Shown here: positions 1 to 64,000 of the stretch, in pieces
How the letters are laid out: every line of letters begins with the position of its first letter
Position numbering within the stretch: position 1 is the first letter of the stretch
Origin: Ascaphus truei
Taxonomy: Eukaryota > Chordata > Amphibia > Anura > Ascaphidae
Assembly (NCBI GenBank): GCA_036426205.1
Contig: CM071568.1
Span: 43,846,841-43,910,840 of the forward strand
Direction of reading: 5' to 3'
DNA: 64,000 bases
Made by a program: the position numbers and the translations under genes
The notes under the pieces: generated by a model
Database searches by the model: none
Told to the model about the DNA's origin: nothing
What the model saw: only the letters and a program-made list of their open reading frames with translations

Positions 1-378
1 GAGAAAAATATATAAAAAATGAAATAAAGCAAAATAAAAAAATGAATAAAAAAGGGGATGAAAAAATGTATATATGAAACAATAAACTATAAAACAATAA
101 AGAATGAAAAAATGACTATTAGTATATGGTAATACAATCTCTACACTCTCCACTCCCTCAGTCATGAAGGAAATGTTTCAATTCCCAATCAGAATTCATG
201 CCGAGGGGGTAGAGAGTCGAGAGTGTATATCCAATACATTTCTTTCTTATTGAGTGTATTCTCTCTATTGCCACCCCTAGGGTGACAAGGTATATGTTCT
301 ATGGCAGAAAAGGAGAAATTGCCAATGCCTCCCCTGAGACATTGAGAGAAATGTCGAAACACTGGGTGAACTACATCT
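1..378. other. AT-rich stretch, no gene recognised
   Basis: This stretch is AT-rich with many A-runs and no sustained reading frame. It may be the upstream decayed part of the Penelope-like element that becomes readable from about 380, but I see no motif that proves it. Confidence 0.4.
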
Positions 379-379
379 T

Positions 380-1261
380 TCTTCTTGATTAAGCGAGTAT
401 GTTCAGCTATTCTTAGCTTAAGGGGTCTAATAGTGCGGTAAAAACAGAGGATATATCAAATCAGATGTTATTGATGCATTCAGTGTTGCCTACTGGACCA
501 ATCGAGAGGATCTTATCACCATAAAAAATCAATCTAAAAAGAACGATATAGATCCCAGATTAGTGACAAACATATACCAAAACAGAACTTAGACGAAGTT
601 CCACTATTTATCACGCAACATAGTAACCAAGCCAACCAGATCAGATCCATTATCAATAAATATTGAGATATTTTAAATCTTGATGTAGATCTCAAAGCCT
701 TTACAGACACGGGACCAAGATTTGTATATAAAAAAGCCAAAACACTGGCAGCATATATATCCCCTAGTCTGTATAGATCTGAATTGGTAAAAGTTTCCGA
801 AGTTTGGTAATCTTAAAGTTTTCTACAAATGTGGACACTGTACCATATGTGCTTTCGCCAAACCAACAAAAATTGTATCTAATATAAGATCAAAAAGAGA
901 TCATAAGATAACAACATTCATAAACTGTAACTCAAATTACATAGTTTATTATTTACAATGTGGTTGTGAAAACGGTTATGTAGGGAGAACTATTAGACCC
1001 TTAAAATCACGCATAATGGAACATGCACGACTAATAAGAAAAAAAGACACTACACATCCAGTGTCCAGACATTTCACTGAATGTCCAAAAGGTGGAATTA
1101 ACAACTTCAGCTTTTTTGCTATTGAATACATAGAAATGCCCACCAGAGGAAGTGATAGACAGAAGATTTTAAACCAACGTGAAATGTATTGGATCTTCCA
1201 ACTTAATACCCTTTCACCTTATGGTATTAACATAGATTGGGAGTTACACCATTTCTTATAA
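380..1261 (+). pseudogene. Penelope-like element: end of RT plus GIY-YIG endonuclease
   Basis: This is the C-terminal part of a Penelope-like retroelement polyprotein. Penelope elements pair a telomerase-like reverse transcriptase with a GIY-YIG endonuclease that nicks the target. At 640-790 one frame reads as the linker after the RT, with LKAFTDTGPRFVYKKAKTL. After a frameshift, a cysteine knuckle (YKCGHCTIC) lies near 825-850. The GIY-YIG core follows at 935-1000, with YYLQCGCENGYVGRT. The domain ends at a stop after NIDWELHHFL at 1261. Upstream frames contain several stops and shifts, so the copy is dead. The RT catalytic motifs are not visible and probably lie outside the window or have decayed. 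The family assignment is firm because the cysteine knuckle and GIY-YIG pair is specific to this group. Confidence 0.85.
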
Positions 1262-1299
1262 ACTTTATTCCTTGTTCTTCTCCAAGGATGACCTTTCTC

Positions 1300-1435
1300 C
1301 CCTCCTTTCCCATCTGTTTTCCCACCCTGCCACTTCCCTTCCCCTTCCCCCTCCCACTCTCCCCCCTATCCCCTCTCCCACCTCCCCTGTTCCCCCTCCC
1401 TCCCCTCCCTTCCCCACTCCCTTTATCCTCATTGT
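1300..1435 (+). repeat. Polypyrimidine tract
   Basis: A run of C and T with almost no purines lies just downstream of the Penelope-like stop codon. The short reading frame across it is proline/leucine low complexity and is not a gene. Confidence 0.8.
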
Positions 1436-2280
1436 CAAAACTTCTTGATCTTTAGTTACAAAATGATCTTATTAAGATATGATAATAACTTCTGTATAAT
1501 TTCCTTACAGTTACATCATTGAGTCTACAATGCTAAAAAGAGCTTTTCCATTTCAACAAGAACCAGCCTGCTAAGAAGTCTCAATTTTAAATTTAACTAT
1601 AATAAATGATTTTGTGAATTATCAATGTCAATATATCTGATTGATAGTTCAATCTGTTTAGAATATTAATGGTTCTTTAAACTATGAATTATGCTCTATA
1701 AGTTATTTCTGTATATTCTATATATCTGCAGTTCACCATGAACACAATAATAGTATTTAATTACATAAGCATAATTGTTTGAAAAGTTTTTTTCTTATAA
1801 TTGTAATATACAGTATAAAAAATAGTTTAGTACTTTTTGTGCATAGTCTGCAGAGAAGATAGGTTTCTAACAGTATCACCATTTCCATAATTACTTATGA
1901 TTTTTGTTTTTCTTCTTCTTTTTTTTCTTTCTTTTTTTTAATGTTTTTATCTTTCTTTTTCCTGTTCATCAAATATGTATATGCTTTATTAACTTTTAGA
2001 TAATATAATTTTTATTGGTTTAAAGTCATATTTATATTGATCCATCATTTAATAATTGGAGAAATTAGTTCTAAATAGTATTCACATTAGTATCCTTCAT
2101 TACTACATTTCAATATAAATAAAATTAAAATGTAATTATTGAAACGGACCTATGCGTCTGCAAAAGGATTTTTAACCTAGAGAAGAGAGACTACATTCAT
2201 GCTTTTTCTTTATGAATTCAGTTTCTCTCCCTGATTTTAAGAGTATATCTAAAGTCACATTTGTGGGAAAACTGTATTAA
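1436..2280. other. AT-rich, probable 3' noncoding part of the Penelope-like element
   Basis: There is no reading frame or known motif here. Position suggests untranslated sequence between the endonuclease ORF and the terminal repeat that starts near 2281. A T-rich tract lies at 1905-1965. Confidence 0.4.
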
Positions 2281-2535
2281 AATGTACAGCACTCTAATTG
2301 CTGTATTGTGGTGGTGCTCCGTGTCTGCTTCCCAGCACCTGTGACCGGTGATCACATACATATTATACATCACCTGTGTTTTGAACCGATCATTGGCTGG
2401 GGGGAGTGGTTTGCAGACGTGGAAGCGCTACTTAATGGGGAAGCGACAAACAGAGTCTCTATCTCTTTGACAAAGCGCCTTCGGGCGCGAAACGCGTAAG
2501 CGTGTTTTTGAAGTGAAACTTCACTTGTGGCACCT
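2281..2535 (+). mobile_element. Penelope-like terminal (pLTR-like) sequence
   Basis: The segment lies in the same orientation as the endonuclease ORF about 1 kb upstream and contains a hammerhead-like fold at 2461-2506. Penelope-like elements are known to carry minimal type-I hammerhead ribozymes in their terminal repeats, so I read this as the downstream terminus. The exact edges are not visible. Confidence 0.5.
2461..2506 (+). ncRNA. Hammerhead-ribozyme-like motif, probably decayed
   Basis: The order of parts matches a minimal hammerhead. A CUGANGA-like core, here UUGACAA, lies at 2467-2473. A perfect helix II follows, GCGCC (2475-2479) with a UUCG loop and GGCGC (2484-2488). GAAA is at 2489-2492, and a short palindromic helix III strand CGCG then U-A lie at 2493-2498. 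The core differs from consensus at C3 and at the G of NGA, as CpG or C-to-T decay would produce. Helix I pairs poorly. Activity is unlikely in this copy. Confidence 0.5.
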
Positions 2536-2598
2536 AGTCAATTTTAATGGAACAAAACTCCTTCATGGAGAAGAAAATGTGAAACGGAAATGACGTCA

Positions 2599-2770
2599 CG
2601 CTCCTAATGGCCGCTGCTCCCCCCACACACCCGCTGACATATATGCGGCGGCTGCGGCAATAGCCGCCAGCGCCGCTCCTAACGGCCGCTGCTCCCCCCA
2701 CACGCTTGCTGACATATGCCACGCATGCGCAGTAGTGATGGCGCCGCTGACGGACGCCACACATGCGCAG
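2599..2770 (+). repeat. GC-rich direct duplication, period about 75 bp
   Basis: A unit beginning CGCTCCTAAYGGCCGCTGCT starts at 2599 and again at 2674. Both copies run on through a CCCCCCACAC stretch and GCTGACATAT. Several GCATGCGCAG-type words follow. It sits between two hammerhead-like motifs, so it may be internal to a Penelope-type terminus. Confidence 0.7.
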
Positions 2771-2794
2771 AAGCGGCTGGCATCACTCAATTTC

Positions 2795-2875
2795 TCAAGG
2801 AGTAGAAGACCAGTTGTTGGTTGAAATGCGTGGGAGGTATTTTATTGTTCACCTTTGTATGTTGCAATAAATATT
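2795..2875 (+). ncRNA. Second hammerhead-like motif with nearby AATAAA
   Basis: UAGAAGA lies at 2803-2809, a short helix II CCA/UGG at 2810-2812 and 2818-2820, GAAA at 2823-2826 and UGCGU at 2827-2831. An AATAAA follows at 2866-2871. The motif at 20757-20806 has the same downstream arrangement. The core has one change at the conserved U and helix I is weak, so this is a decayed or chance match. Confidence 0.35.
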
Positions 2876-2987
2876 TTTTCATCTTGTCTCAACTCTGGGA
2901 CCACAGTTTTTTCATTACACTCAGAAGAGAATCAGATCATTTTGTAGTGCCCTGGAGCCTGTTTTCTATCAGGAAAATCAGTGAGTA

Positions 2988-4440
2988 CAGCTGTATAGGC
3001 CGTATTTGTAAAAGATCACGGAGCCGTTGTCGTTGGCTCTTCTATATTCCACACAGTTTTAATTTTGCATTCCCATGTTCATCCCGCATTCACACCGCCC
3101 GGCTGATCCGCGGTTGTTCTGTTTAATTTAATGGTTTTGGATTTAATTGGGTGCAATTCTTTGCGTATCCGCCAGGTGGCAGAAATTCATGAATTATAAT
3201 GTGTACAGTACTTGCGTTACTGTGTCGACTTGCAGGTGTTTAAAAAAACAGATAAAAACCATGTCTGCCACAGTGGTCCATTGTGAATTGATCTTGAAGA
3301 AGTTACAGTATCTTTTTTAGGTGTTTCGTAATAAAAACTGTTAAAAACTCAACGCTCTGTGTCTTTTTTTTTACATTCTTTCTCCTGAACAATTGCTGAC
3401 TGGACACAATGAGTACACCACTGTATAAAAAACCTGACTTTACGATGCATTTTTAATTTGTCTGCAATTACTGCTGCAGCAGATAACATGTCGACTGTTA
3501 CCGAAATTGATGAATATTTCACTTCGAACTATGATTTTTACAAATGTTCCCCTGACACTCGTGTGTGGAAGCGTGCGATAAGAAAAAAGTTAAGTAGCGA
3601 TCCGTGTTTTTTTTTTTTTTTGACCCTGCACGCGGAGGTAGAAGAGGCTATTGGTGTGTTATACCAGATTTTTCCATTGTGTTTGAGCATGGAAACTTCA
3701 AATGGAGAAAGTCCGGGTTGAATCCATATAAGATTCGTCAATCCCAATCCAGCAATACAACAGTGCCGGCAAGAGCGCCTGCACCGGCTTACAATAATGG
3801 TCTGACCGTCAGTGAAAACCTGGTGAACGGCAATCTTTGCTATCTGTCCCCGCCAGAATACCTGCAAAACTTCCAGCGAGCTTGCATGCCCAAAAAGATT
3901 TCAAGCCTCATCAGCTGTCAACTACAGGTGTAGCGGCCCGCTGTCACCTGTCAACTACGTGTATAATGAAGACTACGGGACTGACAGTGGCTCATCACCA
4001 CCCGTTTGGCAAAGTCTATCATGAAGGTAAATATAATTTACTACAGAAACTACATGTATTACACTATACAGTACAGTATTATGTTTACAGCTGCAGTTCA
4101 AGCTGCCGTATTTTTAAAAATTATATATTTTTTTAAATACTGTACGGTACGTACCCATACAGAATGTGCATCAATACATTATGCACACAGACGAGTGATT
4201 AGTTACAGTAAGCTGCAGATCGGTCCGTTCTCCTGTAATCAATCGCTTTGCTCTGGGTTATTTAATTTAATTAAATTATTTAAAATGTAGTCCAGCAATA
4301 GGATTGACTGAGCAGTTACAACATTAGATACAATTGGTGAACATCTAGGGAGAGGGCGGGTCTCAAAGCCTATCAGAAGTTGTTTGAACTGCTGCTTTAA
4401 TTCTCAATGACTCGACTTGATGCATACGCAATACCGGAAA
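2988..4440. mobile_element. Partial Tc1/mariner-forkhead element, inverted
   Basis: Read in reverse, this matches the right end of the element at 30324-38789. The diverged terminus after a TA (2986-2987) starts CAGCTGTATAGGCCG. The block at 3150-3330 matches the reverse complement of 38400-38610, and the forkhead pseudogene lies in the expected place. The block at 4085-4260 matches the reverse complement of 29340-29520. No transposase is visible, so the copy is truncated or internally deleted. The right boundary is approximate. Confidence 0.7.
3409..4024 (+). pseudogene. Forkhead-domain pseudogene in a Tc1-type element
   Basis: The product is a forkhead (winged-helix) DNA-binding protein. 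It probably starts at ATG 3409 with MSTPLYKKPDFT. After a frameshift, helix 1-2 residues are readable as ITAAADNMSTVTEIDEYF. Recognition-helix-like VWKRAIRKKLSSDPCF follows at about 3565-3608. After a shift in the T-run at 3608-3620, wing residues RRGYWCVIPDF and FEHGNFKWRKSGLNPYKIR follow. The C-terminal part, with ENLVNG and a final WQSL, resembles the product of 37552-38314. Several frameshifts show that it is dead. The forkhead call is strong because the W-x-x-(A/S)-I-R helix and the GYW and GNF wing motifs appear in order. Confidence 0.8.
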
Positions 4441-4524
4441 TAATAGTATCATGTTTTTTTTCCCCAGAAAAGAAACTTTGACATCAAGCGGAAAAAGGCA
4501 AAAGGAGGGATTTCGATGGACCTA

Positions 4525-4812
4525 CAGGTGCGACCACGAGTATTCTAAAACTTGCCTTGGACATTCTGGGGCAATATCCAGGTAATGCTGCCAACATTTC
4601 AGTGAAATTTCTGCAGACAGACTAATGGCCCATTGGATTTAAACAGCAGGGGTCCCTGGCAGTCCCATTCAAACCTCTGCTGTGTTAATCTGATGGGCCA
4701 TTAGTTTTTTCTGCAGAAATGTCACAGAAAATGTTGCAGAATTACTGGGGTATTGTTGGTGATTGCCCCAGATTTTCCAAGGCAAGTTTTAGAATACTCG
4801 TGGTCACACCTG
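4525..4812. mobile_element. 288-bp palindromic MITE with TA target duplication
   Basis: The two arms are near-perfect inverted copies across the whole element, beginning CAGGTGCGACCACGAGTATT on the left and ending in its near-complement on the right. It is flanked by TA (4523-4524 and 4813-4814), as Tc1/mariner elements are. There is no coding capacity. A second member lies, rearranged, at 58394-58745, and its end starts CAGATGCAGC like the 30324-38789 element. Confidence 0.85.
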
Positions 4813-4929
4813 TACAGTATAATATTGCTTTTTTGAAATGTTGCTTGTGCATTGTGAATCTGATTTAAAAATCCAAGTACTGTAGGCAACAATTTAGTGA
4901 CAGTGCAATTTTTATTGATTAGGATAAAG

Positions 4930-4985
4930 ACAAAAGGAGGGATTTTGATGGACCTACCTGTACAGTATAATATCCTTCTGGTCAT
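4930..4985 (+). repeat. Duplicated copy of the MITE flank without the MITE
   Basis: The sequence ACAAAAGGAGGGATTTTGAT followed by GGACCTA at 4930-4956 repeats the left flank of the MITE (about 4497-4524). The following TACAGTATAATAT at 4961-4973 repeats its right flank (4813-4825). Between them lies only CCTG, the last four bases of the MITE. Confidence 0.65.
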
Positions 4986-5039
4986 CTGCATCTTCAGTGG
5001 GATCCGACAGTAAAATTTAAAAAAAAAACTAACTACTGG

Positions 5040-5500
5040 CCTGTAACCCCTTAATCATTTTAGCTGTTATTAACCACTATGTACATTAAGGGATTAATCC
5101 CCCCCTGGCTACCCACCCTGGATGCCTAACCACCCTCCCTGTGGAAACTACCCCATCCACCACCCCCTCTACTCATTGATTGTTGCTGTGATAAACCATG
5201 TCGACAATGGAGGCAAGGATTGCCACAATGGCAATGAATGCGCAAACTAAAAAAAAACATCCATAAAATACAATATATTACAAATAAATACATTATATTA
5301 CAAATAAATAAAAACAAATATTAGCCAATAAACCCATTGATTGTCACTATGGCAAACCTTGCTCACAATGGGGGCAAGGATTGACACAATGGCAATGAAT
5401 GGGCAACCTAAAAAAACATCCACAAAATAAAAAACAATGGGGAAACTGATATAACTGATATAAATTGCATAAAAAGAATGACATACCAAATAAGTTCAAA
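5040..5500. repeat. Interspersed repeat with internal direct duplication
   Basis: Two direct copies of about 100 bp, both containing GGCAAGGATTG, CACAATGGCAATGAATG and AACATCCA, lie at about 5175-5265 and 5338-5430. The leading part, CCTTAATCATTTTAGCTGTT with its near-complement, is a short palindrome. The same family recurs at 16110-16250. Confidence 0.6.
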
Positions 5501-6070
5501 CAAGCTTTAAAAACATTATATTTTTTGATATTTTAAATAGGTTAAAATGTCACGTGGCTGATGAGAAACAATATGTGTAATAGCAGCACCTTCATTTGGG
5601 CTTTTATTATCCTAAATTACTGTTTACTCTAAAATAGCTGAATCATTCCTCCAAAAAAAAGTCTTAAGATGTTTTAAACTACAATATACATTACAGCATG
5701 TACATGCCACAACGGATGATCAAGATCATACTAGTACCTATGTAATATAATACATTTATTACAAACTCACTCCACCCTTTCTTGGCTTAAACAGTTCCCA
5801 CAGTCCACTTACTCTAAGAGTCATTGCCAAACCCCACCACCCACATGGTTAACCTCTAAAAATCAACATAAATGGTCACAACATACCCACCTATTAACCT
5901 GATATGCACAGTAAGGTTTTAGGTCATGTTCTATATGAAATATACACAAAACATAATGTTTATAATTACAGACAATCATACACACAAGGTTGCTAAGACT
6001 GTGTATGTCGAATTGTATACATAACTCTATTCTCAATACACACCTTCAATGCATGTGAGGCTATTTTGTA
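5501..6070. other. No gene recognised
   Basis: This is AT-rich sequence with no sustained reading frame, no palindrome and no family I recognise. Confidence 0.4.
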
Positions 6071-6071
6071 T

Positions 6072-6204
6072 GTTGACAGTGTTGATCAAAAAATATTTGA
6101 TCAGAAAGGTTTCCCCCTATATACAGCACTCAAATCATATGATTTGAGTGCTGTATATAGGGGTAAACATTTCTGATCAAATCTTTTTTGATCAACACTG
6201 TCAA
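6072..6204. mobile_element. 133-bp palindromic MITE
   Basis: The sequence is almost a perfect palindrome centred on CATATG at about 6138. The outer arms are TTGACAGTGTTGATCAAAAA and its complement. It could form a single long hairpin. The superfamily is not clear because no target duplication longer than two or three bases stands out. Confidence 0.8.
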
Positions 6205-6499
6205 TATCCTATATTTTACCCTCTAAGTACCAATCATTTACTTTGAATAGATATACACAGGTGACTGCGGTCTCGTTTACACATTCAGAGGCTATTTTTT
6301 AGCAATGATGGAGCGACATCACATACCCCATATCTCTCAAGTGGTTAATGTTAATTAAAATGCACTTACAGTACCCCATCCAAGTGGAGCTTCTCCCCAA
6401 TTTTATCAATCAATTATTTGTTTCCTGTTAGCCAATTATTTAATCCAATAATTGTGTGATGACCAATTAGGTAGGTTTTTATAAGGACGTCCTGCTGCA

Positions 6500-7995
6500 G
6501 ACATGTTTTTGGGAAAGATGGCTGATCTGTTGTGGCTGCTGTGTAGGAGATTGCAGATTGTAGGGTGTTGGTGCGGATGAGGGTGGCGGTGGCGGTGAGC
6601 AGAGAGTATTGGCTCCTATACCAGTCAGAGTTTTTTATTTTGTTCTAGGTAAACCTTAGAGGGCCTTGGAGGAGGAGGAGGTGGTGATTGGACAGTTCAG
6701 ATACAACAGTTTCAACTCTTTATCTTTATGAGCATTTAAGACCAGATTTGGAGTTAAAAAAAACTACCAGGAGTCATGCTGGTCCTGTGCTGGTGAAAAT
6801 GCTGAGTTCATTACATTTTTTTAGCCTCTGAACCTTTTCAAAGTACCATAGCCAGTGGAAAAGACCAAATGTTCTCATTGTTTTAATACATTTTTGTGTG
6901 CATTGAAAGAACACATATACATGTTCCCTGTGAAAGGACAGCGTGGCAGGAGTTGAATCGTGGTTTCTGTTGAACAGTTGGTTACCCAATGTGGTACTTG
7001 CAATAGACTTCAAGCCTGTAGCATTTGCCCCTTCCCAGAGAGAGGCAACATGAGTTCCGCAACCGAAAAGATTTTCATTCCCTCAATGTGCAGGTGCTAT
7101 GTGATGCTGCATTGCGCATTCAGAATGTGGTTGTCAATTTTCCAGGTTCCTGTCACGATTTCCAAATCCTGCGTCACTCATTCCTTGTTCACCATTTTAA
7201 GGAGGGCAGATATGTAGATGGATGGCTTTTGGTTGTGTAAAATTGTGTATATTTTTTAAACTTTAGAACCTATTAATTAAAATGTTTAACACTTTACCAA
7301 CTAAACTCACAAACCATTTTCTGAACGTGTCCATTAGTTTACAAATGTATATGGCAATAGTGTTTGTATATTTCCCCTGGTGACACAGGATATGGATTCT
7401 GGACTTGACTTCTCCCCCCCACCCCCCTTTGCAAATCCTTAGACTTCAGCCTAAACATATGCACGCATATCTACATATTCTGTCATTGATCGGACATTGA
7501 AAAGTTGAAAAGTCACTTCAGGTGTGTAGATAAATCCGATGAAAGGGCTGCTGCCCTGAAATATTATTGCCCTGTTCTCTTGTTGTTCAATATGATTAAT
7601 TAAACTACCACTAGAGCAAATTGTGCTTCTGTTTTATGTGTGCTACAGTACATACATCTTCTTGTGCTTGTATATCTATGAGTAGAAGCTGTGGCAGACC
7701 TACTCTGTATGTTTTAGCCCCCAGTGAAGCAATTTTTGTTTCTTCCATAAAGTTGAGAGGTATTTTCTGTTTAGATAAATCTGGTGGTGTGCTACAGTAT
7801 AGCCCTGACAAAGTGATTAATATCATTATTACTTGTATTCTACAGAACATAGCGCTCAATGCTTGTTTGCCATGTAACATAGAGCTGGATCTCGAGGTAG
7901 AGCCAGAGGTTTGGCCTGCTGAATATGAGGATAATACAAGGAGAGGGAGACAAGTCTGGAACAGACTAATTGACCACGTATCTGGCTGTAAGTAG
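6500..7995 (+). pseudogene. Decayed PIF/Harbinger transposase (HARBI1-like)
   Basis: This is a dead copy of a Harbinger-superfamily transposase. The best-preserved part is at 7025-7240, RERQHEFRNRKDFHSLNVQ and then VNFPGSCHDFQILR, which aligns with EHAYRNRKHYHSLNVQ and AKFPGSSHDSSILR in the intact gene at 46976-48292. A second block at 7740-7995 reads SGGVLQYSPDKVINIIITC and NRLIDHVSG, matching the C-terminal region. A decayed piece at 7480-7545 (SVIDRTL) covers the E-containing motif. The first-D motif (GAID) is not readable. A Myb/SANT-like remnant on the minus strand at 11880-12110 could be its partner. Confidence 0.75.
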
Positions 7996-8214
7996 ACATA
8001 TTTTAATGCACACTAATGTACCGTTATGTCTGTCAATAGCTCATATACACAATGCCAAACTCTTAACCGCCTAACACAATGTCATGACAATAATATCTGC
8101 CAACACACCTGTTGACAAGTTCAATAATAATGTCATGTTCCTGAATATATAGAAAAATGAATTAATGAATAACAATTGATGTCAAAAATTCTTAAACCAA
8201 AATATGTTTATAAG

Positions 8215-8721
8215 CAGTGCCCAACAAATCCACTCGCCCGCGGTGAGTGGATTTTGTGAGTTGGCGAGGCGGCGGCAGGACTGACTGAAGATGGGAGTGG
8301 AAGAAGAAGCTGACGACAGGAGAAGAGGATCACCATGTAAGCAGGGCAGCAGAAGCATTAGATGGTGAAAGGCGGGCGGCAGCAGCAGCAGGAGAGCATT
8401 CACATCCATGTGAGCAGCAGGAGAAAAGCCGGGTAGGAGTGCGCCACTGCGGTCCGACCCGGAAGTCTTTAGTAACTTCAGTGCTCTCCTGCTGCTGCTG
8501 CTGCTGCCGCCTCCGCCCACCTTTTGCCATTTAACGCCTCTGCTGCCCTGCTGACATGGTGATCCTCTTCTTTTGCCACCAACTTCTTCTGCTCCTGTCT
8601 TCAGTCAATCCTGCCGACGTGCCGCCCACCGAAGCCAGGTAAGTGAGTGGGGTGAGAGAGGGAGGGGGGTGAGAGCTTTTTTTTCGGGCAAGTGGCATTT
8701 TTTACAATTTGTCTAGCCCTG
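8215..8721. mobile_element. 507-bp hAT-type MITE with 8-bp target duplication
   Basis: The element starts CAGTGCCCAACAAATC and ends with a near-complement, ATTTGTCTAGCCCTG. It is flanked by identical 8-bp copies TTTATAAG (8207-8214 and 8722-8729), the hAT signature. The interior is a large inverted repeat: the CAG-rich arm at 8375-8400 pairs with the CTG-rich arm at 8480-8510, and GGAGAAGAGGATCACCATG pairs with 8555-8575. The short alanine/serine/glutamine-rich frames across it are not genes. Confidence 0.9.
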
Positions 8722-8808
8722 TTTATAAGCATCAGCGTAAATTCAAATAATATTTTTTTTATACACTTAATACAATAAAAAACAATAAAAAAAAAACAAC
8801 AACAAAAA

Positions 8809-9193
8809 CTTAGGCCTTGGACATAGTAAAAAATACCGTGCTGAGCCGCGCTGAGCCAGCACACTTACCTCCTGCATCTGGTATGTGTGTGGCTTTAGCA
8901 GGCGCGTGCGGGCGCGTGCGGAGGCGTGCTGAATTGCTGGCGACATATTAATTTAAGTTTTCGCGCTTACAGGAGCGGAGGGCCGGTCACGTGACCGCAA
9001 ACAGCCAATGGGAACGTGGGACTTGCCCCGCCTCCGCCACACCTCCGCTCCACCTCCACCACGCCTCCGCCCCCCCTCCCAAGCACGCTCGCTGCCTCGC
9101 CTGACAGGATGCAATAAAGGTCCTGCTTGAGCAGGCGGGGCTGAGCACGAGCGCTGAGGAGCGCGGCTGGTATTAACATGTCCTCAGCCTAAG
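8809..9193. mobile_element. 385-bp GC-rich MITE with CTTAGGC termini
   Basis: The left end CTTAGGCCTTGGACATAG is mirrored by the right end ATGTCCTCAGCCTAAG, and GGTATTAACATG mirrors CATAGTAAAAAATACC. The interior is GC-rich with inverted AGCCGCGCT words. Similar termini occur at 12511-13100. The superfamily is not established. Confidence 0.65.
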
Positions 9194-9379
9194 ACTGATG
9201 GGATCATTTGTTTTGCCCAGGAATGGTTGGTTGGCCCCCACGCTGACATCTCTAACCACACCTGAAGAGTAGAACCTGACATGGTGAGGAAGGGGATCCT
9301 CATGTGGAGTAGACAATCCACTTGATTGGCCCACCATTGGCAATGGTAAGTAGGGGGGAGACATAAATACAGTACCTGT

Positions 9380-9745
9380 ATAGCCTGCTGTAACACACCA
9401 ATAATTTGTTGAGCAAAGTGCTGGTACATTCTCCCATCACTTATTAGGCCACAGATGTTGCACTTCCTCACCTGATATAAAGCCAGAAAATTCTGCATAA
9501 TAATAATAATACTGTATAATAGCTACATATACTATTTGATCAGCCACTGCAGGATTTGCTGGAGCAGTAGTTGCCAACGCAGGAGGGGTCACATCGAGGT
9601 TTGCCACCTCTGACAGATTTAAAATAAAAAAAAATGTTCATCTTCATCTGTGTCATCTTCATTTCAGAGATGTCACTCTCTGAAGTAGGTGCTGCAGCAG
9701 GTTGTCTGGGAGATGGACCTGTGTAGAGATAAAAATTAGATATAA
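9380..9745 (-). pseudogene. Possible remnant of a Harbinger accessory gene
   Basis: Two short minus-strand blocks look coding. One at 9660-9735 reads SPRQPAAAPTSESDISEM, an acidic serine-rich segment. One at 9400-9490 reads YQHFAQQIIGVLQQAIQV, an amphipathic helix of the kind seen in the coiled-coil half of Harbinger Myb-like proteins. Intron-like gaps separate them. The position, between the decayed transposase and the SANT-like block at 11880-12110, fits such a gene. The evidence is thin and no DNA-binding motif is present here. Confidence 0.3.
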
Positions 9746-9759
9746 TGAATACAAAAATA

Positions 9760-10380
9760 GCCATCCGTCATTATAACATTGCATTTGCAAATGCTATGTC
9801 CAATGTACAATCTCTGGGGCTGAGGTGTTCTAAATCTTAGAACCTTATTGGGGATATGGCTTTAATGTCTTAATTTGCCTATCAATGTACATTTAGTTAT
9901 GCCCCAAATTACGCAAAACTTACATATAATGAAGTATAAATCAATTAACTTAATTGAATATCAATTATTACTACTGTATATGGCAAATGCTATATAAACT
10001 TTTTTTTTATCAATGTTTTTTTTATTTGGGCAAATGTCAGATCAAATCAGTACAGAATACATATATAAATATTTTTGCAGATATTTATGTAACAAAAATC
10101 TTATCCCACTTTATCATAACTTAGTCATATTTCACAAACAATAAATAGTATTTTGGGGTGTACTGTATACTGTGTCCCTTATTTTCCTATTTATCTCTAA
10201 TAAACGGAGCCATTTTAACTTGGCAACTGTTAACCATCAGCCTGTTTGAACTCACTGTGTATTTCCATGTGAATTTATATCATATCTGGCCCCATCTAGT
10301 CTGCGTTCTGTGTTTATTCAAGTGTCTCAGGTTCCCCCATTTTCAAATTCCCCTTGGACCTCGTATATCCTACTGATAAC
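9760..10380. other. No gene recognised; may include the 3' UTR of the L1-like element
   Basis: This is AT-rich sequence without motifs. The part nearest 10380 may be the 3' untranslated end of the minus-strand L1-like element. Confidence 0.35.
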
Positions 10381-10430
10381 TCTTAAGCCTTATATCCCTT
10401 TCATAATCTTTTTCCAACCATCCTTTGGGG

Positions 10431-11720
10431 CTAATTTAGAGCATGTTTAAGCTTTCCATGTTCTTCCTGTGGAAGCGAGTCTATAAACCATTTCCATTTG
10501 ATTATAAAGTGTTCTTTTTGTGGTTCTAACATATTCTGATCAGCTGATTTATCAATGGCAACCAGTTTGTATAGCAGTGATTTAACTAGTTCCACATTGG
10601 GCGCATCTGGATCAAGCCATTTTATCATTATTGCTGTACTTGCGGCTAGCAGTATTAGTTCTGTTTGTCTGACTGCCTTTCTATTTTGGTTAATGATTAA
10701 TGTTCATGGTTCCGTGTTTGCGAACAACCTTGGGAGCGAATGTTTCACTCAGGGAACTTTAAGTATCTTTGTGATATAGAGTAGAACGAGTTCCCAAACA
10801 TTTGACATTTTTTCACGGGCCCAGAGACAGTGTTTAAGATCTGCCTTGTGCTTCTTACATTTTGGGCACTTGGTTTTGTCTGTCTGGATATTTTTTATCT
10901 GTATGGTGAAAGGGATATAGGCTCTGTGAATAATCTTAAATTGCATCTCCCTCCAATTTTCTGATGTTATCAATTTGCACGTTCTCAAGTGTCCCGTGAT
11001 TAATTCCTCCATTGTTGTTATTTCCCTGAAATCCTGTTGCCATCATCTCAAATTTTTATGGTTGTTTTTTTTTTTTTTTTCATTTCTTGATCTCTGATCA
11101 AATTATAAATTTCTGTCAGGGAGTATCTATGTCTTTTATTTTGGATGAAAAAGTCATCAAATGTGTTGTTTTTTTAGTATATAATTATCATGGTCCTCGA
11201 GTTTTTTGCAATAGTCTGTTATTTGTATATATGGGAAAACTTGTTTTTTTGGGAGATCGTATCTCTTGCTTAGTTTTTGGTAACTCAAAAATGTTTGGGT
11301 TTCTTTGACAGTAAGAAAGTGGGTATAGTGGTGCTCAAAAAATCAGATATGGCTTTATGGTAAACTTGTAGATAAATCCAATAAATGTCCAGATGTAAGT
11401 GTAGTGTTCAATCCAGATAATACACATTTGAGAGAGACTGAGAAGGGTATGTGCCTAGTGATGTCCACTTGACTACCACAAATAATGACACAGGAGTCTT
11501 TTTCAGTAATATGTTCTAGTCGCTTGATACCTTTCAGCTCCCACACATGAAAGATGCTCTGACTTTTCCCCGGGAGAAAATTAAAATTACTCTGGATCAG
11601 TATAAATTTGGATATGGAGTAAGATAGTCTAAATGTTTTCTGTATTAATCTCCAAGTCGTAATAGAATCACGGAATAGTACATTTGTTTTTATTTCCTGA
11701 GGAATCTTGCTCCATTCCAT
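10431..11720 (-). pseudogene. L1-like non-LTR retrotransposon, C-terminal part
   Basis: Three minus-strand blocks in order match the region after the reverse transcriptase in vertebrate L1-type ORF2. The first, 11720-11355, starts EWSKIPQEIKTNVLF and contains RLIQKTFRLSYSISKF. The second, 11012-10749, reads NWREMQFKIIHRAYIPF followed by KCPKCKKHKADLKHCLWA, a C-x2-C and H-x-C zinc knuckle typical of this region. The third, 10628-10431, ends KWFIDSLPQEEHGKLKH. The catalytic YADD motif is upstream and absent. Stops and frameshifts separate the blocks, so this is a 5'-truncated dead copy. Confidence 0.75.
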
Positions 11721-11879
11721 ATATAAATCTTTTTAATGTTTATTTATATTCACTTTACAGCTCTTTCCATATTTACCTTTATGTAAGTTCACACACAATA
11801 CATATTTTAAATTGTACAGGATCGTAAAGTGTTAACTATGTGCTCATAAGAAACGTGGTGTAGCGCTGTTGGTGCCTTT

Positions 11880-12110
11880 GCATGATCTTATGAAACTTTA
11901 TTTTGCTGCCAGCCCACCACTTCTTAAGCATATTAGTGGTGAGTACAACATACTCAAGAGGATTCATGTGTGCACGGATGTTCCTCCATATGGTATTTTG
12001 TTCTGCTGCGCTGGTGTTGTAGCACAGCTCTCCAAATAACTTGGCATGATTATTTACCTGTCTAACCCCTCATCTCAAAATCTGAGCATCCTTTTTCTGC
12101 CAGGTTTGTC
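11880..12110 (-). pseudogene. Myb/SANT-like domain remnant of a Harbinger-type accessory gene
   Basis: The minus strand reads AKLFGELCYNTSAAEQNTIW, RNIRAHMNPLEYVV and MLKKWWAGSKIKFHKIM. This is the tryptophan-spaced helix pattern of Myb/SANT-like domains that accompany Harbinger transposases and give them DNA-binding and nuclear import functions. One in-frame stop (LR-stop-GVRQ) near 12080 shows decay. Position and strand mirror the Myb-like gene of the large Harbinger element at 45637-58332. Confidence 0.6.
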
Positions 12111-12119
12111 AGAGGGGAC

Positions 12120-12510
12120 CGATTGAGGTTTCCAGAGACATATTGCTCAGTCAACGCGGGTCTGTGCTCTGAATAACAGATGTTTTTTTAACTTTTATGT
12201 ATGCTTTATTTAAAATGCTTGGTTATTTATTATGTAACGTACATGCACGGTAATGATGGCATACATGCAAAATAGTAAAAAAAAATAACATTTTAATTTT
12301 GTCATTGGCAAGCTGGCCACCTACAATATACATGCTGGCTTAACACTCTTGTTGAGTGTCCTAATTGTAATCTAATCTGTAACACAAAGGTGGGAGGAAA
12401 GGCCCAAGGACAAATATCCTTTTATTTTCATTGTTGCCCTGTGGCAAAACTCATTACAGAACAGTTTCTAATGTGTGTCTGCTGCAACAGCTGCAGAATC
12501 TAGTAGTGAG
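12120..12510. other. No gene recognised
   Basis: Mixed AT-rich sequence with no motif that I can name. Confidence 0.4.
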
Positions 12511-13100
12511 TAAGGCTTGGTCCCGCTGCGGCCGGCGGCGCGCGCCTCCTTTCTGGATGTCCCCACTGGCTCCTTCTGGCGTGGCTGACTGCGTGCTGTG
12601 ACGCGTCAGCCAGTCGGAGCTAAAGGAGCTTGTGGCTTCGGCGGGTGTCGCGTCACGTGACACGCAAGGGAGTCAATCCGAGTTCCCCCTCAGCTCCCCC
12701 CATTCCAATTTCCCCCCTCTGCCCGATCCCTGTTCCGATCCCCCCCCGTTCCGATTTCCCCCCCTCTGCCCGATCCCCGTTCCGATTTCCCCCCTTGCTC
12801 TGATCCCCCCCAGTGTGTATTTGCCTGTGTGTGTGAGTGCCTGTGTGTGTGTGAGTGCCTGTGTGTGAGTGCCTGTGTGTGTAAGTGGAGGGGAGCAGGG
12901 AAGGAGCTGCGGGTGTGTGTCTTGGTTTTTTTTTTGTTAACTTTTGGCCGGCTCGGGAGGAGGGAGCAGTGATGCGCGAGAGGCAGAAAATTTGTATCTC
13001 CCGCTCCCTACAGACCGCAAGTAGCGGTCAATTGCCTGTCAGCGCGCCGCCTGTCTGCAGTGCAGGTGCGCTGACTGAGGGAGCGGGGCCTTAGCCTAAG
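12511..13100. mobile_element. GC- and C-rich MITE
   Basis: The left end reads AGGCTTGGTCCCGCTG and the right end AGCGGGGCCTTAGCCT, imperfect inverted repeats. The interior holds C-rich runs (12680-12800), a TGTGTGAGTGCC microsatellite (12815-12885) and CpG-rich blocks. No target duplication is clear. Confidence 0.5.
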
Positions 13101-14210
13101 GGAAAGATGTAGTGAGAGTCTAACTGAGACACAGCAAGCTAAGATGCTGCTGAGGAGCTAACTAAGTTGCCACCAGTGCCATCCTGCCTATGGCCTGTTA
13201 CCACCCCCATTCATCACCACTACTACATAATAGTGTAGACTACCACCCCCACCATCATGATCAATCATCATAAAGACAGTGTCAATAGCAAACTTGCTTA
13301 TTGATGGGGGCATACTAGTTGTTGCCCAATTAGTGACATGTGACAGGGGAGCTGAGTGGGCTACTGAGGTCATTTGAGTATGCCACAGATCTGGTCTGGA
13401 GTTGCAATAATACTGGCATCAGCCAAATCATCCCACTTATATTCCTACCAGTAGGATAGAAATCTTTGTTCACATGCAGCATGAGTGTGAGGCTATTGAT
13501 TATGCTGAATTGGTAAATGCTATAATCAGCTGCCTGAGAAAGGATTCACTGTAGATCAGTGAAACAAAGATCAAAGATGTTTCCACCAAAAGAACCAATG
13601 GCCATCACCTACTGCTCACCAACACCAATGTTCACTATCCACGCCCCAACACCACTGTCACTAGTGTCACTACCTGAGACTTGCCAGCCAATATGTACCA
13701 ACATAACCAACACATACACATGGGGATTGGGGATGAGAGTCTGGCTGAAACAAGAGAGATGATACTGGAAGGTCACATGCAATAAGTAGTTTTCCCTCTA
13801 GACACTGTGTTGTCCATTCTCCCATCATCATTATCCTCGTCATTCCCACCAGAGCCATGAGCAACCACAACACTATTCCCCTTAGCAACGGCCTGACTTT
13901 GTCCCTCCTCCAAAATTCTCCCCTGTCTGTGCCTTCCTCCTCAACAAGCATAATACAAGAGGCAGTAGCAGTGGCAAGAATAAAACAAGTGCCACAATGC
14001 TGAGGCACTTCCAACATGCCGTGCCTCCCTTCCTCCACTAACAGACTAAAACTGAAGGTGCTGCTGCTGATGTGGTGCTGTTGGTACTAGCACTGGTGGC
14101 AAATGCAATCATACTAACTATTAACACACACTAACACTCAATATACAGTCTAACAATCACACACCAACAACCAAGACTCAGGAGAAAATGCAGCAGGTCA
14201 CATGACCCTT
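13101..14210. other. Unclassified stretch with a weak BED-finger-like trace
   Basis: No convincing gene is present. On the plus strand at 13945-14020 one frame reads NKHNTRGSSSGKNKTSAT followed by MLRHFQHA, which resembles the second half of a BED zinc finger from hAT transposases. The rest does not support a longer match, so I do not call a gene. Confidence 0.3.
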
Positions 14211-14212
14211 TA

Positions 14213-14552
14213 TACAGGCATACCCCGGTTTAAGGACACTCACTTTAAGTACACTCGCGAGTAAGGACATATCACCCAATAGGCAAACGGCAGCTCACGC
14301 AAGCGCCTGTCAGCACGTCCTGAACAGCAATACCGTCTCCATACCTGTACCGAAGCTGTGCGCTATTGGGGAGACTATAGAGCCTGTTACAAATGCGTTA
14401 TTTACATCAGTTATGCACGTATATGACGATTGCAGTACAGTACATGCATTGATAAGTGGAAAAAAGGTAGTGCTTCACTTTAAGTACATTTTCGCTTTAC
14501 ATACTGTACATACTCTGGACGCATTGCATACGTTAATGCGGGGTATGTCTGT
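14213..14552. mobile_element. 340-bp MITE, mariner-like ends
   Basis: The ends are near-perfect inverted repeats, ACAGGCATACCCCG on the left and CGGGGTATGTCTGT on the right, with TA flanks. The interior is divergent and noncoding. Confidence 0.75.
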
Positions 14553-14888
14553 ATACTTCTTGCTTTGCAAAATGTTGCACACTTCTGGAAACAGATGGGA
14601 GCAAAAGAATATGATGGTCCCTCTCAAAACCACTCCTTGTCAACAGATGGGAACAAGGACAATACCACAAGCAGGGGAGAGTGTGCTGTGCAGCAGTACT
14701 GTAAGGTGTCGCCCAAGAAGTTTTGGATCCGGTGACCTGTTGTGGATGGCCGTCACGAGGTTCCTTTGAGAGAAAAGGTTCCATTGGTCTTTCCACCACT
14801 CCATAACCCAGGGTGGTCCCACTGCCTACAATTATACTCTCGTTGTGAGTGTTACTGTTTTTAATACTATGGGGGCTATATGAGGCTG
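14553..14888. other. No gene recognised
   Basis: A short near-repeat of AACAGATGGGAGCAA lies at 14591 and 14643. Nothing else is recognised. Confidence 0.35.
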
Positions 14889-15112
14889 GTGGCGTGATTC
14901 ACTAAGGCCCTCAGCCCATTTTCTATCGGACGTGCCCAAAACTGGCTTATCGTGCGTGCAAGGTTTTTTCCCTCTGCTAGCGCACTGAAACATCCTGTAC
15001 GCTAGCTGATAGGAAAAAAAGCCGCATGTAACATTTGCATGGAGATTTGCCATCTCCATGCAAGGCTGTTACAGGCGATCGTACACTAAATAAATACATT
15101 TTAATAATAGTG

Positions 15113-15362
15113 TACATGAGCAGGGGGTCTCTGGAGCTGAACCGCATTGGTTTCAGCCTCGGGGACCCCCTACTTCAGGAGATATAGGCCCTGTTATGGG
15201 GTGCCGGTATCCCCTGCACTTTAAAGCTCCCGCGTCACGTGATCGGGTTATTTACTTTCTGCAGGGGATATCAGAACCCCATAAAGGGGCCTGTATCTCC
15301 TGAAGTAGGGGGTCCCCGAGGCTGAAACCAATGCAGTTCAGCTCTGGAGATCCCCTACACAT
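15113..15362. repeat. 250-bp palindrome
   Basis: GCAGGGGGTCTCTGGAGCTG at the left is mirrored at 15340-15360, and GGGGACCCCCTACTTCAGGA at 15160 is mirrored at 15298-15318. The centre lies near 15240 in GTCACGTGAT. Confidence 0.75.
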
Positions 15363-15467
15363 CTACACTACTGTCAAAACACACATAACAATAAACAACA
15401 ATTCCTTACCATAGCGGCTATCTGCAATGGTAATGAAGCTGCATTAATGTGCATTTTAATAATAGTG

Positions 15468-15735
15468 TGCGGGAGCAGGGAGTCCTCTGAGCTGAACCGC
15501 ATTGATTTCTGCCTCAGAGACCCCCTGCTTCCCGAGTTACAGGCCCCGGTATGGGGCATCGGAGGCCAATATCTCCGCCATCTTTATAGCGTCCAAGACG
15601 CAACGTGGACGCTATAAAGATGGCGGCGACACTGGCACTGATGCCACAAACCGGGGCCTGTAACTCGGGAAGCAGGGGGTCCCTTAGGCAGAAATCAATG
15701 CGGTTCAGCTCAGGGTCCCCCTGCTCCTGCACACT
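15468..15735. repeat. 268-bp palindrome related to the previous one
   Basis: GAGCTGAACCGCATTGATTT at 15488 is mirrored by AAATCAATGCGGTTCAGCTC at 15691. The centre is GCGTCCAAGACGCAACGTGG, flanked by complementary CTTTATAGC and GCTATAAAG. Confidence 0.8.
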
Positions 15736-15759
15736 ATTAATAAAAATACATTAAAGCAG

Positions 15760-16250
15760 CTTCATTACCATAGCGGCTATCCGCTAAGACAATGAAGGGG
15801 TTAAGGCACAATAGCATGTTTATTGGGGACAATTGCCCACAATAAACATAGCAATATACAACACACACACACCCCCACCCCCAAACACATACAGTACAGT
15901 AATGGGCAAAAAAACTATTATCCACATATGGATAATAATGCATTTGCCCATTTTAAATACATATAACTTTCAATAAATACAGTAAATACACATTACACTT
16001 ACCTTTTACAGGCACCCACGATGAAAGCCATCTTCATCCTCATCTTCATCCTGCCCATGTCCCTCCGGTGCTGCAAAACATACTGTACAGAAGAAGAAAA
16101 ATAGTCCCTAACACCTTAATCACCGTAGCGGTCATTAACCGCTACAGTCATTAAGGGGTTAACCCATCCTCACCCACTAACCCAGGCGGGAGGCCTACAG
16201 TAAATACCCTCCCCCACTACCCATTCCGTGAGGCCTAACCACCCTCACCC
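15760..16250. repeat. Repeat block with CCTTAATCACCG palindromes
   Basis: The TTAATCACCGTAGCGGTCAT and ATTAACCGCTACAGTCATTA words at 16115-16160 form a short palindrome. A related unit occurs at 5040-5150. ACCCACTAACCCAGGCGGGA is repeated at 16160 and 16250. Confidence 0.5.
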
Positions 16251-16439
16251 ACTAACCCACTAACCCAGGCGGGAGGCCTACCCACATACCCTTGGGGCCA
16301 ATACCCCCTCCCCCCACCCCCAGTACCCACAAGAAAAACAATACACAGCCCCACAATAAACATCATTATATTTATTCTATACATAACACACCCCCTGTGC
16401 CCCCTCCATAAATACATGATTTATTATTTTACATACAGG

Positions 16440-16870
16440 GTTAATACCCCAGGCCCACGGGAGTCCCCGGTGGGCCTGACGGGTCACCTCACAGACCTAC
16501 AGTAGCCCAGCACCATGTTTCAAACAGGGTCTGGAGGCCTGTTGGTGGTCCCCGCCAGGCGCCATGGTCTACCAGGTGGTCTCCGCGGGTCACCGTGGGC
16601 CACAATGGGGTCCCCACGGGTAGGCCCGCAGATGTCTGGGGGGCCCCGGGTTTGACCCACTAGTGTCTGAGGGGCCTCGGGTGGTTCCCACAGAGGTCTG
16701 GGGACCCATGGGTGGTCCCTACGGGTCCGCGGTGCCCCCACAGATGTGGGGCCACCGGTTCTACCCCGCAGGTGTCCCCCGTGGACCCGGCAGCCTGCTA
16801 CCCGTAGAAAGCCAGAGGAGACCTCAGGTGGTCTCCAGAGGTCTCCCGCAGACCAAAAGGAACCAACCCT
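16440..16870. repeat. Degenerate GC-rich minisatellite
   Basis: Variants of GGTCTGGGGACCC and GGGTGGTCCC recur roughly every 30-35 bases. Glycine/proline-rich reading frames on both strands follow from the repeat and are not genes. Confidence 0.6.
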
Positions 16871-16879
16871 GTATGTAAA

Positions 16880-17535
16880 AAAAATAAACCTGACCTATAC
16901 ATTAAATACATCAATCCCTCCCCCCCCTATCCCTATTATTGCCCCTGTATGTTATGTATATCTATCTATCTGGATAGACATACAGGGATAATAATTGATT
17001 GTTTTGTTAATGTTTATGTTCTTTTCATGTATGTCTAATGTATTTATCAGCTTTATTGATACATTGGTGTGAATAATGTAATTTGTATTTAGTTACAGGT
17101 TATTTTTAATGGCTTATTTCTGGTAGTTAGATTAGAATGATTGGGGTTACTTTCAATTAGAATTGTTTTGGCAATGATTTGGCTTTAGGAATTGAATAGG
17201 GAATTGTATAATTGATTTGAATTGTATTGTAATTGGTTTAGGAAGTGGATTAATTGATTGATGGTAAATGTATTTATGTTGCTTAGTTTATATTTGATTT
17301 TCATGATGGCATTGGTGGTTAGGGGACATTGTTCATCGTGCATTTTATTGTTACATATATTTTGCATAGTGTTACATGATGCACAGATTAATTACATCAT
17401 GTACACACAATGCAATTGTGTGACATTTCATATACATTTGTGTAGCTGCTGGTTTGTTGGTTTATTTTTACAAGTACTGCTGGATTTATTGTAACATGCA
17501 ATGTGGTGATTTTAAGATTAAGAATTCATGTTTTG
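16880..17535. other. AT-rich stretch, no gene recognised
   Basis: TG- and TA-rich sequence without motifs or a sustained reading frame. Confidence 0.4.
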
Positions 17536-17539
17536 ATTT

Positions 17540-17660
17540 ATGCCCCCACGGGGGACCCCCACGGGGGACCCCCACACTCCCGTGGGGACCCCCGTGGTGA
17601 GCCGGGGACCCCCGGACTCCCGCGGGGTCAGCCGGGGACACCCGCCGGCCTGTTGTATTG
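17540..17660. repeat. GGGGGACCCCCACG-type short tandem repeat
   Basis: Repeated GGGGACCCCCA/GGGACCCCCG words, self-complementary in part, belong to the same sequence class as 16440-16870. Confidence 0.6.
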
Positions 17661-17989
17661 GTGTTGCGCATGCAAAAAGGTAAACAAATAATTTTTTCAA
17701 AGTCCTGCTTTTCTTATCACCAGCCTTTAGCTGGTGAGCTTTATTCAGCGCAACTTTCACGTACGATCAGTTTGCGTTGCTTAGTGAATCCCGCAGAAGG
17801 GCAGGATTCAGCGCAAACAGCTCATCGTGCGAGCAAAGTTGGACTTTGAAAAAATTTCAGGAAAAAGTCAGTTTTGGAGCGCAAAGTGCCTGTTTGCGCG
17901 GCTTAGTGAATAGCGCTCGGTGGAACTTCACGTTCTAAGAGCACTTTGCGCTCTTAAAACGACTTATCACTGATTAGTGCATAGCTCCC

Positions 17990-18525
17990 TGTGTTACTAT
18001 AAAGCAATCTGCACTATCCTCTATGTCCTCTCCTCTATTTTTTGGGAGTTTCCTGTCTACCCTGCTGATGATCTACAAACCTGAGTTGGTTACTCCTAAT
18101 AACCGTAAGGCCGATATTACTCGCACTAAATGTGAGTAGAATTACTGCTATATACTATTGGGAATTTATATATTTTTACTCTGATGCACTATTGTGTGTT
18201 TTTTTCTTTTTTTAAAACATATACCTACCTGGATGCGAGTGCGCTATTGAACTTTGGCTCTCAACATTTCTGGTAACGCAACATATCAGTTTCCTGTTCT
18301 GCGAAATCTATATGCTGCTATTTTGCTCACTGCCTGGCAATATTTAGCTGTAGGCTCACTAATTTGGCAACATTATTTATTAGCTCTTTTATGTGTGACA
18401 AAAAGTTTTGTAGGGAAGCAAAATGGAATAGTCTGGGACATCTCTAGTCCAATATATGTGTCAAAAGTAGAACTGCGTTATGAGCTAATGTTGGGAATAG
18501 TAACCTGAATCCTGGGGTCACAACT
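17990..18525. other. No gene recognised
   Basis: Mixed sequence. The 84-codon frame in it shows no domain signature. Confidence 0.35.
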
Positions 18526-18526
18526 A

Positions 18527-18938
18527 CAGATGGGAGAATTTTGGGGCGTGTTTGGATCCGTAGCAGATTGGCGGTTCCTTTGGTCTGCGGATTTCAGTGG
18601 ATCAATCTCAAAAAGAGCGATTCGCGCTTGCGGATTTTTTATTATTATTACCGATATACTACGTCAATTCCGCAACGCGTGGACGCATTTGTAGAATCCA
18701 ATCAACGGATTCAGAAATTGATTGGTGGATCCTTAACAATCTACCAACGAATTGCTGAATCCACGGATTGAATTCTACAAATCCGTCCACAGGTTGCATC
18801 CAATGGTGGATTTTGCTGAATCTGTGCAGATTAAAACTGACCACATCGGTTTGTGGATTTTACACCGCAAAATGGATTTGGGGGGTAAAATTTGAGAAAA
18901 TCCAGGAAATGGATTTGGGCGGATTCACCCATCTCTAG
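18527..18938. mobile_element. hAT-like MITE
   Basis: The ends are inverted: AGATGGGAGAATTTTGGGGC on the left and GGGCGGATTCACCCATCT on the right. The interior has many GGATTC/GAATCC words and inverted blocks such as TTTGTAGAATCCAATC and GATTGAATTCTACAAA. A target duplication could not be confirmed. Confidence 0.65.
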
Positions 18939-19089
18939 TTACAATGTCTCCCTCCTCATGCATCTACATATAGACATGTCCTACATACTACAGGGTAAAT
19001 AGAGTTCACTAACGCAGTACTGCACAGTATTTCACCAATAGTAAAGTTCCCAACAATTATAAATGTCACAAACCCACCGAAAGAGGAAA

Positions 19090-19380
19090 GAATGATAGAA
19101 AATTATTTAAAGAGAATATATACTGTGTATATATATATATATATACACATGTCTTAGACAGGTCTGCAACCCTGATTTTCGCCATTATCACCCAGAATAC
19201 AGTGCTTCCAGTGCTGCAAGGGATTCTAGGAAATTACATGCAAATGAGCACACAGTGCCACCTTTTGTCTTAAAGTCATTATTACATGGCACCCTTAAGC
19301 CAATAGTCGCTGTTTTAAACACAGCTTTTAAACATAGCCTGGGATGAGATGCAAAGCCAGTAAACCCACTCACATATATA
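19090..19380. repeat. TA microsatellite and a shared interspersed repeat
   Basis: A (TA)n run at 19125-19146 precedes a block (19150-19255) starting CATGTCTTAGACAGGTCTGC and containing ATGCAAATGAGCAC. The same block recurs at 56431-56560 inside the Harbinger element, so it is an interspersed repeat of unknown class. Confidence 0.6.
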
Positions 19381-20446
19381 CAGTTGTGTGAAAAAGAAAG
19401 TACACCCTCTTTGAATTCTATGGTTTTACATATCAGGACATAATAACAATCATCTGTTCCTTAGCATGTCTTAAAATTAGGTAAATACAACCTCAGATGA
19501 ACAACAACACATGACATATTACACTGTGTCATGATTTATTTAACAAAAATAAAGCCAAAATGGAGAAGCCATATGTGAAAAACTATGTATACCTTATGAT
19601 TCAGCAGCAATAACTTGAAGTAATCGTTTTATGTATGACTTTATCAGTCTCTCACATCGTTGTGGAGGAATTTTGGCCCACTCTTCTTTAAAACGTTGCT
19701 TCAGATCATTGAGGTTTGTGGGCATTTGTTTATGCACAGCTCTCTTCAGGTCCAGCCACAGCATTTCAGCTGGTTGAGGTCTGGACTTTGACTGGGCCAT
19801 TGCAACACCTTGATTCTTTTCTTTTTTAGCCATTCTGTTGTAGATTTGCTGGTGTGCTTGGGATCATTGTCCTGTTGCATGAGCCAATTTCGGCCAAGCT
19901 TTAGCTGTCGGACAGATGGCCTCACATTTGACTCTAGAATACTTTGGAATACAGAGGAGTTCATGGTCGACTCAATGACTGCAAGGTTCCAGGTCCTGTG
20001 GCTGCAAAACAAGCCCAAATCATCACCCCTCCACCACCGTGCTTGACAGTTCGTATGAGGTGTTTGTGCTGATGTGCTTTGTTTGGTTTTCGCCAATCGT
20101 GGCGCTGTGCATTATGGCCAAACATCTCCACTTTGGTCTCGTCTGTCCAAAGGACATTGTTCCAGAAGTCTTGTGGTTTGTTCAGATGCAACTTTGCAAA
20201 CCTAAGCCATGCTGCCATGTTCTTTTTAGAGAGAAGAGGTTTTCTCCTGGCAACCCTTCCAAACACACCATACTTGTTCAGTCTTTTTCTAATTGTACTG
20301 TCATGAACTTTAACATTTAACATGCTAACTGAGGCCTGTAGAGTCTGAGATGTAACTCTTGTTTTTTTTGCAATTTCTCTGAGCATTGCACGGTCTGACC
20401 TTGGGGTGTACATGTACAAACATGTTTTGTTTGTGGTTTCCTTCAT
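19381..20446 (-). pseudogene. Tc1-like transposase, broken copy
   Basis: This is a DD34E Tc1/mariner transposase on the minus strand. The second helix-turn-helix reads REIAKKTRVTSQTLQASV and TIRKRLNKYGVFGRVARRKP. The first catalytic Asp is in VLWTDETKVEMFG, followed by KHGGGGVMIWACF. The second Asp is in LMQQDNDPKHTS. The catalytic Glu region is frameshifted: one frame gives SPDLNQLKCC and the other AEMLWLDLKRAVHKQ. At least two frameshifts disable it. The N-terminal paired-like half and the right inverted repeat are missing. The left terminus, after TA, starts CAGTTGTGTGAAAAAGAAAG at 19381. Confidence 0.9.
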
Positions 20447-20960
20447 TATTTTGATTAATATTCTTTTTGATTATCATAATTATTTATTTCATCATCTCAG
20501 ACTTACATTTCATTTATGCATTCTTGTTTTTAATAGTTTTTTTTTAATATTCCGTTTATTTGTCATTTGTTGTTGTTTTATGAATCAGGGATTTATCATG
20601 TTATACTAGCCTCCATCCAGAGGGGGCCGCTGCCTATTGCGGCAGGATTGTCGACCGCCGATTCCACTTCCTGTTTTGACGCTGACAATGCCACGTGGCG
20701 CACGTCGTGTCACTTCCGGTTTTGAAATCTATATATTTTGGCAGACATGAGAGTGGGAAACACTCTTTGACAACGCACCAAGAGTGCAAAACACATCAGA
20801 GTTACCCTCCCATGCCACCCTCCATGATGTCACCTCTATTTCAATAAATTGTTTTTAGCCCATTTGGCTTTTGCATAGCCCGTTCTGGATTCTTGTATTG
20901 CATCATACAACAGGAAGCTGGCCTCAGCGGAGAGACCACACAGTGAGTAGCTGACCAGGT
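20447..20960 (+). mobile_element. Penelope-like terminal sequence
   Basis: AT-rich leader, a GC-rich block (20610-20720), TATATATTTT near 20730, a hammerhead-like motif (20757-20806) and AATAAA near 20844 lie in the same order as around 2795-2875. No coding part is attached. I infer a solitary Penelope-type terminus. Confidence 0.45.
20757..20806 (+). ncRNA. Hammerhead-ribozyme-like motif, best helix I in the window
   Basis: Helix I is ACUCU (20762-20766) with AGAGU (20798-20802). The core UUGACAA is at 20767-20773. Helix II is GCAC (20775-20778) with GUGC (20784-20787). AAAA at 20788-20791 stands where GAAA is expected. CACAU (20792-20796) is followed by C at 20797, an allowed cleavage-site base. 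Each deviation from CUGACGA, GAAA and CGCGU is a transition of the CpG-decay type. The fold is convincing, but this copy has probably lost activity. Confidence 0.55.
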
Positions 20961-21139
20961 CATTTATTGGTTTATATACCTGTATGAAGATGCCACATTG
21001 CATTCAGCTCGAAGGGTATTTGTTCCTGAGACAAAGGAGGAGAACCAGCCGTTATTGCCAGTTAGGCTACTAGTGGCAGCATTACCCCTGCCACAGGCAT
21101 ATTTTCAGCCTAATCTATGAGCCGTGAGGATTATGTACT

Positions 21140-22594
21140 CCATGGTTTTGCATCATCCTTCTTACTTCTTGGCTCAGTACTACAAGATTGGCGTAAAGCA
21201 GATGTGGTGCCTATATTTAAAAAGGGAGCTAGATCACATCCGGGAAATTACAGACCTGTAAGCCTGACTTCAATAGTAGGGAAACTACTTGAAGGTTTAA
21301 TACGGGATAATATTCAGGAATACCTAATGGAAAACAAAAATTATTAGTAATAGTCAGCATGGATTTATGAAGGATAGATCTTGCCAAACTAACCATATTT
21401 GTTTCTTTGAGGAGGTAAGTAGGAATTTAGACCAGGGTAAGGCAGTTTATGTGGTCCACTTAGATTTTGCAAAGGCTTTTGATACGATTTCACACAAGAG
21501 GTTGGTGTACAAAATAAAGAAAATTGGACTCAGTAATAATATATGCACCTGGATTGAAAACTGGTTAAAGGACAGACAACAGAGGGTTGTCATAAATGGA
21601 ACTTTTTCAGGTTGGACTAAAGACGTGAGTGGAGTACCTCAGGGATCGGGTCTGGGACCCCTGCTTTTTAACTTGTTTATTAATGACCTTGAGGTTAGGA
21701 TCGAGAGCAAAGTCTCCATCTTTGCTGATGATACTAAATTGTGTAAGGTAATAGAATCAGAGCAGGATGTAATTTCTCTTCAGAAGGACTTGGAGAGACT
21801 GGAAACGTGGGCAGGTAAATGGCAAATGAGGTTTAATACAGATAAATGTAAGGTTATGCATTTGGGATGCAAGAATAAGAAGGCAACTTACAAATTAAAT
21901 GGAGATATATTGGGGGAATCCTTGATGGAGAATTTTGGGTACCAATCCTAAGAAAAGACATTATGGAACTAGAGAGAGTGCAGAGAAGAGCCATCAAGTT
22001 AATGAAGGGGATGGACAATCTAACTTATGAGGAGAGGTTAGCTAAATTAGATTTATTTACATTAGAAAAGAGGCGTCTAAGAGGGGATATGATAACTATA
22101 TACAAATATATTCAGGGACAATACAAGGAGCTTTCAAAAGAACTATTCATCCCACGGGCAGTACTAAGGACTCGGGGCCATCCCTTAAGGTTGGAGGAAA
22201 GGAAATTTCACCAGCAACAAATGAAAGGGTTCTTTACAGTAAGGGCAGTTAAAATGTGGAATTCATTACCCATGGAGACTGTGATGGCAGATACAATAGA
22301 TTTGTTCAAAAAAAGGTTGGACATTTTTTATAGATGGGAAATATATACAGGGATATACCAAATAAGTATACATGGGAAGGATGTTGATCCAGGGATTAAT
22401 CCGATTGCCAATTCTTGGAGTCAGGAAGGAATTAATTTTTCCCCTTAATGGGGTTTTTTGTTTGCCTTCCTCTGGATCAATAAGTAAGTATAGATATAGG
22501 ATAAAGTATCTGTTGTCTAAATTTAGCATAGGTTGAACTTGATGGACCTATGTCTTTTTTCAACCCCATCTACTATGTAACTATGTAACTATGT
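21140..22594 (+). pseudogene. CR1-clade LINE, reverse transcriptase to 3' end
   Basis: This is a 5'-truncated CR1 retrotransposon. RT motifs appear in order: DWRKADVVPIFKKGARSHPG, NYRPVSLTSIVGKLLEG, HLDFAKAFDTISH, GVPQGSGLGPLLFNLFIND and the catalytic IFADDTKL (near 21718-21741). A one-base shift in an A-run near 21335 introduces stops. An internal deletion near 21940 joins the thumb start (ENFG) directly to the downstream WVPILRKDIMELERVQRR segment, removing the part between. The tail contains TTGAACTTGATGGACCTATG and ends in (ATGTAACT)n at about 22570-22594, the hallmark of amphibian CR1. Confidence 0.93.
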
Positions 22595-22812
22595 AATTTT
22601 TCATGGGTCTCTCCATAAGTATCTAATTACAGCTTTAATCACATGCTGTTTATGCCCAATCCTGGGTAGCACTGGTTCAAGAACGTTGTTCTATTTTTCT
22701 CTATGCTGGAAATGGAGCACACCTAAAGTTAGTGGCTGAGAGATAGGCTGATGGTAAACTATATTTAAATAAATCCAATCCCACAATTCCTAAAAGAATT
22801 TCCAAACCAACT

Positions 22813-23075
22813 ACAGGTGGTCCTCGGTATCCGACGGGTCGCTTTCCAGCTAATGCCTTGTCCGACGCTGCATAATGCAGTCTGCGAGACACATTATCCG
22901 ACGATTGATGTATCCAGACCATTATTGGATAATGTTTTACTGCTATTTTTGTTTGCTCAACATACTGTAAATAGAAATAAAGGAGAATCTGTGATCTTAA
23001 TTTAGTTTAGACTGAACTCAGTGAATATACTGTACGCTTTCTTTAAACCTCATCTACTATGTAACTATGGAACTA
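22813..23075. repeat. MITE fragment and second CR1 3' tail
   Basis: CAGGTGGTCCTCGGTATCCG at 22813 looks like a mariner/pogo-type MITE end, with inverted CCGACG and CGTCGG-like words to 22910. The segment 22975-23075 ends CATCTACTATGTAACTATGG, a diverged CR1 tail. Confidence 0.5.
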
Positions 23076-23079
23076 TTTA

Positions 23080-24290
23080 TTGTCTAGTAAAAATTCCATC
23101 ACTTCAGTTATTCTTTGCATATGTAATGTGACGCTGTAGAGATTAAATGTATTGTATGGTGTCTTAGCAATGAGTTCAAATTAAAATAAAGGGCTGACAA
23201 TATACAGTAATTGCAATACATAATTTGATGCAGCTATACAGGTGATATATGCAGGTTAGGTCATCCAGTTTATGAATAATAAAACAGGGATAATTAAACA
23301 TTTAGCAGGCTAATTCTAATGAAACTATTTAAGAAATACATTTTTTTTGATTAAACATTTCCTAAACCTATTAGTTTTCAAATATTGCATGTGCAAAGCT
23401 AAAATACGGACTTAACTATTTTGGCAATCAATGATCCATTTTTATGACAAGGAATAATGAAGTGGTTATTACTAGTAGACTCGAAATATAAAACACGTTC
23501 TAATTAGAAACAGAAATTGGCCATTTAGAGTGAGATTTATGTCAGAATTCACATTAATGTTAAGTGGTTTGTTCCCTTCATTTGTGCAAAATGGAAATTC
23601 TTGTCATGAATTGTGGATACGGAACGGTGACCCTATTAGGAGAATCCAGCATCAAGTTTAAACCCATTTTCTACCTGTGGTGCTAATAATCAAACTGGCG
23701 AACTCTCCCAACGAGTCTGCTTCATAATTTTTTGCATTCTTTTTCTATCTTCCCCTGTATAATCATTGAATCCAAGTAAAATAAAAGATGAACAGATCTG
23801 CCAAATTTTCCTTCCACACTTCCCTGAAAAGAGTTTACCTTTGATGGCCACTGTGCCGGTAACACATGGATTGTGTTGCAGGACGGTCAAGTAGTAAAAT
23901 AGTAAATCACATTGCTTGTAGAGTGGCCAGCAGCATATTGGCAAGAGTGTTAAATCCTCATATTAGCAAGTCAATGCCAACAGGATCCAGAAGTTCATGA
24001 CTTGTAGAAACGTTGAAATGAATGCGACCACTTGTACAGTATGTGCCAACAGAGCCATTGAAATAGAAAGACTGAAAGCTGCAAAATGTCTAAAATTATA
24101 ACACATTATCCCTATACTAGATACCAAGAAATGGATTGAAAATCTGAAAAATATGTTACCTGCTGTCATGATAATATCATGAGATATTAGTTATTTTAAT
24201 CCTGTTGGTGCTTAAGGTGTTAATGAGCTACACCTTGAAGTTAAAATACAACATATATTGGGTTTATGATAAACCCAGACTTGTCATGAT
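23080..24290. other. No gene recognised
   Basis: AT-rich sequence of ordinary complexity. Short minus-strand frames at 23690-24170 have no domain signature. It could be unique intergenic sequence. Confidence 0.35.
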
Positions 24291-26441
24291 TTCTTCAAAC
24301 TTTCCCGCGTTAAGACGCGTGTTTATTAATGTTTTTATCGGGTGTTGTCTTAAAATCTAAAAATCAAAGTGCAATTCAACCTATCTTTTATTGCCGTACA
24401 TTTCTGCAAGTGTGTGTGTGCAGCTCGATCGCGGGTGCCGCCGGAGCCAGCGACGGACCTGACAGCTGCTTCCAAGGGTGGGGGCCGGAGCAGGGAGCAG
24501 CGTGGTTTCTCCTGCAGGCGGCCGGTTGCCGGGGACGCGATCGGGCCGTCGCTATGGCCGCGGTCGCGTCGTTAGGGTCCCGGCGGCTGGCGAAGAGGGC
24601 GCCGCCATTGCCCGGATACTCGTGCATGCGCAGTGGTCGCGCATGTGCAAGGAAGACCCCAGAGCCAGGGAAAGGTCGCGCGAGCGTGAGAATAGGAAGG
24701 GAGAGGTTGAGGCAGTCCCCGAAAGCTTGCGCAGGCGCAGGAAAGCCCAGATAAAGCCCGCGAAGCTATAGCCTATTAGGGGAGGCTATAAGCTGGGACT
24801 ACGTGTCCCATGAGCCTTTGCGTGCCCCAGGTGATACCAGGGAGCCAATAGGGCTTAGGAAGTCTCAGAAGGCAAGTGGATACAATTCGCGGGCTTGCAG
24901 CACATTGGGCAGTCAGAGAGAGGAGCAGCCCAGGGAAGGAGGTAGGGTATGGGAGTCAGGGACTCCCTGTACTAGGCCAGCACCCCCAGGGCCCGAAGTA
25001 GCTAGTTACCCCAATGTAGTGAGTGTTGCCAGGGACTGCCCTAGGTTAAGGGACCCTGTCACTCAGGTTTGTCAGTTGGAGTCAGGGAGCTGTGAGGGAA
25101 GGAAGGGTGCGGGGAGCGAGTGCAGCTCCTGCACCCATATAGGTACCCACACCCCAAGCTAGGGCTCAACTCCCCACTAGGTTAATGGGTAAGTGATGAG
25201 GGAGGCCAAAGATAGGGACGCTGCCCTTAGTATAGTGCTGCCTTGTCAGAGTCACGGCTGTCCGTGCTGTGAGGTCTGACAGGCAGGCACCTTGTTGCGC
25301 AGCACGTTGGCTGCCAGCATCCAGTGAGCTACAGCTTGCTGCTGTAGGCGCTGGGACCCGTTAGGTAATAGTGAGGCTGAGGGGACTTGGGTAGTTCGGG
25401 AAGAGGTAGTGCGGGTGCAGGGGGTCAAGGACCCCTGCATAAGATAGGCTACCCCTATAGGCCCTAGGAGTTTCCCCCAAAGCCATTACAGGTTGCTGTG
25501 CTGTAGGGACGGCCTATAGTATAGCGCGTGTCATTTAGTGCTGTAGGGACAGGTCCTATGTTAGGGATCCTGTCACAGTAGGATAGATCAGATAGGGACA
25601 CAGCGGACGCTGCGGTTCCTGCTAAGAGGTTCGGATCCAAGTTGGGGTCCTAAGAGACGGTTTCCAGGTTGTGACCGCACTGGCGGTTCGCGTGCAAGGA
25701 GTCCGGTGTGGGATCAGACGGGACCATCACACGACTGATCCTTTGCGAAGCCAGTTGGAGATCCGAGCACAGGAGTGCTCGGCAGGTACTATCTAATACA
25801 CAAGTGCACCAACGGGCCCTTAGTATAAATAGTGACTCTGCAAGAGTGCGGGACATTGGGTGGGGTTCTTTGGACACTGGGTGGGATCACCTGGTGTTGG
25901 GGAAGCGTCCTGCGAGACGTCGCAGTTAGTGTCTCCTCGTGAGAGGGACACCTGTTATTCTATGTTGTCTTGTCTGTTAGTAAAGTCACCAGTTAATATA
26001 TATATGCTGTGTATGGTATTATTGATTGTCCTGCGAGGAACCACTCCCCCTCTGGTGGGAGCCATCGCAGGTGGAGGCGCTGCATCGTTGTAAGTGAGTA
26101 CCCCTAGTATAATTGCCCCAGGTTCCCCGTGGCGGAAGCTCAGCCCTCCTGCGAGCCAACAGGTAACGCACCACACCTATGGTAACACCGTATGTTTCTC
26201 CACTCCCACAGTGTAATCTGCGATTGGGGGGCGGGAATACCCGTTACATGTACATGGGAAAGAAGTCCTTTCTGAGGCTCCTTAGCCATTCACAAATCCT
26301 CTAACTGTAGAAGATTACGGATGTGATTGGCGGCATTCACGGCAGCGTTCACGGAGGAATAACGAGTGAATGCCGCATGGAATACAGCCGAGTTCACAAA
26401 AACGGCTCCATAAAATGTTCGGATAACGGCCGCTGCATCTG
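24290..26441. mobile_element. Deleted relative of the Tc1-forkhead element, split by an LTR
   Basis: The block 24303-24420 matches 30410-30575 of the large element, sharing GTTAAGACGCG, TTGTCTTAAA and TTATTGCCGTACA. The block 26247-26285 matches 30626-30662 (ACATGGGAAAGAAGTC and TTTCTGAGGCTCCTTAGCCA). The right terminus CGGATAACGGCCGCTGCATCTG ends at 26441 before TA, the same terminus as at 38789. The leftmost 80-100 bases are missing. No genes remain, so this is a nonautonomous derivative. Confidence 0.75.
24412..26248 (+). mobile_element. LTR-like insertion, about 1.8 kb
   Basis: This CpG-rich block interrupts the two matching halves of the surrounding element. It starts near TGTGTGCAGCTCGATCGC and ends GGAATACCCGTTACA, consistent with TG...CA termini. 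A TATA-like GTATAAATAG lies at about 25822. No gag or pol is visible. I read it as a solo LTR, probably of a Gypsy-type element. Edges are good to about 10 bases. Confidence 0.6.
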
Positions 26442-26734
26442 TATGTTTTTCGTAATCCTTTTTCTGTAACCTAAGCACTATATTTTTATATATATATTAA
26501 ATCATTTAATAAGTAATGCTTTGGGCTCTGAATGAACTATTGCACGCTATGGGGAGAGTTTTAAAGTGTTCGGACACATTTGGCTACAACTGAGTTTGGT
26601 GTGAAAGTGCATACAGTAGTTTTTACCACAATAAACAGGGACCTGTGGTCCTCGCAAATATTACCTTTATATCTCATCATATTTGCAGGTGGTGGCAGTG
26701 GATAGATATGATTTACAATTGAGTAGGGGTTAAT

Positions 26735-27015
26735 ATTAACTCACTGGAGGTACCTTGCGGAGGAGAAAGGTGAGTTGGCTAGAGTAGCCGTGTGTATTAA
26801 CCCTGGTTGCATATCTAAGTCACGTGCTCACTTGTGTGCTGTTCCTGGCGGTGGTATATTGGCACGGATTTAGGATATAGAACTCATTTGAGGGACCTTT
26901 GCGAAGGTGAAGAGTGGGGCAGCTTGCGAGTTGTGTATTGATCCTGGTCCTGTAGAGGAGATATTGTCCATTTGATGGACCTTTGCGAAGGTGAAGAGTG
27001 GGAACGCTGGCGAGC
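26735..27015 (+). repeat. About 81-bp tandem repeat, three copies
   Basis: GGACCTTTGCGAAGGTGAAG at about 26892 and 26973, and a diverged GGTACCTTGCGGAGGAGAAA at about 26748, head three direct units that also share a GTGTATT...CCTGGT segment. Confidence 0.65.
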
Positions 27016-27740
27016 ATGCGCAGGTTGCGGGCTCGCATGGGGCCGTACGTGACACACGCCCTTATTTTTATCTGTGTGCTGGTGTAGGGGTTTGTTGTCC
27101 TGTTAGGTCATCAATGGCCTGATTCCTGGGGTTCACTTTTCTGCCTGGAAGTCCAGGTTATGGTCAGTAGTAATTTAATTCCTGGAGCTAATACCAAAAC
27201 CAACCAGGCCTCAGTTATAACCGATCAAAACTGGGCAGTATGTCACAGGACTTTAAATCTCTACTTCACAATACAGTTATCTCTTTCCCATAGTTAATAG
27301 AGAGCGTCCCTCTGGCATGCATGATGCAATGCAGAGAACTTGCAATCATGTGCAGTTGACAGCGTAGTTTTGCTATATTTGTCTTGCCCTGCAGAGCATG
27401 CAGTTACACTGCTGCTCATAGATTAAAGGTAGATCATTTTTTTTCATAAAATTAAAGCAGATCTACAAGTTTCAACAGATCGTGTTACAAGCAGAAAAAA
27501 ATATGCTCCATAAATATCACATTTCTGAAACAGAAGTAAAGGTGCCTTTAGTCAAAGAAATAAAACACGTTTTGTAATATGATCCTTTCCTGTTGCATCT
27601 TGTTATTGTCTTTGGTTTAATCTGTGTAAAAAAGCTAGAAGGTTAGGGTAAAATTAAAACTTTTTGTGTGAAATAATAGGAATGTAATCTTGTTTAGCAC
27701 TAGCAGAGTAAAATTCATGGGCATCCTAAATATAATTTAC
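27016..27740. other. No gene recognised
   Basis: The first 150 bases have LTR-like composition but no defined ends. The rest is AT-rich. Confidence 0.3.
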
Positions 27741-27744
27741 AGGA

Positions 27745-27930
27745 AGGATAATAAAATGTATGTATGTATGTATGTATGTCTTTATTTATATAGTGCCATT
27801 ATTGTACATAGTGCTTCACAGTAGTAATACAGTACACGTGACAATCATATAAATAACAAATAATACAAATACTGTAACAGATCATGGGAATAAGTGCTTC
27901 AGACTTAAAAGTAACATTTCAAAACAGACT
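27745..27930 (-). mobile_element. L2 3' end
   Basis: A (ATGT)n tail is followed by CTTTATTTATATAGTGCCAT and GATCATGGGAATAAGTGCTT. This matches the 3' end of the L2 element at 41498-43262, also on the minus strand. Only the last about 170 bases are present. Confidence 0.8.
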
Positions 27931-28029
27931 GACAAATATTTGTAGACGCATTGTCTTTCACAATTCTTTTCTATATAAAACAAAACATATTTAAAACTGA
28001 ATTAAATTTCTCTAATAAAAGATTAATGT

Positions 28030-28570
28030 ATGAATTGGGGCGTTGGGGGTCTTTAAAATGTATTGGGGTGGTGGGTTCTTTTTAAAATGTATTGGGGCAG
28101 TGGGGATGTTTTTAAAATGTAATTGGGCAGTTAGAGTCTTTAAAATGTATTGGGGTGCTGGGGGTCTTTTTAAAATGTATTGGGGTGGTGGGGGTCTTTT
28201 TAAAATGTATTGGCGTTGCGGGGGTCTTTTTAAAATGTTTTGGGGCCGTGGGGGTCTTTTTAAAATGTATTGGGGTGGGGTTTTTTCTTAAAATGTATTG
28301 GGGTGGTGGGGGTCTTTTTAAAATGTATTGGGGTGGGTTTTTTTTAAAAAATGTATTGGGGTGGTGGGGGTCTTTTTAAAATGTATTGGGGAAGTGGGGG
28401 TCTTTTTAAAATATATTGGGGCGGCGGGGGCCTTTTTTAATATGAATTGGCATGAGCATTTTAACATGAATTGGCAGGGGCATTTTTAATATGTATTGAC
28501 AGGGGCATTTTTAATATGTATTGGCGGGGGCGGGGTATTGTTATGATGTATTGTGGCGTGGGGTTATATG
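28030..28570 (+). repeat. Minisatellite, unit about 33 bp
   Basis: About fifteen variants of AAAATGTATTGGGGTGGTGG plus GGGTCTTTTT run head to tail. The FLKCIGVVG-like reading frames across it are by-products of the repeat. Confidence 0.9.
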
Positions 28571-28599
28571 TATTTATGGGGTGGGGTTTTTGGTATGTA

Positions 28600-29279
28600 T
28601 TTTGTGGGGGGATTGAGTGAGAGTGGGGTAATTTACGGAAGGTGGGGGCAAGTGAGAGGAGAGAGGTCTTGGAATGGAGAGTTCAGAATAGTCAAGTCCG
28701 TTAGTTCTGGGGTTGGAGAGATCAGAATCATGGTGGTCCGTATAGCCGTGGTCTGGGTTGGAGATATCCGCAGAGTCGAGGGTAAGCCTGCGTCAGTATC
28801 CAGAGGGGGTTCAAAGACAAGCCGGGTTGGTACACGAAGAGTTAACTGCAAGAGAACACAGGACAGGGAGCAAGGCACAACGGACGCAGGAGCTCAAGGC
28901 TACAAGAAGTTATGCTCAGCAATGACTGGGAGTGAGAGCAGGGTACTTATGGGAAACAGGAGCCAGTAGCAAGGGAGGCGGAGCGGAGGCACGGCCTCCC
29001 GGAGGCAAGGATTGGCTGCAGGAGACAAGTAGGATAACACGTACTTGTCAAGCAGCTGGGGAGCGGTGCAAGCCAACACGTGTGCGCGCTGCGCGTGCGA
29101 GAAGTGCGCCGCGTACGAGGGGGCGGAGCTAAGCTCTGGCACCCTATAAGATCTGCGCGTGCGCGCGCTCTGTAAGCAGAGCGGGAGTACGCGCACGCGC
29201 TGGTGCTAGAGCGGAGGTCTCAGAGATGACAGGTAAGGAGGGAACACATCGCAAAGGACGTGTTCCCTGATTCCTTACA
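28600..29279 (-). mobile_element. LTR fragment, minus strand
   Basis: On the minus strand this begins TGTAAGGAATCAGGGAACAC at 29279, a typical TG start. It continues as CpG-rich promoter-like DNA with repeated GCGCGTGCGC words near 29150-29205. A TATA-like CTTATAGGG lies near 29143. No coding part is attached. Confidence 0.55.
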
Positions 29280-29525
29280 CTTCCACACAGAACTTTGCAT
29301 CTTGGGTAATCTTCTGCAGCTATATAAAGAAACCCCAAGCCAAATCTTCAGCGATCGATTACAGGAGAACGGATCGATCTGCAACTTAGCTAATACTGTA
29401 ACTTGTCAGTTTGCAGATAGTATTGATGCACATATTGAAAGGGAAAAATAAATACAAATGTTTTTAAAACGGCAGCTTGAACTGCAGCTTTAAAGGCAGC
29501 ACAAGGTAATAGCTACCTAACGCTA
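29280..29525 (-). mobile_element. Fragment of the Tc1-forkhead element family
   Basis: In reverse complement, 29330-29520 matches 4085-4260: GATTACAGGAGAACGGA, TCTGCA, TTGATGCACAT and AGCTGCAGTTCAAGCTGCCG occur in the same order. No terminus or gene is visible. Confidence 0.6.
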
Positions 29526-30321
29526 TACAGTAGCAATACATTAACCCTTTCTTAAAGTCTATTACCATGGTCATTATGAACTAGGATCAAACAGTAGATC
29601 AAACCAATAGTAATCCAATTTACCCTTATTGTTCGCTCAGACCCACCCGGGACTATTTTAAGTTGTGTTATGTCGGGGGTTCTCTGTGCATATCTATTTT
29701 AGTATAATACCAATAAAATTAAGATTTAATTTGTCCATAATTTTCATCTCGAATGCTCCTGCAGAGCTTGTCCTTTTGTGCCTTTATCATCGTAGTGTGA
29801 GGTAATTGAAGAACAAAGAATGAATGGATTCATGGACTTTCTGATGACTGTGTCAACTAAGGCTGTGTATAATTGTCGCTGTGCAAAGTGATTTGGATCC
29901 GTTAACATAGGTCACTGTTTAGTGTGCCAGACCCGACTGTTAAAAATTACATGAAGACTTGGAGTCTGTAACCTTTAATTGTATTGTGGTACCTGGATTA
30001 CAAATGTTTTTTAACCGATCCAGGTGCTTGGATTAAGAAGATCAAAAGGGGTTTCATTACACAATGGGCTGAGTATGGACACTGTTTAAGTTGTTGAAAT
30101 GTATTGAAATTCAAGTTGCTAACTTTAATTCACACACCACATACTTGGTATGTAGTGTGTGAATGAAAGTTAGCAACTCGATTTTTAGATTATCATCCTC
30201 ATTGGCACATAAGAAGAAATAAAGGGTAAATGTTAATAAGAGAGAGTTAACTGAGCACATAATGTAGTATCTTATATAGATATATCTATGTTGCTATCCT
30301 TTATTATTGTAGTTATTCGTA
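29526..30321. other. Unclassified, with one clear hairpin
   Basis: A hairpin lies at about 30113-30181, with arms AGTTGCTAACTTTAATTCAC and its near-complement and a loop near TACTTGGTA. Nothing else is recognised. Confidence 0.45.
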
Positions 30322-30724
30322 TACAGATGCAGCGGCCGTTATTCTAACATTTCACGCGTTGGATCCCTTTGCCTTCCGGGTGATGGAGCTTGATTTCTCT
30401 AGATATTCTCGCTTTAAGACGCGAGATTAGTAGTGTTTTGATCAAGTGCAGAAAATAGCATTTTAGCGTTGTCTGCAATACCGTCCAGAAACTGAAGTGG
30501 GCGATCGCGAGTTGTCTTAAAGATCTAAATTCAATTCAACTTGTCATTTATTGCCGTACAGTACTTCAAGTGTGTGTAATTGTAATTAGAATTATAACGT
30601 TATGAACATTGCGTTCATACAGCATACATGGGAAAGAAGTCTTTTCTGAGGCTCCTTAGCCAAAAATACAAAAATTCAATGTCGCCTCCCTCTTCTGCCG
30701 AATGTAAAATATGTTTTCCGCGAA

Positions 30725-31345
30725 TGAGTGTTTCTCAAGTTGGAACCTTGTTAAAACCGTAAAAACATGAACACACAAAAAAGTACAGTATATTTAAAGA
30801 ATGAGCATTTTTATTTGGACAGGATAATAAAGAGAAAAATAATAATAGATCAATACAATGTCGCCTCTTCTTCCGAATGTAAAATATGTATTCCGCAAAT
30901 GAGTGTTTCTCAAATTGGAACCTTGTTGAAAAGCATATGTGTGTCATCACATTTCTGCGCATGCGTGTCTCTCAAATTAGAACCTTGTTGAAACACATAT
31001 GCGTTTAATTACATTTCTGTGCATGCGTGTCTCTCAAATTGGAACCTTGTGGAAACGCATATGTGTGTCATCACATTTCTGCGCATGCGTGTTTCTCAAA
31101 TTGGAACCTTATTGAAACACATATGCGTGTCATCACATTTCTGTGCATGCGTGTTTCTCAAATTGGAACCTTGTTGAAACGCATGTGCGTGTCAACACAT
31201 TTCTGCGCGTGCGTGTTTCTCAAATTGGAACCTTATTGAAACACATATGCGTGTCATCACATTTCTGTGCATGCGTGTTTCTCAAATTGGAACCTTGTTG
31301 AAACGCATGTGCGTGTCAACACATTTCCTTCGCGTGCGTGTCCTG
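30725..31345 (+). repeat. 62-bp satellite inside the Tc1-forkhead element
   Basis: Units contain CTCAAATTGGAACCTTGTTG, GCATATGCGTGTCATCACAT and TTCTGCGCATGCGTGTTT. About seven good copies start near 30903 and diverged copies lie before them. Each unit includes a palindromic GCGCATGCG. The open frames are artefacts. Confidence 0.85.
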
Positions 31346-31420
31346 ATGTTCCTAATTAAAATACTATACAGTAAGATACAGTGCATTTCCTCAGAGTCAC
31401 TAGATACTGTATCTGCAAAA

Positions 31421-32434
31421 CCAGGGGTGAGCAAACTTTTTATGCCGAGCCCCCCTTTTCATCCATAAAATTTCTCGCCCCCCCCCCTGCCTGATGTAAT
31501 CAAAATCACATGAAAAAAAAAAAAAACCTTTATTAAACGGTATACAATATAAATCCAAATATGTTTAAATACTTACATATTTCAACAGCTCGCGCTTGCA
31601 AAATTAAGCTGCGTCCACGCTGCCGCTGAGAGCGGTGACATCACCAACTCTCCAAGCATGAGCACAGGGTGTCCTGCATAATTTACAAGCGTGAATTGGG
31701 GCTATTTGTGTGTGTTTGTGTGTGGCTGTGTGTGTGTGTATTGACTGCTGCTGAGCGCACTTCAAAGTCAATTTTGTTTGTCTCCCCAAGCACCAAGCTT
31801 GGGAGAGCGTACGTGCACAAAGGTAATCCTTTGGAGGGGGCATTCATCCACCTCTTTGCCACCTCCCTTCCCACTCCCCCCCCCCTTTTTTTTCTTCCTT
31901 CCCCTCCATGCTTTTTGTCTTGCTATCCCCATTGTCATCCACACTCCTACCTACAGTATTATTTATTTTTTTCCGTTTTCAATGTTGTGTTTTCACTTTC
32001 TTTTTTATTATTTCTGTACATTCATAGTATGATTGATATAGTGGCAGCCTACCCTTTCACTTGCAGAGGATCGCAGCGAAGCAGGTTGCCAGCGGAGGAG
32101 AGCAGGAACACAGCGCTATTGCAGAGCAGACACCGAAGGAGGGGCGTTTGACTTCACCGTGCTCGGGCGTGCTCCTCCCCGTACCTCCAAAGCCCCTGCA
32201 CTTGCGCTCACACACCATCACGTTACCGCCACCTGCACTATCCTGTTCAGCCACCCGCACACATCTTCGGATGCCCGCCCGTGCACATCTTCTTGGCCGC
32301 CCCTCGCACACAGCTTTTGCGTCCTCCCGCGCACAGCGTCTGCCGGCCCGCGCACCCAGTTTTCGTCGCACGCCGCCTGCGCCCCCTAAATAATCTTGCG
32401 CCTCATTGCCCCCCCAGTTTGCGCACCACTGCAT
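31421..32434. mobile_element. hAT-type MITE, about 1 kb
   Basis: The left end CAGGGGTGAGCAAACTTTTT and the right end CAGTTTGCGCACCACTG are inverted versions of the common hAT terminus. The interior is C-rich and CpG-rich with no transposase. An exact 8-bp target duplication is not visible. Confidence 0.75.
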
Positions 32435-32985
32435 TACAACACACACTCTCTCAATCAATCAATCACCACATACACACACTCACACTCACCACATACACTC
32501 AATCAATCACCACACACACACACTCAATCCCCCCCCACACACACACACACTCAATCCCCCCCCTCACATACACACACACCCAACACACTCACACACTCAA
32601 TCCCCACACACTCACACACTCAATCCCCACACACTCACACACTCAATCCCCACACACACAATCCCCACACACACACACTCAATCCCCACACACTCAATCC
32701 CCACACACACACTCAATCCCCCACACACTCAATCCCCCCCCACACACACTCAACCCCCCCACACACACACAATTCCCCCCCCACACACACAATCCCCCCC
32801 ACACATAATCCCCCACCCCACACACACACACACAAACTCAATCCTCCCACACACACAAACTCAATCCCCCCCCACACACACAAACTCAATCCCCCCCCAC
32901 ACACACACAAACTCAATCCCCCCACACACACAAACACACACTCAAATCCACACACACACACGCACACACTTTCACCTGGGGGGAC
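32435..32985 (+). repeat. CA-rich array (ACACTCAATCCCC units)
   Basis: Over 500 bases of ACACAC, CTCAATCCCC and CCCC words lie here. Three long overlapping His/Thr/Pro/Ser frames of up to 229 codons run across it, but their composition is purely that of the repeat. Confidence 0.95.
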
Positions 32986-33189
32986 GACATGCTCCGATAC
33001 AAGAAAGGATAGGGAATTTTACAGATCCCATGCTGGTTAGTTATCTCAGGCCTTGGTTTAGCAAAAAGCACTGTAAGCTATCATGCCCATGGTAAGGCAA
33101 AAAGTGTAAAGCGGAGTCCCCCAGTCACAACATTCTGTAATTACTGTAGAACAGTACTTGTATGTGCTTGTTGCAAATCCAAATGCATA

Positions 33190-33600
33190 TTTTTGGTTAG
33201 TTATTTTCTTTTTTTGTGCCTAACAAATTGTTCTCTTTTCCTTGCTGTAGGACAGCAAAGCGTCTTCATAATAAAATGCATATTTGTGTTTAGTTATTTT
33301 CTTTTCATTTATTTTAGAATACTGTATACAAATCCATGTATTTGTTTTGACTTATTTTTGGGCCTCACAAATTGTTCTTTTTTCCTTTAAACTGTAGGAC
33401 AGCAAAGCGTCTTGCATATTAAAACGCATATTTGTGTTTAGTTATTTTTGTTTCATTTATTTTAGAATAATGTATACAAATACATGTATTTGTTTTGACT
33501 TAACAAATTGTCTTTATAGACTTTGCCTAACAAATTGTTCTCTTTTCCCTCAAACTGTAGGACAGCAAAGTGTCTGGTGGATGAAATCAGCGAGGCTAAT
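33190..33600 (+). repeat. Tandem triplication of an intron end and exon start
   Basis: AACAAATTGTTCTCTTTTCC leading to CTGTAG and GACAGCAAAG occurs at about 33225-33260, 33370-33405 and 33530-33570. The intervening TTTTAGAATAATGTATACAA block is also repeated. Only the third copy continues into transposase coding sequence. Confidence 0.8.
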
Positions 33601-35399
33601 GATGAGCCCTGTGCAGAGACAGTCAAAACTATTCTAGAGAAGAGTAACAATATCACAGCATCTGAGACCAGCATCAGGTTAATGAGACGCCAATTGGGAT
33701 GGAAATATGGATGTGTAATGTAAGTGCTTTACTGAAGGGTAAGTAACAAAGAGGCAAGAACCCACTATAAGCACTCAATACCCCCTGATGTATAATGTGA
33801 ATGTTAAAAATAATTTTTAATGCTATACTAATTAAAATAATAGGTGTTAAAATTCAACAAATGACACACATATATGATATCCTATGATGAATATATATGA
33901 TATTCCGGGTAACTAAGTAAGGCGACAATTTGAGGTTAATTGGATCAAACTGTCCCAGGGAGCCGGTATACAGTAATCCCTATTAGTGGTTAATTAGGTG
34001 TACGCTGGTATCAGTGAGGGGCTGTTCAATACCTGTCTCAGGTGTCAGACAGGTCCCAGATGGTGAAGGTGAAATGTGAAATGGATCATAATATGCTAGG
34101 TACAGACAAAAAGATCAGTATTTCAAACCAGTGTGTGCTCACTTTGCAAATCATAAATCCATAAATGGAAAGTGTAGACTCTCTCTACAATCCAACATGT
34201 AGCCACCTAACAGCAACTAGTTGACTCCTGAATAGTAAAGGAGTGGGCTGTTAAACACAGAACACAATGTGCAGAGGCTCATAGACTACTATAGGCAGTG
34301 TGGTTGTCAGTATACCTGTGCACATATTCATGAATGTGCTTCCACTGTCAGGAGTGCTAATGCCACTATAAAACTGTGTATGATCAAAAGAAACCTATCT
34401 AGTATGCAGAAAAAGGTTTCATGGTGGATACATATAGTCACCTAACAGCAGCTAATTAGCTCCAAAATAGTAAAGGAGTGGGCTGTTAAACACAGAACAC
34501 AATGTGCAGAGGCTCAAAGACTGAAGTAATGTACAGTATATTGCAATAGTATGCAGAATGACACAACAGGGTTGATACTGTACTACGGTGCAGTAATTTG
34601 GACAGTACAGCTAAAGTGTTATACAGTACTGTACTGTGAATAGATCAAAAGTCGCGAGACCTTTCAGGATGCCATCTTTTCTGACGAGACAATGGTCGCT
34701 CTTGAGAGATTTGCCACTTTTGCATTCCGCAAAAAAGGACGGCTACATCTGAAGCCGCATCCTAAGCACCCACTGAAGATGCATGTGTGGGGTGCTATCT
34801 CTAGATGGAGACCTGGATGCATAATCATCTTTGAGGGTAAAATAATGAACAAAGTCACATGCAGTGGCCTTATGTACTGTACAACTGTAGTGTATTCTGT
34901 CTCCAATGTTCACCTTTTTCATAGTTTTTTCTTTTCTTGTTCCCGGAAATCATGGATAAAGTATTTTTTCAAGAGCACATTGTCACCCGTATTGCTCAAT
35001 ACATTAGACAGGATTTCCCATCTGGTGGTCACCGCTTCTTCCAGGACAATGACCCTAAACCTACCACCTGTACTACCTATATTCTTGCCAGCAGGATCGA
35101 CTGGGTTAAGACGCCACTGGAGTAAGTGTTCCAGTGTACAGTAACCAATTCTTATTTTTTTAAACAGTTTTTATCTGATCAACTAATTTACCAGTTTTTT
35201 TTCCCCTCTCATTCCAGATCACCAGATTTGAACCCGGTCTGGCATGCGATGAAGCATCATATACTGTAAGAAAGTTTGTTAAGCTGTCCAACAAAGATGA
35301 ATTAAGAAAAGGAATACTGAGTTTCTGGAACGACATACTCACCGTACAAAAATACAATAATTATATTGACATATTGCCAGCATTTTTCCCGTACTTTTA
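33561..35399 (+). pseudogene. Tc1-like transposase with introns
   Basis: This is a DD34E transposase of the Tc1 type, which cuts and pastes its element at TA sites. Exon 1 (33561-33719) reads VDEISEANDEPCAETVKTIL and RRQLGWKYG, the second helix-turn-helix; GTAAGT follows. Exon 2 (about 34644-34840) holds the first Asp in FQDAIFSDETMV and HPKHPLKMHVWGAIS. Exon 3 (about 34945-35121) holds the second Asp in HRFFQDNDPK. A clean intron, GTAAGTGTTCC to CATTCCAG (35122-35217), joins GA to A and restores ESPDLNP. Exon 4 reads SPDLNPVWHAMKHH, then after a shift SNKDELRKGILSFWNDI. The catalytic Glu segment expected between NP and VWH is missing. The N-terminal exon is not found. Confidence 0.8.
33722..34640 (+). 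other. Probable intron of the Tc1-like gene
   Basis: It lies between a GTAAGT donor (33720) and an AG before the next coding block. A duplicated segment of about 85 bp (AGTAAAGGAGTGGGCTGTTA, then AAACACAGAACACAATGTGC) occurs at 34199-34284 and 34436-34522. Confidence 0.55.
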
Positions 35400-36265
35400 G
35401 AGTGTAATGGACAGGCCACTGGCAATCATTAAGGTACTGTACTGTACAGTAGTAAGGTAAGTACAGTAAGTATAGTACAGGTAAGTATGGTACTGACAAT
35501 AACCTATTTCAATGTTAGCCTTATATTAAAGGTACGGTTATTGAACGTTAACCATTTTATATCTGCGCTTACTCTCCACTTTCTACAGTGTATATTACTG
35601 TAAGGAATCCACACCTCGGCTTACTGTTTACCTTGCCTTACAGACCTGTGCAGTCCTGGAACACTCCCCATGATATATTCTGCAGATGTGCAAGCTATTA
35701 CTGCAGCCCCAGCTTGAGTTCAGTCATTAGAGCAATGCTCTCACACGCCCCTTTAGCTATAGGTTCGCTGACCTTTAAATACAGCTTTCCCACAATGCTT
35801 TTTTTTTACGACTACGAACTGCGCAATCCGGATCAGCCTGCGCGGTCTAAGGTCGGTGCTTATACAACCCCACCTCAGCCACGCGGTCCGACCCTGGTTT
35901 GTGGCGAGCACAACCGTGACAATTACATACAGTACATGCATTATTTGTATTAGACATGTGTGTATTACCTATTATTTATAATAATTAATTATAGTTTACA
36001 GGTATGGTTATTTATAGTTTATTTGTTTTGTGTGCCTGTCAATAGAGTTACACAGTCAAGACCTTCAATTCCCTAATCCTGCAGCCTTTTTTGTTTGTTT
36101 CAACAGGCGATGAAGCACTACAGGGAGGGGGTGGGGGGAGTACAAGTTTATTGTACTGTGTGCATAATAACAGTCAATATTTTGTCCTAATCCCCCCCCC
36201 GCCCTCTCTCAATGACAAAATAAATCCTGGCACGTTTACACCGAGTGATGTGACTCAGCTAAATC
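35400..36265. other. Noncoding interior of the Tc1-forkhead element
   Basis: Short TACAGTA-like and GTACTGT-like words are common at 35430-35490. No domain is recognised in the 121-codon frame at 35588-35953. Confidence 0.4.
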
Positions 36266-37185
36266 CCTTGAACATGTTTCTGTGTGTGTGATATTTCTGA
36301 CTTGCAAGTACCATTGGTTGTGAAGTCAGGCATGGAGAGGTGTTGAGAACACATCGAATGCTTTTTCCTTGGCTTTGGCTTTGGGAGGGTGTGGGTGGGG
36401 AAAGGTGCAATGAAGTTAAGCCATCATTGGCTAAAGCTGTGATGACAGTAGAATGAAAATCATTTGCAGTGTTTTAAAATGTATTAAAAGTTAGAACTCC
36501 CTGGAGAACATGTTTCTGTGTGTGTGATATTTCCATAAACTTATTGGAAGGTTTTGAATAGTATTCCCCCTCCATAAAATAAAAAAAAGTGTATGCCACC
36601 TCCTCAAGAAGTAAAAAGGAAGTGATTTTATGCATGTAAAAAATGAAAAAATATTTTTAAAATGCATCACATTATGTTTTCTTAAAATCAATCATTTATT
36701 AAGCCCTTGTCGAGAAATAAAAAAAATTTAAAAAAAGAAAGATATGCCTTTATTTTTTTTTGTATATTTTCAGACTTGCAATTAACATTGGCAGTGAAGT
36801 CGCTTTTGAGAAATCACAATGCAGGTCTTATCACCGCTGCACATGCGTGTGAAAATGGCAAAGACCTTTCTCAGCCCAGAATCAAAGGCTCAAAGATAAT
36901 GTGCCTTTTTATTTTTTTAACGCACGTCGCATGGCCAGGCAGGGGGAGGTGTTGAGAACACATTAAACGCTTTTTCCTTGGCTTTGGCTTTGGGATGGTG
37001 TGGCGGTGGGGAAAGGTGCAATGAAGTTAAGCCGCCTTTGGCTAAAGCTGTGATAACAGTTGAATGAAAAGCATTTGAAGTGTTTAAAAATGTATTAAAA
37101 GTTACAACTTCCTGGAGAACATGTTTCTGTGTGTGTGATACAGTATTTCCATAAACAAGGTAGAAGGTTTTGAATAGTATTTTTG
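36266..37185 (+). repeat. Direct duplication, offset about 610 bp
   Basis: The block at about 36340-36565 (TTTTTCCTTGGCTTTGGCTT, GGAAAGGTGCAATGAAGTTA, GAGAACATGTTTCTGTGTGT) is repeated at about 36952-37180. Shorter matches around ACTTGCAA...GTGAAGTC at 36300 and 36775 suggest that the duplicated unit is larger. Confidence 0.8.
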
Positions 37186-37551
37186 GGGTTTCTTACCCGA
37201 ATGAAAAGTCTAATTACTGTACAATACTGTAAAATATTAGCGTGGCAAAGTTTTAAAAGCATGAAGCTGGTAATACTGACGGACTGTATGCAAGTAAAAA
37301 AGGCAACGTTTAAAAAAAGCCAAATTAGAGTTCCATCGAACATCATCCTTACAGTATCTTTTGCTGCTCAATTTCAAAGTTTCTTTTCTGGAATTTTTTT
37401 TTTTACAGGGTATGCTATTATTTCCGGTACTGCGCATGCGTCAACTTGTGTGCATGTCTACTATCATACTGTACACTACTGTTGTGTCATTGGGAATTAA
37501 AGCTAATACTGTATAGTGTAACACTAGTACAGTACATTATATTTACCTTAA

Positions 37552-38314
37552 TTATAAACTTTGCCAACCGGGTGGAGAGGAGCCAATGTCAGAGGTGTAT
37601 TGTGTGTAGAAGCTGCGGTCACTCATGTTGTCTGCATTATAGTTGACAGGTGACTGGTGGTAGTGAGACGGGGCCAGGTAGCAATGATTATAATCAGGCG
37701 GGTTCACTAGGTTTTCAGTGACTGTCGGCCAGCTATTGCAATCGTATTGGCAAGCCGGGGTGTATTGTGCGTAGATGTTGGGGTCACTCATATCATCTGC
37801 ATTATAGTTGCCAGTTGACTGCTGAAGCCGGTAGTCAGATGGGACCAGGTAGCAATCATTGTTGATAGGTGGGGTCAGGTAGCAAGGATTGTAATAAGGT
37901 GGGTTCACTAGGTTTTCAGTGACATCAGTGACGATCGGCCCTTTATTGCAATCGCATTGGCAAGCCGGGGTTGGTATATTGCGGGGTCGGGAAATACGAA
38001 TCTTAAATGGATTAAACCCGACCTTTTGAAGTTGCCACAAGCAAACATACTGGCAAAACCTGGAAGCACAGACCAATAACCCCTGCCATCTCCCTCAGGA
38101 GGGGCAGCGCGAAAAAAACAACCTCATTAGTTAAAATTTGTCTTATCGAATGCTTCCACCCACAATGGTTAGGTGAAAATTTGAAATAATCGTAGTTCTC
38201 AATGATATGATTATATATATCTGATAAAGTCGCCGTCTTATCTGTTCCAGCATTAATTGTAGAAAATATTAGATATGCGTAACTGGCGTTCAGTTTTGAA
38301 TAAAGACTTGGCAT
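37552..38314 (-). pseudogene. Forkhead-domain gene of the Tc1/mariner element
   Basis: This encodes a forkhead (winged-helix) DNA-binding protein. The start at 38314 gives MPSLYSKLNASYAYLIFST. Helix 2 reads ATLSDIYNHIIENYDYF, and the recognition helix GWKHSIRQILTNEVVFF is close to the canonical W-x-N-S-I-R-H-x-L-S. One frameshift follows, then GRGYWSVLPGFASMFACGNF (strand 3 and wing). A second frameshift leads into GFNPFKIRISRPR and a tyrosine/asparagine/proline-rich tail. The tail has two repeats of about 60 residues (TPACQ-DCN, TENLVNPP-Y, NYNADDMSD) and ends GWQSL. It lies antisense to the transposase near the right terminus. Two shifts make this copy nonfunctional, but the domain is clear. 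Confidence 0.88.
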
Positions 38315-38791
38315 GATGTTGAGTGTACAGGTTAGGTCTATTCAGCAATTGTGCAGACATAGCAATTGAGAATAATGTGCCCAATATTGTGCTTAGATAC
38401 TTAAATTATGAAAACGCCTAAATTTAATAACGTCTTCAGCGACCAAGGTCATTTTACAATGGATCACTGTGGTGGACTCTCTTTTTATCTGGGTTTTAAA
38501 CACATGCAAATTGACACATTGTACAGTACAGTAACTGTGCTACATTATACACTGGATAGTACAAAGGGGATTCATTGTGCCACCTGGCAGATACGCAAAG
38601 AACTGCACTTAAACAAATCAGAATCCAGGTCATTCAGAGAAATCAACAACGCTAAACACAGGTGTGATTGGTGTGAATGGCCGCGTTAACGCTAGCACTC
38701 GCCGAGAATAGCGAGTGAATAACGCGTGGGATACAACAGACTTTACAAAACATCTCTGAGATATGTTCGAATAACGGCCGCTGCATCTGTA

Positions 38792-40785
38792 GTAGCAGCT
38801 CAGTATTAAATATTTATAGTGGCAAAAGAGCATACACTTTAATTATTGTTCTAATTTTTACTTTAGAGGAGCCCCCGTTTGGTCGGTAGCAACATATTTC
38901 AGTAGGACATTGTAATGCCAAAACAGAGTAGATAAGGATGGATCAGCGGTGGGAAACTGACAAAGCAAGGTCAAGATGGGAAATATATTTTGGTGAGGCC
39001 TGAAACGAGGAAACATGGAACATAAACTCTAGTGTACTATTGAAAATGATAATATTGATTACGTGATGAGGCCTACAGTATGTGCATGATGAATATTTAG
39101 CAAATCGCATAGTAATGAATAATGTATACGTTTGATTGCTTTCATATATTACTTTGTAAAAGTTTTTTCCTCCTGCTGTTTCCATGTTCTTTTAGTGCTG
39201 TAATAAAATTCAAAACTAAGAAAGGCCCTACTTGGATTTGTTGCCGTTGAGCCTTTGGCTATATTAAATTGGTTTGACTTTATCTGATGACTTCTACATA
39301 TCCCTAGTGGACAGGGTGTGTCGTCATCTAGCTTGGCTATTGATTGATTATTGCTAATAGACAAGAGCATTCGTCTCCGACAGTAAGTACCATCAGTTAG
39401 TAACCAATAACAGTGTGAGTTAAACAGGCATCATTAAAGTAATATTAATTCCTATCTAGAAGTACCATATTGCCGCAAATAATGGAGAAACCATATTAAT
39501 GGTAGATCTCCATACCAGGTAGAAAATTAGTGTTGACCAGGCTCCTCGTTTGCACATTGAACACCACTATTAGGCATTGCCATTTGAAGTTAGCATTGCA
39601 GAAATCAGATTAAACCATCTTCTATCTCCTATGTAGCCATGTTTCACTAACTGAGTTACTCCAACTCTTTCTGTATGCTTATACTGTAACAACTGTTTTG
39701 TAAATGTCAGTACTGTAATTCTCATTCTGTAGTGTTCATTTGCTGTTTTGGACTCATTTCCCTGCATTGAATCTGTCAGCTAACATTTTAGTCAGAGATT
39801 TCTACAAAATAAATTCATCATTATGGTACCATCTACTTGAACTAGTCGAAAGTTGAGGGGAGTTGAGAACAATCTTTTTATAAATGACTGCATTAAGCGT
39901 TCTATTTTATTGCTTTTGAAGAGTCTGCCTAAAACTAAGTTGCACTTTGACAATACGCTTAGCACAGGAATGTTGAGTACTTTTGGAATTTGGGGGAAAG
40001 GAATAAGATGTGTTAGCAGCTGCTAAAGGAAGCAGAGGAGACATTCTTTTGGAAGTCGATAATCATTGGTGCAAAGATTTAGGCTTATATTCAGCACAAA
40101 AGAACAGCCTGGTTTATGAACTTCTGTGCATTAAAAATAAATAAAAATAAGTAGGCTTAATTTTGTATTGAAGCTAACAGGAAACATATAGCACTTGTAT
40201 GGGGTATTATTAAAGTGTGGGATTACTGCAACGAGAATGGCATTGCATGTGTTGGGAATCATTTTTAAGTAACAATAACTGTTATGTAGTTTATAGAGAA
40301 AAATGATTAATGTTGTCCTCCTTGTTTTATGGTCACTTCATATTTACCATACGTGTCTGGATGATTAGCATCATGCAGCAGATGGCTTTGTATACATAGT
40401 TAAGATCACTTTCTTGAGATGCAGAATATTCCGTTTAAATGAGAGGCGTTGTTTTATGGTTTAGGTTACTAAAGAGTGTCCATCAATGCAGTATCAATGC
40501 AATTACTAACATGGGTCAAGGATTCTTGCTATCGATTGGAAATCCATTATATACTTTTAATTTTCAGTGACTATTCTATGATTCTGGAGTGTTCCTATTT
40601 TCCGTTGCTTGAGCCTTTGTGCCTTTCTATCTTTTTATTTTTATTTTAATGTAACTGTAATTGTTATGGAAGCCAATTATATTTTAAGGGTCTGCTTTCT
40701 TAGAACAGAAGAATCTTTATACTTCTACTGAGAATCTATATTTATACATAATTGGGAGAGACGTGGAACAATTGCTGCCTTAATG
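38792..40785. other. About 2 kb with no gene or repeat recognised
   Basis: AT-rich sequence of normal complexity without long frames, palindromes or known TE motifs. It is the best candidate in the window for unique host intergenic DNA. Confidence 0.4.
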
Positions 40786-41497
40786 AAAGGGAGCGCAATC
40801 TTTTTTCCCTGCGCCCCCCTGCCGGCTGTGCCCCTCTCTGCACGCTCCCCTTACCTCGGCTCCGGCGTCTGGGTGTCATGATGTAACGTTGCCATGGCAA
40901 TGTGACGTCACATGACCTTGTGGCGTCACAACTGCTGCGCGGCGTTCTGCTGTGTCCCTAACACTAATGATGTCAAGTGGGGCAGTGTCCCTGTCTAAGG
41001 GCCTGTCCCTGTAGCAGCCACAAACTATACAAGGGAGTCAGGGCCTATCTAGAGCCTATGGGGGGCTCTGGCCTAGTGCAGGGGCCACAGACACATTGCA
41101 CATACACCCTACCATCTCCTTGTCCCAGCTCTCTGGAGAGCAGGGGATTCGGGCAGCCCTATTGGCTGTTCTGAGACATGTGACTCCAGCCCCAGTGCCT
41201 TGTGGAACATGTAGCCCCCATGGAGCCCTTTGCCTTAATGGCCGCCACAATTGCTGTGCTTCTGCGCAGGCGCGAGCTCTGTGTAATAGCCGTACTTCCA
41301 TCCCATCTGCCCATGCGCAACTCACATTGCGCTTGCGCGGCCAATATCAATATGGCGGCGCCTTGCAAGGGGAGCCGCCGCGGACCTCAGCAACCCGATC
41401 GCCATCCTGAATGTTCCCTGCACTGCCTCAACCACCTCCCGCACTCGCCGGAGGCATGCGCACCCCCCCATATGGAGGTAAGGGGACATGGGGAGCC
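40786..41497. other. GC-rich, CpG-containing stretch, possibly TE ends or LTR
   Basis: AGGGAGCGCAATCTTTTTTC at 40787 resembles the hAT terminus class seen at 31421. The remainder is GC-rich with GCGCAGGCGCGAG and ATGGCGGCGCC words of LTR-like character. Several overlapping frames exist but none shows a domain. Confidence 0.35.
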
Positions 41498-43262
41498 CAA
41501 TGTATTGTATTGTATGTCTTTATTTATATAGCACCATTAATGTACATAGCGCTTCACAGTAGTAATACACGTGGTAATCAAATAAATAACAGATAATATA
41601 AATTGTATTGTATTGTATGTCTTTATTTATATAGCGCCATTAATGTACATAGCGCTTCACAGTAGTAATACATGTGGTAATCAAATAAATAACAGATAAT
41701 ATAAATAACAGATCATGGGAATAAGTGCTTTAGACATAAAAGTAACATTTCGGAAGAGGAGTCCCTGCCCCGAGGAGCTTACAGTCTAATTGGTAGGTAG
41801 AACGTACAGAGACAGTAGGAGGGAGTTCTGGTAAGTGCGTCTGCAGGGGGCCAAGCTTTATGTATCGTGTTCAGAATATCCACAGTGCTATTCATATGCT
41901 TCTTTAAGCAAGTGTGTCTTAAGGTGGGTCTTAAAGGTGGATAGAGAGGGTGCAAGTCGGGTACTGAGGGGAAGGGCATTCCAAAGGTGTGGGGTAGTCA
42001 GTGAAAAAGGTTTAAGGCGGGAGAGGGCTTTAGATACAAAGGGGGTAGAAAGAAGACATCCTTGAGAAGAACGCAAGAGTCTGGATGGTGCATAACGAGA
42101 AATTAGGGATGAGATGTAAGGAGGGGCAGAAGAATGTAAAGCTTTAAAAGTGAGGAGAAGAACGGAGTGTGAGATGCGGGATTTGATCGGAAGCCAGGAG
42201 AGGGATTTCATGAGGGGAGATGCTGAGACAGATCTAGGAAAGAGTAGAGTGATTCTGGCAGCAGCATTTAGGATAGATTGTAGGGGAGACAGGTGAGAGG
42301 CAGGGAGGCCGGACAGCAGGTGGTTACAGTAATCAAGACGGGAGAGAATGAGGGCCTGAGTCAGAGTTTTAGCAGTCGAGCAACAGAGGAAAGGGCGTAT
42401 CTTTGTTATATTGCGGAGGAAAAAGCGACAAGTTTTAGAAATGTTTTGAATGTGAGGGGCGAATGTGAGAGAGGAGTCGAGTGTGACCCCTAGGCAGCGT
42501 GCTTGGGCTACTGGGTGAATGATGGTAGTTCCAACAGTAATGTGGAAGGAGGTAGTAGGGCCAGGTTTGGGAGTAAGTATGAGGAGCTCTGTTTTTGCCA
42601 TGTTGAGTTTAAGGTGGCAGAGGGCCATCCAGGATGATATAGCAGAGAGACATTCAGAAACTTTGGTTTGTACAGCAGTTGTAAGGTCGGGTGTTGAAAA
42701 GTACATTTGTGTGTCATCAGCATAGAGGTGATATTTAAACCCAAGAGATGTTATTAGGTCCCCTAGAGAGAGTGTACAGAGAAAAGAGAAGAGGTCCCAG
42801 GACAGAGCCCTGGGGTACACCCACAGAGAGATCAATAGAGGAGGAGGAGGTGTTAGCAGAAGAGACACTGAAAGTACGATGGGATAGGTAAGAGGAGATC
42901 CAGGATAGAGCTTTGTTACGAATGCCAAGAGTATGGAGAATGTGAAGGAGAAGAGGGTGGTCCACGGTGTCAAATGCGGGAGAGAGTTTGAGTAATATGA
43001 GCAGGGTGTAATGACCTCTGTCTTTGGCAGCATGGAGGTCATCCGTTATTTTAGTGAGGGCTGTTTCCGTGGAGTGAGCAGTGCGGAAGTCAGATTGTAG
43101 AGGCCTAGGAGAGAATAGGTGTTGAGAAAATGGAGCAAGCAAGAGAATACAAAACGTTCAAGGAGTTTGGATGCAAAAGGCAGGAGGGAGACAGGTCGAT
43201 AGTTAGAAAGACAGGTGGGGTCAAGCTTGTTGGTCAAGCCCTTGGTGAAAAGACAAACATCC
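41498..43262 (-). pseudogene. L2-clade LINE, reverse transcriptase to 3' end
   Basis: This is a 5'-truncated L2-type retrotransposon on the minus strand. RT motifs run in order: KLDPTCLSNYRPVSLLPF (43240), [39 protein letters not shown] and catalytic YHLYADDTQMYF (about 42720). The L2 signature follows with LSRLDYCNHLLSGLP and SLSWLPIKSRI, ending LSTFKTHLKTHLLKEAYE. The largest open block is 43042-41888. Frameshifts at about 43140 and 43040 break the frame. The 3' end carries a duplicated tail, TATATAGCGCCATTAATGTA at 41632 with a near-copy at 41527, and (TATTG)n. It abuts the Gypsy sequence near 43262. Confidence 0.93.
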
Positions 43263-43289
43263 CCACTTGGGAACAACGTAACACACAAC

Positions 43290-45633
43290 TACAACAGTTA
43301 TATAATAAAAAATGCAGTGTCATATGTACAACTTAACACATTGAATCGAATTACATCACGTTATACATCTGAGTAAAAATGACAATTACAGAGCGTATTT
43401 TACTCCGAGACCAATGCTGAGCCTCATAGTGGGGTGCCCCAAATGAATCGTAGACTATCCGGTTGGGAGGGTACCTCATTCATTGGCTTCTACGAAGCTC
43501 TTCTTCTGCAACTCCCTCGGGGGAGTAATAATTGTACGCTTGAAGCTCAGTCTCAGAAATGTCTCTGGAAATTGCAAAGCAAGGACTCCTAGGGTCCAGA
43601 GGAGGGCTCATTGGAGCCGCCAGAGTATGTGTATGCAGCCTGGGCCCATTACCTGCAGCTCATTTGGGAGGTATGCCTTGATTTCTGGGTGCCCTTTGAG
43701 AGGGTCCTTCAATACGATCCTCGGTGGTTTCTATTACTGATTCTTCTAGCTCAGTGGCCAATAGTGTAGCTTCAATTTCAGGGTCATCATCCCCTACTTG
43801 CGGGATAGGCAGGAGATGATTGCGGTTCCAGACCTTACTCCCATCATCCCTGTCTCTTATGCCGTAGACCGGGAGGCCCGGCATCTAAGATTCCACATCG
43901 TAGATTCCATCACGCCAACAGTCGGCCAGTTTGTGTTTGCCCGGAACTCCTAAGTTGTGAAGGAGGACGGCGTCTCCAGGATGTATTTTCCGATGACGGA
44001 CCTTATAGCCATAGCGCTGTTTGTTGCCAGCATTCAGATGAGCCAATGCCTTCTCTGCTAATTGATACACTACCGACACACTTTATTAAAGTGTGGCCGG
44101 TACCGCAAGCCGGGAGATTTCCCGGCTTGCTAGTGGCTGCCCCTCGGCGTGCCGCGCGTCATAGACGCGCGGTCACGCGTCTTCGGGAGCGTGTGCCCCC
44201 TGCACGCGCGTCCAGGGGCTCCCCGAGGGAGCCCTGGTGTCCCGCGATCGCGGGACAGCGGCAGGGGGTTCCGGGGGACCCGGAGGACCCGGCAGCGGTA
44301 GGGAGAGCGCCCCGATCGGAGGGCGCTCTTCCGCTGCTTCGGCGCGCGCCCGTCACTCTCGGGCGCGCGCCAGGCTACTGCTGCGGCCAAGAACGGGCAA
44401 ATGCTCGAATAAACTTGGCCGCAGCAGTAGGCTCTTTGCAGGCTTTCTTGGAGCTGCTGGACGTACTTGAAATGCAGCCTGTTGGGTACCCCGTCGGTCG
44501 ATACCCTCAGAAGTATGTCTTCCGGAAGCCGTGATTCTCGCCCGAACATTAGAAAGTAAGGAGTGAATCCTGTGAACTCGTGGTGGGTGCAGTTGTAGGC
44601 GTGCACCAGGGACTCCACATGCTTACTCCACTCACTCTTCTGAGACTCTTTCAGGGTGCTCAGAATGTCGAGCAGGGTCCTGTTGAACCTCTCCGGCAAG
44701 GCGTCTCCCTCTGAATGGTAAGGGGTCGTTTGGAACTTGGTGATGTTGAGCAATTTCAACAACTCCCTGATGAGTTTGCTTTCGAAGTCCCGCTCTTGAT
44801 CTGAATGTAGGCGATTGGGTATTCCATAGTGTATGAAGTACCGCACCCACAGATTCTTCACAACCGTTATGGCCTTCTGGTCTTTGGTGGGGAAGGCTTG
44901 AGCATAGCGGGTTTAATGGTCGGTGATAACTAGCATGTTGCCGATGCCTCCGGCTTCTGGTTTGATACACAGAAAGTCCATGCATACAAGGTCCAGGGGA
45001 CCCGAGCTCTTCAGGTGGGCTATTGGGGTGGCTCTGGTTGGGAGTGTCTTGCTTTGGATGCACCGAGAGCAGCGGCAGCAGTGGTGCTCTACCGACTCTT
45101 GCATGCGTGGCCAGAAGAACCAGCCCTGTATTAACCTGTAGGTCTTGTCCACGCAGAGATGGCCAGGTTCATTGTGTAGTGATCTCAGGACCGTGTGCTG
45201 CAGGTTTCTAGGTAGAACCAGTTGTCTTCTATACTGGTGGTTATGGTATTCACCCTCCCGATAGAGTAGACCCTTGTCCATTTCAAATTTCTCCACTTCT
45301 CGCATTAGTATTGCGACCATGTCGCTGGGAGCACATTTCAGTAATGAGGGTTTATTGTGCTGAACGGCAGGCGGATAGCTTCAGCCACCGGATCCTGTAT
45401 CTGGTACTGCACTAGATCTTTCCAGGCGATGATCTTGTCTACAGTGACATTCATTTCATCTGGATAGCAATAGGTGGCAGGGATAGCCATGGATTGGCAA
45501 CCCAGGAAGTCTGCAACCCTTAGTTCTGAGAAGGCTATTTTGTCTTCCATTATGACTGCGATTGAGCACATAGCCCACATCCCTGGTCCAGGGATTTCCT
45601 CCCAGAAGTCATCATCCATAGTGGTACTCAGTC
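43290..45633 (-). pseudogene. Gypsy integrase region
   Basis: Reading from 45633 downward, the linker after RNase H (DDDFWEEIPGPGMWAM) is followed by the HHCC zinc-binding domain (LHNEPGHLCVDKTYRL and HHCCRCSRCIQSKT). The integrase core has its first Asp in LVCMDFL, its second in RLHSDQERDF and its Glu in TPYHSEGDALPERFNRTL, a D-D-E arrangement. AYNCTHHEFTGFTPYFLMFG follows. The C-terminal domain reads IHPGDAVLLHNLGVPGKHKL and WNRNHLLPI down to about 43800. Stops near 44914 and 43888 and several shifts kill it. The MITE at 44068-44427 sits between QRAY and QLAEKA. Below 43660 a frame continues but is not recognised. Confidence 0.92.
44068..44427. mobile_element. 360-bp MITE with hairpin ends inside the integrase
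   Basis: The element is flanked by TA (44066-44067 and 44428-44429). Excision with one TA restores the integrase codons R-A-Y-Q-L-A. The right end is a hairpin with 17-base arms, CTACTGCTGCGGCCAAG and its exact complement. The left end has CACACTTTATTAAAGTGTG as a stem. The interior is a chain of GC-rich palindromes such as CCCGCGATCGCGGG. The 162- and 243-codon frames reading through it are artefacts. Confidence 0.88.
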
Positions 45634-45636
45634 CTA

Positions 45637-45945
45637 GGGCCTCATGCAGTAAGCGCCGATAAGGCTTTTATCAGCATTTTCCCGCCAAAATTGGATTTGA
45701 GATTCAGTAAGCGCCGATAAGTGCTCAAAATCGGCAGTTTTTGTTGCCGAAAAAAAATTATCGGCATGCGGCTGCCGATAACCCACTTATCGGCACTTTT
45801 TGGCACTTTTTGAAATCGGCTGTATTCAAGTAGCCCCGATCAGTTTATCGGTGCTGATCGGCACTCAGAAATGGAGATTTCATCGGCAATTGGTCACGCC
45901 AACTAAAGTTGGTAGGTTGGAGGGGAGAACGATCGGCAAGGTTGC
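45637..45945 (+). promoter_or_regulatory. Left terminal and subterminal repeat array of the Harbinger element
   Basis: After the terminus, about a dozen variants of GCCGATAA/TTATCGGC occur in both orientations, e.g. at 45654, 45713, 45758, 45774 and 45787. Subterminal arrays of this kind are typical binding sites for transposase accessory proteins. Confidence 0.7.
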
Positions 45946-46970
45946 CGGGACGGCACTTAGAAAAAAAACCTTATCTCTACATCAGTGGAGTCAATGGAGC
46001 GGGGACTTATAATATTATTGTAGTGTTTACGTTCTATTGCTCATAATACAAATGTGCTTGGCATTATAGTGTCGAGGTCATTCACTTCATCGTGTCACCC
46101 CTTACGTTTATTATGTGCATAACATTGTACTTTTCAATGTTATGATGATTTGCGTGTCACATTAGTCTTAATGTTATGATGTGTCAAGGGAAAATCCTAT
46201 ACTCAACTCTTAAAGGAACAGGTCACATCATATCGAACATGTTATTTAAGTGTGCTTCAATTTATTATATGATGTAACACATTTCACACATCTAACAGAT
46301 CCAGCGTATAGTAATGTTGGTATACATTATACAATGCTTTTAATGTGTAACGCATGATCAAACGTAAATGTAGCTGTTTGTTTTCATGTTTACATGTACT
46401 TTTTGACCTCCCCCTTTTGATGACATCCGCAATTGGACACTCAATAACATTGCATGTTTACATTGTACACGATGCATTACAATCACTTCATGCTAACTTA
46501 TACACACATCTATAATAGTTACTCATTTTTACACGATTTAAACTGAATCAATTGCAACTATCCTGATGGCATTAAATTATGCATTTGCACATTACAATAA
46601 CTTCATGTGAACAGGTGACAATAACATGCCAAATTACACATGTTGCAACGTAGTTTCTCAACGTCAATGTCATGGTTGTATCCTAATTAGATGACTGAGT
46701 GTTGCGTTCAGAAGTGGTACATGCATTACACATTCCAGAAATACTTGACAATAAATGCTTGGACAAAGCTTAATGTTACATCATTCTCAAATATCATGAT
46801 TGCCTGGTGAACAAACATAAACAATTATTTTAATTGCTAATGGATACACGTTGGGAGTGAACTACTTGGATATGTTAATGTAACACCTTTCACTTCAGCA
46901 AGTCACCTGACATCATCACATCACATTTAAAGGAGGGCAATTACCTGCGCATTCACAGCTACGGACCTGA
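45946..46970. other. Noncoding 5' region of the Harbinger transposase
   Basis: AT-rich with no long frame. The promoter of the transposase gene is expected here, but I cannot place it. Confidence 0.45.
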
Positions 46971-46975
46971 AAATT

Positions 46976-48292
46976 ATGCAAATGTTTATGAGATGGAGGA
47001 ACATTCTATTGGACGAGAGGCTTGCTGATGGAGAGGATGTCACAGGCCAAGGAAGGGACAGGGACAGAGGCAAGGACAGTGGCAGGGACAGTGACAGGGA
47101 CAGGCACGTGGACAGGAGAGAGAGAAGGAGAGGGAGAGGGCAAGGAGATGAGAGGAGAAGAGGAGAGAAGTTGTGCCTCGTCCTCATTTGTACAGGGAGA
47201 GAACCCGGTTAGATGGGATGAGTGAGGAGGAGATTGTAAGTCGCTATCGTTGGAGTTCAGCAGCAATCTTAGCTCTTTATGAAGAGATACGGGGAGATTT
47301 AGATTTTGTGACAGCCAGAAGTCGTTCAGTCCCTGGGTTTGTTAAAATGCTGTGCTCATTACATTACCTTGCTTCCGCGTCATTCCAGACAACTGTGGGC
47401 ATAGTGGGCGGGGTCTCGCAATCTACATTTACCCAGTTTCTATGTGCACTCAATAGATGCGCTAGGAATTATATTCATTTTCCTACAGAGCACACAGAGT
47501 GGCTGGAAGTCAGGAGTGGCTTTTATACCATAGCCGGGATACCATGTGTGATGGGTGCAATCGATTGCACCCATGTTGCTTTGATCCCGCCTAGTCAGAG
47601 TGAGCATGCTTACCGCAACCGTAAGCACTACCATTCCCTGAATGTACAGGTGGTATGCGATGCCACGATGAAGATTATGCATGTGGTAGCCAAATTCCCT
47701 GGTTCCAGTCACGATTCCTCTATCCTGAGAAACTCATCAGTCTTCCATGCTTTCGAAGAAGGCTATTTTGGACCTGGTTGGCTGGTGGGTGAGTACATAT
47801 TATGATGTGTTAACAAACAACTCTTGGTTTTCTAGGAAATGTTATATGTAATAATGTTAACACTAATTGTTTCATATTTGTGCACGATGGATTATAGGTG
47901 ACTCAGGATATGGAATTAGGCCGTGGCTGTTGACCCCTGTGGCAAACCCTCAAAGTGAAGCAGAGGAGAGGTACAATGTTGCCCACATATCTACGCGATC
48001 CGTCATAGAGAGGACATTTGGGCTTCTCAAGACAAGATTTAGGTGTCTCGATAGAACTGGTGGGGCACTTCAATATAAGCCTGCTAAAGTGTCTGATATT
48101 ATAATTGCATGTTGCATTTTGCACAATGTGGCACTCCGCAATAATGTACAAACAGACATACGTCAGGGTTTGGAGGAGGAGCATCCCGTCAATTTAGCAG
48201 CTGACAATGACCAAACAGCCAGTGGTGTTGAGACACGTCTGAATGTCATAAACACATTTTTTTCATGTAAGCAAATACATATATGTTCATAG
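46976..48292 (+). CDS. PIF/Harbinger transposase, HARBI1-like, two exons
   Basis: This DDE nuclease excises and inserts the element. The coding part from about 47152 reads PHLYRERTRLDGMSEEEIVS, then the helical N-terminal region RYRWSSAAILALYEEI and GFVKMLCSLHYLASASFQ. Catalytic motifs are GAIDCTHVAL (first Asp, about 47550), FPGSSHDSSILRNS (second Asp, about 47697-47740) and STRSVIERTFGLLKTRF (Glu, about 48000). A 109-bp intron at 47789-47897, GTGAGTAC to TTATAG, splits the Gly codon of LVG-DSGYGIRPW. The end is DIIIACCILHNVALRNN and a stop at 48292. The start is unclear. An upstream frame from 46976 is in another phase across an AG-rich tract (47050-47165), so there is either a one-base shift or a start at ATG 47218. 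Otherwise the gene looks intact. Confidence 0.92.
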
Positions 48293-48299
48293 TACTACA

Positions 48300-49501
48300 T
48301 AGATGTATTCATTCTTTGTTATGATAAATACATTTGTCCAAATACCATACACTTAGGAAACAGATGAATATGGTTCACACACCTTTCTCTTCTCTGCTGT
48401 GTGGACAATTGCATGTGGCACCGGTATGTCATTCATCAACAGGTTGTATTATACTTCTTACCAATAAAAGGTGTTGTGTGTACGTGAAGAAATAATGTGT
48501 ACTAAATCTATATTTTATGTACATGCTCTTTTTGGTTATGCATACACAATAAACCTTCTATATCCATAGTCAATAGCTAGTGCAGTATGGTTACATACAA
48601 TGTTTCTTTTGCAGTGTGACATGTGAGTTACAATGATGTGTACACTATTGTGTATTTCTGATTATATTTGACGTATTCTAGATGTTGTTTCATATCACAC
48701 ACAAAATGGTCAATTTTGTGTGTTGCTTACCTTAATGAACATGTCATGACAATGATTTATATTCATTCATGTTTTCTTTTACAAGGTATATCACTTCAAT
48801 GACTGCTCATGGTATGTATTTCAATTCACATCTGTCATAAGATGTGCAAACCTCGATACAGGTATAGTTACAGGATGTATAAACATAACGTAATGAAAAA
48901 GATGTTACAATTGAAACATGTCGTTTCTGTATTGTGTACGTGCGTTTAGCTACACTTGGTGGTTATTGTGCAGTGTCTTTTAAAATCATCAGGGACATTA
49001 CATTACATGTAATTTAGCAAACGTAGCAACATCCATTCATGGAATATAGGGGTGGGGGGAGAGAAGGGGATAAACCCTGCTCAGCTATTGATTATGGGAG
49101 GAGAACATCCATTGATGCACATGAGCGATGTTAACACTCAATGCATGTTTGTATGAAAAGACCCCAATGTTTAAACATCATTAACATTGCAATGTATGTG
49201 ATTAGTTGTTATATCACTTCATCTTCATGTTGATTACTACATTGTCACATGTGTATGTATAAGTCAAAGATGTGTGTTGATTTGACGTACATGTAACATG
49301 TGTCAAAATGTTAACACCATTCCAAAGTATAGTTCTTTGGATTCTCAACTTTTCCTAATGCATTCAACACAATGACAATGTTTTAATATAATTTTTATTT
49401 TATTCACGTTAGTTATTCATAATGATCATGATCCTTTATAACTAATGTCAACATATGAACATAAATGAAGTGGACATTTGCATACGCACACATTTCAGCA
49501 A

Positions 49502-49543
<42 letters not shown>

Positions 49544-51220
49544 TGTAGTTTTTGTGTGATGCATGTATTTCTATGTGAAATAATATAAACAAACATAATA
49601 ATGTTGCTTTTATCATCGGCCTCACTTAGCTATGTATGTGTTGATCGTTTACTAATAGCACTAAACTATAGTTACTCGTGTGAATAAAATTTACACACAA
49701 ATGTTCATGGTTTCATGATCTTTAACTAACATTCATTAGCTCATGCATGTTAGGTTAGCACTACAACTTAGGTGAAAATATAAAATGCACACGACTAAAC
49801 AGTTTCTATCACCTCCCTATTGTTATTGTCTACGTTCAGATACAATGTCTACGAGTTGTTATGTAGTATTTACATTCTTTGACAAGTCACACGTGGGATT
49901 ATAATATATAGTAGATTCATGTGTTTGCTGAGTGATAATGTTGGTTGCATATATCACATGGCAATACATATAATGTTAGTAGAAAAGAACCAAAAAACAA
50001 TATAAGTTCTAACTTCAGTGCTTAGCAACATCATTATGTTAATTAAGTGCATAGTAAATATTAGCATAATAGGATAACATTATGTAGTGATTGTTAATCT
50101 GCGCACCAATCATTGAAAGCATTGTTACATATTTATTATAATAGTTGTTCGCTCGTCGTCACAATCATCTAATATAACGATTGGCTCATCTGAAATCATA
50201 CATTGGCCCCATGTATTCATCCGCGACATCTGTGAAATACAGCAAACACATGATGTTCAAAGATGGCACATTTATATATGTCTCAGCATGACAACGCTTA
50301 ACACATCTCTATATGATTGTGGATATTGACGCATAAGTAACGTATATGTTTAAACTGCAAGGATAAAACTACAGATACAGTACTGTGTCATTTTTCAAAT
50401 GGCGTTGCTGGCATTATTACTGATATGATTTTTCCGGTGCCTGTATACATAATAATGTGCACGCACAACGTCTGTTGCGCACGCACGTCACGAATGTGTG
50501 GACTAAGTCTTAGCGCATGCGCAAAACGATGTGTACGCTGTGCGTTCAATACATGTCCATCCATGGTGCTGCTAGCAGTATGCATATCATGGCTGGAAGT
50601 TATGATATGGAAGCGAAACAAATTCACTTCTACACACGTACACATCTAAACTTTGTAAACGGACGTGGGCCCACGGAAAAAACGGACGATCAGCCAATGA
50701 GCGAACAAAAGACATGTGCCTCCAGCGCTGTGCACGCACCGCCCCACCGACGCTCGCGCATGACACACTGCACTGACCGTAACAATAAGCTACGGGCACA
50801 GCCAATACGGTTTCACACGCGCATGTCAGTTGGGGTGGGGCTTGCATCGGTAAACCTTTTTAAGGACGCCTTGGGACATGACCACGGTCCCACGTCATAT
50901 GTGGGCGACACTTTGTTTTTATATGTTGAATGCTAAACAATGACATGTGTGTGTGTGTTACAGTTAGTGTAACATGTTGAAATGATACTTTAAAAGCGAT
51001 AATAATCTAGGATTTAGGACTCCGTCACCAATGTGTACTAATGGTTCGTCATGTAGTATATTGTTATAGGAAATAATGTCTTTGTGCACGCTACATGTAA
51101 GCCTGTCTGCAATGTTAAGCTGTATCCACTCATTTGGCTAACAAATGGTGTATATTATTAATGTAGACATATATAATTTGAGTAAAGGCATAACGAAATT
51201 TGTATTTACCATTCTTGTAG
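48300..51220. other. Noncoding region between transposase and forkhead gene
   Basis: About 2.9 kb of AT-rich sequence with a (TG)n run at 49504-49542 and no domain-bearing frame. The GC-richer part 50440-50900 contains the CpG words GCGCATGCGCA and CACGCACGTC and could be promoter-like, but no element is proven. Confidence 0.45.
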
Positions 51221-51223
51221 AAG

Positions 51224-51904
51224 TCAAAACTGATTTGGCTGCAACTGCTCACTGCAGTAAGGCACAACAGTATCATCTATGGTTGTGGCAACAGTTGAAT
51301 CCTGAATCACACACATCTCCATGAGGGCGTCATATGGATCTGCAGTGGCTTCTTCAAACAAGACGTCCGGAGGTACATACAGTTGTTGGTTGTTTTCCCA
51401 TCCACATTGGTATTGCCCATATAAGTTTGGATACATATCATAGTAGTTATGTCCATCTTGCATCTGGTCTGGCTGAATGTAGGGTGCAGGTATATCAGCA
51501 GACGCGACAGTCGGTGTGGCTTCAGTGTCACTGGTATTAGGCAAAAATATGCTATTTAACAGAATATATGTTCCATGTTCCATGGTAAGTTTAAATGATG
51601 GCGCAACATGCCAGCATCCATATCGTTGATCTAGCCGATCATGGACACGCTCAAAACATTCATTCGCGCATAAAGTGAATTGTACAGAAGTTTTAAAATT
51701 TCGTTGTATGTCAGGTTGTTGGTAGTATGGATATTTCTTTTCAATCAAGTCATAGATTTTGGCCACGTTTGCACTTTTCTCTGGCGTTGATTCGATTGCT
51801 TCATAAATCATACATTTGTATGATTTACGTGGATGGCTGCGCAATGTGGAAGCTTCTGCCATTTCTTCTCTCTTCAAGTGTACGTTGTGTGAAGTTGAAC
51901 GCAT
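51224..51904 (-). CDS. Forkhead-domain protein of the Harbinger element (226 aa)
   Basis: This is an uninterrupted frame of 226 codons. Residues about 27-110 form a forkhead (winged-helix) domain. Helix 1 is KSYKCMIYEAIESTPEK, helix 2 is NVAKIYDLIEKKYPYY, helix 3 is RNFKTSVQFTLCANECFERV and the wing is RYGCWHVAPSFKLTMEHGTY. These align in order with the canonical pattern: PYSYIALI, SPEK, LSEIY-FI--RFPYY, SIRHNLSLN-CF, YW, MFE-G. The recognition helix lacks the usual Asn and His of NSIRHNL, so DNA specificity may have changed. The C-terminal half is rich in Tyr, Gln, Asp and Glu, with no zinc finger or transposase motif. It could bind transposon ends, regulate transcription or be neutral cargo. 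The start could also be Met 15. The call rests on pattern matching by eye. Confidence 0.85.
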   Translation of the reverse strand: MRSTSHNVHLKREEMAEASTLRSHPRKSYKCMIYEAIESTPEKSANVAKIYDLIEKKYPYYQQPDIQRNFKTSVQFTLCANECFERVHDRLDQRYGCWHVAPSFKLTMEHGTYILLNSIFLPNTSDTEATPTVASADIPAPYIQPDQMQDGHNYYDMYPNLYGQYQCGWENNQQLYVPPDVLFEEATADPYDALMEMCVIQDSTVATTIDDTVVPYCSEQLQPNQF

Positions 51905-52485
51905 ACGGATGTCTGCTGAATGTGTGAATAGTTACATGTTATCTTCGTGGTTTCTTCCAAGGTTATAATACAACGTAGCAGTTATACGCCTAGGTTTTCT
52001 CCCACAAGAAATTTGTTACAATAATTGGCTGAAATTCTTTGGGTAAGAAACTCTTTTCACAGGAATCGAAACTTTACTTTCGGCTTAGGCAATCAACATG
52101 TGCAAAACAAGTAGACTCTTTGAATTACACTAACAATGTGTGTGAAATCATCTACAGTGCTATGCTGAACAGATTTCTGGTTACTGTACACTGAGCTAGA
52201 TGTAACCATACACACACATCTCTTTGTTTGTCTCTTTTTCTGTTTTTCTCTCTGTCTGTTTATCTCTCTTTCTCTCTCTGTTTCTCTCTCTCTTTGACTC
52301 TCTCTGTTAGTCTCTCTTGATATATACATAGATATAGATATATATATAAATAAATATATATATAATTAGATATATATATATTTATCTATATATAATTAAC
52401 TATATATTGTGTGTAGATATATATATGTATATAGATATGTAGATATATATATTGAGATAGAGATAGATATATATATATATATATA
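51905..52485. repeat. Forkhead upstream region, then TC and TA microsatellites
   Basis: A TCTCTTTCTCTC-type tract lies at 52215-52320 and a long TATATA/TAGATA tract at 52320-52485. The first 300 bases contain no recognised promoter motif. Confidence 0.6.
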
Positions 52486-52640
52486 CAGTGGTTGACAAAT
52501 CACCAAAAAATCTACTCGCCACACAAAAAAATCTACTCGCCACCTAGTACCAAACGTGTGCTGCTTGGGCCAATATTTAGTCGCCCCGGGGGTTAAATCC
52601 ACTCGCCCGGGGCGAGACAAAGTATAGGTTGTGAACACTG
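52486..52640. mobile_element. 155-bp hAT-like MITE inside the Harbinger element
   Basis: It starts CAGTGGTTGACAAATC and ends GGTTGTGAACACTG, short inverted ends. The interior ATCTACTCGCCAC and ATCCACTCGCCC words link it to the hAT MITE at 8215-8721, whose left end reads CAACAAATCCACTCGCCC. Confidence 0.65.
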
Positions 52641-52649
52641 TAAAAAAAA

Positions 52650-52712
52650 AATAAATATATATATATATGTATGATCTAAGATATAATATACATATATATA
52701 TATATATATATA

Positions 52713-52759
<47 letters not shown>

Positions 52760-52765
52760 TTCTAT
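52650..52765. repeat. (TA)n microsatellite
   Basis: Nearly pure TA repeats run across this stretch. The Ile/Tyr reading frames in it are artefacts. Confidence 0.95.
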
Positions 52766-53154
52766 CTGTACATTTAAGGGCTTGTGTGCTAACAGGCCTT
52801 GTTGGAATTCTATTAACACCATTACAGTTTATAACATTAATGGTGAGTATGTTTGAGGGCCTATTTGAGTACGGTGTATAAGTAGTAGTAAAAGCAAACA
52901 AGGCCTCTTTTGAGCCATGAAGGCCTGTACTGTTAATTCTGATTATTATATATATATATATAGAGTGCTAAACTAAAGCCATTCATGGTGTAGTAGGCCT
53001 TGTTGTAATCTATATTCAAAGTTAAATACAGGTGAGTGAATTATGGGCTCAATCATACTGATCCATAATTGTAGCAAGTGTCCTAACATTATATCTCATA
53101 AACACAAGGCTGTTTGCTGACAACAGTGGCATATATATATATCAGTAATAATAT

Positions 53155-53239
53155 ATATACACACACACACTCACACTGGTGGGTGTGGTGTGTTTGTGTG
53201 TGTGTGTGTGGTGTGTGGTGGTTGTGTGTTGTCTTTTGT

Positions 53240-53288
<49 letters not shown>

Positions 53289-53292
53289 ATAT
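53155..53292. repeat. (TG)n microsatellite
   Basis: TGTGTG tracts, interrupted near 53230, follow a short ACACAC run. The His/Thr and Cys/Val frames are artefacts. Confidence 0.95.
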
Positions 53293-53964
53293 ATCCATGT
53301 ACATATATCCATAGAGATACAGAGAGACTACATATATATTCATACACACTAACAGATCTGTTATTGTAACCAAAAATCATACATGATCACATGCCAACAT
53401 TATGAACTATGAAAGAAGATTAAAGTAAGTAATGTGTTACAGAGTTAAGACACCAGAAAACACAACATCAAAATGTATTCTGTTATATGGATAGTTACTT
53501 AAAGTTGTATGTCAATAATATTAGCATGCAATGACTATCTATATTACCAAACAAACCCACATACATCTAATCTTGAACAAGAGCTAAGTGAATGTCAGCT
53601 TCTATAAACATGGCAAGTGTTTAATGTTGTACCATTAATCAACTGATGATTAATACATATTCATATGTTATTAAATATGCCTTAATTCAGTCAGTGAACA
53701 TTTCTAAACATTCATGTGTACAAGGACATACTTGAATGTTATCAAGCATCTGTACATGATCATACATACACTATGCATGAAATAGTCTGCAGTAAACACC
53801 ACCAGGACACCAACACATTTAGTGAATGTGATTATTTATTTTTGTTTATCCTTTTGAGAGCGAGTCACAGGCCTGCTTGTTGGCTGTTGTGTTTGCCTTT
53901 TCCCTTTGCCAAGTACTTTGGCCTTAACTGTACGACTTGTACTGGCCTGTGGCAGTTCTGTGGC

Positions 53965-54195
53965 ACTGGGTGTGGGCTGCTGCACTTCATGGGCACTGGG
54001 TGTGGGCTGTGGCACTTCAGGGGCACTGGGTGTGGACTGTGGCACTTCAGGGGCACTGGGTGTGGGCTGTGGCACTTCAGGGGCACTGGGTGTGGGCTGT
54101 GGCACTTCAGGGGCACTGGGTGTGGGCTGTGGCACTTCAGGGGCACTGGGTGTGGGCTGTGGCACTTCAGGGGCACTGGGTGTGGCCTGTGGCAG
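53965..54195 (-). repeat. 30-bp coding minisatellite in the Myb-like gene
   Basis: Seven to eight tandem copies of a 30-base unit encode PQPTPSAPEV. Copies differ by few bases, which suggests recent expansion or homogenisation. Confidence 0.95.
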
Positions 54196-54849
54196 TTGTG
54201 AACCAGTTGCTAAACATTGCACGACTGAGGTTTGAGCAGTTTCTTGTTTTGGTGTTTTAGTCTTTTTCCAAATGCTGGTTAGTAGTAATTGTTGCCCTAA
54301 CTTTCTTTTTCGTGTCTCATTTGTAGGTGTCCGTTCTTGATTTTGAACAGATGTAAGCGGTTGTATGTTGACAGGGACCAGCACAGAACTTGCACCTAAT
54401 GTACCGGTGTCATCCACAACTGGGGAATGAAGAACTGATGACTCTGGAGAAAAAGTAGCAGCATGTAAAAATCCACCCTCAGATGGGGTAAAGTGGAATT
54501 GTTCTCTTGCAGTAATTCGCAACTGATTTGCTTGGCTTAGATTCACAACTATTGCTTGTAATGCCCTGTTTAAATTTTGTATTTCTTTAGGAACTTGGAT
54601 TATGACTCTTTCAATTTGTGACATTTGTGATATTGTCCTTTCCTGCAGTGATATCATCCTTTCAAGCACTGACATCATTTCTGAATGGCGACGATTTTCT
54701 TCACAAAAGATTCTTTCTTCAGAAGCTGCAATAGCTGAGTAGGTGTCACGAGCAGGGGGACTTGAATGCTGGGTTAATCCACGAGTGGGAACATCTTCAT
54801 GGTCACTTGAGTGAATTTGTCCTTGAGTGGCAACATCTGCTTCTACAAA

Positions 54850-56347
54850 TAAAGAAAGACATTATGAACTGGCATGGAACTTTCACTTGTTTATCAATAT
54901 AATGAGAGTTGTTCTCACAGTGTAACACATAACATGTTTTCATAATTTTTCATTTGTGTCAAATTAAAAGTTTATGCTTGAAGTAACAATTATGTTTTTA
55001 CTCAGTGTGAAAGAAGAATGAATGAAAGGTTGTTGTAACCTCACAACTCCTAGCTGATAGTTTACAACACACACAATACATGTTGTCATGAAAAACTACA
55101 TCTTCTGTGACAATAACTGATGTGAAGTTAATTACATGTGAAAGGCATTTATTTAGCATGGCAAATTAACATCTAGAAATGTGCACATTAGATTTGCTGC
55201 ACCTCATACACTCACCTTCCATGCTTGATGATGAGCTGGATGAGCCAGGTGATGAGACATGTTCAGTGTGAGGTGACACATGAGCTTCAGGAGCAACTAT
55301 ATAGAAGAATAACATAAGAATTTTATTGACATGTGTACATAATTAACATAAAGTTTGTGTAGTGGGAGTATTTATGGCTAAATATCAGCATCACATAAGG
55401 AAATGACAATATGTTTCTGCCAAGCTGTACATTATCCATCTTAACATCAATGTACATGTGAACCTAATTGGCACATTTATTGTAAAAACCATACAACATA
55501 CAATGTTCATGCAGGAATGCGTTCTAAAATTAAGTGTTCTGTTGGACATACACTGCATATGTTGTGTAGTAATCTAACAATAATAATGTACATCACTACC
55601 ATGACAGCAAAGTTGACTGCTTATAATTCAGTACCTAATTGTGGAAATGTGAATGAATGTTTTTAGTGATCTGTGTGAACATTTAAGAGAAGCAGGTGTA
55701 GCGCTCAATGTGGCTGACACTCATCAACACATGCAGTGTGTCGCTCACAGATGATACTGGTGTGATAATGTGGCGTTTCTATAAGGTTAATGGAAGATAT
55801 GAGTGAACGAATGACTAACGTACGTTTTCATATATAGTGGCCTGGTGGGTGAAAGTTTTCATAGAATTACCATTTCAAATGAATGTGATGAACTTCTGTT
55901 CACCTTGTCAGCTTCTAACAACTGTAGTCCCTCCCCCAAGACGTGACAGCACCCTGACCTTTTATTTTTTTCTACCACCTGTAAGGCGTCCCACAAGACT
56001 TGACCGTAACATGACCCTGTGATCTGGCTCGGTGCCCAACCCCACCCCCTGTGTTCTCCTCTATGCTGTGATGACATATTAATTGCAGCTGGTTTCACAC
56101 ACTGGTACATGAGTGAAAGACAAATCTGAAGTGAGCTACATATGAACACAATTAAATACCATATGGTACATGTTCCTATTTATGCTCTCAGTATACTACA
56201 TGAAGCAAAAAAAGAGCTTTAATTAAACATAACGAAATGTGTTTGTGCAAATTATGAATGTTCACCTTTGAATGCACTATCTTCCATGCAAAACTTTATG
56301 AGGCAGTAATGGCTTGTTTATAGGTGTAACATAGATTATCACTAATT

Positions 56348-56410
<63 letters not shown>

Positions 56411-56762
56411 CAACTGTAAATATTACTGTATGCTCATTTGCATGTCTTAGAAAGGTCTGCAATCCTGTCTTTCCCCATTATCGCCCAGCATACAGCGCTT
56501 CCACTGCAGCAAGGGATTCTGGGAAATGACATGCAAATGAGCACTCAGCCACCTTTTGCCACCATATATATTAATTTTTACTTTTTGTAGGACAACTAGA
56601 TATAAATATATATAGATAGATAGATAGATAGATAGATAGAGAGAGACATATATACAGATATATATGTAGGTATGCTTATATTGGGAAGAAAGTATAAGTT
56701 GCAGCGGAAATATAGATAAGAACTGTAACCTACGACACGCCTAGTACAGTAACATTTGTCAC
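54850..56762. other. Introns of the Myb-like gene
   Basis: Apart from the 81-bp exon 3, this region is noncoding. It includes a (TA)n run at 56348-56410, the repeat at 56431-56560 and (ATAG)n at 56610-56640. Confidence 0.6.
56431..56560. repeat. Interspersed repeat shared with 19150-19255
   Basis: GCATGTCTTAGAAAGGTCTG, then CCCCATTATCGCCCAGCATA and ATGCAAATGAGCACTCAG, follow the same order as at 19150-19255. Both copies are next to a TA microsatellite, which suggests a shared target or a common 5' edge. Confidence 0.7.
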
Positions 56763-56984
56763 CTGGTGGAAATGGAGCAGAATAAATTCCGATATCTCTG
56801 TCCCCGGGCAAACTCTCCACGACGACAGGAAGATATTTTTCCCGCATCTGCTCCTCCAATGGTGTTAAGATTAGAGATTGTGCTGACGGGCCACCTCCAG
56901 TGCCAGAAGCATGCATCCGTTGTGCTTGTATTTTTTTCTTTAAGTTTGCCCTGATATCATCGAATCTCTTCCGACAATTCGCCC

Positions 56985-57132
56985 GGTCCCTGACATGATT
57001 CCCACACGCAAACACAGCCAAGGTTATTTGATCCCACGTTTCTTTTTTTGAATTCGCCCGGTCCCGACATGATTCCCACACGCAAACACAGCCAAGGTTA
57101 TTTGATCCCACATTTCTTTTTTTGATGCTGAA
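56985..57132 (-). repeat. 74-bp tandem duplication in Myb exon 2
   Basis: CGACATGATTCCCACACGCA followed by AACACAGCCAAGGTTATTTG occurs twice in direct orientation with only two or three differences. It duplicates WDQITLAVFACGNHV and changes the frame. Confidence 0.9.
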
Positions 57133-58059
57133 CTTGTCCGCCCTTGAAATACATACAAAATATATGACGTTAATTATTATTATAAAAACGAACAGTTTCC
57201 TAAACTGCTAGCTGTTCCAAGAGATACCAAACATGCTGGTTTAGGTGTAATATGTGTACCACATGAGCATTTACATGTAAACATACAAATGCGTGAATAT
57301 TGTATGAACTATGGCAACATTTTTAGACTGATTGTTATGGTCATTCTAAAGCATGAAGGAATATGTGTGTAACAATTAAGTTTAATTGATAGATATTATA
57401 GAATCATTTTTTGATATTAAGACATCTCACATGACCTAGGATAACATGTCTTTGAAGAATCAATGCAAAGATAGACTTACCTAGTAAATGCCCATACAGA
57501 CAGTCATAGTGCTCCAGAATCCCTGTGACAAGAACTGTGTTTTCCTCTTCATTGGACCGAGGATTACGTGGCCGCTCCAGACGTTTCTTCCGAATACGTG
57601 CAGGCCCAGAGCTTGGCTGCTGCTGATTGGACTCAAAAGCGGGCCACCAGCAACCACCCCACCACCAGACACCACAGCAGCACCAGCAACAGAGCCACCA
57701 GCAGCACTCGCACTCACAGCAACACCATTCGCACTCACAGCAACAGCACTCCCCTGAATCCTACGTTTACTCAGACGTACTCACATGACTACCAGTACCA
57801 CTCACACCAGCATCACTCTTCCCACGCCTTGCAGCCATACCTCTAGCACTCACAAAGAACAGAAAATAAATGTAAAGACAATCACACTGAACACTTACAA
57901 AGTGAAAACAAGATAAATATTTAAACAAAACAACACAGGACAAACTTCTCACAATACACCACAACTGTCTCAGTCAATATGAAATATGTAAATCGGCCAG
58001 CTCTGTGTGTGTGTCTCTCTCTCTCACTCAGAAACAACACAGAGAATGAATAAAAATAC

Positions 58060-58332
58060 ACACTGCCTTTAAATGGACCGCTCAATCCAAAACATGCTTG
58101 CTTCGGCAGATTCAGCAAGAAGTTTCATTGGGGAACCTAACACCACCTCGCCATGCACGCCGATATACCTATGTGTGATCGGCAAATCATCGGCAGAGTG
58201 GGAGCAAATGTTTTCGGCTTGATTCGGAAGGGATTCAGCACTTATTGCATACGGAGAGGGAAAATCGCCAGAATCATGCCGATAAGGTACCCTTGGCGAT
58301 TGCACTTTTTCTGCGCTTACTGCATAGAGCCC
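58060..58332 (-). promoter_or_regulatory. Right terminal and subterminal repeats of the Harbinger element
   Basis: GCCGATA/ATCGGC words at 58158, 58177, 58188 and 58278 precede the terminus. They are fewer than at the left end but of the same type. Confidence 0.6.
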
Positions 58333-58335
58333 CTG

Positions 58336-58803
58336 GTCTTCTGGATAGAGTGTTGGCTCTGATGTTCAGGGGCCCCGGCTGGTAGTTCAAAGTGAAATGT
58401 TGCAGAATTACTGGGAGATTGCCTCAGATTTTCCAAGGCAAGTGTTTGGATACTCGTGGCTGCATCTGTACCTCGCTCTCAAGTGGGCAATCATGGACAA
58501 ACTCCATGACTACATGTTGCAACATTTCTGTGACATTTCTGCAGACAGACTAATGGCCCATTGGATTAACACAGTGGGGGTCCCTGGCAGTCCCACTGAA
58601 ACTGAATGGGACTGCAATGGACCCCCGCTGTGTTAATCCAATGGGCAATTAGCTGTCTAGAAATTTCACAGAAATGTTGCAGCATTACTGGGAGATTGCC
58701 CCAGATTTTCCAAAGCAAGTGTTCGGATACTAGTGGCTGCATCTGTATTCCAACTTGTGGACGGGATAATTCTGCTCGCTGGGGGTTAAACTGCGACTGA
58801 CGT
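58336..58803 (-). mobile_element. Gypsy RNase H split by a palindromic MITE with a local inversion
   Basis: On the minus strand, 58803-58748 reads YVSRSLTPSEQNYPVHKLE and 58393-58336 reads HFTLNYQPGPLNIRANTLSR, both Gypsy RNase H. Between them lies a MITE of the 4525-4812 family. A fragment reading YLALKWAIMDKLHDYM is on the plus strand at about 58469-58516. Inverting 58394-58528 between the 11-base inverted repeat GAAATGTTGCA/TGCAACATTTC makes the MITE contiguous with TA flanks and places that fragment directly after HKLE. Some RNase H sequence after HDYM is missing. Confidence 0.85.
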
Positions 58804-58804
58804 A

Positions 58805-59395
58805 TGTCACGGGAGACCAGGATTAATACCAGAGATCAATATTGCCAGACAGAACACGAGAGTTTATAAAATTAATTAATTGGAAAAACATATCCACAAC
58901 TATACAAAAGACACAAACATCACACATACCCAACTGGGGAAACTGGGAATACCCTGCCTAACTAGTCGCAGGGACCTACTTGCAGAGATTTCCCCTGTTC
59001 TCTCTTAACCCAGTGCCTACAGGACTGGTTTTCAGGCCTGAGACCAGCACTGGATTGGACACTGAAGTTTCTCCCTCTCACAGCAACACCTCTGTAACTC
59101 TCTGCAGGCTCTGTCTGCTAGGGGTCTCACGCCCACCTTTTTTTTTATATACTTAAAACATAACATTGCAACACTCAGGGCCAGGAGCTGCCTACCTGCC
59201 AGGCCCTGATTGGTGGGTAGGACGGCAACATAACATTTGTAACAATTCTATTCAAACCTATTAACCCCTGATTCCTGAGGTGCTGGAACTAAGCAAAGAC
59301 ATACATATATATATCACATATAATACAATACCAATGTATTACTGACAGGTAGGGGTAATGGCAGACTTAACCTTTATTAACAGCAGCCATATTTT
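58805..59395 (-). mobile_element. LTR-like insertion in the Gypsy RNase H
   Basis: On the minus strand it ends GGTCTCCCGTGACA and has a TATA-like AGTATATAAAA near 59153, followed by promoter-like sequence. It separates GLRSV (RNase H) from YVSRSL. The start is uncertain within about 15 bases and no target duplication was resolved. It is probably a solo LTR of another family. Confidence 0.6.
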
Positions 59396-61535
59396 CCCCT
59401 ACCGATCGAAGGCCTGCCGAGTATTTCTGGTGCAAGACTGCACCTAAGCCGTTGAGGCTCGCATCCACATGAAGGATGTAGGGCTGCTCTGGATCAGTGT
59501 ATGCTAGAACGCTTGCTCGCATACCGACATCCATCTGTCTCCAAATGGCATCTGCGGGGTCACGGCTCTCTGCTTGGGTTCTTCGGGATACATCTTCAAG
59601 AGATTATTGGGAGCCTTGGCTTGGCTGTAATATCCCTCCACAAAGCGGCGATGGTATCCGCAGAATCCAAAGAAAGAGCATAGTTCTATTGTGTTCTCTG
59701 ATCTTGGCCAGTTCATCACGGCTTTGATTTTGGCGGGGTCGGTAGCTATTCCGTTCGTGGACACTATGTGTCCCAAGTAGGTCACTGATGTATGGCAGAA
59801 CCGGCATTTGTCCAGGGATAACTTCAAACCTTCTTTGCCCAGGCGATCCTGCACTTTTAGCAGACATGCCTCCTGCTCCTCCAGAGTCTTACCGAAGACG
59901 ATGATATCGTCCAGATAGACTAAGAATTCCGTGGGTTCAAATCGCCGATGGTCTTCTCCATCAAGCGCTGGAATGTTGCTGGGGCACCACAAATGCCTTG
60001 GAGCATGCGGGTGAATTGGTAGAAGCCAAGAGGACATACAAATGCCATCTTCTCTTGGTCTTCCGCACTCATTGGTACCTGGTAGTACCCAGATCTTAGG
60101 TCGAGAATACTGAACCACTGGCTTCCCGACAGCGTGGTGAGGATTTCTTCAACCCGCGGAAGAGTGTACTGATCAGTAAAAGTTTGGTTGTTCAGGGTCC
60201 GATAGTCTACACATAAGCAGACTGACCCATTCTTCTTCCTCACCACCATGATCGGTGACATGTAGGGGCTGCGGGATTCCGTTACTATACCCGCCGTCTC
60301 CATCTCTTGTAGAATACCTCTCACGTATTCCACATCTCGGGGAGCAATACGTTGGGAATGTTCCCGGAAGGGCGTTTGTGTCTTTCAGCTGAATCATGTG
60401 CTGGGTGCTTCTGCTACAGCCCACATCCATCTCGCTAGTGGAGAATACTTCCCAACGTTCCTCCATCTTAGCGCTTAGCCGTTCCTTGCATTTGGCCAAC
60501 AGTGTCGTGACCCCCAAAGTCAAACCGCAGTCCGACCGGCTGGTCTGGCACGGTGGCGGCGTGTACTTGAGCTGCGTCACAATGGGGGTAACTGGGTATA
60601 TCCTACCCAACCGTTGACCTTGGTCGAGGGCTATGGGGTAAGTAGAGATGTTTTGGATAAACATCTGGATCTTCCCAGGCAGTGAGGACTTCCATTCTTG
60701 TAACTCTGGCACAAGCTTGAAAACTCAGAAGGCGTCTTCCTCAGGTATACTCTTTAGAGAGAAGAGATGATCGGCCTCGTCTCGGCCCGGATAGCTGCAC
60801 TCTGTGTGCATGATCTTCACTCCCCCTGGTGGTATCTCGGTCAACCCCTTGGTGTGGTTGAATAGGTCTCCATATCCTTCCTGAGCCGAGATCTTGCAGC
60901 ACTTTTCCTTCAGGATCAGATGGATCCGTAGAGACGACAGGGGTTGTTTGCCGGTCTCCTGTAGGTAGGCTCTTATCACTGCTTACACCACATTGGCGTT
61001 GGTCCCCAAGATGATGGGAAAACTTGGGTATTTGCGGGGCTCAGGGCATATCAAAGCCTCCACATCTATGATGTGAGACTTGCCAATGTTCAGCTGGGGT
61101 ATCTCTATTTGTGCCTTTATCACGCCATCAATGGGGTAATCCTCATTGCTCAGTCCCCACAACTTTATCTTGTCCTTATGACTGTAAGGGCAGGTGTTTA
61201 AGATGGAGGTCGTAGAAGGGGCGGTATATAATGTATGATCATGGCCAGTCCCACTCGAAAGCAGGCTTCCGGTTTGGGTTCTTCATCAGTGATAGGTGTT
61301 GGGGCACCCTCCGAGGACATCAGGGGCGGAGTGTATGTCGGGGGCATGGTGAGAGTCATGACCCTAGAGATATGCTTTTTGGGCTTCGGACAGTCCTTCG
61401 CGAAGTTGCCGCCCTGTTCACAGTTGTAGCAGTGGGTGGAGTGACCTTCGCCAGCTGTGGAGGGGAGAGCTAATCTCCTAGGCGGTAGGGAGATTGGCTG
61501 GTGCTGCCTCTGGGGAGCACCACTACAGATGATGA
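59396..61535 (-). pseudogene. Gypsy gag end, protease, reverse transcriptase and RNase H start
   Basis: Gag ends with a zinc knuckle near 61440-61400, HCYNCEQGGNFAKDCPKPKK. The His of the C-C-H-C signature is Asn here. A protease-like segment lies at 61120-60990, ending YPSFPIILGTNANVV. The RT follows: EMETAGIVTESRSPYMSPI, VRKKNGSVCLCVDYRTLN, FSILDLRSGYYQVPM, FQRLMEKTI, then after a frameshift near 59960 the catalytic YLDDIIVFGKT and CRFCHTSVTYLGHIVS. RNase H starts EQPYILHVDASLNGLGAVL. Several shifts make it dead. Upstream gag is absent beyond about 61535. Confidence 0.93.
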
Positions 61536-61985
61536 CCAAGGATGGCTCAAATTCTGTATACATGCACATATATGTTTCTATAATGCTTGGACATTGGCAG
61601 CATTAAACAGCATGGAAACGATATAGATTCTAATGACTAGATACAGGCAGAAACAAAATCAAGGAATTAGCCAGAGTCATTGTTGAGAAGAATGTTACTA
61701 ACATGAAATAGCCCGCTCTACTTCATTACATTCAGAAGAGAGTGGTACCTCTGGATTGGGCTTCCTTGGAAGCGTGAAGACATGGAGAAAATAAAGAGAA
61801 AAGACAATCGTTCGGATGACATGCACACCTCTAGATTCAGGTTGAATTAGTCCATATTTGGTTAATGATCTACTGTGTAAATAAAATGTAACTTTTAATA
61901 ATGAAGCAGAATAGAAGAAAACAGAACAGAACCTCCTGTTAATGAGCACAAAATGATACCAGTAAATTATAAATACAATATACTA
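61536..61985. other. Unclassified, with one copy of a direct repeat
   Basis: The block 61778-61975 recurs at 62608-62820. Otherwise nothing is recognised. Confidence 0.4.
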
Positions 61986-62165
61986 TAGTATGTGGAACAC
62001 AGAGCTGTACATAGAATGGTACAGGCACAGTCCTATGTTTTCGTACCTGAGGCACAGGGATATAAAGTGACTTGCCCAAGGTCACAAGGCTAAAAGTCAG
62101 TGATTGTTTTCAGAGTCAGGGCCTTTACTCCCTGAGCCACTCCGAAAAGAAAATAACACTGTATG
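61985..62165 (+). mobile_element. L2/MIR-like 3' segment
   Basis: GTGACTTGCCCAAGGTCACA at about 62070 and CTCCCTGAGCCACT at about 62130 are the conserved tail of the L2/MIR family. Confidence 0.75.
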
Positions 62166-62169
62166 AGTA

Positions 62170-62607
62170 CATTTCAGGACCACTGAGGCTAGGACTGTTA
62201 GTATTAGGCATAATTGGTAGTCTTCCTATCTACTGAGTTAACCCAGCAGCTTAACGCTCCCCTTCTAACTTTATAAAAGACTAGCTCAGCCTTCTGTTAC
62301 CAGCGAGTCACTCAGCGAGCTGCAGATATTGGCTCAGCTCAAGACCTTTCTATTTAACCTGATATGTAACAACATTATTTCCTGTGTGTTCAGTAACTGC
62401 CTGTGTTTCCTGCTTTATTGCTATTGTGGATCTTTGAACGTGACTGGCTTTTGAACCACTGTACAATGTATCTGTCGTCCCTCACAGTTTCACTTCACTG
62501 CTTATGACTTACTGTAAACTACTCTTATTCTTTCTGTCCCTCAGTAATGCTCCAACTCTTGGATACTCATACTATTTGTGCTTCTGTCTGTACCCTTATA
62601 CTGCTGC
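62170..62607. other. No gene recognised
   Basis: Mixed sequence with no sustained frame. Confidence 0.35.
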
Positions 62608-62824
62608 ACATTCTTGGAGAAAATAGAGAGAAAAGACAATCCTTTGGACGAGATCCACACCTCTAGATTAAAGTTTAATGATTCCATAATTGGGTTAACG
62701 ATCTACTCTGTAAATAAAACGTAACTTTTGATAATGAAGCAAAACAGAAAAAAAAAACAGAACAGATTGTCCTGGTACTATCATGAGCACAAAATGATAC
62801 AAGTAAATTAGAAATTGCATAAGT

Positions 62825-63470
62825 GCAAATTAGTGACAAGCAAAGTGAGTTAAAAGTTATACAATTATTAACCAAAACCAATAACCAAAAAAATAATAAA
62901 ATACAAGGTCTGAAGGCATAAATGGAATATATCCTAGTCTGAGGACTACCATCTACTGTATTTACACATTTTGGAGGCAAAAGTAGCCTATGTCAGACTT
63001 TAATCGTGATAAAGTACATTTTTCAAGTTCTGACACATATGATTGCCAAGGAGGGTTAATGTCACTGAGGTTGCTATACCTCTCAGTGTTGGCCGACTAG
63101 AAAACCCTCTGCTGCTATAGAGGATAATACTCTAAGCCAGGAGTTCTCATCTCCACTCTTCAAGACCCCCAACAGGTCAGGTTTTCAGGATATCCCTGCT
63201 TCGGCACAGGTTGCTCAATGATTGAGCCATATGTGCTGAAGCAGAGATATCCTGAAAATCTGACCTGTTTCGAGGTTTTGAAGACTGGAATTGAGTACCC
63301 CTGTTCTAAGCAGTTCTAATGTAAAATAGAAGCACATGTGATTGCTGAGAAAGAGTGCAAGCTCCAAAGCTTGCTATACCCTGGCTTAAAACAGCCCACA
63401 GCTGCTATTTAGGATATTGCTCTAAGCAGTTATCGTGTAAGCTTGGCTAAGTAAATTGCCTAAGAGATAC
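62825..63470. repeat. Diverged direct repeat around a hAT MITE
   Basis: A block with ATATGATTGC, TTGCTATACC and GCTGCTATAGAGGATAATAC (63035-63135) recurs, diverged, at 63330-63425 (ATGTGATTGC, TTGCTATACC, GCTGCTATTTAGGATATTGC). It may belong to the terminus that holds the hammerhead-like motif at 63471. Confidence 0.5.
63138..63303. mobile_element. 166-bp palindromic hAT MITE
   Basis: It starts CAGGAGTTCTCATCTCC and ends GAATTGAGTACCCCTG. CAGGTCAGGTTTTCAGGATA and its complement form the arms, with the centre near CAATGATTGAG. Flanking 8-mers CTCTAAGC and TTCTAAGC differ at one base, a hAT-type target duplication. Confidence 0.88.
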
Positions 63471-63525
63471 CAGGTGGGACCCCAGAAGAAGCCATGGTTG
63501 CGGTGAAACGTACATAGGGCAGCTT
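63471..63525 (+). ncRNA. Hammerhead-ribozyme-like motif
   Basis: CAGAAGA (63483-63489) matches CUGANGA except for the second base. Helix II is GCC (63491-63493) with GGU (63502-63504). GAAA is intact at 63505-63508, followed by CGUACAU (63509-63515) and A. Helix I is CCC (63480-63482) with GGG (63517-63519). This is the only motif in the window with an intact NGA, an intact GAAA and a permitted cleavage-site base, but the U4 change would be damaging. Confidence 0.45.
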
Positions 63526-64000
63526 CAGTATGCTTACTAGTCACAGGGTCCATGATTATCAGGGGAGAAACTTAGCATACCTGCACTGGGCATTTCTGTC
63601 TTTTGTTCCAAGACATTGTTTGTGTGTAGTTATCGGTGTTATGTATTGTTGGGTATGGTGGTTGATGTCACGGAGCAGAACCCCACCCCCAATCTCGCGG
63701 CATGGGTAAGTCATGAGAAATTACGTTTCTTTAAAGCAGCAATCAACACCCAGTATGGACTGCCCTGATTGTCGGCAGACTTAAAGTTAAATTTTTTTTA
63801 AGTTTTACATAATAAAAGTAGAAAGAGGGAAATAGGGTAGAGAATATTGGAGCCTAGACTGAACCAACGCAAATATTCTTGCTCAGGAGATTTCAAGTTT
63901 AATGTACCGGCAACCTGTGAATCCATGGAACTGGGAGCCACGCATACCCATGGAGCCACCAACGTAAGAATTATAATTTTACAAAAAAATTGAGCAGGCG
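63526..64000. other. No gene recognised
   Basis: Sequence downstream of the hammerhead-like motif, possibly the start of a Penelope-type element continuing past the window. Confidence 0.3.

Follow-up and report, generated by a model that had tools for sequence, protein, structure and literature searches.

Two DNA transposons of different superfamilies, a PIF/Harbinger element and a Tc1-like element, lie in a stretch of 64,000 nucleotides of the Ascaphus truei genome (the window), and each carries a forkhead gene. This arrangement raises the question of what a transcription factor domain does in a transposon, and whether it was acquired once or several times. The initial annotation had proposed that in both elements the forkhead gene is antisense to the transposase. 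This core observation was confirmed. The two predicted proteins match the Forkhead profile (Pfam PF00250, curated cut-off 27 bits) with 65 bits (Harbinger) and 48.4 bits (Tc1-like), and copies of both families recur in the 2.82 Gb genome that was searched. The features are listed in Table 1.

Table 1. Features of the window and the evidence for each
Feature	Position	Strand	Evidence
Third forkhead, degraded; related to group B Tc1-like forkheads	3413..4018	+	E 1.2e-7
Tc1-like element (8.5 kb)	30324..38789
Left terminal inverted repeat, TA outside	30324..30353	+	28/30 columns match right end
N-terminal transposase piece	33016..33129	+	Similar to L041 4640-4933, E 1.75e-6
Transposase piece a	33556..33717	+	Matches L035 5996-5835, E 3.8e-16
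Transposase piece b (FSDET block)	34650..34877	+	Genome matches
Transposase piece c (DNDPK block)	34931..35119	+	Motif block
C-terminal transposase piece	35254..35391	+	E 1.3e-13 to L041 5144-5386
Splice-donor-like GTAAATATAAT, directly 3' of forkhead stop	37536..37546	-
Forkhead gene, frame broken	37552..38314	-	Pieces 38012-38314 (PF00250 E 1e-12) and 37552-38076 (C-terminus, in a different frame)
Right terminal inverted repeat, TA outside	38760..38789	-	28/30 columns match left end
Harbinger element	45637..58332
Left terminal inverted repeat	45637..45662	+	End comparison
Left subterminal GCCGAT cluster, 10 motifs, candidate binding sites	45655..45937	.	Motif count
Transposase, first part	47173..47805	+	PF13359
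Transposase, second part, after probable intron	47867..48292	+	PF13359 E 7.8e-19
Splice-donor-like GTAAATAC, shortly 3' of forkhead stop	51202..51209	-
Forkhead gene, intact	51224..51904	-	PF00250 E 6.7e-18
Proline-rich frame with 30-bp repeats	53836..54678	-	Matches in 5/10 loci
Myb/SANT-like gene	56596..57111	-	PF13873 E 6e-6
Right subterminal GCCGAT cluster, 5 motifs	57992..58283	.	Motif count
Right terminal inverted repeat	58307..58332	-	End comparison

Structure of the two elements

The Harbinger ends share 21 of 26 columns, a repeat length within the 25-50 bp that characterizes the superfamily, and the left and right ends were found again in five and three of ten loci, respectively. The transposase has a Harbinger-type DDE domain (PF13359, DDE_Tnp_4; E 1.3e-17 and 7.8e-19). 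A second gene typical of the superfamily, the Myb/SANT gene, is present in three of the ten loci (L019, L023 and L029), and the proline-rich frame is probably a further exon of it. The forkhead frame has 226 amino acids, or 212 if translation starts at MAEAS, and GGTAAATACAAAT follows its stop codon in all ten loci. It had been placed in the right half of the element, but it is located just left of the midpoint (51985). A full-length collinear copy with both ends was found elsewhere in the genome (L019). The CWG target duplication originally suggested did not hold: the 3-bp flanks are CTA/CTG in the window and TAT/TAT in L019, the only other copy with both ends, so that the comparison covers two copies. 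Single flanks were TAA, TTA, TAT and TAT on the left and ACA and CTA on the right. Some Harbinger copies break off near a TA repeat; insertion of group B Tc1-like elements was considered as the cause and rejected, since the break sequences inspected were varied and contained no group B end.

The Tc1-like element is flanked by TA outside both inverted repeats, the terminal structure of Tc1/mariner elements. Its transposase consists of several pieces on the + strand, with the blocks FSDET, DNDPK and SPDLNP in that order; the third acidic residue was not seen in the window copy. The Pfam DDE_3 match (E 0.17) is below the cut-off, two other pieces had no Pfam match, and similarity to a canonical Tc1 frame within the window is weak (E 0.09). 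For this reason the assignment relies on the termini and on FSDET and DNDPK, which we take to be Tc1/mariner catalytic-block motifs, and Tc1/mariner is the likely label. Of the superfamily calls made earlier from termini, target duplications and motifs, the Harbinger one was thus confirmed by profile and the TA flanks stood, while the CWG duplication was not supported and Tc1/mariner lacks profile confirmation.

The GTAAATATAAT stretch is present in 10 of the 11 group A Tc1-like loci examined (it is absent from L012), and nine retain the GT. In two copies, L039 and L040, the match is limited to the forkhead end of the element. In the group B element L041 the forkhead gene is apparently on the transposase strand, and therefore the antisense orientation is not a general rule. 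The ends of L041 are tentative because the approximate motif scan, which allowed six or more changes, produced many chance matches. A BEN-domain identity considered for an antisense frame in L041 was discarded (no Pfam match for the main part; best PDB match at chance level, E 0.05). Nested elements occur in this genome: in L002 a group B end adjoins a Harbinger element, and in L035 pieces of a Tc1-like transposase are interspersed with Harbinger pieces.

Linkage of forkhead and transposase genes

If the forkhead gene belongs to the elements, the same gene order should recur. The 150 best forkhead and 150 best Harbinger transposase matches in the genome were paired within 12 kb, which yielded 28 pairs including that of the window, against approximately 0.2 expected by chance from simple arithmetic. 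The two genes are antisense in all 28, and in 27 the forkhead is 2.7-6.2 kb downstream of the transposase. The spacing is 3.97-4.17 kb in 13 pairs (4.05 kb in the window). When eight Harbinger copies were picked by their transposase alone, four had the forkhead within the expected 1.1 kb; of the others, L045 had an internal deletion in its place, one copy was shifted, and two gave no Harbinger match. For the Tc1-like family, where the best 150 of 8191 candidate matches to transposase piece b were scored, the arrangement of the window was found in five of six pairs, the window being one of them. The search for further copies with the same gene order was thus positive for both families.

These data also bear on whether the forkhead stretch could be a separate nested element inserted near both transposases. 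Although nesting occurs in the genome (L002 and L035), L019 is a collinear full-length Harbinger with both ends at another site, 13 of the 28 pairs have nearly the spacing of the window, and a non-systematic inspection revealed no termini around the forkhead. Such an origin is extremely improbable.

Selection on the forkhead frames

A second alternative is that the forkhead genes are passengers, fragments of host genes without function. Many copies contain stops, copies without a forkhead exist (L045), and in the set of nine Harbinger sequences used (of 11; L025 and L035 were left out for their start pattern) recent copies are near neutral, with a pooled dN/dS of 0.87 and many pairs above 1, up to 1.6. 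Deeper comparisons gave a different picture. The estimated dN/dS is 0.40-0.61 between a divergent Harbinger copy and eight others, 0.34-0.35 between one group A and two group B Tc1-like sequences, and 0.54 between the latter two. In addition, L039 and L002 have intact frames of about 200 amino acids in spite of sharing only 43% of the residues over the aligned part, and the gene order is constant in 27 of the 28 Harbinger pairs. Judged by these sequence comparisons, the forkhead is almost certainly a selected transposon gene, and a passenger status is very improbable.

Identity of the forkhead proteins and their recognition helix

The forkheads of L002, L039 and L041 also match the Forkhead profile (48-56 bits). 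The best PDB match of the Harbinger protein is FOXN3 (1.3e-8), and those of the Tc1-like protein are FOXK2 (6.6e-9) and a chain of interleukin enhancer binding factor (5.6e-9). Neither the Harbinger nor the group A forkhead matched any entry of the protein database. The single match of the group B forkhead was a hypothetical protein of Ascaphus truei, whose best match in this genome is 93%, not identical. The Ascaphus protein P0001 is without the initial part of the domain and reaches only 14.7 bits against the profile.

The aromatic, Ser, Leu and Cys-Phe core of Fox domains is mostly kept. The available text of a structural study assigns the base contacts of FOXN1 to Asn317, Ser318, Arg320 and His321 (PMC7062188). 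At the aligned positions the Harbinger rows have Thr/Ser/Arg/Phe (Gln instead of Arg in the window), group A has His/Ser/Arg/Gln, and group B has Arg/Ala/Arg/Lys. The Asn and His canonical for Fox factors that read RYAAAYA are therefore absent from the aligned recognition helix of both window families; six of eight repeat-type rows retain them (not L050 and L055). In the window Harbinger forkhead, the Q and C of SVQFTLC are absent from the six other Harbinger copies aligned. All but one of the 16 domains from transposons or repeats have a loop before the recognition helix that exceeds that of most Fox references by two residues.

One capture or several

The initial annotation left the choice between two captures and one old capture followed by transfer. 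Phylogenetic trees were built with a host Fox sample of 11 PDB references and four host genes, an incomplete set. The 16 transposon or repeat-type domains grouped together, separated from the 15 Fox domains with support 100/96 in an unrooted tree, and the split was kept at 98-100 bootstrap without the long rows, without one or the other group, and without the helix columns. This larger tree omitted four rows of a first, smaller one (two near-duplicate Harbinger and two partial Tc1-like), in which the joint split had been 93/91. With the repeat-type intermediates included it was 100/96.

A history in which the two superfamilies captured different host Fox genes on at least two separate occasions, with convergence through rapid evolution, would agree with the different best PDB matches (FOXN3 and FOXK2), the long branches and the incomplete host Fox set. 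It would also agree with the first, smaller tree, in which two of eight other groupings could not be rejected at the 0.05 level: Harbinger with FOXN3 (p 0.08) and Harbinger with A/C/G/L (p 0.056). The joint split and the longer loop common to the transposon forkheads speak against this possibility, which we regard as unlikely. Of the two original options the trees favor one old capture with transfer, and a single ancient capture by a transposon is likely. Since the trees are unrooted, the direction and route of transfer between superfamilies can only be suggested. A more extended version, in which the lineage departed from the host a single time, turned into a transposon module, moved among superfamilies (Harbinger, two Tc1-like arrangements and further repeat-type families) while re-evolving its recognition helix to serve each element, and came to outnumber the host Fox genes, has about even chances.

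Proposed function

Because both window families lost the canonical Asn and His, we infer a DNA-binding accessory factor directed to the element itself. This self-directed binding is fairly probable; the full proposal, that a captured forkhead became a transposon gene family acting as an element-encoded accessory DNA-binding protein, is a little less so but still our preferred reading. The domain, the copies, the linkage, the purifying selection on the frames in deeper comparisons and the changed base-reading residues support it. In this proposal, a forkhead domain captured once by a DNA transposon would have given rise to the gene family now found in PIF/Harbinger and Tc1-like elements, and a winged helix whose recognition helix has changed would bind the element's own DNA. 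The obvious candidate target in Harbinger is the subterminal cluster of GCCGATAA, which was counted 6 times within 1000 terminal bases compared to 0.03 expected from base-pair composition. The cluster might instead be used by the Myb protein or by the transposase. The same count found no comparable cluster in the Tc1-like termini. Canonical forkhead sites were taken as plain counts without a shuffle control.

As one form of the self-directed factor, the Tyr/Asn/Pro-rich and partly acidic C-terminal tail might recruit the transcription machinery of the host and in this way bring about germ-line expression of the transposase gene and, in Harbinger, of the Myb gene. The forkhead would then act in element transcription in parallel to the Myb-like protein in the binding of the terminal inverted repeats. 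We put this transcriptional role forward tentatively.

Alternatively, the forkhead may be a transposition cofactor with no role in transcription: bound close to the terminal repeats, it would load the transposase or import it. The Harbinger Myb-like protein provides a precedent, since it is reported to bind the terminal repeats and to let the transposase enter the nucleus (PMC9179366). The subterminal GCCGATAA cluster fits this role. So does the position of the Tc1-like forkhead, which in the window copy, in L012 and in L039 starts about 0.5 kb or less from one of the terminal repeats. Conversely, Harbinger already has a Myb/SANT gene, and the forkhead tail seems to resemble that of a regulator. 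Moreover, Tc1/mariner transposases normally bind their own element ends. A cofactor role is rather unlikely, and an accessory factor acting on its own element is retained as the preferred interpretation.

Comparison with known systems

No precedent for a forkhead gene in a transposon was found in the full-text literature searched, a coverage outside which most subscription papers and Repbase reports fall, and the initial statement that no system of two superfamilies with such a gene had been described stands to that extent. The consulted text of PMC9179366 describes PIF/Harbinger elements with two open reading frames and does not contain the word forkhead; PMC10794172 does not contain it either, and PMC9341512 has it only in a reference title.

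With these findings two questions become testable: by what means a cut-and-paste element regulates its expression in the vertebrate germ line, and how accessory genes cross between transposon superfamilies. They also suggest that transposon genes may raise the number of forkhead genes counted in some amphibian genomes. Transposases can become host transcription factors; here the traffic would be the reverse, in that a transcription factor domain of the host became a gene of transposons, which seems to have moved from one superfamily to another.

The window forkheads share with Fox transcription factors a significant profile match. They differ in the missing base-reading Asn and His, the longer loop, the location in transposons and the separation from the 15 Fox domains compared. 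Extra genes beside the transposase are also present in other transposons, such as TnpA of En/Spm, MURB of MuDR and VANC of VANDAL, accessory regulators of which some bind their own element DNA. To our knowledge these are not forkhead proteins and are not shared between superfamilies. The usual Tc1/mariner element is short and has a single gene. That of the window has the TA flanks, the inverted repeats and FSDET- and DNDPK-like blocks, but it measures 8.5 kb, its transposase is in several pieces and a forkhead gene is located near one end. The Harbinger element resembles its superfamily in the DDE_Tnp_4 transposase, the Myb/SANT gene, the inverted repeats of about 26 bp and, in one clean case, the 3-bp duplication, and departs from it by a third gene, the forkhead, between the transposase and the Myb gene.

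Forkhead Genes in Two Transposons

The initial annotation had reported a forkhead gene antisense to the transposase in each of two DNA transposons of the window, and the Pfam Forkhead profile recognized both genes. The Tc1-like forkhead frame is broken in the window copy, and its separate pieces were each read on their own. The Tc1-like transposase pieces produced no Pfam match reaching the cut-off (best DDE_3, E 0.17). Therefore, the Tc1/mariner assignment stands on motifs and termini and not on a profile. Frame 53836-54678 is probably a further exon of the Harbinger Myb/SANT gene.

Features of the forkhead-carrying transposons (window positions, except for locus L041 of the same genome)
Feature	Position	Strand	Remarks
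Third forkhead, degraded, group B-related	3413-4018	+	
Tc1-like element	30324-38789		Inverted repeats 30 columns, 28 matching; TA outside both ends
Tc1-like transposase pieces	between 33016 and 35391	+	Sequence comparison
Tc1-like forkhead gene	38314-37552	-	0.48 kb from right end; Pfam Forkhead 48.4 bits
Harbinger element	45637-58332		Inverted repeats 26 columns, 21 matching
Harbinger transposase	47173-48292	+	
Harbinger forkhead gene, intact	51224-51904	-	Pfam Forkhead 65 bits
Harbinger Myb/SANT gene	56596-57111	-	Pfam search
Frame with MEKMDQR repeats, about 430 aa (237 + 193 aa adjoining)	L041:2935-4227	-	Between forkhead and transposase

The Tc1-like element has a tandem repeat with a 62-bp unit (30837-31389) within its left end, and a TA-rich microsatellite (52310-52760) lies within the Harbinger element. 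Several other Harbinger copies lose the match at this microsatellite and run on into unrelated sequences, which would fit a site where breaks or insertions are frequent. The remnant of a second, decayed Harbinger-type transposase was read by eye at about 7020-7990 (+).

Linkage of Forkhead and Transposase

The eukaryotic genome containing the window (2.82 Gb, 19,235 contigs) was searched and 150 matches were scored per query; candidate totals are loose first looks with possible overlap between queries. The Harbinger lists held the best 150 of 11,300 forkhead candidates (81-100% identity) and the best 150 of 6,009 transposase candidates. Between these two lists, 28 pairs less than 12 kb apart were found, window included and one transposase being shared by two pairs, versus about 0.2 expected by chance from simple arithmetic. 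All 28 were antisense. The forkhead was located 2.7-6.2 kb downstream in 27, with a spacing of 3.97-4.17 kb in 13 of those (4.05 kb in the window), and on the other side in one. Ten loci picked by their forkhead were each read over up to 20 kb: one, L019, matched the window element end to end, the left end was present in five and the right end in three, transposase sequence in six and the Myb stretch in three. In the reverse test, 1.1 kb was sampled at the expected place in eight of the 150 transposase hits, all outside the forkhead list. The forkhead was present in four, the middle of the element was lost in one (L045), one was shifted, and two had no Harbinger sequence at that place.

The Tc1-like lists (best 150 of 12,606 forkhead and of 8,191 transposase candidates) included six pairs counting the window. 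Five of these are antisense, the forkhead lying 3.1-3.6 kb downstream of the transposase (3.37 kb in the window), and in one both genes are on the same strand. Two further loci, L039 and L040, matched the element at the forkhead end only. The arrangement that had been described from one copy of each element thus recurs in other copies of both.

The degraded third forkhead groups with an intact 200-aa forkhead at locus L002; both are assigned to group B, a large family distinct from that of the window Tc1-like element (group A). In the frog Ascaphus truei, an annotated hypothetical protein is related to group B (60% identity over 66%); the best 150 of its 14,264 genomic candidates were scored, the top one at 93%. 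At L041, Tc1-like transposase pieces come after an intact group B forkhead and share its strand; the ends are tentatively identified as degenerate Tc1-like termini at 671 and 6958. The frame between the two genes runs antisense to both and showed no Pfam match above the cut-off. Pieces of it were found again in L035/L036, where the gene order is the same and the forkhead match is weak and broken (E 2.8e-4). Therefore, two arrangements of the forkhead seem to exist among Tc1-like elements. At L002:1-1500, a Harbinger copy has a group B Tc1-like end (TACTGTTGCGGCAGCTTTTATTC) immediately next to its TA-rich stretch, apparently the result of one forkhead transposon inserting into another.

Origin of the Forkhead Genes

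A forkhead profile search of the genome yielded 12,894 candidates, of which the best 150 were scored. Twenty-one exceeded 107 bits; their frames span 203-538 aa, and they resemble host Fox genes (three were read). The other 129 scored 73-94 bits. Twelve domains were taken from these 150 and sorted by sequence and tree into eight repeat-type (L050-L055, L057, L061) and four host-Fox-like ones (L056, L058, L059, L060). The repeat-type L061 has a canonical WKNSIRHNLS helix.

A first tree included 11 Fox references from PDB sequences, and in it the forkheads of the Harbinger and Tc1-like elements occupied one side of a branch (93/91); six of eight alternative groupings were rejected at 0.05 and two were not (p 0.02-0.08). 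Addition of the 12 domains separated 16 transposon or repeat-type domains from 15 Fox domains at 100/96, with the Harbinger forkheads clustering with L053 and L057 at 96/94. The bootstrap of the split was 98-100 without long rows, Harbinger, Tc1-like rows, or helix columns. The loop before the recognition helix is two residues longer than in most Fox references in 15 of the 16 domains; it is one residue longer in L055, FOXM1 and L056, and five in FOXO1. The initial annotation had left two captures, or one followed by transfer, as options. The split, its robustness and the shared longer loop favor a single capture followed by transfer between transposons, as judged from unrooted trees with host Fox genes sampled in part. 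A second capture from an unsampled Fox donor may have occurred, since the trees are unrooted and the 15 Fox domains cover the host genes in part.

Recognition Helix and Proposed Function

FOXN1 contacts bases through Asn317, Ser318, Arg320 and His321, according to the part of PMC7062188 consulted. In the aligned Harbinger rows, these positions are Thr, Ser, Arg and Phe. The window copy departs from this by Gln at the Arg position, L048 by Ile at the Phe position and L043 by Pro at the Thr position. They are His, Ser, Arg and Gln in group A and Arg, Ala, Arg and Lys in group B. Both Asn and His are present in six of the eight repeat-type rows, whereas L050 and L055 have Asn but not His. The domain core is conserved while the reading head was altered differently in each transposon family, which suggests that each forkhead protein reads DNA of its own element. 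The Harbinger ends contain a dense cluster of GCCGATAA (6 in 1000 terminal bases versus 0.03 expected), and 15 of the 17 GCCGAT motifs of the element are found no farther than about 350 bp from one of its ends. This cluster is a candidate binding site of the Harbinger forkhead, and it could instead be read by the Myb protein or the transposase. No comparable cluster was found at the Tc1-like ends. From sequence comparison, the forkhead is probably a self-directed DNA-binding accessory factor encoded by the element, with a role more likely in transcription of the element's genes than in the transposition step.

The dN/dS ratios, obtained by simple counts, were 0.34-0.35 between groups A and B, 0.54 between two B copies, 0.87 pooled among nine recent Harbinger copies (many pairs above 1) and 0.40-0.61 between a divergent Harbinger copy, L048, and eight others (118 codons). 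These values are consistent with a gene that selection maintains in active lineages and that decays in individual copies. Shortly past the forkhead stop, a splice-donor-like GTAAATA is present in all ten Harbinger loci. In group A, 10 of 11 loci have the corresponding stretch, and nine of these keep the GT; we infer that the forkhead transcript may be spliced from this donor.

Comparison with Known Elements

Full-text searching of 5.39 million open papers, a set with few subscription papers, gave no report of a forkhead gene within a transposon, as judged from titles and the openings of abstracts. A term search of a giant-transposon review (PMC6431247) gave zero hits for Harbinger, for Tc1 and for transcription factor. 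Harbinger elements are described in the consulted part of PMC9179366 as having two genes, one for a transposase and one for a Myb-like protein. According to this paper, the Myb-like protein attaches to the TIRs and lets the transposase enter the nucleus; the word forkhead is absent from it. The window element differs from these in possessing a forkhead gene besides.
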